DNA of 64,000 nt from Dicyema japonicum (Eukaryota > Dicyemida > Rhombozoa > Dicyemidae). Location of the stretch: assembly GCA_011109175.1 (NCBI GenBank), contig RDEW01000007.1:1130295-1194294 (forward strand), given 5' to 3'. The number at the start of each line of letters is the position of its first letter. The stretch's first letter is position 1. A program made the translations under genes and the position numbers. The notes under the pieces are model-generated. The model worked only from the letters and a program-made list of their open reading frames with translations, had not been told where the DNA came from and did no database searches. Shown here piece after piece: positions 1-64,000 of this stretch.

Positions 1-64
1 AACTATTATGATGTTACAAATGTTGCTTATAAAAAATAAAAATAGGACTAGATAATGTACTAAG

Positions 65-464
65 TTAATCAGAATTATTAAAGTAAGTATTGGCTCCACG
101 TTTTTCTAGATATATTGCTGCAGCAACACAGCCGTTCTGTATTGCCATGTGTAGTGGGATAATAGTTCGTTGTTGAGAATGTCAATATTAGCATTGTGTT
201 GTAAAAGTATTCGAATTATTTCCACATTATCTAATTTAGTAAAATTAAAACCACAAAGACAGGCCCAATGGAGAGGAGCAAGTCCTCCACATTCATTATC
301 TCTAAAATTGGGGTCACAATGTGTTGTCTTCAAAAGGTACTCCACCAATTGTTTGTTCTGACTATAAACAGCATAGTGAAGGTCAAATGAATAATTTTTG
401 TTTATTTCAACTAATCTTAAATCTATGTTTATTATATACATTTACTAGATTTTGATGTTCTCAT
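65..464 (-). CDS. Small ankyrin-repeat protein, one frame break
   Basis: The gene encodes about 118 residues with at least three ankyrin-type repeats, a protein-binding fold; the partner is unknown. I see a 19-nt first exon from the ATG at 464-462, a 23-nt intron at 423-445 and a 21-nt intron at 231-251 containing TTTTACTAAATTAG. The second intron is a multiple of three with no stop, so an unspliced reading adds seven residues inside a repeat. Removing it gives PLHWACLCDNVEIIRILL, which has proper repeat spacing. Near 173-179 the frame slips by one base, and the continuation PLHMAIQNGC lies in another frame up to the stop at 65-67. Exons plus one base total 119 codons. The slip could be an assembly error or true decay. 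Confidence 0.6.
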
Positions 465-1927
465 TTGATTATGTTTGTTCGACAATACACAATAAAACTT
501 TAAAACCTCAACAATTTTATCGTCATTTCTGGATTATGTGGTTTCGACAACATTTAACACAAATGGGTGCTCTTCGGCGGACAACGAATGCTATACTTTC
601 TGTTTTTTGTCTTTATGTGCTTTATGTTACTGTTTCACGACTGAGATCTTACGTAACTACTCGAGATCTCCTTTCGACAAGGACATACTAAACCCTGACT
701 CTTTTTTGTGTTAGAAATCGTGGGATAATTTTTTTGCAAGTTTTTCTTCACGAAGCTAAAGAATGACCTTAATAAGGACCACTTTACGAGCTCCCAAGAG
801 ACGTACATTGAAGACAGCAAATATTAACTCCCCTTAACCCACTCATGAACGTTGGAACTTTGTAGGTATGATGTTTGAAAACCTCACATGTATTGCTGCA
901 AGGCCATGGTTGACTGAAATAGATTAATATTCTTTCTTGCAGATCGAGCGCTAGGAAGTTTTCCAAACCTTCTCTTACGAGATCATCAAACTTGGTTTGG
1001 ATCAGCCCCCAGGAATGGGAAGAGACCTTAAAAGATGACAATTTTTCACTTTCACGTGAAAGATCTCTCACGTAATGTGACGTGCGTCTCATTTACTGGT
1101 CAAGGTCACTGTTTTCCCCGATGAAGGCTCTTCCAAACGGAGGAAACAGTCAACTATCGGAGATCGTTGCCGCTTCGTCTACTAGAAACTTCCGAAGCTG
1201 TTGGAAGACTTAGTAAAAACAGTCATTAATAAAACTAGGATTCGATTATGACGCAATTCAAGGACCACCGCAAACGGAGATGATTTTTAAGTTGCATAGG
1301 AAATTCCATATCCTCGACATTGCCCACTGTTTTCTAGCAGCTAAAGCTTGATTTGTTGCTAATATTTTATACATTCTACTTAAGTTCCTCACATTTCCCA
1401 CGGGGTTCATGCAGTTGAGCCAGTCTTCCAACTTCGGATACTGTATTTTCATTAATTGCTTCAGTAGGAGGGACACCAGAGTTTGTTTTTGCTTTGCGAA
1501 AACAAAGGTGTCATGTGAAAGTCAAAATATATGTATTTTAACATCAACGACCCTCTAATTGGATAAACTTGTGTATTATTATTTATTGTCGTATAGTATG
1601 AGAACCCGCGGCCATCTTCGTGTCCGGGCTAATGAGTCAAACTTATCAGTCCAAAACATATGGTTACAGGAGTCTTAATGAAACCAAAGGAATCACAATA
1701 TATCCATAATAACCACAAGTATTGAACCGAAACCGAAACCAATTTATTCAACAGTAAATAAGGATTTAGTTTAAGGGATATTTAAACGTGTCCGCCTATG
1801 CGGCCTAGACACTTCCGATGCACCCCGTCTCCATTTAGTCTCTTTCTATCGTCGGATCCTATCGATCCTTTTCTCTACAATATATTTGACCGGTGTTAGA
1901 ATCTTGTCTTCTTCAGTACTGAGAACA
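465..1927. other. No gene recognised; decayed repeat sequence
   Basis: I find no convincing gene here. Reading frames are short on both strands. Around 1135-1215 the forward strand resembles the end of the restriction-like-endonuclease LINE family found whole at 41969-42831 (a match to IGDR followed by an aromatic-rich stretch). The rest shows no recognisable family. Confidence 0.4.
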
Positions 1928-4900
1928 TCAAAAAGCTTCTTTTCCCAAAGCCAACTTTATTGCCGACCTTCTAATTTTTCCCATAAGTAACATAATTCTT
2001 TCTCTTTGGCAAGAGAAAAACCATGCTTCGCATCTATACAGCAGCTCTGGAAAAATGATTCTCATGAAGATGAACAAGAAGGTTTCCATGCTTACAAACA
2101 ACTTTCTTGTACATAAAAGTGCTTGAAGCGCCTTCTTCTGTCTAATGTCCTCCATGAAGGACCTTTCCCGTCGATTACTATCTCAAGGTAGCGCAGTGAA
2201 TTTATTTTTGGAATGTCAGAGGAGTAATGCTGCGTATGATGCCTCCTTAGGCGACTGACTCTTAAATAGGTGGACTTCTCAGTGGACAGTTTCATCCCTC
2301 TCTTGTGCACCAGTCCTGTACTTGTTCAATGAATGACTTGATTTTTTTCCGAGAGAGTTGATTTCCCGGATGTATCCGTGATCAGAATATCATCAGCGTA
2401 TATCAATAATCTGTTGTTCGTAACCGGTGGAATTGGGAAGTCTGACAAGAATATGTTTAACAGAAGTGGGCTCAAGACAGAACCCTGTGGAACTCTCCTC
2501 TTCAGTATGAAATCTTTTGACATATTTGCTCCAACACGTACTTGGGAAGTCCGTCCTGTTAGGAAGTCCTTTAACCACATGAAAAGTTTCTTTTGTATAT
2601 CAGCAGCTGCTAGCCTTGATAGGTGGGCTTCGTGCCACACCCTATCAAAAGCCTTGGACAGATCCAAACATACCAGGTTGACTAGTCTTTTTTAATTCCA
2701 GACCTCTCAATACAATTAATGCATCTTAGATAATCCTTGCATGATTTTCCAGGTCTAAAGCCACATTGTTTTGCGAGGAGGAAACCACTTTCTTCTATGT
2801 GGTCGTTAAGCCTTCTGAAGATAATTCGTTCGATAATCTTAGAGATCGAACAGATGAGGCTTATCGGCCTATAGCTGAGAGGGTCCCTCCTCGATTTTCC
2901 CGGTTTCAGTATCATTCTGACATAGGAAGATTTCCAGCGTTTTGGGACATGACCATGATGAATGCTTGCATTGAATAAATTCTTAGTATGGGAAATAGAT
3001 CCTCTGGGCTTCCTTGAACAATCTCATGCTTAGATGGTCATGCCAGGAGCGTTAGCCTTGCATTTCATGATTGCAGTCATGACTTCTCCGTAGTTATTTC
3101 ATTTCAGTATCTTTAGATCGTCCAAAGAGTAGGTTAAAATTTCACGTGAAGAATCTAACATCTCCCTCGGAATAGCTCCATCGGGTTGACCCCCTGAATG
3201 CGGTCCAGTTGTTCTTAAAATATCTGGGGCTTCTTCCATAGAACATAGTCCACCTTCTGGCTTGGTCAAGGAGATTTTTATGTCATTCCTTTTCTGGCCA
3301 GTTATTCTTTTGTAGAACTTCCAGAACGAGGGTCTTTGGTGTTTAGTTTGCTTGCCTCTACCCTCAAACATTGTTCTTGAGATAGTCTGTCTTCTTATCT
3401 TTCTTCAATTGTCCGGTCAATGCAATCCGGTCTATCCAGTCCACACATCTTCTGAGTTTGTCCTTAGGCGATTCCTTTCATTGATCAAAGATAATGTGGA
3501 ACGAAAGTCTGATACTCTTTCCATCATTGTACTTGAGGATCTCCTTTTGCGTAAAGCATTAAGTATGTCTCCATCATGATGGAGAGTTCATTGTCTATGA
3601 TGTCGATTTCACTTCGGGAATAATCTTTATCTTTCCAGTCTTTGAGGTTTCTTGATATGTACCTTCTGTAGTGCTCCCAGTTTACTCTTGTTAGGTCGTA
3701 ACCTATAAACACAGAGTCCATGGGGTCTGGAGCTAGGTTCAATAACATCTCCTGGGGTATATGGTCACTCCCGATGTCTCACATGATCATCGGATTCTCT
3801 ACACAAGTGTAGAGCAGTGGTGACACCAGGATCACCCCAAACATGTCTCCCCCGTAGTGCGAGTAATGATTCGGTTTTTCCGATGTCAAAATCTCAAAGC
3901 CAATATTATCACTCAATTTTCTTAATCTGATTCCATCCTCGTTAGTTCCGAGGCATCCACATTTAATGTTCTTGGCATTTAGATCACCCACTATTTCTAT
4001 AAAATTGTATCCCTGTAGCATTGCGGTGTTGATCTTTTTCACCTTGGTCTCGTTGACCACCAGGATGTCAATCTTGGTGGACGATAGTAGTAGTGCCAGA
4101 TAATAACGCCTCTTCTTTAGGATCGGACGTTCACTATCTTCAAGTTTCTTTTTAATTTTCTTATTGGTGGCCCGGGCTCTCCATGGCCAGGTCCACCATA
4201 CTGCGTAAATCCACCCCGAGTATGCCGCTTAGCTCCTTCAGTCTTGATATTATTTCCTTTAGTTCTTTTGTAATACTCCATGATAACTTTTCCTTCGGTA
4301 GGCCGACTCTCGAGGAAGAGGAACAGCTTCGTACTTGTTAGTTCTTGCGCCAATTACCCTTTTTTGGGCTGGCAGTTCCAATTTCTTGGTTATAATATCT
4401 GTCTGTTTTGGTTCCCTGTTGTCGATTTGGGAGTTTAACTTTCGTCTGGCTTCCATGAATACAGGGCATCCTTCGTATCTTTCGCCGTGTTTTGTTGACC
4501 CGCAGTTAACACATTTTCGTTCAAGAGTTGGATCCGCATTACACTTGGTGGTGTCGTGTTCTCCCGCGCACGAAAGCATTTTTTCTTTCCCATGCACTGG
4601 TATGCAAAGTGGCTGATTTGCTGACAGCTGTAGCAGATTGGTGGTCTTCTTCGCATCCATTCACAAAAAATCTTGTTCATCCCGATGTAGAAGCCACATC
4701 GTATTAGTTATGTAGCCTTCGACTTCATATTGATAGTGGCCTTCTCAATGACATGGTATGCGATCCTCTGGTCATTCGGGTAACCTTCATGACTGAGGGA
4801 GCCACCTCCTGAAGGTAGTCCAAGAGGTCCTCCTTCACCTAGAAGGGGAGGTTCCTGAGGACAATCTCAGACGGTTTTGTTGAGATTGTTTTGAAATGGT

Positions 4901-5063
4901 GATTGTCATTACCAAAGAGGCAGGTCTCATTCACAGCTTCTATAAAGGTGGCCACATGGGAGTTATCCAGGAAATCCAGTCGGAATGAGCCCGGTCCTCT
5001 GTGGCTCATCCTCATAGTTCCGTATTGGTCATAGTATTTAATCGCATTCATAGTAGAATTCAC
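1928..5063 (-). mobile_element. Decayed Jockey/CR1-type non-LTR retrotransposon
   Basis: Read on the reverse strand, this is a LINE with two open reading frames, both broken. The first (about 5060-4100) carries gag-like CCHC knuckles: CYSCQQISHFAYQC, a second in another frame, then CVNCGSTKHGERYEGC. The second begins with an endonuclease part (about 4060-3779) holding GDLNAKN, then reverse transcriptase at 2915-2326 with MDLSKAFDRVWHE, VPQGSVLSPLLLNIFLSD and the catalytic YADDILI. Several stops and frame changes interrupt it, so it is inactive. The zinc-knuckle first protein and apurinic-type endonuclease place it in the Jockey/CR1 group; I cannot name the clade exactly. Confidence 0.85.
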
Positions 5064-5178
5064 TGTGATTAATATAGTCTAGTTCTCTGAATGATCAGAT
5101 TTCTTGTTTGTGACTGGATTTGGGGGTGGGACCCAAAACACTAGAGGCTGCTTTTTGTGTAGCAACGACTATTTCCTC

Positions 5179-5930
5179 CTATATTTTATTTGTTGGTTGA
5201 TTTTTGTTAATGGAGTTGATGCTATTCCTCAGAGTTGTACTATATCGAGGACTGGTAGATTTTTTACAACGTCTCCGTGTCGTATTGTACTGAGGCGATA
5301 CCTTTGCGTTTTTCCATGTATTCCATGAATTCTGTTTAGTATTAGCCGAGCGACAAGTTTTTGATGCTAGTTTCAAGTACACCGTATGATTTTGAATTTT
5401 GCACGAGGGCTTTCTGATTTTGCTTGCAGAAAATATAGTCAATCTGATTGTATATTCGGATTGTGTTGCCTGATTTGTCTTTTCTGGTGCCAACCCAAGT
5501 GGTCTTGTGTTTGCTGAGTGCTTGAAACAAGTATTGCATAAAAGTAATTGAACGCGGTGCAAAATTGTATCAGTGACTCTCCATGAAGGTTGCGACGATT
5601 TCTTCCGTGGGCTCCAATCCACATTTCCCGGGTTTGGCTTTCAGTCATCGGCAACAAGAGGACGAAAGAGAGTTGTATACACTTGTGAGAGTACAGTAAA
5701 ATGCGTACAGCTCTTCGATATTTGTAAAGACTCGCACTCCGCTTGTGGCATACACATTTATGATGGAGACGACTGAATTGATTTTATTTCCGGATTTGAT
5801 TTACAGCACTGCGACACGGTCATATCCTGCCCGGATTCTTGTAACATAGTGAATCAGGTCCTAATGGACTGCAACTCCGTGACCATAATGTCTGTAGGCC
5901 GATGAGAGGGTGAAAATGTGGAACCAGCGT
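5179..5930 (-). mobile_element. LINE endonuclease fragment
   Basis: The reverse strand encodes a broken apurinic-type endonuclease. GPHGRNRRNLHGESLIQFC is followed in another frame by an RNQIDYIFC-like stretch, the arrangement of RTE/CR1 endonucleases. A related copy lies at 61951-62830, whose segment near 62430 is alike in nucleotide sequence to 5690-5830. There is no reverse transcriptase next to it, so this is a truncated remnant. Confidence 0.65.
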
Positions 5931-6156
5931 AATTTTTAATTTCTAACAAAATATTGAAAATTAAATAAATTATTATTGAAAAGTAAAATTTATTGATTAT
6001 AATTAAATTAATTGTGAATGCTGTATTCAACTTGAGTGCAATTGTAATAAGCATATATTTCCTTTGCAATCATCAATAATGTTGATTCTAATAATAAGAC
6101 CATTATTACCAATATTTGAAATATTACAACTTATTTCCTTCACTAATAGAATATGC

Positions 6157-7380
6157 TTACCAGTATTTATATTTTCTTGACAACAAATCACCCCCATTAT
6201 TAAGCAAACTAATTCGTTTAACTCGAAACCCTGTGGTTAACGGATAGTATACAAGAATTATGAAAACTCCCTCTTTTTCCGACAAATTACGAGAGTCAGT
6301 GATGTCGTAGAGTGCTCTGAGTATTTTGTTGACTTGTTTGTAATGGAATTTGCTAAAAAAATTGAAATAGGAGACTAAATTCTTTGTCATAATTTTGCAG
6401 AGTCCTCTCTTGTCCTTTTCTGGATTAAAAATCTTTGTAGCTTCTTGTACATTAATCTCCACCATAGACGAGAGTGAGTAAATGTTTTTCAAATAAAGTT
6501 CCGTGTAATTCTTCATCAGTTTTACAGGTAAATTGATTTGATTTTGGTTAACCAGACGACTTTTGAAATAGATGTGATTCCTTTGGAAGTCATCAAGGAT
6601 AACTTTATTATCCACTGTAATCTACAATACATGCAAATGATTACAGTCGTAGCATTCATAAAAATGAAAATTTTATTGACCACAGTGGCTGATGAAGAAG
6701 ATTCTGAAAATAAGTTAAATCTAACCATTTGTGATGAAATAATTAATTATAGTACCGCAATTGTCGAATCCTTTACTTCCAATGAAAACAGTGGCTATGT
6801 TGGTCAATTTAGACTTGTAGTACTCCTTATGTATTTACCATAACCAACCATTATCGTGAACACTCCCTTCGAAAAAGAAATCATAATTTCCTTCATTTTA
6901 ATTCTTTTTATATTTGCAGTTTTGTAAATCTCACTAATGTCGTTTATGCTCCTTGCTAGTTTGAAATAGTAGTCTGGGTTGTTTATCTCTCTCGTGAAGT
7001 CTTTTACTATTCTGTCAAGATCTGGAATGGGGAGACGAACCCATTCGAATTCTTCCAATTTATGCTTTATATCTTTAATCATTTTCGAGTCTCGATTTAT
7101 GTTCGGTGATGTCAAACAACAGTTTTTTATTTCTTTAGACAAGAGTATAAAACTAGATTCTTTGTAGGATCCCACGTCCTCGTTTCTGACTTTCCCATAA
7201 ACTTTTTCTTTTTCTTTAATCTCGTATTTTTTTATTTTTTCAAACAAATTCAACTTTTCCAGCAAAAAAATATAAACGTCGTTAAATTGTCTGTCTACAT
7301 AAAGAAGGAAGAGGGGACTGTTGATGAGGAAGTTCTTGACTTCCTTGTTTAGTTTGTTAATGATGACTATAATCTACAAA
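6157..7380 (-). CDS. Unrecognised spliced gene
   Basis: I do not recognise this protein. Three reverse-strand reading frames join through short introns into one chain of roughly 330 residues or more. The first block runs from about 7380 to 6850 (charged, helical, with EEFEWVRLPIPDLDRIVKDF). Introns of about 23, 22 and 23 nt near 6820-6850, 6710-6735 and 6624-6650 lead into the block ending at 6157 (…GVFIILVYYPLTT). The joins keep frame and fit the intron size seen elsewhere. Both ends are uncertain: a further exon may follow below 6157, and the 5' part could belong to the gene at 7466-9025. No catalytic motif, signal peptide or clear membrane segment is visible. Confidence 0.5.
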
Positions 7381-7465
7381 TAAATTGATATACTACACTG
7401 TCAATGTCGCCTACAGCCAACAAGTAGGATGTTAATGAAACAAACTCACGTGCTTAAATTATGAC

Positions 7466-9025
7466 TCATAAACAACCTATTTCGTACTTTTGGTATCTTT
7501 TCTTGATTAACATGAGATTAATTTTTCCGAATAAATCACCACCGTTCATAATTTTGGTGATAATAGTGATTCCCACAAGTTTCTGGTTGTGATAGGCCAA
7601 TATTGAGAAACCAAAAAAATCATTTAACATCAATTCGTTTAGGATTTGCTTATTTTCTTTTAAATTTTTTCTCAGCAGTTTCATGACGTCTTTATTGAAG
7701 AGTTTATAGTTGAATTGATAGAAAGATATTCCATTTTCCTTCTTCAAAAAGTATTTTGAATAATATTCTTTGGGATTCCTCGGTTTTAAACGATTTATGT
7801 TTTTTTCCGTCGACAAAAATCCATTTAAAACGATTTGACTCTCTGAATTTTCACTGATCCATTTGTGTGTAAGTGTCTCGTAGAACTCTCGGTTGAAATA
7901 AACAGGGAAAATCGTTGGGGAAAACTTTATGTGGACATGTTTACTTTTCTTGTTATCTGCAATTAGTTGTGAATTAAAAGAGTCTAGCAAATTGATATTA
8001 TTAGGATGGTAGTAGTGATATTTGTCAATCATATCCCTATCGATCCTAAAAACGTTTTGATTGTAGTAGTCTGGCGTTCTCTACCATTAATTTAGATCAT
8101 CAATACCAGTTGGTCTACTGGTGAATTCATTGCCCAATAGGGGACGTCAATCTATGATTAGTAACAACTGAAACCTTGGAAATATCAAATTCAGTAAGCT
8201 GATGAGAAAAGACCGTTGAATAGCTATTACACATTGTTTTTGGAAGACCCGTGAACTCCATGATGTGACTATCTGTATTGTTAACGAGGATTGTGGACTT
8301 TATTTAACACACAACTTACGTAAATGCAGTTGAATGTTGTCAACAAGTAGGTAATATTTTTAAGGAAAAAGTTAACGTGTTCCTTCATTTTAGTTTGATC
8401 GAATGTCGACTTGATTATAAACACTCTTCCTATATTCCATAATAGTCGTGGAGTTACTAAAATATAAGCTATTATCTCCATATCATCAAATTTATACTAA
8501 AATGGTAATTTCCAAACATACATAGACTTTAGTGTTGGAGATTCGGTTGTCATCATCACACACCAAAACGTCAAAGTAAACTTTATTGTTGTTTAATTTA
8601 TTAATAACATAATTCACTACACCAGTGTTGTCGATCAAATTGAGTATATTTTTGTTTACATCGCTTATTTTGATCACTTTCATGTCAATACTGAACAAAT
8701 TGATGTAATTTTGAATATCTTGGTTGTACGTCAAAAACTTGTACTGTTTGAAACATTTTTGGAAGATGTAGGAATTTAATATTTCAGAATTGAAACATCC
8801 TGACATATAAGTAGTAAAATTCATGTTATTAGGATCTCCAAATAACTCGGTTTTATCTTTATAGGCATAGCCTAAGAATTGATCCATCATTATGATCATT
8901 ATATAATTCTGTGTGTTATTAGCCTTGCAAATGGCATAACTAAGTAATAATTCCTTATCACAATTAACACACGTGGAGACTTTATTCTTTAATTCATCCA
9001 AATCTGCATAGTATTCATTATTCAT
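7466..9025 (-). CDS. Unrecognised spliced gene, five exons or more
   Basis: The gene starts at the ATG at 9025 (MNNEYYADLDELK). It continues through introns of 25 nt (near 8488-8512), 22 nt (near 8298-8319), 23 nt (near 8139-8161, containing TTACTAATCATAG) and 26 nt (near 8080-8105). Spliced, the exons give one open chain of about 440 residues with no stop. The C-terminal part (ILAYHNQKLVGITIITK) is loosely reminiscent of the core strand of GNAT acetyltransferases, but I cannot support that name. It may continue into the gene downstream at 7380-6157. The splice pattern is firm; the function is unknown. Confidence 0.6.
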
Positions 9026-9760
9026 TTGGTTTAGGGTTTTCGGTAATATTTATATTTTTGTGTATTACATCACATTATTTATAATATAATTATATAACAT
9101 TCATGTTTCGTTGTTGCATAAGATTTCACAAACATTTTCTTTGTTCCATTGAGTTTACTCTCCGTTCCGATCTCTATCAGAGGGAAAACTAGGAGTCCAC
9201 TCCCACTCCTCTATTTTTCCATCTGAGCTGTGTGCGGTTGTCAAAAGCTGCTGCTTGTGCAATTTCGAGTTGGGATTATCTACCTTGCCTCTTTAACCAC
9301 TCTGATCTATAGTCCTTAGTGGAGGGGTGTCTTTAATGTTCGGCTCCACAGTCTAAACTGGAGGAAATTCAAACTCCACTACCTCAGATTTGTGGGCGAC
9401 ATTGCCCTTTCTGCCTTTCTTAGTATGCTTCATGTCTTTTCCTGTTGTCGGAGATTTTATCCAACACTTCGAAAAGTCTTTCTCAAAGTCCTAACAGCAT
9501 GGGAAGGGTTGGGCTATTTCTCGAAGGTCTTGGAATCACTTTGCGCTCTCTGCAGCTCAAGAAAAACCTTAACCAACAGCTCCTGGATTGATTTCGCTAG
9601 GTATGCATGAAACATAGTAGTTTTTGATTAGATGCCTACACAATCCCTGGAGGGGGTGGACTTTGGTTGATAGTGACAGCCTTCGCATCGGCATCACTTA
9701 TCACCTTGATTTGGATGTTTGTGAGGCTCACTGAAGCAGATGTGGGAAAATGATTGATCG
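9026..9760. other. No gene recognised
   Basis: The first part is an AT-rich upstream region of the gene starting at 9025. From about 9150 the base composition becomes more even and short open frames appear on both strands, which suggests transposon-derived sequence. I cannot assign a family. Confidence 0.35.
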
Positions 9761-9769
9761 GAAAGGATC

Positions 9770-10060
9770 CACCCACTCTGCTCCAAAAGAGACATAGAAG
9801 ATTTCCCAGGCACGCAACCCTGAATGATATCATTAAACGTGTTTTTGAAGCTGCCGGGTTCTCTTCCATCATCGTATTTGTTTGATATGGAAAAAGACCA
9901 CAGGGGATGACAATCACTCTCTTGTAAGGGATGTTATTTGCATTGATACCTTTTATGATGAATATAATACAAACTCGGCCACTGACTTTGCCGAACGGCC
10001 ACTCAACCAATATAGTTGTACTTCTTTCCATTCTTATCAAATGTGGTCTCAAAATTAATT
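9770..10060 (+). mobile_element. Restriction-like-endonuclease LINE fragment
   Basis: The forward strand reads PRHATLNDIIKRVFEAAGF, clearly akin to the PRHAAMNNIVMRALEAAGF stretch of the longer copy at 41969-42831. Downstream the frame breaks repeatedly. This is a 5'-truncated, decayed remnant of the same LINE family. Confidence 0.6.
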
Positions 10061-10262
10061 TGCACAAATCCGAAATTTATGATCTTAGATTTTTACAGGA
10101 TGAATTCTCTAAATCACGATCTAGAATGTCAGTTTGATAAATCGCTTTTTTCACAGATCAAGTTAAAATTATTATATGGTCGACCATTAACGTAACTTTC
10201 TGGTCATTAACATAGGATAAGGGTAAATATATTTTTGGATAAAAAACATCTTATAACTCATA

Positions 10263-10654
10263 ATGAGGTCAGATTTTCAGTATCCTAAAGACCAAGACGA
10301 GGATGAGCTATTTCAGGAACTTCTACCTATATTCAATCAGAACCAGAAATTACACCAATGACTAATTTTCCTGAAATCCTTAAAAATCTTTATTATGGAG
10401 AGGGAATTGAAGACCCTATATCTTTGATAATGCCTGTATTCATCATTTTACGGACAATCTCCATGTTCCTTTACCCCCTATTGGCCATTTCTCGAAACAA
10501 TTTAGGATTTATTAAGCACGTGGAAGAACAATATGTTTCCAGAGGAGTTGTTGAAAATGAGAAAATTAAAAAAAAGTTTGTTTTTACTCTTAAAAAATTT
10601 ATTAACGCTATTGATCGGGAATGGTCGGGAAACCATATACAGTTGGGCAAATAA
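10263..10654 (+). CDS. Small unrecognised protein, one frame break
   Basis: From the ATG at 10263 the frame reads MRSDFQYPKDQDEDELFQEL and runs to about 10335. It then needs one extra base near 10336-10338 to continue as EPEITPMTNFPEILKNLYYG to the stop at 10654, about 130 residues in all. The middle (ISLIMPVFIILRTISMFLYP) is hydrophobic enough for one membrane segment. No intron is evident and I do not recognise the family. The last codons overlap a sequence resembling a Tc1-type terminal repeat (GCAAATAAGTAATGGAAC), so the natural C-terminus may have been replaced. Confidence 0.45.
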
Positions 10655-11150
10655 GTAATGGAACACCTATTTTTTTAATTTGACATATTTTATAATAACT
10701 TTTTCGATTTAGTTTATCAACTACACAAATCTTGCATCCTTTTTAACACATTTTGTATTAATTATATTCATGAATTTCAAATGATTGAAAAATGTCAAAT
10801 TTGATGCGTCAAAAAGTGCACTATCCAAGAAATATGGATTTTTTCGACAAAAAATGAATGATTATCTTTTGATATTTTGTTTTTTCTTTGGAATGGTTGA
10901 TTAACAGTTTTTTTTAATATAATTGATTAATTATTATTAAACCCCGGGAACACAGGAAAAAGGAAAAACTTGTCGTCTAATTAGCAATTTAATCGATGTG
11001 GGCAATTGTCGTTGATTATTATAAAAGAGTCCTATATTACAAGTGAAAGGCAGTTCTTTGCATCATTTTGTTGAACGAGTGCTTTTAAACACGGTTACTA
11101 AATGTAAGTACATGCATAAGCTAATGTAAGTGTGGGTTATTGCTGTGAAT
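10635..11150. other. Possible Tc1-like terminal repeat and AT-rich spacer
   Basis: At about 10635-10665 there is a sequence like the ends of Tc1 elements (CAGTTGGGCAAATAAGT). The remaining stretch to 11150 is AT-rich with no gene. I could not find a matching inverted end, so whether it belongs to the transposase fragment at 11600-12110 is open. Confidence 0.3.
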
Positions 11151-11156
11151 AGATAG

Positions 11157-11265
11157 CTGGTTGATCCAGTATTCATATGCTTATTTTACAGATTAAGCCA
11201 TGCAAGTGTAATTTCATGTTTTCTAATGAGCGAGACCGCGAACGGCTGATTAAATCGGACATAAC
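11157..11265 (+). rRNA. 5' fragment of an 18S rRNA gene
   Basis: The sequence contains CTGGTTGATCC, TCATATGCTT, GATTAAGCCATGCA, ACCGCGAACGGCTGATTAAAT in the order and spacing of the first hundred or so bases of eukaryotic small-subunit rRNA. It differs from the usual animal sequence at several conserved positions, including loss of the TGCC after GGTTGATCC. It stops abruptly at about 11265, where a T-run and an antisense retrotransposon begin. It is therefore a broken piece, not a working gene, and may be an rDNA orphon. Confidence 0.75.
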
Positions 11266-11560
11266 TTATTTTTTTAACACCCAGACCACGGTAAAACCAA
11301 AACTAACTATCACGTGATCCCGATGCGCTCCGCCAAAATCCTCATTCTTTCCCGGTGCTCCTCCTCGCACCCACACAAGCTCGTACAGGGCGGCTGACTG
11401 TATTTGCAGGGTCACCTTCCCGCATGCCGGAGTTTTGTTTAATGAGGGTCTCCAGAGTAGTCGGTCCGGTTCTGTGTCTCCCACAAGACCACCACTCCGT
11501 CATTCTGAAAGCCTTCTTTTGAACGTCCTCGATTTTCTTAGTGTTCGTCCATTATAATGA
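11266..11560 (-). mobile_element. LINE 3' fragment abutting the 18S piece
   Basis: Sequence more GC-rich than its surroundings with a 72-codon reverse-strand frame starts right after TTATTTTTTT at 11265-11275. On the reverse strand that is an A-rich tail, as left by target-primed reverse transcription. The reading frame is not diagnostic, so the element family is not settled. Confidence 0.45.
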
Positions 11561-11589
11561 AGGTCCCCACAAAGCACAAGAGGGAAAAG

Positions 11590-12110
11590 TTATGGAGAGA
11601 TTTCTAAATTGTTGACATTGCCAAAAAGTACTGTTCGGAATAACACGGAACTGTTATTAATCGACAAAGATCAGGTGCTCCGAGGAAAATATCTCAACGT
11701 TCTTGCTCATTAATGAAAGGAAATAGTTTGTACAAAACCAAGAATTACTCGAAAAAAATGGCTGATGATTTGAATATTACAGGAACATCAGTATCCCTTC
11801 GTAAAATTACTTCTACAATACGCAGTGAAGGTATCAATATGCGAAAGCCTCGTCGTGTTCCATTATTAAAGAAAATACACATTTCTGCACGAATTAAATA
11901 TACCAAATATCTTAATAAAGAAAATGAATTCATAAACAATATTTTATCAAAAATACAACTTTTCGGACTGAACTACATTCCATATTTGGCGTAAATCCAA
12001 TCAGGCGTATAATCAAAATGGCCCATACCTACCATAACACACGGGATAAATAGTATCATGCTGTGGGGCTGTTTTTCATCACTGTTTTTCACCGAACATA
12101 CCGTCATTAA
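11590..12110 (+). mobile_element. Tc1/mariner-type transposase fragment
   Basis: The forward strand encodes SGAPRKISQRSC, then GTSVSLRKITSTIRSEGINM and RKPRRVPLLKKIH, the helix-turn-helix half of Tc1-type transposases. It then reads SKIQLFGLNYI and, in a shifted frame, VWRKSNQAYNQNG and SIMLWGCFSS, the start of the catalytic DDE half. Stops and shifts break it and no full inverted repeats frame it. It is a dead DNA transposon. Confidence 0.75.
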
Positions 12111-12329
12111 CTAGGTCGTGTAGTGTTTCTTTGAGGTTGCTGAATTCCCGTCGGCTCTGGAATCTGTAGGCCTAGACCGTGGAAACGGCATCACGGTTTT
12201 CCATTTCTCTAGGGCGTGCACTAACACCTTTCCCATTTGAAGTTATTTGATTCTGCGTCAAAAGCTAGGGCCCACGAGGATTTGAAAACTCGTCAGTTAG
12301 TCCCCGCCCTCCCTGCGTGGCTGTTCCCT

Positions 12330-13100
12330 CTCAGAATTGCGAGCGAAATTCGCTCAAACAGCCAGCGGCGTTCGCGGAGATCTCCAGTGCATGAGGTGAT
12401 CCGGTTACCAAGACGTCCGAAAAACTCGAGTGTAGAGGGGGAGTAGGATCTGGAAGTCTCCATAGCAAGGGGAAGTTTTTTGAAATATAAATGTTCTTGA
12501 ATATATTCACTCTCAAATGTTGTACAAAAATTATTGTAAAACCGAGAACATAGGTTTAATTATTTATTAACCCCGTGATACCGAGAAAGAAATGGCAGTT
12601 CTTTGGACTATGGAAATAAAGTCAACTAGTTAGGTGATCCCAGTTCCCGCAACCAAACGTGCCATACTAAGCCTGTGCGTGTCCATTGTTCCCACTGTTG
12701 AACGGAATTGCCTTCTTTGATGCTTGCAGAAGAATCCGATTTGGGAAAAATATTTCTTAGCCAACCGATTTTCTTTTGCGTGGAACAGTGAGAGACTTAG
12801 TGGGTGTCCATCTTCCTCGCAAATGCTAAGAAATCCGGAACCACATCTACGAGATGTAGATTCCGTCAGCAGGGGATGTATTTCTGTTTCACATTGTGGT
12901 TCCAGCACCCAGCATACGTATCGTTTTCCTTTGCAGTAAGTTTAGTTTTTGGATAGTGGCCTCTGAATCTCCACGCAGCAGAGGCATATTCCACAGCCGG
13001 CGCGATTGTCTGGCGGTATATGGTTCCGATTGCTTTATTCATATTCGCCGGGGTCTTCTGGATGAGGGCCCGTGTGACATTCAATATCTGTAGTACCCAT
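12330..13100 (-). mobile_element. LINE reverse-transcriptase C-terminal fragment
   Basis: The reverse strand reads KAIGTIYRQTIAPAVEYASA followed by AWRFRGHYPK, the thumb/C-terminal stretch of Jockey-type reverse transcriptases. A related broken frame continues to about 12630. The stretch 12330-12450 resembles 35740-35850 in nucleotide sequence (ACTCGAGTGTAGA against ATTCCAGCGTCACAGA within a longer match). It is inactive. Confidence 0.5.
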
Positions 13101-13162
13101 TTTAATAGAAAAGTGTAAGAATTAGTAAATTTTAATAAAAAAGAAAATAAAATATACAAAAA

Positions 13163-14967
13163 TTAATGAATAGTAATAATATCAGTCAACATATCAGACT
13201 GTTGAATAGCCCCAATATCCTTCAAACCGTCAATAAACTTATAGCAGTTATCCCTCAATTCCTCATACTTCCCAGAATCAATCAAAATCATCAAATTACA
13301 GCAATAATCAGCAAAGGGACAAATCACATCATTACCCAATAACATTCTCTTCATTGTACATAACAACTACCAATAACTATATCCCTACCTCCCAACACAT
13401 CTCCAGCACTTCTTTATTCACTTCCACTCGCTTCAGCACCACCAAGATACAGTCATTCACCAACGCCCATGACCACCGTTCCATCACACACGTGGACACT
13501 ATCTGAGAAAAACAGCCCAGACTCTCAAAAAGTCGAATAGCTCTCCAAAGTGAGTCATAAAAGTAAACAGCCTCACGACTATGACGTTTCTGGAGGACTC
13601 TATCACATTAATCACATAAATACTCCTTCGAATACAAAGGAATTGATAGTTTAAGAGACTCATCCACCTTTGCCTTTATAATTCCGAACAACTTTTGAGC
13701 CTCCTTAGAATCGGGAACTGGAATTGGGTACATTGTAAACAAATGTTTCACAATTTCTACAAAACGAAGAGTTGTCTCATAGCACGTTGGATCCCAGGCC
13801 TCAGAAACGATGTCTACCGTTATCATTGACAAATACCAGCAAGTCTTGAGACCACAGCCTTCTCCACAACTAGAGGGACCACGTGACAGTCTCTCTGGTC
13901 AAATTCATCGGATGTATTCAACGAGTACTTAATCAGAGTTTTAAACCATCCAAAGTCCTCAATCTTACGGTAGACATCACTAAGGGGATTCCAGTTAATA
14001 AGTTCCAAGCGGACAAACGGGGTCACCATTTTGCACAAAGATAGTCCCCCATACGACTTATCGTAGCTGTCACGACAAAAAGTCTTCCATTCCGAGAATT
14101 TTCGGCAAATTTCATTCACATTGCAATACTCCTCAGCAGTATCCTCAAACAGGGATCTGGCTTCAACCACAAACTGTTCATTCATCTTCTTCTCCTTGAA
14201 GTTTATCAAAGACTGGGTCAGTACGTGTTCAATCCCCAACATCTGACGTTTATAGGATGAGGTACCTTCTCGTTGATGCAATCCGCCAAAGTCAAGATGT
14301 AGTCCTGAATAGACTGATAAAACTGGTAGGAAGACTCAAGGTTAGGTCTCTTTTGTTTTAACCTCTCAAGTCGAGCAGATGTCTCCGTCATTCGAGTTTG
14401 GATCCCTTCACGGTCATCTGTCGAAGTCTTGGTATTGATTTCCTTTAATTTCTCTTTCATGCTATCCAAAATCTCATCCCCTGTTCCAACCCACGTGGGA
14501 ATTATGACCTGTTGGTTATCCACTTTTTCTTCCGTTTGTTTAACGACGACAGAATTAATTCCTTTACGGATTTGTTGGTTTTCCCAGTCGTCTTCACTCT
14601 CTTCTAATTCCACATTGTCTTCAGAGGAGTCGTAATTTCCAAGTTTTTCGGCCTCCCTGGTGATCAATCTGCTTTTGCGGGCGTCGTAAATTTCCATGGA
14701 ATCGGGAATCTCCCTGGACTGTTGAGCAGGCAATCTAAATTTATGCTTTTGTTTATTATCCGGGTTTTTGATATCGAGGGAGACTCTGCTTTTTGGTTGT
14801 TCCTTCTTGGTCATGGAATTTGGAGTAATCGAGTTTGAGACGTCATCCATGAAGCTAAGAGAAGAGATTCCATGAGACTTATTTAGGGAGTTAGTAGTTT
14901 TGATGTAAATTATGTCATCATCTGAATCTGATAATGTCTTTTTACGGATATTTCGTTTGGTTGACAT
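13163..14967 (-). CDS. paxbp1: PAXBP1/GCFC1 homologue
   Basis: Five exons are joined by introns of 23, 23, 24 and 22 nt at 14243-14265, 13814-13836, 13600-13623 and 13367-13388. They total 571 codons with the frame intact. I chose the ATG at 14967 because it gives MSTKRNIRKKTLSDSDDD, matching the basic-then-acidic start of the family; an upstream GTG frame is not a start. Residues around 100-130 hold the family signature ESEDDWENQQIRKG, followed by a coiled coil and the GCFC domain (GLSLCKMVTPFVRLELINWN, then SEAWDPTCYETT). In animals the protein links transcription factors to histone methylation, and its relatives sit in the late, intron-lariat spliceosome. It is a shorter form than the vertebrate protein. 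Confidence in the family is high. Confidence 0.9.
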
Positions 14968-15074
14968 ACGTTCCACAAGACAACAAAGATCAATTTTTTT
15001 AATTTCAAATAATTAAATTATAAATATTATTATTGAATATTAATGTTATATAATCTAATATTAATGAGATTGAA

Positions 15075-15155
15075 AAAAGATTTGCGGCAAATTCATTCAC
15101 ATTGCAATACTCCTCAGCAGTATCCTCAAACAAGGATCTGGCTTCAACCACAAAC
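15075..15155 (-). pseudogene. Duplicated exon piece of PAXBP1
   Basis: The stretch CGGCAAATTCATTCACATTG…ACCACAAACT at about 15082-15157 repeats the PAXBP1 exon sequence at 14103-14170 almost base for base (it codes for CNVNEICRKF and EARSLFEDTAEEY on the reverse strand). It lies just upstream of the gene's own start, next to a retrotransposon end. A copying or recombination event at insertion is the likely origin. Confidence 0.75.
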
Positions 15156-15159
15156 TACG

Positions 15160-15530
15160 GACAGAATGTTTAAAGGTGGGCTCGAGATATCGATCGGAAA
15201 CACTCCCATCCCTTCTACGAGGACCCAGAATATCCTTGGTGTAGTTTTCGACTCCCTTACTCCCTCTCTCTCAAGAGACGTGCGAGTAAACCAGTCTCGT
15301 ATATGATGTGGGCACCACCCATATCTACCAACATGTGATATACTCTGCCCCTTTTGCAACCTCCACGTGCTGACAACAAATCACCTATTTCAATATCATG
15401 AATCGGCACAACATTTCTCCACAATACCGGAACTGACCGATTATGGGAGCGACCAACATCTGCTGCGTACTACTTAATAGCTGCTGGCCTCCTACAAGTT
15501 AGTGAGGCTGGGGTTACTTAACTAACTAAC
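15160..15530 (+). mobile_element. 3' end of a non-LTR retrotransposon, copy 1
   Basis: This stretch is nearly the same as 46660-46940. Shared pieces include CAAGAGACGTGCGAGTAAAC, TGACAACAAATCACC and the terminal GGGGTTACTTAACTAACTAA. The reading frame is broken (GHHPYLPTCDILCPFCNLHV then stops). It is a 5'-truncated copy inserted close to the start of PAXBP1. The stretch 15070-15155 before it repeats part of PAXBP1 itself (see findings). Confidence 0.8.
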
Positions 15531-15819
15531 CTTACTTCCTGACCAAATCATCTGATAAAGATTGCATTGTGAATACTATTCCGCTAAAGAATGAAGTGAT
15601 GTCCGGACGGTAGGACGTGGGACAAAAATGGAAAAGGGCGGACCTACTACTCCACCTCTCTTCGGAAGCGGAAGCCTGTAATGAAGTATTTGAAGATGGA
15701 TTTGGTCGGCACAAGCAGATGTTCTCCCTTTGGTTCCTTCCTTGGATTAGTTAGCTATGACTGATTGTGCTGGGCTTACAATGGTAAGCCTGGGGTTAAT
15801 AATGGTAATTTATCGAAAG

Positions 15820-16020
15820 TATATCTTGATTCGCCGCGTGGCTAAGTAGTTAAAGTTTTCTGTTTTTGTTTGTTCCTCCTCTTTCCCTTCCTATTAGAGT
15901 GTCTGTCTAAATGACGCCCAGTGTCAGGCCGGCACGAAAAAGGATCATTTACTCTCACTCCACTGAAGGGGTTTCCACTGGTTCATTAAAGATGGAGTGA
16001 CATATAACTAAAACCAACCC
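15820..16020 (+). repeat. Interspersed repeat B, copy 1
   Basis: This stretch matches 61690-61880. Shared segments are CTGTTCCTCCTCT-type text, TAGAGTG, GACGCCCAGTG, CAGGCCGGCA and GAAAAAGGATCATTT, then CCACTCCACTG and GGGGTTTCCAC. More distant copies appear at about 47600-47660 and 63540-63610. It has no coding capacity. It could be a SINE or the untranslated end of a LINE; I cannot tell which. Confidence 0.7.
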
Positions 16021-16222
16021 CTTAGTAAAATAGAGAAGTTGGGTTCACTGACTATAGATATAGAGTGTTTTTTCCACAAATTCTCTTGAATTAATCAAAA
16101 CAAGGAGCATTTCACAATGCTCGAGTTTATTCCTTAAATAAAATTGATATAGGGAACATCTACTATAATAAACAAGAAATAATAAATGTACAACCGAACA
16201 ACCCATAACCATTAGTAAGCCA

Positions 16223-18447
16223 TCATTGAGGATTATCAGAATCTTCAATAAATTTAGAATGATATAGTTGTCTGTCCTGAATTAACTTTTTAATATGATA
16301 ATCCAACTAATATAATATAATAATAATAACATTATCCCTCTCCTCTTCCATAATAGACTCTAATTCTTCATAGTGCTTAACTAACAAGTCCACCTTCTTT
16401 AATTGAACATCCACCAACTGTGCAAACAAATCCCTCATTTTCTGTTCATCCAATGAAGCCAATTGCTTATAATAATTATAATTAAAACCATTGATTTAAC
16501 AGAAGCAGCCCCTAAAGCAGCAGAAGCAGCGACTTGTATATCCTTATTAGAAGTAGACTGTAGTGAATTAAATTTGTCTAATAATATAAATTAATACCAA
16601 TAGCTGCATCTGTTGCTGCCTTGGCCACTCTATTATCAACAACTGATGATAAAAATGCTACAGTAGACATTATTGGGTTCTTTGAAGATGAAAATAACAT
16701 GGAAATGTGTGGTGCTATTATTTGTAAATAAATATAACCATTATCCCCTTCAATAAAGGGATCTTCAATTGGTAGACGAAGAAAGTGAAGTATACACTCA
16801 TCGTGTGTTCTTGAGCCAACATGTGAGCTTACTTTATGCCATTCATCCTTATATTTTTCAATTCCCTCCAAAAGTAAGAGAGTTTCCTATAATAAATACT
16901 GATAACAACTTGTTGAGTCCATGAATTAGTGACTGGTTTATTAGTCTAATATAATATAATAATTACTGTAATTGATGATTCACTGATTACAGAGGTAGGA
17001 TGCAAACAACTGTCACCAATTACAGTAAAGTAAGCAGTGGAGGGAGGTCCCACTTCTTTAGGTTATGTTCAATTTGATAGTTAATAAGTCCCCATTGTTC
17101 AAGAAATGAGTGAATTCTTAGTATAGAGCAGGCATCACCAGCCAAATTACGTCGACAAGCAGTGAATGTCAAAGGTTGATTTGGATTAATCCGATAAGAG
17201 TCAATAATAAAGTTACGATAAGCCAAATAACAAAATATAATAAAAAAACTACATTTCAGGTGTTTTTGATTGTTTAGAGCCATCAAAGAACTCAGTAAAG
17301 CCCGTTTCTCAATGGGATTAATAGAGGAGTAATTAAACCATGCTGAATAAGAGGGGATAATAATATTGTTATTTTGATTAGCACTTGTATATTGGTAACA
17401 GTCATCATCAGTAGTTGATATTCCATATTCAACTTGTTTTGCTTGACTATCAAAATCACCCTTTCTTGTTTCAGGAGATAATTTACGTTTCCTTCCACGT
17501 CTTTTATTATTTCTATCAAATAATCTCTAATATATAATAATAATATAAACGGAAATATCCTCTAACGGATAAATAGATCTGCGTTGTCCTGTGATAACAT
17601 AATCCTCCTCATTCATCAATTCATTAAATGAATCACTATCAACCAGCCAATTTGCCCTCAACTTTATCATCACCACTACTAATACCTTCCACTGCCTCGG
17701 ACGATCTAAATATTCTATTTCTTCGAAATTATATTCATTCGTCCAAATATCATAGGAGTCTGGGTATTCACATACGTGTACAGAGTACCAATCCTCATAA
17801 ACACTTACTGCCCTAACATAATCACCACTCCCACTATCCATTAATGGGTATAATATGTGAGTTGCCTCCTTCTCGTTATCTACCACTGTTATGTCAAGTC
17901 TCTCCCCAATAACTAACAACTGGTCTCTCACTTTGTCTAATATTATTTATAATAATAACCCTCAATACTACCCATTATGTATATTTTTGGTATTAATTTT
18001 GGAAATGTTGTATATATTGATTTATACACTTTATTCAACATTAACACATTCTTGTCCTTTCTTGATGCTAAATTATAATCTATTCTTTTCCTATTCGTAA
18101 TACACCCACTATACCATCCTTCATCATGCTTGTATATGTACATCTCTTTTAATATATTACATAATATTCCATCAGCACTGTGGTCATCAAAATATTTCAC
18201 TGGAATTTGAGGACATGACGTCTTTTCCTTACCAATTATTTGAGATTGAAAAGACAATGTCTGAATTATAAGACTTGCTAGGTTCTTCACTGTTGGAACT
18301 TCATTTATATACTTATTTATATTTAAAGCTTACTGAACTACAATTCTCTTCTAACCACCGACGTACTTCTTCTAATGATGATGTAAAATATGGAGAATTG
18401 TAGTAGTCTATGCATGGAATACCATTATCCTTTTTCTCCAATGTCAT
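16223..18447 (-). CDS. smarcc: SMARCC/BAF155-170 (SWI3) chromatin-remodelling subunit
   Basis: Thirteen exons are joined by twelve introns of 20-24 nt. They encode a core scaffold subunit of SWI/SNF (BAF) complexes. In order there is an N-terminal module ([35 protein letters not shown]) and the SWIRM domain ([55 protein letters not shown]). Then come a SANT domain ([34 protein letters not shown]), [15 protein letters not shown] and a C-terminal coiled coil. Two single-base losses (about 17295 and 17057-17059) break the SWIRM region, and the intron at 17231-17252 ends in TG instead of AG. Adding the two bases gives 651 codons. Two introns (24 nt each) are in frame without stops. The vertebrate proteins are about twice as long, with a proline-rich tail missing here. 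Confidence 0.92.
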
Positions 18448-18569
18448 CACTACACAACTATTAATCTTTTTATTTTATTTATTTTAATTAATTTATTATT
18501 TAGCAATTATTATTAATCATAAATAAAGTTAGGAAAGGAATAAAGATAGAAAATGAAAATATTATTTTT

Positions 18570-18810
18570 CAGATACCGCTCTCAAAGGGTTTGACGAGTG
18601 ACGCCGTCATCAGTGAATACTCACTGCGGAACTGGATTGTCTAGAAAGGACACTCACACAAGAAAAAGAAAAAAAAGAAGTGAAGATCATTCCTTGGTTC
18701 TACGATTAGTTAAAATTAACTGTTCTTACTTAATTAAAGTGTGTGTCCTGCCTATGCGGAGCTAATACCACGGCTCCGTGAAAAAGGCAGTTATTATTAT
18801 TATTATTATA
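18570..18810 (+). repeat. SINE, 5'-truncated copy
   Basis: From GGGTTTGACGAGTGACGCC to GTGTCCTGCCTATGCGGAGC this is almost the same as 36612-36790, the tail of a tRNA-headed SINE. It lacks the tRNA-like head and ends in a run of ATT triplets (18795-18808). It lies just upstream of SMARCC on the opposite strand. Confidence 0.8.
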
Positions 18811-20690
18811 CCGCTCTCAGGCCGGGATCATCTAAAGGTTGCGATTTTATCATATAATGTTGATTTTTGGTCTGTAAATAACAAATAATGTCAAGGAGTT
18901 AAACCGATTTAATAAAGTATCTTTCGCCCAATACCATTGGATCATTTTCTGAAGGAATTCCAACAAATGCTGAAACTAATTAAACACCCATAATTAACTG
19001 TTACTATTAACTTCTTTTGCAGTGAATATAGTGTTAATAAAATTAAATAAGCGTTTACTGGATCAAAGGCGATCTAAATTCTACACTTACCCCCTTGGAA
19101 GACCTAATAAGAAGAAAAGGAGGCCAAACTCAACGATACCAATGTATTACTCGTCCACTGCGTGCTTGTGTTGGATCGAGGGAAGACCACAGGGTCAATC
19201 TGAGAGCCCTTTTGAAATTCGCCGGGATCACATTTTTTCCTGTTTTTGTCTTTAACTGTGGTCTTTGGAAATAAATTTCAATTTCAATATGACCTCACTT
19301 ATCGCCTTCCTATCCTTATCGAACAATGTATATTATAGGAAAATTTTTTGGAAAAGAATTACATTCGATTCCACTCCAATCAATTCCCAGGGTTCTGTCA
19401 CGACTTTATATGCATAACTACTAAGGCATTCAGTAATTAAGTCACTTGCGCACGTCAACAGCAAAGAATGTTATCCTTGTGACACGGCATATCGTGGGAA
19501 AATATATCAAAGAGAGGTGAAGAAAACGAGATTCTGATTTCAAAAAGTAAACTCACACTTGTCTCCAGTGTCTATTAAGTAAATTAGCATCCATAAATTT
19601 ATGATATGAATAATTTTTGTGTCAAATAGCTTTTAGTTTATATGTTTCTGGACTGAGTCGAAGGCTTATTGAATGTATAAGTAACAAAGTTCGAAAAATG
19701 ACAATCAGGTGTGTTAGGCCTTTGAAGCCATGTCGTTCACTTCTAGTAGTTTCACAATACCAAACGGTGTTGCAAGACAGCTACATTCCTTCCCCCATCA
19801 AAATAACTGGTAGGTATTAATTAGTCAGTGAGTTAAGTAACCCAGGTTTCACTAACTTGTAGGAGACCAACACTATTAAGTAGGATGCAGCAAATGCCGT
19901 TCGCTCCCGTAAATCGGTCAACTTGCCTTGGAAGATCAGGTGAGGGAAGCCAAACTCAGATCCACCTCATCGGCGAAAATGTCCGGAACGGATTTTCGAT
20001 GTAATTTTTCTGGAATTTCTATTAGGGTTGTTTCCGAGTCGTCTATTTGTTCGGAAAAACTGTCCAGTAGTATGTTTCTTTTTAAGCAATAAATGGCCCT
20101 AGTCGATACAAAATTATGGTTCGTCATCTTTTTAGAGTTGAGAAATTTTGTTTACCATTTTCCAACTATGACTGTAGAAATAATTTGTGATTTCTTATCT
20201 CGCTAAGTAATTGCACGATGCACAAAATTAGTCAACTCATTACGAAATTGTAAATTTTGCATGCAAAAGTGATATTTCATTGAAAAAATAAAAGTTTTCC
20301 AACGTAGGTAGTCTACAGGCACACGCTGGTTGCAACTAGTAATTGATCGCTACCACACAATTTGAGTTTTTTTAAGTTTTTGTAGATTTGAGTAAGAAAT
20401 ATAGATAGACAAGCTATACAGTGCAATTCAGTTTAAAGACGTCCTTGTGTCCAAATTTGACCAAGCACGCCAGACGTCTCAACGAAGATCGAATGGAGGG
20501 TGAGCAGATCCCAATGCCATGATACTTCTTCCTTTCGGATTTTCAGCAAATCTCGCTGTGGAATCGCGTTTGAAAAAGTATCCATGTACTTTGAATCCAA
20601 GAGGACATCTCACCATTGCTATTTATATTATTATGTACGCGATGCCAAGATCATGACAAAGCATATGCAACACGAAAAGTTAACAATCTA
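18811..20690. other. No gene; retrotransposon 3' end at 19832-19935 (-)
   Basis: The only recognisable item is a reverse-strand copy of the retrotransposon 3' end described at 15160-15530. It begins GTTAAGTAACCCAGG at about 19832 and includes CACTAACTTGTAGGAG. The other sequence holds short open frames only (for example 19022-19255 + and 19936-20127 -) with no family features. Confidence 0.55.
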
Positions 20691-20691
20691 A

Positions 20692-22500
20692 TTAACGTCC
20701 CCATCTTTTTCGATCCGCTGCCATGTTCCGTAGCATATCTAGATCATCCCCATCTTTAAGGCACTTTCCAATTTTCCTGAGATCTTCATCTAGGATTACC
20801 GGAAGTGTTGTCCTCGGCCGGCCGCGGAAACGAGAAGCTTCTAAGACAAAATACTCCTCCATTGCTATGTTGGCAGTGGTCCCCATATAGTATGTGTCCA
20901 AAGAGCCTCCATCTTGAATCAGTGATATCACATAATATTGGCTCAGTTCCTGTTCTCTTGTATAAGATTTCGGACGGCATTTTGAAAAAGCTTCGGGAAG
21001 AAAGGAGTGTTCGGATATGATTTCTGTGAAAAGAATTCAACTTTTCGAGTTCCTGAGTTCCTGTACATGCCCATGTACCTGCATTATATAATAGAATTGG
21101 TCTCACTAGAGCATTGTATAGTCTCATTAGAGTTTTAGGGTCAAACTTTTTGTTCAGAAACCAGGTCTTCTTCATTTTGTTGAAAGCGACATTAGTTAGT
21201 GTCTTCTTTCGTGTTATATCTTCGGTTTCACCAAAAAGAGATCCTAGTTTTTTTATCTACGCCAGTTCTCTCGGTCCTTTCTTCACATCTTTTTAGCTCC
21301 GTTTGGTTTTGTTTTGTTACTTTTAATGACCTCAGCCATTTTATCAGGCATTTTCTCCAAAAGTGCAATTAACTCTTATATGTTATTCGAAATAAAGTCC
21401 ACGTCATCTGCATATGTTATTATGCTCTTTCCTTCTCTGATATGAGGCTTCAAGTCTCGTAGAACTGTTTCCAGATAAATAATGAACAAAATCGGGGATA
21501 AAGGATCTCTTTGAGGAGAACCAAATGTCGTTTCAAATTTCCTCGATAAAGCTTTAGCAGTCCTAAACATCAAACTGGTGTCGGTCAAGGATGTCCTGAC
21601 CATCCTCATCGTTGAGCTCTCCGAAAAATGGTTCAGTATTTTCAGCAGCTTGATCCTGTTGATGGAATCAAATGCCTTTGACACATCAATCTCCAGAATG
21701 GTTGTCGTTATTTTAAATTTTTGAACAGTCGCACTTCTCCATTTGTGGCTTCATATAACATCTGACGTTGATCTCCCTTTGCGGAAGCCACTTTGATAAG
21801 CAAACAGGTACAAGTCTAGGCGTCCCTCGATTTTTTTAAGCGTAATATTGGCTAGTATCTTTCGTAGTTTGTTGGTTAAGACCACTGATCTTAGGTTCTC
21901 AACTTTCCCCGATTTTTTGTTTGGCTTCTGTACTGGTATCAGTAGTCCTTCTCCAAGTGACAAAGTGGCTCCTCTATACGTTTCGTTTAGAATCCAAACA
22001 ATTATCATGTATAACTTTTGAGTTCCATATTCGAAAAATTCACCATTTAAACCATCTGGGCCGGGACTCTTATTGTCCTTCAGTTTTAACTAGCTGTCAT
22101 CACTTCTTCCAAAGTTATTTCTTTGTCTAATTTTTTTTGATCCGTGTTAATTATGAGTTTTTTGCTATTTTTATACAAATTGTGCTTCAAAATAATCCGC
22201 TATAAGTTCTGCAACTTCTTGTTGGTTAGCAATATGTTTTTCTTCTTCATCTCGTAAAGTCAGTGTTTTCCTTGGTAGTTTTCTGATTTGGCCGACAACT
22301 TCATAAAACTTCGCATTGTCTTTAAGGCCTTCGATTTTCTCTATTTTTGTTATTGTTTCGTTCTTTAATATCCGACGTGCAGCTTTTCTTATTTTCTTTT
22401 AATAACTGTTATTTCATTTTGTAGCCGCTGTTTCGTATTTTTGTCATCTGTATTTAGACATTGTATCTATATCGCCTTTTGTTGATTAGAAAAGAGTTTC
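20692..22500 (-). mobile_element. Decayed RTE-like non-LTR retrotransposon
   Basis: On the reverse strand, fragments in several frames make up a reverse transcriptase. They are LIPVQKPNKKSGKVENLRSV, FRKGRSTSDVI, MSKAFDSINRIKLLKILNHF, FGSPQRDPLSPILFIIYLE and ITYADDVDFI. They are followed by a C-terminal part, RLYNALVRPILLYNAGTWAC and SRWRLFGHIL. Related C-termini occur at 59471-59880 and 61951-62262, all with a RGRPRTTLP stretch. The element is riddled with stops and frame changes. Confidence 0.8.
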
Positions 22501-22886
22501 AAAGCGGTTATTTTTTCAGTTGGTGTATTAGTCACGTAGTCCTCTTTTAGATATATATCCGCAGCAATCATGATATTCTGTTTGACCAAGGTCTACGTAA
22601 TTTGCAGTGACAAATCTATTGATATTTCTTTCAATCCCTCATCCAAGTATTTTCTAAATTCTTCTCCCTCGATAGTATTGTTCTTTAGATGGTCTATAAT
22701 TTATCCTTTCCCCCGCAGTTCCTTGTGTCCATTGCACTATCTTTTCATCCCTTGCAAACCCATAAGTTTCTTTAAGGACATTATGGCAATAGCCATCTTG
22801 TGATCGCTGTCAATTATAGACCCTCCATAAGCACGGGCATCAGTGACAATACTGCGGTCTTTTTGTTTGAAAATAATGTAGTTTAT

Positions 22887-25340
22887 TTAATTGTAGATTT
22901 TCGCAATGCTTCCGTCAGACTTCGTTCTATTGCCTGACCAAGTTGTCCTGTGTCTTGCTGAGTACATAAAGGTTATTTCCGTGTTACAAAGGAGTAGGTT
23001 ATTTGCATGACAAAAGCTAGATAGCAAGGTTCCTGCAATGTTCCTTTTTCCCTTTCCATGTCTTCCAATGAATGCTTCTTCTATGATTGCGAGTAGTTTC
23101 AATGAGAAAGATAGTGAAATCTGCATTGCCCATGAAGGACTTGCATACGTCATCGTTGGTAATTGTTCATAAATCGTGGCAAGGCCACTAGTTTGGTCTC
23201 TAATTGTTTTTGAGAGCAATTTTAAAATTCTCATTTTCTTCAGAGCAGAAGTTACTTTGTTTTTAACATGCCGGATAATGGTGAGTTCCTGATCAAAGGT
23301 TATTCCCAGAATCTTCGGTGTTTTGTTAATAGGAATAGCTTCGTTCTTCATAAAGATTTTTGGTTCGATGCTGTCTTTTGTAGGTGGCAAACAGTGTGAC
23401 AGAAGATTTTGTTGCTGATGTGTCGAGTTTCCGCTTCGACAGACATAGTTCCAGCTTGTCAAGTATTTGTTGTGCTGACTGAGTCGCTTGTTGAATGCTT
23501 CTGTCCTTGGAGGCAAGAATGATATCCTCGGCATAGAATAAGATTAGAGAGTTTTCATTACAGGATTTTAACATGTCGTTTATGTAGAGATTGAAGAGTT
23601 GGGGTAATATTGGGAAGCCTTGAGAGACTCCATTTGTGAATTAGTGAGATCTTGATTTGATGTTGTTGCAGAGTACTTCTGATTGTCTTTCATTTAAGAG
23701 GCTTACAAGCCTAACTTTTAAGGTCGGATCGATGTTGGTTTCAAATATTTTCTTTGTAAGGAGTTTCCTAGGGATTGAATCAAACGCTATTGTGATGTCC
23801 ACGTATATAAGTACTGTCATCTGATGAGGTTTAGGGGAGTTAAATCCTCCCGCAATTAATTGTGTGAGGATTGTGAGGTGTGTTGTGGTCGAATGGTTAC
23901 CCCGGAATCAGTGTTTGTCGAGGTATTGATATTGAGTCTTGTATTTTTTCTAAAACAAGCCTTCAAGGATCCTTGAGACCGGAACATCCTGACTAGTAAA
24001 TAGGATCCAGTCATCGGAGCGCTTCGGTTCAATCTTTTTCAGGAATACTTGGTGTTCTTTTAAAAACTTCTTGTAGGAGATAGACGTGTAATATTTTATC
24101 AGAGTGTCTGGTTTTTATGTAGACTTCGACTTTTCTCTCTGGGGAGGATCTTTTGATATTCTTGATCCACTTCCACACTCTCTGCATTGGGGGGTTTTTG
24201 CAGAGAGCCTTCGATAGTCTCGTCCATCTATTTGCATTTTCTGCCTTTATGTTGTTGTCGATCTCTCTGTTCAATTTTCGTATTTTCCTGATGTTCTCTT
24301 CTGTTGGCGATTTTACCACCTTTATATTATTTCGTTCTCTGATCAGATGTTTCGTCGTTGTGTTGAAACGTTTTGATGACGTAGGTTGTCTCCCCATAGG
24401 AATGTACTTCTTTTTCGCATCGTTTATAATGGAGTTAACCATTTCACTAATTGTTCGACGGAGGGAAAAGTGGGAAATTTAATAGTCCAATACAATTATC
24501 GACGTATTCCTTGAATCCTCTCCAATTCGCAAGGCTGTAGTTAGTTATCGTTGGGCATTGTCCTTTATCCGTGACCTTGTTTTGAACCTCTAAAAATATT
24601 GGATTGTGGTCACTCCTGGTGTCATACTTCACTGACCAGTCAATAAGATAAGCCAAGGACGGTGATGACAATGAGATGTCGATAGAAGAAGGTTTATCGT
24701 TACGTCGAGTAGGTGTTCTTGTATGAGATGCAGGATTCGTTGAGTATACATAGGCTGTGTAGGTCCTCAATTATCATCTTCCCTTCTTTTGTCGTAGGTT
24801 TGTCCTGTCAGCCACAGTGGGTGCTTCGCATTAAAGTCACCACAGATAATCACATTCTTCAGTGATGCGAGAGGAGTGAGTCTGGGAGCGTTGGACGAAC
24901 AGAAACTCAACGGTAGGAGATATGCGTTGACAATTATATTTGATAGTCTTGGAATCGTACTTTGGTAACCAAAAGTTCGAGATTTCCATACCCTTTAAGC
25001 ATAGTGTAAGCACTGTTGGTTATGTCCTCAAAACGGAATGCCGTTGCGGATAACTGTGAGAAGACCCACCAAGTTTGCCAATAATGTCACGGCGAATTAC
25101 TGTGAATCCCGGAAAATACTGGTGTTGAATTCTTTGGAGAAAGTTTAGACTCTTGAATTAGCAAACAGATCGATGTGATTTTCTTTCACAAATGTCCGAA
25201 AGTTCGAGTATCTTGTTCTTGACTCCATTTATGTTATTCTGGCTGGTCCAGAGTTTGCCTCAACGTCTCGCAGCGGCGCAGGCCTTCCTTATTGGTCCAC
25301 CCGTGAAGATAGGGGAAAGTGTGGTTCTTTTTCCACGTCG
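22887..25340 (-). mobile_element. Decayed Jockey-like non-LTR retrotransposon
   Basis: Reverse-strand order is endonuclease end (SIDISLSSPSLAYLIDWSVK, then YDTRSDHNPIFLEV, about 24770-24560), linker (about 24440-24030), and broken reverse transcriptase. The latter includes a Y-A-E-D-I box at about 23530 in place of the usual YADD, and a C-terminal part (GITFDQELTIIRHVKNKVTS) to 22887. The altered catalytic box and many stops mean it is dead. Confidence 0.75.
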
Positions 25341-25503
25341 TCGGCGAGCCACATGACATTATTTGTTAATTCATAATTATAATAAATTAAATTTTTAAAA
25401 TTAAAGAACCAACGTAAAAACTATTTTTATCGATTTGTCATCATATTAAATTATAAATTAAAATTATTAGTAACATTTAAAAATAAAATAACATAAATTC
25501 AAA

Positions 25504-26088
25504 ATGAGGAGGTCCTGTGTTTTTGCACGTTGTCTTTTTCGTAATATGAGGTTAAATAAGCTTATTCACAATAAACATAGTACTGAAAATCCACTTAAAC
25601 TCCCCGACGTGGACAAAAAGGTGTATTCAGAAAAGATTAACAAAATTGTTGACCAAATTTCATCCCTGACTTTGTTGGAGGTATCAGAACTGAACATGTC
25701 TTTAAAAGTAGTGTATCCTTCAATTTCTAGGAACGCTTCAACATCGCGGATATCCCAGTCGTCTCTCATCAGCCGGTTCAACAGAGTTCTATTGAGACCG
25801 TTTTTAGTGTGACCTCATCGTAGGAAGAACCATCTGTAGTTGTGGAGAAGTCGTCTTATGTCGTCAAATTGGTGGGGTTTGATTCCACTAAGAAGATCCA
25901 AGTCATTAAGGAAATCAAGAACCGTGTCTCCGACATGAATTTGGTTCAGGTTTGATAAGGGGTCATGGAAGGCAAAAAAATTTGTTGAGTCAATTCCCCA
26001 AATTGTGAGAGGAGACGTGGGAAAGGTCGAAGCTGAGGAACTCAAGTCTGTATTGGAGGCAGTTGGTGCTATTATTGAGATTGTTTGA
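25504..26088 (+). CDS. mrpl12: Mitochondrial ribosomal protein L12 (bL12m)
   Basis: Four exons split by introns at 25708-25730 (23 nt), 25800-25823 (24 nt) and 25950-25971 (22 nt), all phase 0, give 171 residues. The N-terminus is arginine-rich without acidic residues for about 20 positions, as in a mitochondrial presequence. Then follow the dimerisation segment (VDQISSLTLLEVSELNMSL) and the globular C-terminal domain (YVVKLVGFDSTKKIQVIKEI, then LVQAKKFVESIPQIVRGDV and LKSVLEAVGAIIEIV). In mitochondria this stalk protein recruits translation factors to the large ribosomal subunit. All frames are clean. This is the neatest short-intron gene in the window and a good test case. Confidence 0.95.
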
Positions 26089-26738
26089 TTGACTAATTGG
26101 TCTTATTAGGCCCCTTATTAATATTCGTGTTAGGTTATCACTGCGATTAAAGATATTTGTGCATCTTAAGCTTTGTTGCATGAATGAATCACTTTTTGGA
26201 AACTATTTATTTTATCTCCTATATAATCGACTTAGTATATTCCTTATTGGTAGTATTAGGGATATCTATGTTTCCCACGTTGATAACATCAAAAATTGAC
26301 GTAGTAGGATGACAATTTCTGACTCAAAATGAAGGCCTGGAGTACTATCTGGACGACTGACAAACTAAATCTTAATATGTAGATGCATTTATCATTACTA
26401 TGAAGTACCAAATAGTTTGCTTGTATGAAAAACCGTTTATAAAAATATAATCATCATTTTTTATGTTTTTTAATTAATTTTATTGTCCAATTGTTTGGAT
26501 GTCCTCATTAAAGGTTAAATGAACTCATATCAAATGAAAGAGTTGTTCTTCTTTCTCGAAAGTCTACTTTTAATTTGGAGGGAACTTCACTGTTCTTATT
26601 TTTTCGGTTTGCGGATTTATTCAAATTTTCCTTAGTCAAAAATTCGTTTACTAAACTTATTCAACGTGCAACCTATATCACCATCAAAGTAATTTTCCAC
26701 ATAACTAGCACGTAAAGACAACGTGTTTAAACTATCTG

Positions 26739-29201
26739 CTAAAATTCAACAACATACCTCGTTTTCGATTCACGCGAGTGTATAGACTCATTCAAAAATG
26801 TAATCCATCTAAAATATCAATTCAATCTCTTACGTATTTTTCGTCGGTTCATCTTTAGCTACAAATTTCATAAGTTGGTATTTATTCTTCAAAATCAAAA
26901 CAAAACTAGTGTTTTCTGAATTTTATAGATATCTCAACCATTCACTAAATCCCGGACCATAGTGTTGGAATTGAGCTCCACTATGGGAGACAAGTACAAA
27001 GTCCTAAATTGATCCTTATCCTTGTATGTTTTGAGGGTATATGAGTTGTCTGATTTCGTTAGAAGGACCAGATCGCTCTCAAAAATCAATCCATGACACT
27101 CGACACTTCGTTTTTTTATTTTCCAAGTCAAATCCCCATAGAATAGTAGTTTCAACACATTTGGGTTCATATTCTGAATTTAAGACTTTGTTTACTTTGT
27201 AGAGATTGAAGACATTTTTACATTTATAAATAGTCCTCAGTTCTTTTAAATGTCGGTGATTTTCAGTTTCTCGTACACGTTGGTTATTGTATTTGACACA
27301 TTCGCGGACATTTTTCAACAAATGAACCCATCGAGAGTATTCCAGACTGTCCTCTATGAAAGTATTACCAATAGACTCTACTATCGAGATTTTTAATGAG
27401 ATATTCGAACATAATTGGATATTTGACGAGTCTCATAATCTCCACAGAGAGAATATCCCTGAGTTGCATTTTCCTGCATAGTTTATTGGCTTCTGTAATC
27501 TGGAACTTAGTAAATCTACAAACTGTAATGAAATTCCTGAAGTTTGGGTTTTCCCCCATCATCCTCTTTAGTTTTTCTGTCTTATGCTTGCAGTTGTGTG
27601 AGAAGTCTGCACTCACTTGCTTAAATTTGTCAATATTTTCATCACTAAACTTGAAATATCACAAAAACAAATACCAAATATTCGAAAGCATCACATACTT
27701 TGTTGACGTCCAAATCGCACATTAAAAGCTTTAATTTCTTAACCACAACGTCTAAACTGAGTAATCTGTACAACCATGGAATACAATGACGTCTTCCAAG
27801 CAAATGAATAACTTTGATGCAATTTTATCAAATTTATGTTTCTTCATTGGAATATAAAATAAATTTCTCATAATCTTCAACGTCTTTAAATGAGATCTCT
27901 CCGTGCATATTATTTCTACACGTGTCTCGATTATTTACCTTTCATGATTTCATATATCTTAAAGTTCGGGTCTTCAGGTTCAGGATGAGAAATAGGCGCC
28001 GAATACTCCATATCCGAATCCACTTCAACCTCACAATAACTAAAAATAACAGGAAAACGACTTTGTAGACTTAGCAAGGTAATTTTCAAGTAAATTCTAA
28101 AAATGTTTTAAAATTTTACTGTTTTAAATCCCCAAGGCCTCGTTTCGTTTTTAGAATTTCTACAATATCAACTATTTAGTACTTTTTGGTGACTTTTTTT
28201 GTGACTATAAATTAATTTAGGATTTTACAGTGGTTGTTTATTCCTGATGTTATCTCTTTGGAAAAATTGTACTTTTTGCTATTACAGCATTCAATGAAAT
28301 AATCCTGACAGGAAAAGTGGACGACAGACTCGCACTCTGTTATTTTAAGACTAAGCAGTAACTTTTACAGCAAATCCCTTGAGGCGCGGTTCCCCAGATT
28401 AGTCTTGTACAGAAAGAACACAAAGTTATTTCCGTGAGGTTTATCGGGTACCACGTGTGATGTAATGTTAATTGATACTTAATAAATTATGGAGATACCA
28501 GTACTGAATACGATTTTTTTCTCCCTTCGTTGTCCTCAAAAAGTTAAAATTAATTTGGTTGTCCTTGTCGATGGAATAAAAATCAATTATGATTTCCAAG
28601 CACATCAAAACAGCTCTCTGGAAATCTTTTCGGTCGTCATTCAAAGACAGATATTTATTTCTATATAAAACTACACATTACCTCAGACTAGCACATTGGT
28701 TGCCGATTGTGGACAAAAAATCAATCCTAGAAAGGATATTGACATCCTTAATTGAATGTGTGTCGAAATGTGGAGTGTCTGAGATTATTCTGTAATTTAC
28801 AATATTTCATGAAATTGTTGAATTGTGATATAATTTCTTTTTGAAAGGATGTTCTGTTGATATTGAAAATAGAAATTATGATTTTCTTGTCTGTTTCTTC
28901 GTTCAAAAGCCTGAAACTGTTCCTTCTTTGTCTTTGAGAAATATTCACAGAGAGAGGACTTTGTTCGTGCAAAAATATGGACATAATCTCATAAACAGAA
29001 GTCTTTAAATCCATATGATCATTGTATTTTTTGTTTTTGTAAATTTCAATAAGATTTAAAAACAACTAAAACCGTCAAACCTATAGTTACAATCAAATTT
29101 GGGGTTCCATGTTCAATCAGATACCCAATGAATGCAATATTGATCGGTGGGTGGTAAAACAAAGTCATTTTATCATTAAGTAAGTTCACAAGTGAGTTCA
29201 T
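26739..29201 (-). CDS. RGS-like/C1/DH/PH Rho guanine exchange factor
   Basis: Sixteen exons with fifteen introns of 20-28 nt encode about 702 residues once one base is added at about 28480 (TTAAGT, probably TTAAAGT). From the ATG at 29201 come an RGS-like domain (YHPPINIAFIGYLIEHGTPN, IFLHEQSPLSVNIS) and a C1 zinc finger (HTWYPINLTEITLCSFC, then CCKKCESVVHFSC). A DH domain follows (ICTERSHLKTLKIMRNLFY, VEIMRLVKYPIMFEYLI), then a PH domain (FYGDLTWKIKKRS) ending at 26739. This order is that of RhoGEF2 and the ARHGEF1/11/12 family, which pass signals from G-alpha12/13 to Rho. The PDZ domain of the longer members is absent. The DH conserved region 3 looks intact. Confidence 0.9.
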
Positions 29202-30528
29202 ATTAGTTAATGGTTTTGTGTTCCACTTAAAATATTATAAATGGACACATTAATTGAATAGTACATTTTTCTCTTCAATTTTGTGAGGTCGACCATTCAA
29301 ATTGGTACAAACTAATTATAAAATTTGAGATAATTCTCAAACTATTAAATTTTAAACTACGTTGAATTATTTATATATCAAATGCGCGCTATTAAATTTC
29401 TCCGACCTGTGTCTATCAAATTAATGTTGTCATTAATGGTCTGCTGTAAGGGATTTCATGTTAACAACCATTAATTTATGGAATAATTAAGTTTTTAAGA
29501 GAATTTTATTTCTTAAAATTGATGACATCAATAAGTATAAACTATACCACCAGAATATCTGATTACTTATCATTTTTTGATATTCAATCTTTTTTATTGA
29601 GTTGTTGATACCTGTCTTTATAGTACTTTCAGTCTGTTGGTTGTAAGAACTAGTAGAATGATAGTAGGGAATAAATGCGGACGAAGCTGGGATCGTAAAA
29701 GTTGTTTTAATTAACTAATCCTTTTATTTTATTCTCATTAAAATCAGTTTTTATTTTATTTATTTTTATTTAAAAACCAAGGATCATCGACAAAATAGGA
29801 GAGAATACGTGGTCGTCAGATGATCCAGGACTCCTTATCAGCTTTCATTTTTGCTCGCTGTTCGTCCCGAGATCTGACCCGATTTCTTTATGCACGAGTT
29901 ACTTTGAGGAACTTTGGAGGTGTTAATAGGGCTCTTGTTCTTCTCACAAGTGCCTTGAAAGGAGTTGGTCTTATCGTCAAGGAGAACCTTTGTAGAGTCC
30001 TAATGACTGACTCATAAGAGACTTCGATTTTTTGTTGGACAGGTTTGTCCCCCATGCAGCACAGCTATAACTGATTGTTGGTTGTATGTATTATAGGGTA
30101 AATTTAACGTTGAAGTGAATCAGCCTTTACAAGGAGTGTTTTTACAAAGTTCATTTTTCTTTGGGAGATGACGTTGTTAACGTTTTACTGAATTTGATGA
30201 GGGTTGTACGTAACCAATAACTTAACAGAGTTTTTGGAAGGGATTTATTCTCCATTAAGAGTTGAGGGCAGTTCAGAGTTAGTTAGTCTTCTACTTGAAG
30301 TGGAAATTATTGTGGATGACTTTTCAGGACTTGTGTATAATAGGTTCTTCACAAGCCAACTGCTCAGGTTGTCTAATATATCTCGTTTCACCAGAATCTA
30401 ACCTGCCTGAGGATAATGATGAACAGGGAGGCGAGGACGGTTACTAATCATTAAATGTAACTTTTTGGTTGGTAAAATAAAGTATTTTTATTAAAATAAT
30501 AATTAGTGGTTAATCGATGATATATTAA
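29202..30528. other. Spacer without recognised gene
   Basis: The region 29202-29800 is strongly AT-rich with no open frame of note. Between about 29810 and 30430 the composition is more even and open frames appear (29820-30017 and 30204-30401 forward), as in decayed LINEs of this window, but I see no diagnostic motif. Confidence 0.4.
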
Positions 30529-32905
30529 TTACTCAAATATTCGTAATTGGTTCCAAACATTTTTGTGAATACATTCTCTATCAGTTACAAAACTTAGTAC
30601 TCGATTTGCCACCAACTTTCTTGTTTCGTTAAATTTATTCTCGTCGTCTTCATTTCCAAAGGTCTCGGATATTTGAACATCAAACTAATCAATATAAAAT
30701 CACTCATACCTCTGCCGTCATTTCTGGCCTTAAATTGAACTGTTCTTCATACCACAACTCAAATTCTAACATGTTGACTAACAAATACCTTTTAGTAGTG
30801 TTTCCCGGCATTTTATAACTGCTGTGTTTGTGTAGGCCACTTTTTGCTTTATATTTCTGATATTCTCGTATAATTCATAATAATTATCTCTTTTCAATTT
30901 CATTAGTTTAATTAGGTTGTATTCCTCCTCAGTTATAACTTCCTCTCCGTCAGATCCATAAAAAACCCCCTCTACCGTAATTTTCTATGAAATACCGATC
31001 TCCCGTCTTTCCGTGGTTTTAGAGTTTATTTGGCTTTTCAAGTCCTCAATTTGAGACTTTAAGGAATTGAGCTCTCTAGCAATCTCGGAATACTCGATTT
31101 TTAATTTTCTAGTAATTTCTTATGTAAAATGGCTCATAACCCTTATTCTCAATTAATGTGTAATACAAATCCTTCCCCTCTCCAATTTTGTATTCTTCAA
31201 AGGCCTCTGATGAGGATGGAATCGGTCTTTGTTTTACTTACCCCTTACTCTTTTTCGACCTCTTCCGCTTTTCCATTTGAGATCTTTGTAGTCCTAATGA
31301 TTAGTTTGGTAATGTCAACCCACGTGATTGCCTATTCTTTTTCGAGACAAACTCGTTGGAAGCCTATAATTATTGTTATTTTTTTACGTTTTCAACTGAT
31401 TCTGACACTTTGAAGGAATTATCAATATTCTGTTTGCTAAAATTGTTAAAAAAATAAACTTCCAAATTCTTTGGAAAGTTTGAAAATATGCCTGAACTTG
31501 TCTGAAGTTTTGAACCTCGATTTCAGGTAATTGTCCCTTCAGGAATTTCTCCGCTTTTTCCGCAATTTCAAACTTTTGCTGTTCCGATATTTCCTCATGA
31601 GAGGTTATTGGTTTGTTTATCTGAAGTTTATATTAAATAGTAACGAATGAATCGTGCATGTACAACTCGTTTTTTAGGAATTTAATTTCTTCCATTAATT
31701 TTTTAACCTTAGACTTGAAAATTTAACATATTAGTTTTACATTTGCGTCAATGAGGTCACTTTTTACAGCTTTTACTTGAATCTTCATCATTCTTGATGA
31801 AAATCTTAGTGTGGAAACCTAAAATTGCTTTATAGCTTAAACTGTCTCCTGAATATGTCTTTCATCCTCCCAAATGTTCGAAATTAGGACCACATTGCTG
31901 GTCCCGTTCAAAGAATCCTGCAAATAATGAGTCAAAGTGCTCTGTCTATAAGGCACGTGGTCTCTTGACTTGTTGACCATAGCCACTACTGTTTGTTCTA
32001 GGAATGAAAGAGATTTATTGATGTAAATAGCCTCTGTTTTGCTATCACCAGACACCTTGGATGAATAAGAGAGATCACCTCAGACTTTCCAATCCTCTCA
32101 GACCCCGCCAAATCAACAAAGTTTATTTTAGAGAGACTGTAATTGGCGTTTTCTTTGTCAGGGTCGTGTGACTGGGATGATTATACAATGACCTCAATAT
32201 AAATTGTGTATATGCAGTGAGAACGGGAAGAATTCTTATTTAGAGAATGGGGTCTTTGCGTTCTATTTAATTCTCCCTTTTGTATATTACAGAATTTAAA
32301 CCTCAAAAAGCAAATAAAGGGCATCCTCTTCATTTTTGACCTGAAGATAAGATAGTCCCTTGATGTAAGTCCCAATCTCATCGTCGACTACTTGATAATC
32401 AATATTTTTATCTGGTTTAATCAAATCATATATTCTGTCATTATATATTTCAAAATATGAAACTCTAAAATATATATTCACTTGAACCTGATTATAATGT
32501 TTGATCTTGGTTTATTTGAAATCTTTCTAAATAGACTATTCAGTCCTCTGGGAACGATTCCTCTGTTTTCGTACTTTTCAGTGGCTCCAAACATGGTGTA
32601 TGTTTTTCCAGAACCAGTCTGTCCGTAACACATCACAATTCCGTTAAATCCAAGTAAGGCTTTGTCGATGATTGATTCAGTAGTTTCGTTGTATAACTTT
32701 TCCTGGGAAATGTTATGGAAAATGTTGTTGAAAGTGAAGGACCAATCATTGATTTGGTTATTTACAATGTAATTTCCGTCCCTGTTTATGTGAATTCCAA
32801 TTTCCTGTAATTTTTCAATTTATTAGTAACTTTGTTATCAATAGAAATCATATTATTCTGCTCATTACTGGGACGAACACGCACATAAACTTTTGCAGAG
32901 CTCAT
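30529..32905 (-). CDS. kif9: Kinesin-9 (KIF9), ciliary kinesin
   Basis: Seventeen exons joined by sixteen introns of 21-27 nt give exactly 665 codons from the ATG at 32905 to the stop at 30529. The motor head holds the P-loop GQTGSGKTYTMFG, switch I NKNSSRSHCIYTIY, switch II NFVDLAGSERIGKSE, the AIYINKSLSFLEQTVVAMV helix and HVPYRQSTLTHYLQDSLNGT. The start VYVRVRPSN and VNNQINDWSFTFNN match KIF9 specifically, as do the coiled coils and the C-terminal part (ITEEEYNLIKLMKLKRDNYY, then LKEFELWYEEQF). KIF9 works on the central pair of motile cilia. All nucleotide-binding residues I can check are present and there is no frame error. Any ORF-only annotation would break this gene into pieces. Confidence 0.95.
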
Positions 32906-33640
32906 TGACTAATTGACTTTGATACCAAGGAAACAATTTTAGTTGATTTATATAATTTCTTAAACTTTAAGAGTATTTTAGAACAAATCTATTAATTTTT
33001 AGTAATTTGGGATCAATTTATGTTTATCAGAAAAATCAATATTTTTAATGATTGCCATGAATTTCTTCCCTGAACTTCGTAATGATTGACTCAAGATATA
33101 TTAAATATACAAAGTTTCGAACGAAAGAGCGTCGAGTACAGTATGTTGTAGATCCAAACCTTCACCTATACCCATAAATGTTCGTTTTTCAATCTGTTCA
33201 TTACCTTTTTGGTGAATCCATAAGATTGGATTTTCCATATATGTAACAATTATTTAACTAAAATAAAAGCGTGATCTCTTCACCAATACAACATAAAAAA
33301 TGGACCATAAATGCTGGTTTTCTAAGAATTTTTTACTCAACAAAATTAGGTCATCCGAAACACAAAAATAATGATAAATTTTGATGTTTACAAATATCGT
33401 TTTCTGTTTTATTAAAAATAATATTTATTATGTTTTAAAAATGAAAAAATTAGGACAAAAATTGATGATGCTGATTCTTTGTTATACATGATATAATTTT
33501 AGATTTTTCTGTAATAACTTCAATCATCCATCACAGGAGCAGTTTGAAGAATCGTAAGATAGACAGGACCTCAACATGTGATATATTCATGAACGGATTA
33601 AAAATCAATTTTCCCAATAGAGAAGTTTCATTATATTTAA
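32906..33640. other. Spacer upstream of KIF9
   Basis: This is AT-rich non-coding DNA between the start of KIF9 (reverse) and the LAMP-like gene (forward), so it probably holds both promoters. I see no repeat family and no clear motif. Confidence 0.4.
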
Positions 33641-34836
33641 TTGAAGGAATATTACGACTGGCATCACGGATCTGACTCACAGTCAGCATGGGAACTTGAT
33701 TGCATGAGTAGTTTTTCCCTCGGCAATAATAGATGGATATTTTTTGAAATAAATACCACTAATGATGTTCTAGTAATTGACATGGCTGTCATGATAGGTA
33801 ATAATTTCTCAAATATTGCAGATGATAGGATTTACAGATCTCACAATATTACAGGAGGGAATACTTTCAGAAATTTGTACAGATGTGCAAGAACAGTAGT
33901 ACAATTTTCACATTTTTCTGTTATACTTTATTTCCTTCGAATAAATATTGACCAAAATATTTTTTTAATTTATTCAAGTAATTACTTTTTATATATTTTT
34001 GATTATTTGGCGAACGATTGTGACCCCAAAAACAACCAAAGTGTCCCAATATGGGTTTTAAATGATTATGATGTGGTACACGGAATAATAAGTGGAGAGT
34101 TCAAAGTTAGACTTTCAAATAAAGAAAATGCAATTGAAGAAGTAAATGATTTGTTTAAACTTAGAAAAAATTTCGATTACTGGATGAATCTGATTATGTC
34201 TCATATAAACTTATAAACGAAAGTCATGTCACAGTTATATTTCATTATTATAATACGATAATTTATATTATGTTTTTAATGGATTCTACTGAATATTATA
34301 TTTATAATATTAAAATATCCATTAATGGCGCAGTTGTTAACCACACTATTCTTCCTTCAAATGTATTTAAAAGGATTAAGGTTGGACAATATTATGAGTG
34401 TGAACCAATCTTGATTTCTATTAGCGGTGGAAATTTTATCGAAATTACATATTTAAAGGCTCAATTTTTCAAAAACAATTCGAATTTTGAGTTTGAGGGA
34501 AAAGGTTATCACAGTTTAATATTTAGGTTCGAATTGCTTTTATGATGAAATCAGAAATAAAGACAACAATATCAACGAAATAATTCATAAAAGTTCCAAA
34601 AATAACGACAACAATATCAACGAAATAATTCATAAAAGTTCAAAAATAACGACAACAAAATAATTCATAAAAGTTCCAAAAATAACGACAAATTTAAAAA
34701 TAAACTAAATTATCACCATGCCAAAAAAAATTGGAATTTTGGAAATAAAATAATATGGGTTTCCTCCGTTGGATTAGTGGCTGTAGTTGTCGTCACAGCC
34801 ACTACGATCATTTATTACAAAATTTGGCTCTCATAA
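33641..34836 (+). CDS. LAMP-like type I membrane protein (tentative)
   Basis: At least three coding pieces can be read. The first (33641-34216) ends in a stop and its join to the second is not resolved. The second (from about 34270) has ILPSNVFKRIKVGQYYECE followed by FIEITYLKAQFF and, after a 22-nt intron near 34508-34529, SNCFYDE. The G-x-Y-x-C and later cysteine fit the luminal domain of lysosome-associated membrane glycoproteins. Asparagine-rich 15-residue repeats follow, then a membrane span (WVSSVGLVAVVVVTATTIIY) and a very short tail ending at 34836. One base is missing in the second repeat (about 34641). LAMP identity rests on few residues; a different surface protein is possible, and the true start is unknown. 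Confidence 0.5.
34563..34692 (+). repeat. 45-nt coding tandem repeat
   Basis: About three copies of a 45-base unit (one shortened) encode DNNINEIIHKSSKNN-type units in the stalk of the LAMP-like protein. The middle copy has TTCAAAAA where its neighbours have TTCCAAAAA, a one-base loss that breaks frame. Confidence 0.8.
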
Positions 34837-34924
34837 TCTTAGATTATTTAATTTGGTGGACTTATTTTTCGATATTTAATTGGGTTGAATTAATTTTAAT
34901 TGTTTAATACCAATTTTAACAGTC

Positions 34925-35300
34925 TTCCTGAAAGTCATGTTAGTTACATCAAATACGTGAACCGATCAAGCAGCACTTCGTATTTTTTATCCTTGGCTTT
35001 CGTTGCTTTTTCCGCAGCATACAGTGTGTCTACCGCGCTTCTGACCATGTTGGATGGACAAAGGGGTCGATGCAGGTGGCATTGGCTTCCCCTCCTCGAA
35101 TAGAAAGATTCTAATTCCGTCCGGCCGTTTTCCGCCTCCTCTGTCCAGGCCGACCAGTTCAAGTATGGAAAAATATCCAGAAGACTCCAGGGCTCGCTTA
35201 ACAATTCCGTTGATCGCCTATATCTTGGGAATCGTTCTACGATTCTTTGGAAAGAAAGGGTATGATGTCCATAATAGTCGACGGTAACATCGCACATACA
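34925..35300 (-). mobile_element. Restriction-like-endonuclease LINE fragment
   Basis: The reverse strand reads KRALESSGYFSILELVGLDR followed by GGGKRPDGIRIFLFEEG, close to ALEAAGFPEVLEPVGLDRGD of the copy at 41969-42831. The KRPDG box with the following residues is the PD-(D/E)XK-type nuclease end. It is a broken 3' remnant. Confidence 0.7.
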
Positions 35301-36420
35301 CTTGTGAGTCTACAAATCTTCAGTCCAAATCTGATAGAGATGCGGACAGTATAGTCGTCGAAGGTGGGTCTCGACGGTTCTGACCGGGAAGGCATTGATA
35401 CAAGAGCACTCTATTCGCATCTTCCTGTTACTAGAGAGTCGAGACGGTGTTGGTTTGATTGGTTCAGAAGCCTCCTATAATTATCTTCGCAGGTTTTCCA
35501 TATGAGTTATGAACATATTGTAAACGAACAACATGAACTGTTACTTCAGACCCCCGGAGTACCTATTTGAGTTGGTTGTAGCTATTTAACAAGCGCAGGA
35601 AGAATTTCTCTGGACATAATAATAAGTACTAAATATTTTCAAAATGGTTATAAATGTTTAGATCCACACTTGTTACCGTGGCAAAGTCGTTACCTTTTAA
35701 CATTGATATTTGAATTTTTTATTGTCAAGACCGAATAAAATAAAAATAATCACCAGCGGCTACCCTGACAGCGTGGCTTCTGTTGGTGCAGAAATCCGAT
35801 TCCCTAGACGACTCAAGAATTCCAGCGTCACAGACGCAAGAGAACCACGTACTTTGCCCTTTTTGACCTCTCGGCCTTTTCAACAGAGAGTGGAATAAAC
35901 AAAAAGATCCTCAATTAGGACCACGTACTTTTTCCTTTTTGACCTCTTGGCTTTCTCAGCGGCAGAACAGGCTCCAGAAGCACTCTTGTGTAGGTTGCAA
36001 TGGGTGAATGTTTCGGTGCAGATGACGTCCCAGAGATAGGTTTCCCGGTTTTAAGGGAAGGATGGTTATCCCATCTACTCGTTTCCCGTCACGCCTGCAA
36101 AGACCGACTGGTTCGTGCATAGAAAGATGTTTAGCATGGGATCGCCTAACGAATATTTTCAAGGCCATCTGTCTGGGAGATCTGCCCGCACTCTTCCTGC
36201 AGGAAAGAGGGTGTAGGCAAAAACAGTCAATCTGGTCTCCGTATCGGCATTAATGGGGCACATGTAATTTTAATTCCAGTCGTAGTGAGATCTCAATACG
36301 GACGCATTCATCTTCCAGAAAGGTACTCTAAATTCAACTATGAATGGCGTTGAGCCAGAAACAAGTCGGAGTCAGTGATAAAAAGGTCGACTCCCTCTTG
36401 ATCGCAAATTTTGTTTATTA
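35301..36420 (-). mobile_element. LINE remnants, second nuclease fragment at 35956-36170
   Basis: At 35956-36170 the reverse strand has EPVGLCRRDGKRVDGITILP, another diverged copy of the nuclease end of the same LINE family. The flanks (35301-35950 and 36171-36420) contain short open frames and a stretch near 35740-35850 shared with 12330-12450. Nothing is intact. Confidence 0.55.
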
Positions 36421-36504
36421 GTATAAGACAAAATTCAAATATTAATTGTAGTAGTAGATAATTAGATGTAATTATAAAATATTTAAAATGGTATATATTT
36501 TAAT

Positions 36505-36800
36505 TAAATATATGGCATAGTGGTTAGGTGTCGGGCTTAAGTGGCTTAGGCTACAGGTTCGAATCTCCCTGCTATTCACCTGGTGGAAGGTTCCACGCAT
36601 CTACGATGCAGAAAGGGTTTGACGAGTGACGCCGTCATCAGTGGATACTCACTGCGGAACTGGATTGTCTAGAAAGGACCCACACACAAGAAAAAGAAAA
36701 AAAGAAGTGAAGATCATTCCTTGGTTTACGATTAGTAAAATTAACTGTTCTTTACTTAAATAAAGTGTGTGTCCTGCCTATGCGGAGCTATAAATATCGT
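36505..36800 (+). repeat. tRNA-derived SINE, full-length-looking copy
   Basis: The head at about 36512-36580 carries an A box (TAGTGGTTAGG) and a B box (GGTTCGAATC) at tRNA-like spacing, so RNA polymerase III could transcribe it. The body continues from GGGTTTGACGAGTGACGCC to GTCCTGCCTATGCGGAGC, shared with 18570-18810. The end is AT-rich with TTATTATTATT. The head does not fold into a full tRNA with an acceptor stem that I can confirm, so I call a SINE and not a tRNA gene. Confidence 0.8.
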
Positions 36801-36838
36801 GAAAAGGCTTTATTATTATTTTTAATAAAATAAACAAC

Positions 36839-38640
36839 GTGTTTTTAACAAAAATTAGTTCATTTTGTGGAAATGATAAAAATGCGCCTACGAGGGATTC
36901 AAATCTCAAGAGACATTTATTGAGATTCCATCCAAATATTCTAAATATTGTTGATAAAAAGGATTCAAAAAATGAACAAACATTCAATAGTATTAGTTTT
37001 CCTTTGATGTGTCTCTTAGAAAATACTACATCTCCAAGTCAGCCAGTATTAAATAAGTTTTTTCAATCTGATAAAATTACTATATTCATGGATGCTGAAA
37101 AATTTTAAATGCATCTCATTGAACTTGTTTATGTGAATTGTGTACCTCTCACTTTTTTCGCAACCAGGATTTCTTGGACTTAATGGAGAAATAGCCAAGA
37201 AGTTAGGCATTTCACTAGAGAGACAAATTATACGAAATCTCGTTATTGACGAAGCCATAAAGATAAAAAACAATTTGAAAACTCTCCTCGTTGAAATATT
37301 ATTATATTAAAATGGATTGTACACGACACCAGTAAATTATTTCTCAATAATGCACGATTCTATTCTCCGAATGGCCAAGTTGCTACGAAGACATTAGCAT
37401 TAAAAACACTGCAGCTCACCATGACAGAAATCATCTGAAAAAATTGTTTGAAGGTAATTGAAGATTATGAAATTAAGAAGGAACAGATTTTGTGCCGACA
37501 ATGCTGCGAACATGATAAAATTAATTGCCAAGATAAATGATACAACTCAGAGAGATGTTAAGAAAATCATGATTCTGATGATATATTAGATAACATCACT
37601 GAAGATGCTTCAATGTTATGCCAAATCCAGCACATGCGATGGGCAGTACACACACTACAATTGGCTATTAGAGATGGCTTAAAAATCCTTATATTACAGG
37701 AATAATCAATATATACCGACAAATATCTGTATCAGCACGTACATCAAGATTGATAATATTCTACAACGAAGAGCGGGGAAAGGTGCTATACATGATCAGG
37801 CAACACGCTGGGGAAATACACTATGATTCGTCGATTAATTGAATTAAAGTCTTTTATTGAGGATGTTGACAACCAAAACATTTCATTAACTGAAAATCAA
37901 TGTGAATAACTTTTATAATTGGAATGTTTTATATCTTTTTTTCCAAACTACAAAACGGTTACAGGCGGAAATTTAACAGGTGGATCATTTCTGTGGAATG
38001 GAAAAATTTAATATATACAAATTCCAAAAGAGGAGGATTGATTTCAAAATTAATTACAATTTCAATGAAAAAAAACGAAGCTCAATTGCTAAACAATGAC
38101 ATCCTGTTGGCTTCTGTCTATGTTGATCCAAGGAACAGAGTGCTCTTAACGGATGAACAGGTAAATATAACGAAAAAGGGATTATTTTACCTTGAACTAA
38201 AAATCAAGAGACTGGAATCACAAAACATGTGAGGATACATATTCATATAATATTGACATTCAAATTGAACCCAGTTCCTCATTGTCGAATGACGATTTCG
38301 AAAATTATTTGAACAAAATTGAAAGTGCAAAACGAATTAAAACCAGCCACTTAAGATTTGAATTCAAAATTGAAACTTTTAAAACAAGAGTTCGATTCCG
38401 CAGCTGATGTGATACTTCAATACGATCGTTTTTGTCAAATACCACTTCATGATCTTATTGAGTATTACCCTGAAGCTATCAAAAAATCAGCTATGATATC
38501 TCTTGCTCTACCTCCTACACAAGTCAGCGTAGAATAGCTGTTTTCTAGGGTATAATTTTCAAATCAGACCTTTGAGCTTCTATGAAGGAAGACCTGGTCG
38601 AAGCTATATTATTTCTAAAAAATAATAGTTAAATTTTCTT
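36839..38640 (+). mobile_element. Decayed hAT-family DNA transposon
   Basis: Forward fragments include a BED-finger-like start (SSFCGNDKNAPTRDSNLKRH, LRFHPN), a middle part in several frames, and the hAT dimerisation end (AMISLALPPTQVSVE, a stop, then LFSRV and further on KEDLVEAILFLKNN-like residues near 38590-38625). Stops and shifts are frequent and the inverted repeats are not evident. It is a fossil transposase of the hAT superfamily. Confidence 0.75.
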
Positions 38641-38949
38641 TTCTAAATGTTTTTTTTGTTATTCTTTTTTTATAACGTCTGAATTTTTTTATATAATAAC
38701 AGGAGTCGAAGAAATAATATTTGAGAAGTCGGAGTCGTGCTATATTTTACCGACTCCACAGCCCTGCTAGAAAGCATATAATCCTTGAAGAGCCCCAGGA
38801 AAAGAAAATGATCTTTTACGTGGCTGATTTGTTATTAATGTTTTTGTTTATATTTTAGAATAAAATACTATTGATCTTAAAAAATTAAAATGAAGTTATA
38901 TTATTATAATAAATGATGTAAAAATTACAATTTTTAAATTTCAAGTCAG

Positions 38950-41490
38950 ATGGGGCGTCATTTGTTTTTCGAATCATTGGAAGATTTAATTTTTAAAGGG
39001 ACATCAAACTCAGTAGATTTGATTAAATAAACCACAGGAAGAATTGGAGTCTAAAATTCTTATCCAGCAGAACAGTAAGCTAGTTCAAGCTCTCAAACTT
39101 TCAAAACAGCAAGTAAATGAGCTGACTAGGAAAATCAGCGCCTTTGAGGAGAGAAGGGACGCTGATGACGCCCTCCTAGCCCTTATCAACAGGAATTGGA
39201 ATCAACTGAACTTGGAGTTGAAGAATATGATTTACAACCACCTTGGTGAGGTTCCAATGGAGGTAGAAAACGGTTGTAAGTCTAATTCTCAATTCTAGAA
39301 AGGCTAACTGAGTCGCTACAAGACTTTCAGTTGAAACTGTCAGGAATGGAAACTGGGAAATTGGACACTGATCTAAATGAGAGGATCGCTCAGTCTAAAA
39401 TGTTGACTAATCACATTATTTCAGCATTTTCCAAGTTTTTTTCATTGTTTTACATTAGAATTAAGGAGAACAACGAAAAACTGATCTCATTCCTTAAGGA
39501 TGTGAAGATTGACCCAGAATATCCTAAGTCTGAGAACCCAACTGACCTTGTGGCAGAGTTAACCGCCGTAAATTGCAGCCTAAATGACAGGCTCTGCACT
39601 TTGGAGAGCACAAACAGTGATCTGATGTACAAACTAAACGAAATGACTGACAAGTGTGTGAGTGTGACCAACTCTATTGCTGTAATGAAGAGAAAAATCG
39701 ATGAATTGAACTACAATCTGACCCAAGAGAGAATATACTCCGTAAAACTAGAATTCAACCTCCAACAGGCGCAGGAGGAGGCAGAAAGGGTGTCCACACA
39801 TAAGGAGGAGAAAAAAGAGGACGGGGAGATTCAAAAGAGCAGTTCTGATAATGAAAATATCGATATCCTCCAGCAGGAACTTAATCAAGTTAAATCACAG
39901 TCCTCAGCTCGACTTATCGAGTTGGAGCAGATGATGAAGGAAAACGAACGGTTGTCCCTCGAATGTGGGCAGAAGGAAATAAAAAATGAGACCGCTGACA
40001 CGTCGATTGAGGTGGCGAAACTAAAAAGACAGTTCGCCAACGCAATAAACGATATCAATCGACTCAAAACTCGCTTGGAAGAGGTCAACGAGGAAAAATT
40101 TATGCTGAAATTCAGTCAAAACCAACTCTCTGAGGACATGAAGGTGATGTGTGGCCTAATTTGGCAGACTCAGGGGAATATCCTTGAGAAGGGGGCCAAG
40201 AAAGAGATTGAACGGTTGGACCGACTGCTTCTGCTTAAGGAGAGAGATTACGAAAGTTTGCGACTGGAGAATGCTCAGTTGGTAATAATCAGCGAGAATA
40301 CGAGTTTATAGTGTTGTTTATGAAAGATGAGATCCATAGGGAGATGAGACATCTTATAAACAGTCTTCAGTCTTATAACAAACAACTAAAGGACGAAAAT
40401 GTCAAATATCTCACGAAAATTAACGAAACTATAACTCAGAATCCAGTCACATTGGAAAGTCACACCTCTATTGACAAGTTGACTGATTTGGAGGTGGTCT
40501 TACTGCTGATTTGTAGTTGGACGAACTTGCATTGCAGTCTGGTCAGTCAGAGCTAACAGTAGACTGAAGGCAGCTTATAGAACTGAGGAGGAGTTGAATA
40601 GGCGCATAAACGAGATGAGAGTCTATATTGAGGATCAGAAACGGAAATTACAATGGCACAAACAACAGGAGGAGACTCTGATGCAGGAAATGGACGTTAC
40701 TGGGGAGGCGTTGGAAGATATGCAGGAAAGGAACAGAAAACTGCTCGATCAACTCTCTACGAAGGAACAGGCGTATATCACGCTGCTCTCGGAGGTGGTT
40801 TGGGTGATGACTGGCAGAGAATAAAGGATAAGCATGTGATTGAGCAAATGAATGAGGAGAAGAGGTCATATAAGGAGCACGAGGCCGTGATGCAGCAAGA
40901 GATTGAGAATATTGGTAGAATAAACTCCAATCTGAAAGAGAGGGAGCACTCACTGAACAAAATAATAAGTAATTTGGAGAACGAGGAGAATTAAGGAGGA
41001 GAAGATAGAGAATGTGAACAGACGGTACAACCAGATCCTACAAAAGTGCGATGAGTTTAAAATAATATCCGACTCGCATTAAAACCAGCTTAAGGAAGCA
41101 CAACAATTGCTCGCGGAGAAGGGTAGTACGATAAGAAACGATGCCTTCCAAATTAGAAGACTTGAGGTGGTGATTTGTGAAACTTGTAGGAGGATGTCGG
41201 TAATTTGAGAGGACAGCTGGATAGGATCTCTAAGCTACGAGGAATGGATACCAATGACACGACATTAATGGACGAAATAAAGGAACTCAAGGTTGTTATG
41301 GTTATTATGGTAGGACCGATTGTTGTGTCCGTGTTGTCACGTGCATAAGAAGAACGCAGTGCTAACAAACTGTTTCCACGTGTTCTGTTTGGAATGTCTT
41401 ACCCATTTGTATCACATTAGAAAGAGAAAGTGTCCAAAGTGCAATTCAAGTTTTGATATTAATGAATTTAAACGTCTTTGGTTTGACTGA
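38950..41490 (+). CDS. bre1: Bre1/RNF20-RNF40 E3 ubiquitin ligase, with frame breaks
   Basis: Nine exons and eight introns of 22-26 nt encode the ligase that monoubiquitinates histone H2B during transcription. The N-terminus SNSEELESKILIQQNSKL and ALLALINRNWNQ match RNF20. A long coiled coil follows, and the C-terminal RING is intact (CPCCHVHKKNAVLTNCFHVF, CLEC, then CPKCN and the family end FKRLWFD). A 24-nt in-frame intron sits at about 39438-39461; unspliced it would add FFSLFYIR to the coil. One base is missing near 40564 and the frame slips again near 40991. A TAA follows CAT at 41080-41082. The RING and flanks look selected, so these may be sequence errors, but real damage cannot be excluded. 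Confidence 0.88.
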
Positions 41491-41968
41491 TTTGTTGTCT
41501 TTGAATATAATTGTAATATATTTGGTTATATCCATCAATTATTGCTTATCACTAGACTTAATGGTAATGGGAGAAAATAATACTATTTATATGCTAATAG
41601 GGTAAGTCCATTTGTTTTACTGATCTGTTTATTGTTTGCTTAAATACCAAGGCAGATATAAAGAATATCAGGGAAAATCTTTGGTTTTTTGGATAAAGGC
41701 ATATAATAGGTTATCCTTCAATATTATTTAACTTACAGAAACCCGTTAGAAAATTGTTTTTGTGGCACAGATTTATCCACTCATCAACAGTTTCTCTCAT
41801 GATTATTTCCTTTACATTCATAAAAGCTTTCTTAGAGTTTTTACCTTGTATTTTGGAAAAAAACAATTGAATTTGGAAAAGTAAATAACCTTGCATTTTG
41901 GAAAAAACAATGCATTTTAGATTTAAAGTGCTTAGAAACCTACGTGGTCACATTCTAGAACCCTAGTT
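41491..41968. other. Spacer downstream of Bre1
   Basis: AT-rich sequence with no gene. A short duplicated phrase (CTTGTATTTTGGAAAA at about 41846 and CTTGCATTTTGGAAAA at about 41891) lies near the start of the next LINE fragment. Confidence 0.4.
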
Positions 41969-42831
41969 ATGAAAACCATATTAGACAATGTAAAAGACGA
42001 AGCTCGTCGCGAATGGTGTGAAACTGGTTTGGATATACCGAACGATCCTTCGAGGCAACGTGACTGGGATGATATCTACTCCAAGAATATCTTCGACGTG
42101 CTAAAGTCTGAGGCCAACCAGCATCGTCTTGCATGCCTCGTGTCCGCCGCCAACCATGGGAGCGGAACGTGGCTGGTTCCACTCCCGTGTTCCTCCCTGG
42201 GGACCCTTTTGGACAATGACTGTATTCGGATTGGGATCGCACAACGCCTGGTAGTTTATATTTGCGTCGAACACCAATGTCGTTGTGGAGGGATCATCGA
42301 TGCCAAAGGACTGCATCCGCTCTCGTGCAAAAGGAGTGCAAGCAGGCACCCCGCCATGCTGCTATGAACAACATTGTCATGCGAGCTCTTGAAGCGGCAG
42401 GCTTCCCGGAAGTACTGGAGCCTGTGGGATTGGACCGCGGAGATGGGAAAAGACCGGATGGGTTAACTATCTTTCCGTTTACCGATGGAAAATCGCTCGT
42501 ATGGGACTGCACTGTTGTGGATTTTTTCTTGAACTCGATGATACTTAGCTCGGCGCAGTCTGATGGATCGGCAACCGATCTGGCCGAGAAAATCAATATT
42601 AAAAAATATGGCGAAATTGGAGACCGCTACCATTTTGCACCGGTAGCAATCGAGACGTCTGGTGCGGCCGGAAGTATTACATCCTCTTTCCTAAAGGAAA
42701 TCGGGGGGAAATTGGCCCACCGCAAGAAAGACGTGCTGGAAGCGGTCTGGCTGAGGCAACGGAATGGTATCGCAGTTGTCCGCGGAAGCGCTTACTCAGT
42801 GATGTCAGCAGCCGCTCTCCCCAATAGTTAA
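41969..42831 (+). mobile_element. LINE C-terminal segment with restriction-like endonuclease
   Basis: Two overlapping forward frames join through a single-base shift near 42330-42360. The first (ANQHRLACLVSAANHGSGTW) ends in a CCHC-like finger (CRCGGIIDAKGLHPLSC then H). The second holds the nuclease (LDRGDGKRPDGLTIFPF, then LVWDCTVVDFF, with RPDG, D and D/E positions of the PD-(D/E)XK fold) and IGDRYHFAPVAIETSGAAGS. This arrangement is typical of early-branching LINEs that use a restriction-like instead of an apurinic endonuclease. The reverse transcriptase part is missing, as after 5' truncation. It is the best preserved copy of this family here. Confidence 0.8.
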
Positions 42832-42986
42832 TAAATAATATTTTATTGTTAATAAATTTTTCACATTTAAAAAAATGTAAAAGTTTGATTTACCACGAGA
42901 AAATATTGCTAAAAAACAATAAAAATAAAAACTCATAAATTCCAAAAACATACAAAATAGTAATTTTAAATACAAGGAAATATGAT

Positions 42987-45153
42987 TCAAAGAAGTCTCC
43001 CTCTGCACTTACTACTCCCACATTTACACATAATTATCTTCCCAGGTACACTACCAACTCTATAATTATAATCCCAAGTGAGTTCAGTACCCGCAATCAA
43101 TGTCCTACAATCACAACAATCGCATACCGTTTAGTGAAATAAGCAATATAAGGAAATCGCAAATCATGAGAATCAATGAAAATGCTCTGAATGAACAGGT
43201 TCGGGGAACAACTGTGCTACAAAATAACACAAACTACTACATTAGTGAATCTCCCCAAATTCCCGGTTACTTTCGAATCAACCAAATAGACCATGTTGTC
43301 CCTACCGAAAAACGACCGAAACGGTACATATGAAGTGTTCAGTGAGTTAGAGTTCCTCTGTTTCTTAGAGGGTCTCGGAGTCCCACTAAAATGTAGTCAA
43401 AAATCTCAACAGCTCAGAGGAATCAACACTTTCATTCTCAATAGCCGAGTCCTCAGACAAGATAAGTCCCTTGTCTTCCTCACAACGTTCGATAAAGTCA
43501 AGTTCAGCAAATACTCGTCCCCAAATTTGATCCCATCCTTGGTGGCCTGTCGGTCACTCAGAAGCATTCCGTTATACATGCACACAAAACTGTTGGCCGG
43601 GATGTCCTCGAGGCACCTCAGTCCCCATCCCCTACCAATAGGGATAAAAACTCACTTTTCTGGGGTATTAAATACCTGTAAATGCCATTTTAGTCCATTT
43701 TGACCCACTCGATTTCTGCAGTTGACTGAACACTGGCACTTTCCGTTGCACTCAAATATCCTATCGGTATCTAACCCAACCAACCCGGTGGTCACACTCT
43801 TCCCTGACTTTAGCATTCTGTTTGAATAGCTCACGTTAGTCTGTGCCGAGTCATTTGTCAGCCTTCTGCAGGCACATGTGTCAGAAATCTGCGATTATAC
43901 GGGAAACTACGCATTCATCAGTACAGTCACAACAAATCAGGAAACCCTGATCAGTTTCCACATTGACCTCCTTAGAGGATCTCCGGGAAACTAGATACTC
44001 CACGTAATCTGGCAGTTTATTGTCCAGAGAATTTACACAACTAACGGGAATAGGTTCCTTCCCCAACGATAAGTCATCGAGGAACACTTTAACCTACAAA
44101 ATAAGGAAAAAACGACATTTGCAGGTTCAAAACGACGACTTGGGCGGACATTAACGTCCATAGTGAACATATCTATGACCAAATCACTCAATGTGATCAG
44201 CAAATACTCATCAATCTCCTCCAAAGTAAAAAACTTCTTCCACAGGGGGATGTGTACTCGATTTGGAATCCGGAGAATATAATTATTCGTCTTCTGGCCC
44301 ACCCACATACCAGGGGATATAACAAGTAGTTCATATTCTCCCTTCCCACGTGGGATAACGATCTGACATTTTTCTGACAAGAAGGATTGCATATGTGGGG
44401 GACTTGCAATCAGCACAAGTGGATACCATACTCCATTGGTTTTACTAAGAACTGATTAGCAGGAATAGAGGGATTCAAGTAACGAAAAGTTCCTCCAACA
44501 GGTTTTTGTTTCCAAGAGGAACTGGATTTGGCCTCAAGGATAACTTGAGGACGAATATAAGTTGAATAACGGTGGAACCATTGATCTGTGTGGGCACTGA
44601 CAAGAACAAGAGAACAGTCCACTTTGATTACCTTTCCATTTACCCTAAGAGTAAGTAAAGTCCCAACCATTCCATTTGACTAACCATGAGGACCTCATCC
44701 CCTTCGCAGTAATTACCCCCACATTGACCCTCTATATTGTTTCTAATTCCAGTTATTCCTATTCTGCTAACCAAGCTACGAAAATCCAAGGGATCTAAAG
44801 TCTACAAACTGACTTACTTTGTTCAAAAACCGAAAAAACTTGTTCAAAGTATAAATACAGCAATTTATCATTTTGAAGTTGTATCAAGTACCTCCACTTG
44901 TTCGTATCACTGGGAGGCTCCAGTACAAATCCACGTGTCAAGGATCCATCTGAGACTACGACCACTTGACTGCCTTCATGCAATGTTCTCGTAAGGTCAA
45001 CCAAAGCCACGTGGTCTCCGTAAAGAAGATGAAATTCCACCTTTGACCTCTGAATAAAAAAAGCAGTCGAGTTTTCACACTTAAACGTTTCTATAACGAT
45101 GCCGGGGATTTATTGGTCTTCCTGAAGGGAGAAAAACACCTTCGAGTACTCAT
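42987..45153 (-). CDS. setdb1: SETDB1-type H3K9 methyltransferase
   Basis: Ten or so exons carry introns at 44795-44817, 44403-44426, 44094-44116, 43889-43910, 43632-43655, 43386-43410, 43217-43240 and 43105-43127 (22-25 nt). Order is Tudor ([20 protein letters not shown], then [15 protein letters not shown]), MBD ([13 protein letters not shown]), pre-SET ([34 protein letters not shown]) and a split SET domain ([43 protein letters not shown]). It ends in post-[16 protein letters not shown] at 42987. Catalytic NHSCSPN and the last tyrosines are intact. The insert splitting SET is about 50 residues, against several hundred in vertebrates. Frame breaks by one base occur at A/T runs near 44228-44233, 43509-43511, 44662-44667 and probably 45056-45062. 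The start at 45153 is tentative. Confidence 0.92.
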
Positions 45154-45700
45154 GCAATCCCCGTGAATAATATTCAAGTGAAATTATTTGGATTAACTGC
45201 TATTATTAATTTATTATAAACGGTCAGATTGCAGGAAAATATGATATCAGTGTTGGAGATATTGATAAAGAAGTGGAGATTTCCTTGAAATTATGAGAAA
45301 ATTACTTGAAAAACTGCAAGAATTTAAAATATTCACGATTTTTCTAAAAATTTTAAAAATTATGACTTTAATGAAAGATTTGTTAGCAGTTTTTTCAAGT
45401 GATCGGTATAACGAGTTTCCATATCCAAGCATGAGTTGAGAATGATGTCAATTTTGTGTTCATATTTGTCTATCTGCATGAGTGAGTCATTTTCCTTAAA
45501 TTTTGTGTCAATTTGAGTATTAATAAAAGTTTGAATCTCATCCTATAATACTTATGCACATCAAACTATCATAGCGAAATTTTAAATAATTTTAAAATTA
45601 ATTATTACATTTTATTGAAATTTAAATTTACTGTCCTGATACCGGTGACAAGGTCTCCTTCAATTCTTGGGCTAATGTTCTTCAGGCTATTGTAACTTTA
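45154..45700. other. Spacer upstream of SETDB1
   Basis: AT-rich sequence with no recognised gene; it should contain the SETDB1 promoter on the reverse strand. I see no clear element. Confidence 0.4.
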
Positions 45701-46940
45701 ACTCACAAAATTGGTCGAGCTGAAATTATGTCATGTCTATCTCATTACAGACTTCTTCCAAATGGAGTACCCCAAGGTTCTGTTTATCACCCACCTTATT
45801 CAACTTACACCTAAGCGACATTCAATCAATTCCAAGACACTTCTACTATTGTATGCGGATGACATGATTGTTGCCTCTAAAAATATAGACGTTAAAAAAG
45901 CAACGAAAAATGTTCAGAACCACTTGAACACTCTTGAAGAGTGGCTTGGAGCAAACCACATATCCCCTCTCCATCGAAATCCACCGTCACTGTATTCACG
46001 TTCAACCGCCGCCAACTAAATTTTCAACCAATTTTAACAATTCGTGGACAACCACTCACCGTTACGAAACATCCCAAAATACTTGGAGTTATTTATGACT
46101 AACTACTAACTTTCTCTAAACATGTGGAGGAACAATGTACAAAGGCCTCTCACAAGATCAACATACTTAAAGATGTGTCAGGTCATTCCTTTGGCGAAAG
46201 CAAAGAAGCCCTAGCCATCATATATTAACAATTCATTCGAACAACTATTACCTATGCAAGCCCTTGCTGTCAACCTCTGCCTCTCTTACTTCTATTGACA
46301 AACTACAAAAAGTAGAAAACATCGCGCTCAGGATAATTACTGGATGTCTCAGATCAACTCCTGTCGATCATCTACATTGGGAGTCAAAGATCCTTCCAAT
46401 TGGAGACCATCTGGAAATGAGAGCCCTGCAGTTCCTCTTCCAAGCCTACAGTCTAGAACATCCCTGCCATACCCTATGCAAGCCGCAAAACAAAAGGAAA
46501 ATTATTATGACAACCAGTGACCTGTCTCGGATGTTATCATCCATTCCTTCCATCTCCAATGACAGGAGTCGTCTTAAACAGATACACGATTTTGTTTCTA
46601 CGAAGAGCATCCGAAGACTCGGAGACAATAAAATATTACAGCGACCCCCTCCTCCAATAGACCAATCAGAATCCTCTCTTTCAAGGGACGTGCGAGTAAA
46701 CCTGGCTCGTCTACGATGTGGGCACCACCCATATCTACCAGCTTATGATGTACTCTGCCTCTTTTGCAACCTCCACGTGCTGACAACAAATCACCTATTT
46801 CAATGTCATGAATTGGCACAACGTTTTTCCACAATGCCGGAACTGATCGATCTATGGGAGCGACCAACATCTGCTGCGTACTACTTAATTGCTGCTGGCC
46901 TCCTACAAGTTAATGAGGCTGGGGTTACTTAACTAACTAA
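45700..46940 (+). mobile_element. Non-LTR retrotransposon RT, copy with 3' end
   Basis: Forward pieces include RLLPNGVPQGS (45740 region), LLLYADDMIVASKNIDVKKA (RT catalytic box), a 222-codon frame at 46264-46932 (VENIALRIITGCLRSTPVDH, LRCGHHPYLPAYDVLCLFCN, LTTNHLFQCHELAQ) and the terminal GGGGTTACTTAACTAACTAA. The long C-terminal frame with an unusual cysteine/histidine finger is almost unbroken, but the polymerase part is shifted and stopped. This is the reference for the 3' ends at 15160-15530 and 19832-19935. Confidence 0.8.
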
Positions 46941-46949
46941 CTTTAACTC

Positions 46950-47540
46950 ACATTCGAAAACAGTCCTCACTAAAGGACTGCAGAAGTTGAATTTTATACG
47001 CGCGCTTGTTCGGAGGACTCTTTTAAATTTGGATGCTTATGTTGGAAAACTTTACTAGCAAACCATAAGGATCTCCTTTATCTCCTGCTCTGTTTAACTT
47101 TTTGGATAATCAGCTCGTGGAGAATGCAGAGAAGTCGACTTTTTTACCTATGACAAAAGATTATGAAGGAAGACAGTCACCTTGAAGTTAAATAAGGGCG
47201 ATATCTCTTTCAAAAGAGGTCAAAGGATCTTGAAGATGACACTTGACATGCATCTTTTTCTACAAAATATTCTTGTGAAGAATGTGGAAGATTGGTACTT
47301 ACCCGGTCTTGATGAACGTATACAGACAGCTCATAGAGCCATATTTCTCATATGCATGCGCCTCGTAAGGAATGGTCATATCTTGGACAAATATGAGGAA
47401 GTTGAGGAAAAAACTCACGTCTCTCCAAATTCTGATAAAAGAGGAGCTTGTGAATTCAGTAAAGCTGTGGGTACTCTGAAGGACCGCGTCAAAAACCTTT
47501 CGATCCTGTTGAGGTCTACTGGGATCACTTAATAGTATGG
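46950..47540 (+). mobile_element. RTE-like LINE reverse-transcriptase fragment
   Basis: Near 47058-47110 the forward strand reads KPXGSPLSPALFNFLDNQLV (one codon a stop), the polymerase motif of LINEs. The frame at 47182-47532 (WYLPGLDERIQTAHRAIFLI) would then be the region just after the polymerase. I see no other explanation for the latter frame. Confidence 0.5.
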
Positions 47541-47589
47541 TTTAACTCCCTCTATCTTGGTGTTCCCATTTTCGGGATTAGATATTAAT

Positions 47590-49480
47590 AATTCGTAAGA
47601 GATGACATGTGATCCACCTCAGGAGACACCCAATGCCTGGCATTCAAAAAGAATTCGCTTTTCTATACTCCGTGGAAGGGTTTCCAAAATGGCGAATATG
47701 GATGGACGTAACATATGCGTCTCACTCTGACCATGGGAACTGGGGAAAGCGAAAGATCAATGCATCTCCAAGAGGTGATTGTAAAAAATGTAATATCATT
47801 TGACTGCCGTCACTATGGAATTGGTATTGGAATACATCTATCAATTATGAATCGGCTACTCAGAGTTACTGACCGGATTTCTGTCATCCGAATTGCTTAC
47901 GTAAGAATAAATCAATTATGTCTATAATTCTCATACAGAAAGATCATTTGTTTATCAGAAATATACTCTCTCATGTAGAATGAATTTTTTGTGTAGGAGA
48001 CTTAAATTTCAAAGCGGGAATTAAGCATATTGCTAAAAACATCGTAACTCATCAGGAATCTATCTGATGGACTTGTGTAATACACAATTAGTTTCTGTTA
48101 AATACGGCATCATCCTTCCAGCACAAAACTATATAGTTTGGGAGCAGATATAATAAAATGGAGGAAAAATAAATATTTTCAACCAAATTGACTATTTTCA
48201 ATGTAAAAATTCATTCAAAAGACTACTAAATGACTTGCGTTTATATGAAGGAACAATAACAAATAGCGATCACAAGATTGTAGGCTGAAACTTCAAAGGT
48301 TAAGTGGCATAACTTGCAAGATTGGTAAATAATGTTTTACTCCTCCACAAATATCAATTGAAAATGGCTCTGAAATAACCATGGGTGTTCAACCATGTCA
48401 TATGGGAGTGAATAACTCTAATTTCGTTTGTCAAGGAAACGGTCGGAACACGTGAAAGGAATAAAAAAGGAAAATACAAAGGTGTCTAATACTCACAGTC
48501 AATAAATTATCCTTCGATGGAATATTGAATTATCGAAACCAGTTATTCCCTACGAATAACTAAACTAAAAAACACGGAATACAATCATAAATGAGATTAG
48601 GATTAGAGTATGCCAATCATAATCGGATTTTATAAAAAAGAGTGTTTGAAGTTGAAAAAACTTCATTCATGTACAACAATGATTATGGCAGTTAACTAGG
48701 ATTATTCGAACAATTCAAAAATACATGAAGAGTCTGGTCATTTTGTATTTGCCACTAAACTCTCAGCAAGCTTTAGCCGGCAATTTTTATAATTGAAATG
48801 ATTTATTACCCCTTTACAGTTTAAATGGTAGCCTCGTTCACTTAATAAAGCGTTCATGGATTCCGAAATTCTTGAAGCTCTCTGGTGCTTAAATAACAAC
48901 AGAACGTCTGACTATAATAATATTTGAAATACGGATTCAACTGAAAAATAATTCTATCAATGTGTTGTAAAAAACTTTATTAGTTTTTTTGGCAGATACT
49001 TATTGCCGAATCAAAGTAGATTAATATGGGACGCTTAACAGCTGATAAAGAGTCATCATTGGTGGCTCAATTTTTCCAGTGCTCTTCGAAACTGCTTTGA
49101 GAAATGTTCGGAAAAAAATGAGTTATCTAAACTAATTTATAGGACGAAATCGATTTTGTGTCCTTATGTGAAGTTACTCAATTCAGTTGTGGATAAAACC
49201 ACAAGCATTTTGAAGAGATGGTCATTAACAGTTAATAAAAAACTGGAAGATATCCCTATCTCTTTCGTGTTTGTTGATACAATTACATGCTTATGAATAT
49301 TATTGTAATCTTCGAGATAGTGCTTGTTGCTTTTCTAAACCAAGTTTTCAGTCTTCTTATTTGGTGGTAATTCACATCATGCTCCTCGAGGATGAATATT
49401 AGTAAGTTAGATGGTAAACACTATTAAAACAAATAGTAGTGTCCAGGAGGTGAGCATATTCATATGCTTATGGGAATGAT
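47590..49480 (+). mobile_element. RTE-like LINE remnant
   Basis: At about 47995-48050 the forward strand gives VGDLNFKAGIKHIAKNIVTH, and at about 48178-48300 NQIDYFQCKNSFKRLLNDLR followed by ITNSDHKIVG. These are the endonuclease motifs of RTE-type LINEs (GDxN, NQIDYI, SDH). The stretch 48860-49480 has only scattered traces of the polymerase part. 47600-47660 is a distant copy of repeat B. Confidence 0.6.
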
Positions 49481-49783
49481 AGAGAGCTTTAACAACTAAC
49501 GCGTAGTGGTTGGTTTTAAATTGAGGTGGTGACCACATTTATAACAAAGTTTGTATAAAACCCATTTTCATTCGTCTTATGAGTATGTGACTAACTCAGA
49601 AGTTCTGAACATAGAAAATAAGTTTCAGATGTACGACAATCAAAAATGCAATTCAACTGTGGTCATTGATTTAATACAATTTCCATGATTATCCAAATTA
49701 TAAACGGAAAGCAAATTCTACTTAAAATTTTATGGTGGTTAACCTAAATTGAATATGTAAGTAAAGCTTATTTAATTACAATC

Positions 49784-52284
49784 ATGAGTCATGAATGCAG
49801 CAAGCAATTTATGAAAAACATTTTAAGGACTTTAGATTACTTGTATGCTTTGCTTGATTATCCGGGGGATGATGAAATAATATATATAATCGAAAAAACA
49901 TCAGACGCGTTAATTGAGAACATTTCAGATATTTACGATACCTTAAAATCAGAGTGACTTTATACTTATAACTTTAGAGACTTTGAGGGATTCGATTATG
50001 AAATAAACAACAAATTGGCTGTACTCTATGAATGGATTGATGAGATTGTTGTCTTTAATAGAAACAACATTTCCACTAATTTAGTAAAGTCTCACATAAC
50101 ACGACTAAAGAACTCATTAGAGGTATTTCCTGTTATTAACAAAGTCCTTTTATATTAAAATGACTACCAACAAAGAGTTACCCGGTAGACATAGAAAATC
50201 CCTTTCAGAGACTCAGTCTAAAATTCTTAAAGATGTTCAAAATGAGTTTCCCAACACGAATGAATCAATTTGTTTTAAAAAACCTGTGGCTTTATTCAAC
50301 AAAAAGGAAATTTCAAACTCTCAGTATGACAAACTTAATGAGATTCAAAATTGGTGTCCCAGGACGAATGAACCAGCCATGAATGAAATTTCAAACTCCC
50401 AACATGAAAGCCATCAAAAAACTACTATGCCCGACACACAAAAAATTTTAGATTCCCACTACGACATGCTTAGAAATATTCAAAATGAGAAAAGTTTGTA
50501 TGTATTTCCGGATCTACCGAACATACGTGGAATCTCAGATAATCAATATGCCATTCTTAAAAAGATTCAAAGAGACGTTGATGTCGAGTATTTTGAGATT
50601 GAGGACGATTTGACCATTGATGATTCTGCTTGTAGTGAAATAATATATATTGTAGACTCTAGTGTAAAAAATAATTCGTCACACAACGACTTGTCCCTTC
50701 ACAACTCTAACGAGACATATGCGTGTGTGTATCGTAATTTGATTGGAAAAAATGATTGCTTTCAAAGTGGATTTAGCTGTATATGATAGTATTATTAGAC
50801 AGATGGGGACATTTATGCCAGTAACACTAAACATTACGTTAACGTGGATGAAATGAATCCTGCTAAGTTACTTATGGGTCACTACATTGCCCCCAATACA
50901 GAACTGGTGAAATACGAATACGACAGAAAGTACATCACCAAGGAAATAATTGAGGAAATAGTCAACCTTAACATTAGCATAGTAATTGGGATATTATATT
51001 CTCAGTGTGAAATAAAAACAGCCCCTATCGATGCCATTATTGGTTTGGCTGTCATTTCAGATCGTCTTTCTAAGGATTTTCAATGTATTTTTGTGAACTC
51101 TTATCGCAACTTTATCAGTTCGTTTGAATTAATCAAAAAACTCCAGATTTTATATTTCATATCACTGGATATTAGTAAGGAAATGTTATACGATGACGTT
51201 CCACATTGTATAATCAGCTTCTTGATAACCATATTTGACTCATTGGTGTAAGCTTTTTCTTAAATTTTAGAATTTCTGAGATTGACTTGGATTTGGTCAA
51301 GCTTGTCTCCAATTTCACACACACATTAATATTCTTTGGTCAATTTTGGGAGGTTAGGTTAATCAGAAATGAGTACAAAATAAAAATATTAAAGTTATAT
51401 TTTTCCAAATCAGATATTATGTTGCGAGAATTCGAAAGTTTTAGCAAAATTGTTAGATCAACCTCTTCTCTTAAAGAAATTGTTAAAAAATTCAGTAATT
51501 GGTTATTTTCCTAATAATTTTTAGTGATAACATTCTGGATCTTCACTCGTTCGAAATCGCCAAACAGTTGACTCTCAGAGACTGGAATCTGTTCGAATCT
51601 ATAACCCCCACAGATGTGTATGATTGGATCTATCGGAGGGCTCACATTACTTCATATTTCCCCAAAGTAGCCTACTTTCTGGATTCTTTCGACTCGACGT
51701 CCTTATGGTTGAGTCTATAATTATAGAAAGGTGTCAACAACAAATTTTGAACGAAAAAAACGACAAATCACGTATAAAAGTAATAAAGAAACTTGTAAAG
51801 ACCGCAAATGTAGTTTGCGTTGTGATATTAGTATTTACTTAAATTCAAGAATATTCATTCCTACTTGGCCATTTCATATTCACTGGATTCTCAAGACTTC
51901 TTCATGTTGAACCTTCCTTCCAATATAAAAACAAGATTGAGTGATATCATCGACTCTGCTAATTGGAAGTTGTTTAAGGAGTACTCACCAATGATAGAAT
52001 TCTGTGACTCTCATTCGGCAATCCCTCACTTTGTATGCAAGTTGTAACAGTTTTAGTGGGGTGACTCTCAACTCAATACAAACCTTAAAGGAGAGGTGAA
52101 TCAGAATATCTGTGAATTTGAAAACTGTCGTAAACAACTGGAAATATTCAAACAACTCAAATTAATGCAAGAAAGGTATGTTTGTGTTAATTTTAATAGA
52201 AAATATAATTTCGAATGGAACGATAAAGCATACCAAGTTCTCAAGGATATTAACCCCACAACATTTTCTAATTTTAATTCCTAG
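49784..52284 (+). CDS. rapgef1: C3G/RAPGEF1-like Ras-family exchange factor
   Basis: From the ATG at 49784, exons joined by introns of 24 nt (about 49955-49978) and 22 nt (about 50135-50156) give an N-terminal helical region like that of C3G (MKNILRTLDYLYALLDYP, LAVLYEWIDEIVVF). The centre (50160-50780) has about five degenerate repeats of type ISNSQYDKLNEIQN instead of the Crk-binding proline-rich segments. A REM module (FQCIFVNSYRNFISSFELIK) and a CDC25 catalytic domain follow (DLHSFEIAKQLTLRDWNLFE, then IHSYLAISYSLDSQDFF). Later introns are 23, 23, 22, 24 and 24 nt. A one-base loss lies near 51684-51689. The join near 50780-50820 is unresolved, so the front could be a separate gene. The protein would activate Rap or a related GTPase. 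Confidence 0.75.
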
Positions 52285-53099
52285 TTAATTTTTATTTCAC
52301 GTGTTAGGATAAGTTAGAAATTGGATGGTCTTATAATGTTGTAAGAATCATAAAAATTCAATTTAAGTGTAGTAAACATCACCAACTTCAAATTTCAAGA
52401 TTTTCGAGATAAAAACTTATATTTAGATTTAAACAGAATGGTCTTATTCCTTCAAGATATTCTTTGTTATCGAAATTTGTTTTCTGCTTAAAATTAGACA
52501 ATTTGGAAATATTCCAGTCTTTTGTAATAAATACGTTTGAGCTAAATTAATTTTCATGTCATTGAGAAAAGGTTGACCAAGTCTTTGAACAGTGTCATTA
52601 GTGGACCGGTCGTTATTGTTATTGAATCATTAAAAGTATAATAGAAATAATTTGTTTAATTTAAAGTAATTTATAATTACATCAAAGTAACAATCCGTAA
52701 TAATAATCGGTCAATTATATTATTTATCAATTATGTCTATTTAATATTAATTGTATTAACTGAACACTTTTGTTATTTCAAGAAATCACTAGAAAGTTAG
52801 TTCATTATAACGAGAATCGACAGATGATCTTAGTTTCTCTCAGAAGGGTCTTCATCCTCTTCCCGTCTTTCTCTCTCAACACAAAAGAATTACTAAACAA
52901 TTTATTTTATGTTAAACAATCGTGTTTGTTAAATATTCCAATTTACATTTAAATAATATTTTTATTTAAATTTAATGCTAATTTTATTTAATATTTATTA
53001 TCCTTAATTAATTTTAATTAAATTTTTTACTGGTTAACCTAAATGATATAAATATTTTTAAATTTGAATGCACCGTGAATTGTTTCATTAATTTGCTTC
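52285..53099. other. Spacer without recognised gene
   Basis: Very AT-rich (long runs of A and T around 52640-53050). A 60-codon forward frame at 52770-52952 shows no family features. Confidence 0.4.
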
Positions 53100-55123
53100 A
53101 TGTTAGTTTTTTATTTAACAACGGTACATTTATCTTAGTTATAAAGATATCAAACATTCTGGCATTCGATTATTTTGCTAATAGTAAAAAGCTGCATTTT
53201 GACAAGTATGAAAGGTAATATATAATAAATGATTAATAAACCATAAATTTTTTACAAATATAGATTTTTGACTTCTTTATCGATTGTTCAGGTATTAATA
53301 TCACTAATCCTTCACAGCCATGTTTGAAATTTGGATATTTGACTCCTCAGACATCACCCACAAAGCACTACCCGACTCTGATCAGCACGTGTTGGAATGA
53401 AAAGTAGTGATATATGAATATTCGCAGAATCAGAGTAACGAGTATAATAGAAGATATGATTTATTTGGCTGAACAGGGATTAAGTGACAAAGAAGTAAAA
53501 AATATTGATTGATTTAGATTACTTTAATTCAACAAATTACCATTGTCAATGACACCATTAGTGAAGGTATTGAATGCATAAATTTATAATTTAGACAGCA
53601 AAGATCAAAGCTCAAAATTACATTATCACTTTAACAACTTAAAGTACACTAATCACGATAAACTTCCCACAAAGACCGATATTCATCTTAGATTTATCAT
53701 TGGCCACAATGTAATGTCACGTTTTATCAGAAGGGTGACCATGTGGGGAAAATATTTGGGGGAAACGTTGACAATTTGTTAGAGGAGGTTGTAACTGTTC
53801 TTAATTTGGTATCTTGGTATTGACTCATTTAGTTTTATATGCCATATATTGGAATCTCGAAAGCTGGTGGAAATGAAAAATATATATATTCGAGTGCCCA
53901 CTACCCCTCCTTTACGACAGTTCAATCAGAATTTGAAAATTGGGAGGATGTTGATGTGGTTGTTGCAGTGACGTGGTATTATGATGATTTATGATAGCAA
54001 CACTGAATGTGATTACTCAATAAAAGATTCAATTTGTACAAGTCGAGCCATCGCTTTTATTGATGTTGGGTTTTTATTCAATTTAAGGTGTGTGATGACA
54101 GTGCTACCCACGTGGCTTATCGATTATATCTTCTTTTAAATAATATATTAAGTTCTGTCTCGAATGATCAGTTTTATCAAATTTTATCACTTTAGTTTGC
54201 CAAAACGTGCCCGAGCATGTCTATCTGACAAAATTGTAAAGGTCTGATAATATTGATATCATAGTCGTCTGTGTTATGTGGCAATGGAGTGATTGACAAG
54301 GGAGAGGATTGTGACTGCTCATTTAGTAAAGTAATATTCCATTGTAATTCACAGGATTTATGTGATCTGCTTAATCCCGGTTGCAATTCAGAGACCTGTC
54401 TTGAAAACAAGGAATGCAACAAATATGGCAAGGTTACATATTCACTTAGTATAGCTAACTGGAATTCCTGAAAGTGTTAACACACGTGACCAGATGTGTA
54501 AATTCCTTTTAAATTCGAGTATTCTTGACTAATCTTGATTACAGGGACTGCATCAGAAGCATCAACCACGTGCTATGTGGAAAGGAAGGCTGAAATTTGC
54601 ATGAATGGGAATGATTGTGTCTTTGAGTACATTTTTGCTTATTCTTAGAAATTTAACTTGCAAGAGCATTCTGTGTTCACCAGAGCGGACTCATTGCAAG
54701 TATATTGGTTTGGTTTACAAATTAGAAAATATTTTATTTTCAGCGGAATAAACTTCGGGGACACTTGCAAGATTTCAGACTGTTCAGATTGTAATTCAAA
54801 TGAGCCCATAAATTGCCAAGATGGAGTGTGTGGCCAAAACTCTGTGAGGCGATCTAATAATTCCATGAGTTGTATTTTCCATGAACTTATAGATTTCGCG
54901 GCAAGGAATATTTCTGTCAAATTTGATGTCGTATTCGTGTCTGGTTCGTTATTAATTGGAATAATAATTATGGTCCCTTTGATGTGGTATATTTTGAGAA
55001 GGTAATTGGTGTTATAGTCGTAGATTCCGTAAATACAGACGAAAGTTGGATGATATGTTCTATTTTAGTAATAATTTAGGAAATCCATTGACTATTGGAT
55101 GGACAATCTCCCGACAAAACTAA
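53100..55123 (+). CDS. ADAM-like membrane protein, metalloprotease site not seen
   Basis: The C-terminal half is clear. A disintegrin-type start (CGNGVIDKGEDCDCSFSK) leads over a 24-nt intron into DLCDLLNPGCNSETC. Cysteine-rich exons follow (CYVERKAEICMNGNDC; CKISDCSDCNSNEPINC), then a membrane span (VSGSLLIGIIIMVPLMWYIL) and a basic tail (RKYRRKLDDMFYF) ending at 55123. Introns of 22-26 nt separate them. Upstream pieces from the ATG at 53100 (hydrophobic MLVFYLTT) may be signal peptide and prodomain, but my exon joins there are provisional. I find no HExxHxxGxxH zinc site; THVAYRLYLLL at about 54104 lies roughly where it should be. It may be a non-catalytic ADAM10/17 relative, or I may have missed exons. 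Confidence 0.6.
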
Positions 55124-55440
55124 ACTGTGTTAATGCTTGTGGGGAATATAATAATATTTATTCTAATTTTTCTAACTTGACTTAAATATCTTTTATCAAC
55201 CAAAATGCTTTATATCGCTTATACCTTGTGGGATTGATCAAGAGATTATCACTATGGACGAGTCATACCACAATCGCATTTAAGATTTCGTTAATGACAA
55301 CCTTTACTATTATCTTATCCTTTCTAGAGGATTCGAAGGCGATTGGGACGAAACAAAGATAATCCCCAAGGGTCAAATATTTATTACTACAAGATATCCG
55401 TAAATATTTTTTTGTTTACTATTTTGTAGTCATGTTATCC
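55124..55440. other. Spacer downstream of the ADAM-like gene
   Basis: AT-rich sequence with no gene or repeat that I can recognise. Confidence 0.35.
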
Positions 55441-55449
55441 AAATTAAGT

Positions 55450-56400
55450 CGTGTCCTACCCTTGGAGATTTCATGATTGCTCAGCATAATAATTCTTTCC
55501 AGGGAATCAGAGCGGACAACATGTCCAAAGAACGCCAATCTGTGTTTTACGATTCTTCCTTCAAATGTCCGTCTCCACCCGTTTGAGTACATCGATGTTT
55601 GTTATTTTGGAAGTCCAAGGGATTCTTAGTAAACTCCTCCAGCACCAAATTAAAAAATCAATATTTCGTCTATCCGCCTTTTTCAGTATCCATGATTCTG
55701 CGCCGTATAGAAAAACCGGGAACACGATTGCATGAATCAGTCTGCATTTGGTCCTTAAGCAAACATCTTTGCTTTTCCAAATTCTATACATTCTCTGGAG
55801 GTCCCGTCCCATGGCAATTCGCCTCTTGATTTCCAAGCCTCCATCACCAATCCGATTAATTAAACATTCCAGAAAGACAACATTATCGCAACTCTATTTT
55901 CTCATTCCCAATTTTTAGTTCCATTATTAGCAGTCGTCATAATTTTGGTCTTCTTGATATTTAGCAATAAACCAAAGACGGCGCTATCTTCTCTGAATCT
56001 AGAATCAACTCCTGAGGCCATCCTCTGTTTCAGCCAGTAAGGTTGTATCGTCAGCATAGCGCAAATTATTGATGTTCCTGCCTCCAATTTTAATTCCGTT
56101 ATTTGATACAGTATCCAATTTAGTCATGATCATTTCGGCATAAATAGGATGGGAGATAATAAACATCCTTGTCTTACTCCTTTACCAAATTTGAACCAAT
56201 ATGTATCTCCATACACTGTTCTAACAATATCTTCTTGATCCTTATAAAGAGATTTGATAATATCAGATGGGCATCGAATCCAAATTCTTTTAAAGCGGAC
56301 CACAGCTTGTCATGTATAACAGAATCAAAAGCTTTCCGATAGTCAATGAAGCACATGTATACATTCTTTTGGGATTCATGGGATTTCTTCATAATCCACC
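55450..56400 (-). mobile_element. RTE/CR1-type LINE reverse-transcriptase fragment
   Basis: The reverse strand has YMCFIDYRKAFDSVIHDKLW followed by broken RT, a stretch INNLRYADDTT-like in another frame near 56050, then KTKIMTTANN and a C-terminal part (CRLIHAIVFPVFLYGAESWI, LIWCWRSLLRIPWTSKITN). These are the motifs of the widespread craniofacial-development-like RTE group. Multiple frame changes show it is dead. Confidence 0.75.
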
Positions 56401-56439
56401 GGACATTTGGAGCGTGCCGATTCTGTTTAGCAGGACCAG

Positions 56440-57400
56440 TAACCTGTTAACTATAGGGTCTCAGCCTTCTCCGATGCAGAGCCTGGGTTAGTTGCTGTCG
56501 TTGCAGGTTGGAAGGAGAGAGGCTGTCGACACAAGAGGCGTCCCAGACGAGGTATTTACCACTTTCCCATGGGAAGAGAGTGGTTTCGTCCGGTCTTTAG
56601 TCGGCTTGAGTAAGTCCAAGCGCCTCCAATTGGACAGGAAATTTAACAGCCTCAATTCAACACCCAGTCGCGTCCAGACTTCCTGAGCCATGCAAACCAC
56701 TGGTTCAGGGTCTGATCCGATAATGTAGCGTAGGATCTGGCCTGTGAGACTACTGGAACCATATGTTGAAAATAAAAAGGCCGGGAGGGCGAGTTCTAGT
56801 AGTGAGCATTATTCCGTAGCGAAGAGGTATTGCAAAGCCAGTTTTATCAAAAGAAATGTTGAGCATTTCTTCAACGGCAGTCCTCAGCTTCTCGTCGATG
56901 GCTCTTAAAAAGTTTATGTCCGTCAAACATTTGGCTGTCCGTAGAAGAAAATGTGGCGTAAGGTGAAAATTCCTGAGAAAGAATAAAGACACGTGGGAGT
57001 TCAGGGCTTTTAAATTTGATGTGAATTGTTGAAGGGATGCACTTTTTTCCTCCAGGAGAGTTGACACATTACTGCGGTATAGAGGAGAGCCGAGAAAATT
57101 TTCGTTTTCGAGTCGGGTGACCTAGACATCCTGGAGATATGCAGAAATCGACCCCAGTGCATGGTCGAAGTCGTCCTCTCCGCAAGCAACGTTTATGATT
57201 TCACATTTATACGGGTTCGATTCCAATCCAAAATCCGCAAGTGCAGAGATGGTGGACTCGACTTCCACCACCATAATTTCCCAATTACTTCCGAGGGTCA
57301 CATCATCCAGGTACCATAGGTTCAATGGAGTTCGCATTGGCGATGCTGCACAGTGGATAGCCAAGGCAAAGAGCAGGGGGCCAAGGACCTCTCTACTTGT
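56440..57400 (-). mobile_element. RT fragment of the restriction-like-endonuclease LINE family
   Basis: The reverse strand reads (P)LLFALAIHCAASPM in two frames, then LNLWYLDDVTLG with the YLDD catalytic box, ADFGLESNPYKCEI, and further down LLRTAKCLTDINFLRAIDEK. This kind of polymerase accompanies the KRPDG nuclease ends found at 41969-42831. It is a fragment with breaks. Confidence 0.65.
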
Positions 57401-57534
57401 TTATAGTAAGAACCACCATCTTGTCAACTCATTATATCAATAAATTTTAATTCGTTGTGATATTCCACCGGATCACATTAAAAAAATCTGATAAATAATG
57501 ACAATGTTGACTTTGCTTAACACAGGAATTTGGA

Positions 57535-57680
57535 TAAGCACTCAGCCATCGGAGATCGCTTCCGTTTCGAAACTTATGGAGCGGTTGGAAAATTGATAAA
57601 AGAGTCAATGAAATTTGGAATGCAATCCCGTTGTGAACAATTGTTTCAACGCTTTGGAATTGTAATTGTCTGCGGTAATG
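57535..57680 (+). mobile_element. Short nuclease-end LINE remnant
   Basis: The forward strand reads SAIGDRFRFETYGAVGKLIK and RCEQLFQRFGIVIV, matching the IGDRYHFAPVAIETSGAAGS region of 41969-42831. The following 57680-58060 shows no gene. Confidence 0.5.
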
Positions 57681-58079
57681 TTAACTGTCTTTTGGCAGAT
57701 TGAATTGTTTCTCTAACAAATATTTTAGTGGAAAAAAACTGATGACATTGATTTTCAATCAAATTTATTCAAATTATCCAAAAAATAATCAGATTTACCA
57801 ATATTTGCTCAAATTGTAGAAATATATGCACCATTTTACCACAAGGGAGCAAAATTTTACATAATTAAAGTCACATCATCATTAATGAGCACATTACAGG
57901 TATGAGATCTGTTGCATGCATTTGAGGCTCTCCGTTAGTTTTATATTTCCTTAATAGTCAGTTTTAGCATTGAAAGTGCATTTGGATTCCGTGAAAATCA
58001 TTCTACTACGACTCACCTAACAAAATTAACTCAATATATATCTGATGGATTCTCCTATCAAAAACCACATAAAGGACCA

Positions 58080-59060
58080 TAATGGCTTCAATAGACTTGA
58101 AGAAAGCATTCGACTCCGTGTCCCGGCTTATAGAGAAAATTTCTGACACTCTTATAAATCCAAACAATAAAAGATGGCTTCGAACTTTTTAAATGGAAGA
58201 AGAGGACAAGTGATGTCAAACAACAGAAAATCTAACTCCCGTTTATTGCCGAATGGTGTCCCTCAAGGTTCACCTCTCTCTCCCCTGCTCTTCAACCTGT
58301 ACACCAATGACCTTCCCACCAATGACGATCCCGATACATTGATACTCTCATACGCAGATGACATTGTTCTTGCGACGAGAGACTCTCACTATGAGAAGGC
58401 AGGGATGAAACTTCAAAGTTATATTGGTATGTTGGAACATTGGCTCACATCAAATCGACTGGAAGTTTCTACAGGAAAGTCGTTTATGATAATTTTCTCT
58501 ACATATAGAAGATCATTATACTCTCCCAAAATCACATTGTTTGGATTTGAAATTCCTATGAATAAGTCTCCACAATACTAGGATTAAAGTTGGATACTCT
58601 CCTGACATTCATCCAACACGTCAATGACGTTATTACCAATGTCAGGAGGAGGACCAACATATTGAAAATTTTGTCCCGATCACCAATCGGGCGCAACACC
58701 TTACTACAAAAATACATACTGCCAGTAATCGAATATGCATGTCCTCCTTGGAGCTCGATGATTTCTGAATCGTCGTCTCAAAAATTAGAAGCCGCACAAC
58801 TTGCTGCCTTGAAAATAATAAATAAGAAAAATGTGGATAACGTATTGAATGTTAAAGAACACCTAAGGTGGAGAGTGAAGTCATTTCTACAATGGGCAAT
58901 GAAAACCGGCTGTCCGCTTCCAATCTCTATATCTGACTATCTAGAAAATGCAGGGAATCTATGGAGAATGAGACCGTCCCTGTTTCTACCAATTCTGTTG
59001 GATCTTCTGGACCCCGAACGAGAACCAGAACCCGGAAAACCAGGATCACTTAGTAGTTAA
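58080..59060 (+). mobile_element. Jockey-like LINE reverse transcriptase, fairly well kept
   Basis: Forward order is IDLKKAFDSVSRLIEKISDT (58090), then the frame at 58174-58581 with LPNGVPQGSPLSPLLFNLYT and LSYADDIVLATRD, then the frame at 58590-59060 (DVITNVRRRTNILKILSRSP, LPVIEYACPPWSS). Only about two frame changes separate these pieces, so it is younger than the other LINEs here. It is 5'-truncated and lacks the endonuclease. Confidence 0.8.
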
Positions 59061-59470
59061 TTTTTAACTTTTTCTAATCCGGTGATCTTGGGTTAAAAAA
59101 AGAAAAAAAGTGCATTTCAACCTTCTTTGGTTTCGCTGAGTGCAGTTACACCATGACATTCTTAATCCGATTCCGTTAAGTTTCTCAGGGATTAATCGTC
59201 AATTCATCAGAAAGTATATGGGTAGAGCCTTTATTTTTGGATTGATCTATTCCTGAGATTTTGTTAAATTTGGATGTGGTGGGTTTCTCTTATTAACCAT
59301 TTGACACCCATATGAAGGTGAACAACTGACATCATGGTGTTAGCTTTGGAATCGTCTAATTTGTTGCTGGGGAATACTTTAATGCATAGCCAAATGGTCT
59401 AATTAAGTAGATTCCATTGTCAATTTCAAAATGATAATTATTATTAGCATTTTGACGAGAGCCATAATAT

Positions 59471-59880
59471 TTATAGCCCCGCATGTGCAGTAAAAAATAT
59501 AAGAGAATTAGTTAGGTTGCTCCAAGCTCTTCTGTTCTTTGCTAGGTCCCTCAGTGAGTCCAGATCGTCACCAGATGCCAATGTTTTTTTCACGGCTTTC
59601 AGATCGTTTTGTAGAACGACCGGGAGGGTAGTTCTCGGTCTTCCACGAAAGCGTTTTACATTGGAGGAGTAATAATCTTCCATTGCGATATTCGGAGGGG
59701 ATATCGGGTCCAACCTCAGGACGTGTCCAAAAAGTCTCCAACGAGAGCTAATGATCTCATGGCTTAATGGTATACAGTCACACTTATTGTACAGTCTATT
59801 CCGCGAAATCTTGGATGGCCAGGACATTCCAGTTATGTTTCTTAGATGATTCCTGTGAAATGAGTCTAGCCTCTCCAATT
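59471..59880 (-). mobile_element. RTE-like LINE C-terminal fragment
   Basis: An open 135-codon reverse frame (ERLDSFHRNHLRNITGMSWP, SRWRLFGHVLRLDP, RFRGRPRTTLPVVLQNDLKA) matches the C-terminus at 20692-21175. It is immediately upstream of UBXN11 on the opposite strand. Confidence 0.75.
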
Positions 59881-59937
59881 CAAAATAATATTAACTTTTA
59901 ATTGATAAAATAATATTATTTCCATAGAAACTCATAA

Positions 59938-61347
59938 ATGGATAAGTCGTATTTAGAAAAGTAAACAAAGTCTTAAGATTTAGAATAAAGGAAAATTCCT
60001 TAAGATATTCAAATAATGTGAACAAAAGTACATTTAAGGTGACTAAAGCAGATAATTCTTCGAAACCAGTGAGACTTCCTCCAATTTCACCGACAAATTC
60101 AGAATTGGGTAAAAAACCTTACAAAAATCCTGGCAAGGAATATTTAAATAGCTTAGACTACTACAACTTGGAGATTACAACATTAATGGCGAAACGACTA
60201 CAAAACCTTGAGAAGAAATATCGGCTACAAGAAGACGAGCTCATGTCGACAGTAAGTGGAGTGAGTTTAGTTGATAGAAAACTGATTTAGATAAAGTCAA
60301 GAGACAACTAGAATGTGTGACCAAGGGTAATAAAATGGATTACATTTAAGACCGAGACTCCATTTCTGATAAATATGACGAGATAAAACAACAAATTGAT
60401 GAAATGGAGGTTTCTTAAGTGAATTATGTAGATTTTTTTGGCAGATTATGGTTTGATTTGGGTTGGAGACAATGATGGAAAGAGGGATTTATTAAGTCTT
60501 CATTATCAGGGTGGGCTGTTTATTATTATTAGTTATGGATGATAACTCTTATGACGAATTCATTAAGGACTGTCCAAAATAAATGAATCATTATTCCAAT
60601 TTGTATGTGCTCTTGTAAAGTAGAATCTTGACAGTCTTCCCATTTATATATATTCAAATGGGGTCCAGCTTGATTCTAAGCCATTTCGGAAATTCAATGA
60701 GCCTGAATTAACAGAATTCATAACAGATGTTATTAATGGGTACTTTCCGTCGGAATTATACAAATCATACAACAGCGGATGCACATTCGAGGTGAGGATT
60801 AGGAACACAAATATTAGATATTTGATCGAAGGAATTTTCCATATGCTAAAAACGAAATGAAATCTAACATTGTTGAATTCTCTAGTTTGGATCACAGAAA
60901 AGGTTATTCTGAGGATAATTCGTTAGACTACTCCGAATTTACCCCACTTGTCTTTAAAAGTATGAAAAATCCCCCAAATTCATTTCAAGTATTTAAATGG
61001 TTTATTTTTAGACAGCCGTCGAGACAAAGTCGTGTCATAATTTAGTTTAGAAATAATAAAATATTCCTCGATTCATTAAAATCCGGTCAGGTCGCCTTGA
61101 AAGTACGTTTGAAACCCCCAAAACCTTTAAAATACTTGATTTTCTCAAAAACGGACAAATTGAGCAATGTTATTAGATCAATCCAATATGAATGGTTATA
61201 CGTTCTGTTTATTACAGCAAACTCTTTCCTCCTTTAAATATTTACGTTTCGAGAATTGGGAAAATTGAGTCGTCTGAACGAACCCTTCAAGATATAGGAA
61301 TCACATTCTCAACGGTTGTCCACATTCACGAAAATAGAAAACATTAG
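59938..61347 (+). CDS. ubxn11: UBXN11-like SEP/UBX-domain protein
   Basis: Eleven exons with ten introns of 21-26 nt (the first at 59961-59983) encode 392 residues once one base is added in the A-run at 60576-60579. From MDKSYLEK there is a disordered then coiled-coil part, DYGLIWVG, a SEP domain (IYSNGVQLDSKPFRKFNEPE, INGYFPSELYKSY) and a C-terminal UBX fold (GQVALKVRLKPPKPLKYLIF, LNIYVSRIGKIESSERTLQD). UBX proteins are cofactors of the p97/VCP segregase. UBXN11 (socius) is linked to Rnd GTPases and the cytoskeleton, and its presence here is by domain order and motif match. The start at 59938 is supported by the frame and by the splice site after 23 nt of coding sequence. Confidence 0.88.
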
Positions 61348-61680
61348 TTACAATTAACTACAAATACATTAATTTTCATTTGTTTCATATCCATTCCATG
61401 AGGCTTATTAATTCCCGGGAACACAGCAAAGAGGAAAAAAAGAGCCATATTATCTATACCTGCGTTCAGACACACTTTATTCAAGCAAAAACAGTTATTA
61501 TAACTAATCGATGAGGGAGAACTTCTTTTGTTTTCTTTTTGTTGGGTGTCCTATCTAGATAATCCGATTATTATTAAAAAAAACACTCCCTAGAAAACAT
61601 AAAATTAGTTAAGTTTCCCTTGTGGCGTATTCCGAATCATCCTCTCCATCAACCTCGACCATGATCTTATAGCCGCGTTT
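61348..61680. other. Spacer downstream of UBXN11
   Basis: AT-rich 3' flank. A short phrase, TTATTAATTCCCGGGAACAC at about 61406, resembles TTATTAAACCCCGGGAACAC at about 10935, suggesting a shared low-copy repeat. Confidence 0.4.
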
Positions 61681-61689
61681 TGCCGCGTG

Positions 61690-61880
61690 GCGCCATGTGG
61701 TACTGCGTGGTTAATTGGTTAAATTTTTCTGCTTGCTTGTCTGTTCCTCCTCTCTCTTCCTAATAGAGTGGCGTCATGTGATCCACCTGTCTAGGTGACG
61801 CCCAGTGCCAGGCCGGCATGAAAAAGGATCATTTGCTCTTCCCCACTCCACTGGAGGGGTTTCCACAACTGCGTGTAATG
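61690..61880 (+). repeat. Interspersed repeat B, copy 2
   Basis: It is the partner of 15820-16020 and keeps the same ordered blocks, with an extra GTCATGTGATCCACCT that is also found at about 47605-47620. No coding capacity. Confidence 0.7.
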
Positions 61881-61950
61881 GACGTCTTACCCTTTATGCT
61901 GATTCCGGATGGACTCTGTTTCTGTAGAAGTGGAAACTGGATGCACTTAA

Positions 61951-62830
61951 TTAGTTGGTTACTTTAACTTCTTTTTCGGTGTATCCGGGGTTAATAAATA
62001 ATAATGATCTTCTGTTGCACGCTAGTTTTCTTAGGAAGTCCAAGTCGTCCGCCGAAGTTAGTCTCATACCAACCGCCGATAGGTCTTCATTCAAGATAGT
62101 CGGAAGTGTCGTTCTTGGCCTTCCGCGGAATCCGGCTCCTGTGTGTGCGAAGTAGTTGTCCATTGCGACCAGGCCAAAGAAGCTCCATCTTGATTTGAAA
62201 ATATCATCTGACAGCACACCGGATTTGTATTTATTATAAAGGTTTGCATTAGAAATCTTCATAGACCAGTTGATCTTGATAACCGATTTGAGCTGAGTTC
62301 TGTGGAGTCAAGACAGTCCATTTCCCGTTTAGAGATTCCCAAGTACCCAGAGTTGTAGGTTAGTACCGGGATGACAAAAGCTTTGTATATTCTAGTGAGA
62401 GTAGAGTAAAATGCGTCCAGCTCTCTGATATTTTTAAGACTAATGCTCGGGTTTGGGCATAAACATTTATGATGGAAATGACAGTTGATTTTATTTCCGC
62501 ATTTGATTTGCAGCACTGCGACATGGTCAGATGCTGCCACACTCTTTAACACATTGAATCAGATCTTGATGGGCTGCAAATCCGAGACCATAATTTCGGC
62601 AGGCTGATGAGAGACTAAAAAAATGGAATTTGCCAAACAGTTCTGTACATTATACAGTCGTTTTTTGTATCTTGTAGACAGCAGACAGAGATGTTGTATT
62701 TTGTTAGATTGTATGCCAGTTGGTTGTAAGGTTGTTTAATTCCTCTGCAATTAAAAGTTTCCATAGTGAACGGAGATGTCGGTAAGGAATACGAATAAGA
62801 CATAGTGCAATAGAGACGTCGTCACCTCCT
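61951..62830 (-). mobile_element. RTE-like LINE fragment
   Basis: Reverse-strand pieces include METFNCRGIKQPYNQLAYNL and ISVCCLQDTK (start of an endonuclease), a middle related to the fragment near 5700, and the C-terminal RGRPRTTLPTILNEDLSAVG. Internal parts are deleted, joining the front of the element to its end. Confidence 0.7.
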
Positions 62831-62849
62831 CAACCAGAAAGATCACATT

Positions 62850-62900
62850 TCGCAGTGAAATGTTCACTGATGACGGCGTCACTCGTCAAGCCGTAGCATC
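62850..62900 (-). repeat. Short SINE fragment
   Basis: ACTGATGACGGCGTCACTCG at about 62868 is the reverse complement of the body of the SINE at 36505-36800. Only about 45 bases are kept. Confidence 0.6.
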
Positions 62901-64000
62901 GAGATGCTTGGAACCTTCAACCGAAATGTACAGATTCGGACTAGGGACCTTCAGACCTCTTTCCCTGCATCCGTTACACTTCGCCAACTGGCGATACACT
63001 TTTCCGTCTCTTCCGTCTCACCAATGTGAGTTGACGATCGAGCCAGGAACCAGCTTTGGAAGTCTTGTCATATGTTCTCTAACAGATATATTACGTCCCA
63101 CATTCCTCTCCTCTCTATACTCCAGAAAACCGTTGGTCAAACGCAGAAAGGGGCAACATAAGATAATTTGAGTATACAAGCGGGCCACACTAACAAATCT
63201 GATTTGTCCTGAGGTGCCGCTTTTACATGACATTGTTCGTATATCTGAAATGTATTAGTTGTTCCTACCTTAATCATGGATGACAAGTGTTCATCAGTCA
63301 GCTCTGTTCTCTAAGAAGATTTTATGATTTTATGAAAGAAAACAACTGTCCACAACATAGAACCGAACATTGCCATAATCCTCATTGAAAACTTTATGAA
63401 GTTTGTAAACTTTTCAGGATGTCATGAATAAACGCCAGATATCCCCATTGAGGTATTTTGCCCTGAGTGTAGAGTCAGACTGCATTTCTAATAATCCATT
63501 GTCAGCGCAGTGTTCTTCCAAACAAGTGGACGCACAGAATAAGTGACGTCATCGGATCCATCTAACTCAGGAGACGCCACATGTCTTGTCGGCATTCAAA
63601 AGAATCTATTTTTCATTACCTGTAGACTATTTCGACGAGTTCTGAATTGTACGTCAGCCATTGTCCTCTGGATCAACTGTGCTTGAATGAGGTGTCTTCT
63701 GGAACGTGTCAGGATCACAAGATTAGTTAGCTTGGTTTTACTTTCACCACATTATTTTAAATTTTCTCTCGTGTCAGCCTATAATCAATCATGGGGGCTT
63801 TCAATGATTGAACTACACTTTCTCCCTTTCTTGATTATATGTCCGCATTAACAACTGAAAATATTAGATGCTTTTGATGAAATCCAAAAAAGGAGGTAAC
63901 TTGGATGTAAAAACTGGTGGAAGAATAGTAATGAGTGAGCACAAGCGAACCCTAAATATAAAAAAAAAAAAACCAGGTGTTTAACTTAGTCAATCAAGAC
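62901..64000. other. No gene recognised; distant repeat B copy at 63540-63610
   Basis: Open frames at 62860-63171 (+) and 63018-63233 (-) overlap and show no family. About 63540-63610 (GATCCATCTAACTCAGGAGA, then GTCGGCATTCAAAAGAAT) resembles 47605-47660 and, more loosely, repeat B. The end has an A-run at 63960-63972. Confidence 0.4.

Follow-up and report, generated by a model that had tools for sequence, protein, structure and literature searches.

The stretch of Dicyema japonicum DNA analyzed here (64 kb; hereafter, the window) has a GC content of 36.5% by base counts and comes from a dicyemid, one of the minute parasites that inhabit the kidneys of octopus and squid. The second of two gene finder models, both described below, predicts 137 introns in 13 gene models in the window, with lower-scoring models excluded from these counts. 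A total of 126 of these introns are 20-28 nt in length and the median is 23 nt. The initial annotation had placed about 90 GT-AG introns with lengths clustering at 22-25 nt, a claim that is borne out and that understated their number. Twelve of the 13 models were taken as ordinary genes and each of these includes at least three introns, in agreement with the earlier claim that nearly every gene is spliced by micro-introns; the thirteenth (3524-4660) was judged transposon-like and is not trusted. Seven of the 12 ordinary genes encode a Pfam family above the cut-off and five do not. On the reverse strand, the seven include a PAXBP1/GCFC gene (13163..14967 (-), 570 aa) with four introns of 23, 23, 24, and 22 nt; a SMARCC gene with a SWIRM domain (16223..18447 (-)) in which nine of 10 called introns are 20-24 nt; an ARHGEF11-like RhoGEF-PH gene (26508..29296 (-), 772 aa) with 20 introns, 18 of them 20-28 nt; a KIF9 gene (30533..32905 (-), 655 aa) with 17 introns of 21-27 nt; and a SETDB1-like gene (42987..45572 (-)) that encodes Pre-SET and SET domains along with a Tudor domain below the cut-off and that is interrupted by 16 or 19 introns depending on the model, most of them 21-25 nt. 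On the forward strand, they include a mitochondrial L7/L12 gene (25546..26088 (+), 157 aa) with introns of 23, 24, and 22 nt, and a RasGEF gene (49784..52284 (+)) with 12 or 13 introns of 22-24 nt, depending on the model.

The five ordinary genes without a Pfam family above the cut-off encode proteins of 920 aa (6008..9025 (-); 11 introns of 22-26 nt) and 361 aa (33465..34663 (+); five introns of 22-24 nt), a coiled-coil protein with a C-terminal RING (38950..41490 (+)), a membrane protein with disintegrin-like cysteines recognized by eye and no Pfam match (53414..55185 (+); 15 or 18 introns depending on the model), and a 175-aa coiled-coil protein (59938..60582 (+); five introns of 22-26 nt). 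The RING-encoding gene is Bre1/RNF20-like by eye, with the RING below the Pfam cut-off; it has 10 introns in the first model, and the second model (38582-40994) differs in its ends and does not include the RING. A 23-nt intron in the gene for the 920-aa protein, GTTTCAGTTGTTACTAATCATAG (8152..8174 (-), as placed by the finder), may serve as an example. It ends with TTACTAATCATAG, one of two sequences that had been quoted to illustrate the branch site. The other, TTTTACTAAATTAG, was located at 231-244 (-), where it ends one probable 21-nt intron; the open frame that holds this intron lies at the edge of the window (106-441 (-)) and encodes repeats that look ankyrin-like by eye. The window also carries reverse-transcriptase fragments (PF00078) at 2326-2691 (-) and 58171-58581 (+), and a Tc3-like transposase fragment (PF01498) at 11644-11994 (+). 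A minority of predicted introns, in the model at 42987-45572 (-) and in others, are 44-88 nt, and some of these may be errors.

Intron borders, lengths, and protein support

The gene finder combined frame-specific coding statistics with explicit intron lengths and was trained in the absence of any gene annotation. The training DNA comprised 262 kb, namely the 64-kb window and 20 stretches of approximately 10 kb from the same genome (assembly of 64.67 Mb in 191 contigs); these additional stretches (198 kb of the 262 kb) were picked around protein-kinase matches. The starting prior scored only GT and AG and was flat for lengths of 15-90 nt, with lengths and splice columns then learned from the finder's own calls; GC-AG borders fall outside the model. 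Training with GT-AG yielded 312 introns, 286 of which were 20-28 nt, with a sharp peak at 22-25 nt and modes at 23, 22, and 24 nt. The same procedure applied to seven decoy dinucleotide pairs yielded 95-149 "introns" per pair, of which 19-38 were 20-28 nt (38/149, 23/125, 30/148, 20/95, 37/121, 19/110, and 27/118). The length peak was produced by GT-AG alone and by none of the seven decoys. It was recovered when the finder was trained on the window alone (92 of 110 introns at 20-28 nt) or when training was restricted to the remaining 20 loci (146 of 166). From reversed DNA, the same finder gave four introns, two of them 20-28 nt, and from Markov-shuffled DNA it gave none.

A second model that adds intron base composition predicted 366 introns in the 262 kb, 326 of them at 20-28 nt, and 335 of the 366 are no longer than 30 nt in this sample, of which 198 kb lies around kinase genes. 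When splice columns and lengths were instead kept flat throughout, the output was noisier (207 introns, 108 of them at 20-28 nt) and the mode was still 23 nt. A raw count of GT...branch...AG strings that ignored reading frames revealed hardly any excess over shuffles, indicating that the evidence lies in the reading frames and in the encoded proteins.

Spliced products scored above the curated Pfam cut-off for ribosomal L12, RasGEF, Pre-SET, SET, kinesin, KIF9, RhoGEF, PH, SWIRM and its associated regions, and GCFC. Thus, of the domains that intron removal had been said to restore, those of L12, SET (SETDB1-like), KIF9, RhoGEF, SWIRM (SMARCC), and GCFC (PAXBP1) were recovered; UBXN11, which perhaps corresponds to the 175-aa coiled-coil gene, had no Pfam support. 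Three exact protein lengths had also been given, and of these the 570 aa was reproduced at 13163-14967; the lengths of 664 and 171 residues, which had been tied to no gene, match no model. Four proteins were compared with their best-matching PDB chains, and the junctions of the 36 introns that fall inside the aligned blocks were checked by eye. No alignment gap was present within two residues at 30 of these 36 junctions (9/9 in the KIF9 motor, 4/5 in the KIF9 tail, 4/6 in the SETDB1-like protein, 7/8 in RhoGEF, and 6/8 in SMARCC), and the remaining six adjoin a gap or a block edge.

By eye, inserts of eight and five residues in SMARCC relative to human SMARCC2 mark two probable 24-nt stop-free introns, one that corresponds to the eight-residue insert (18091..18114 (-)) and one beside the five-residue insert (17662..17685 (-)). 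The finder missed both, indicating that stop-free introns with lengths divisible by three are under-counted. Elsewhere in this gene (17212-17283 (-)), seven residues are extra relative to the human protein and a GT-AG solution was not seen. Among introns with lengths divisible by three, 30 of 87 are stop-free, compared to 126 of 239 introns of other lengths. This shortage could reflect translation-based surveillance, a reading that is not claimed here because the finder misses precisely such introns.

Actin genes outside the window provide a further view of intron borders. In one of them (L056), two introns of 27 nt were recognized by eye, the first following PKHL and the second following NPK, and their removal brings conserved actin residues together. 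The finder recovered the second of these introns and set the first 4 nt off, in another frame. The intron after NPK occupies the same place in two paralogues; it is 27 nt long in one of them and reaches 78 nt in L057, where the site is conserved. The actin matches included no single uninterrupted full-length copy usable as a processed-gene control. Near the C-terminus (3' end) of L056, the frame is broken with no visible intron, possibly due to decay or an assembly error.

That last observation, along with the few models that hold implausibly long or TE-like pieces (3099-4660), is what could be expected if frameshifts, assembly errors, or pseudogenes interrupt the frames and the intervening pieces are not spliced out. 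Such an origin would not explain why the interruptions begin with GT, end with AG, and share one length peak that decoy pairs, reversed DNA, and shuffled DNA fail to reproduce, or why protein alignments continue through the junctions. Further, in a Dicyema species, introns of such size have been read from genomic DNA compared with cDNA (PMC2222250), and an origin of the interruptions in errors or decay is considered extremely improbable. The analysis of the DNA instead confirms the predicted micro-introns as genuine and as more numerous than previously stated, and we infer from it that D. japonicum splices them out of its RNA.

Splice signals and the predicted spliceosome

Upstream of the donor, the most frequent nucleotides are A (0.45), A (0.48), and G (0.46). 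The GT is followed by A (0.48) or T (0.36) and then by no clear preference, with T at 0.40 and A at 0.30 at +4 and G at 0.19 at +5. To place these values against background, the 326 introns of 20-28 nt were compared with 3145 GTs inside exons. AG precedes GT in 74 of the 326 donors (22.7%) versus 5.0% of exonic GTs, a more than fourfold enrichment; GTRAG is present in 14 donors (4.3%) versus 2.0% of exonic GTs; and G at +5 is at background (19.0% versus 18.9%). A total of 239 of the 326 donors fit neither AG//GT nor GTRAG. The finder without trained splice columns agrees with this profile, with G at 0.51 at -1 and at 0.22 at +5 in 108 introns. Introns that allow a single GT-AG solution (16 of 294) or a unique donor (45) are few and composition-biased; in these sets, G at -1 falls to 0.31-0.33 (0.33 in the 45 unique-donor introns) and A at +4 rises to 0.44-0.62. 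The lower frequency of G at -1 weakens an "exonic" reading of the donors. A seesaw between exonic and intronic donor strength was detected and is weak (Spearman -0.14, permutation 0.0036), and G at -1 tested against G at +5 alone was not significant (Fisher 0.26).

A branch signal of the form T-N-A-Y was identified, with the A followed by 6-7 nt to the acceptor and located approximately 16 nt from the donor in introns of 22-24 nt. In 294 introns, the EM likelihood of this signal was 178.8, compared to 53.0-58.9 in five sets with shuffled interiors. TNAY with 4-9 nt after the A is present in 199 of the 326 introns, compared to a mean of 131.3 and a maximum of 156 after shuffling, and in the finder without trained columns, the motif is found in 55 of 108 introns versus 28.0 +/- 4.2 when the A is followed by 5-8 nt. 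Among 24 introns pinned by homology, it occurs in nine versus 7.8 expected, with no enrichment, suggesting that the motif is weak or that this set is too small. The branch signal is a feature of the intron population and is not present intron by intron; the TRAY-like branch site near the acceptor that had been described is upheld in the former sense and not in the latter. In a study of 41 Dicyema introns, Irimia and Roy described a 5' boundary weaker than any other they knew of and reported no branch signature (PMC2483917). The larger intron set presented here agrees with theirs in the weak donor and differs in the branch signal.

The absent preference for A at +4 and G at +5 could point to a splicing machinery that is itself altered, either through changed recognition sequences in U1, U2, or U6 or through the loss of METTL16 or SNRNP27K. 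Of 11 U1 matches (L029-L039), 10 carry the 5' end ACUUACCUGG and one carries ACUUACUUGG. The U1 body is divergent, which would fit an altered machinery, with all 11 matches at 45.7-69.0 bits and under the Rfam gathering score of 69.5. The recognition sequences of U1, U2, U5, and U6 are nevertheless standard in the copies read: GUAGUA is present in the four U2 copies read among 25 matches, ACAGAGA in nine of nine aligned U6 copies (10 matches), and the standard loop CGCCUUUUAC in both U5 copies read among 15 matches. An extra A in U2 (GAUCAAAGUGUAGUA) is present in all four copies read and was given no weight; the same extra A occurs in U2 of fly and worm. SNRNP27 and a METTL16-family exon are both present, refuting the loss of these genes as a companion to the donor pattern. 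An altered machinery is thus largely refuted for the parts tested and is considered improbable overall. Among other components, one locus includes U2AF65-like exons (best E 7.5e-22), none of which reaches the whole-family cut-off by itself, and a RED_N exon scores above its cut-off. One well-conserved U12 gene (C68:163471-163599, L054; 85.4 bits) has a standard 5' region. A U12-type intron would combine an RTATCYTT-like donor with a TCCTTAAY branch; among the 366 introns, three have a GTATCTT donor and none of these has the branch pattern searched, such that there is no convincing case of a U12-type intron.

A search of the assembly for LUC7 identified a single, LUC7L3-like locus (C53:1113962-1114705, L055). 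Its protein shares 44% identity with human LUC7L3 and 30% with LUC7L2. The tentative assignment to LUC7L3 depends on these human sequences because an NCBIfam search returned no family and yeast LUC7 was the only LUC7 protein matched in the PDB. The apparent absence of a LUC7L2-type gene is provisional, since exons were searched individually and parts of the genome may be missing from the assembly. In one model, donors form two classes, one favoured by U5 loop 1 via an exonic AG and the other by the U6 ACAGA box via GURAG (review, PMC11732430). In human cells, LUC7L3 knock-down disfavours exonic-AG sites and loss of LUC7L or LUC7L2 disfavours the GURAG class (Kenny et al. on LUC7 classes, as described in PMC11732430). 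Donors with some exonic AG and no preference for G at +5, together with a single LUC7L3-like locus, agree with this two-class model, and both point to the exonic-AG class. That most of one animal 5' splice-site class has been lost from the genome, leaving the other, and that this is linked to a LUC7L3-like-only inventory, is a speculative and rather doubtful extension. The link is put forward only tentatively, since the exonic preference is modest, most donors fall in neither class, the seesaw between exonic and intronic strength is weak, and the METTL16/SNRNP27K loss predicted alongside it was refuted. If true, D. japonicum would represent a micro-intron animal reduced to one donor class and one LUC7 and would be a natural test of the two-class model.

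Taken together, it is very likely that the introns are ordinary U2-type spliceosomal introns that have shrunk genome-wide to a near-minimal 22-25 nt and that are read by a spliceosome with standard motifs. A weak exonic AAG precedes the donor GT, the branch A is approximately 16 nt into the intron, and another 6-7 nt separate it from a YAG; these signals would be read by a spliceosome whose RNAs carry standard recognition sequences. Given that a polypyrimidine tract would not fit and that donors show almost no preference from +4 to +6, recognition may depend on intron definition within a frame of fixed size, on exonic contacts by U1 and U5 loop 1 in which a LUC7L3-type protein perhaps assists, and on proteins such as RED, which would relieve the short donor-to-branch spacing. 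The order and importance of these spliceosomal contacts are what we infer from the signals and the gene inventory.

Comparison with known small introns and implications

Introns of this size are known in animals from dicyemids, as the initial annotation stated (PMC2222250, PMC2483917, PMC6543705, PMC6736024). Reported values include a mean of 26.2 nt for 16 introns with cDNA (PMC2222250) and medians of 25 nt for 41 introns (PMC2483917) and 27 nt (PMC6543705). For D. japonicum, a mean intron length of 38.2 nt has been published, along with a genome size of 67.5 Mb (k-mers suggest about 65 Mb) and 36.7% GC (PMC6736024). The size, GC, introns, and animal gene content of the genome analyzed here fit a dicyemid. 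Dicyemid introns of 25-27 nt were published as early as 2007 and their weak donor sites as early as 2008, and the micro-introns are not new in kind. The introns described here share with those of Dicyema acuticephalum, D. japonicum, and Dicyema sp. a length that is mostly below 30 nt, AT-richness, a high number per gene, and a weak donor. They differ in having a median of 23 nt, compared to the published medians of 25 (41 introns) and 27 nt and the D. japonicum mean of 38.2 nt; in their density, at approximately 10 per window model (137 in 13) versus a published 4.9-6.2 per gene; and in a detectable branch-site signal, which was reported absent from 41 introns in 2008. Orthonectids likewise have short introns; in the orthonectid I. 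linei, the median is 57 nt and most introns exceed 30 nt (PMC6543705), unlike the 335 of 366 introns at or below 30 nt described above.

Outside of dicyemids, the 15-16 nt introns of Stentor coeruleus (PMC9505925) likewise have a near-fixed length and a branch A close to the acceptor (at position 10), followed by a tail of 5 nt compared to the 6-7 nt found here. Standard motifs characterize all major snRNAs in Stentor, as they do the four of these five (U1, U2, U5, and U6) searched and found here. Stentor is, however, a ciliate in which introns are shorter and genes that have any intron mostly have just one, with no minor snRNAs found and no preference for G at -1; D. japonicum has a U12 gene and such a preference. 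Introns of Paramecium and of the Bigelowiella nucleomorph are similar in length (~18-35 nt), high density, and a donor largely limited to GT(A) (as described in PMC2222250 and PMC2483917), but these lineages are unrelated and the introns described here interrupt animal genes. In human cells, splicing largely fails at donor-to-branch distances below ~44-47 nt, with the block at the A-to-B complex transition (PMC11291888); SMU1/RED relieve the strain of a short donor-to-branch distance (PMC6692369) and some short introns need SPF45 (PMC8363638). The same assembly strain would apply to D. japonicum, at a distance of ~16 nt rather than ~44-47 nt.

The supported and best reading of the window is that spliceosomal micro-introns pervade the genome of an animal, as they do in dicyemids. 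In the available portions of the dicyemid literature searched, no report was found of a branch signal, of an snRNA set with U12, or of a single LUC7L3-like gene. The additions made here are a positioned branch signal, U1, U2, U5, and U6 with standard recognition sequences along with one U12, a donor profile, and a single LUC7 locus. Relative to the human limit of ~45 nt between donor and branch, a distance of ~16 nt is apparently routine in this animal, the snRNAs of which have ordinary recognition sequences, and dicyemids thus offer a test bed for the minimum requirements of an intron. A loose correlation becomes checkable through the donor sites and the single LUC7L3-like gene.
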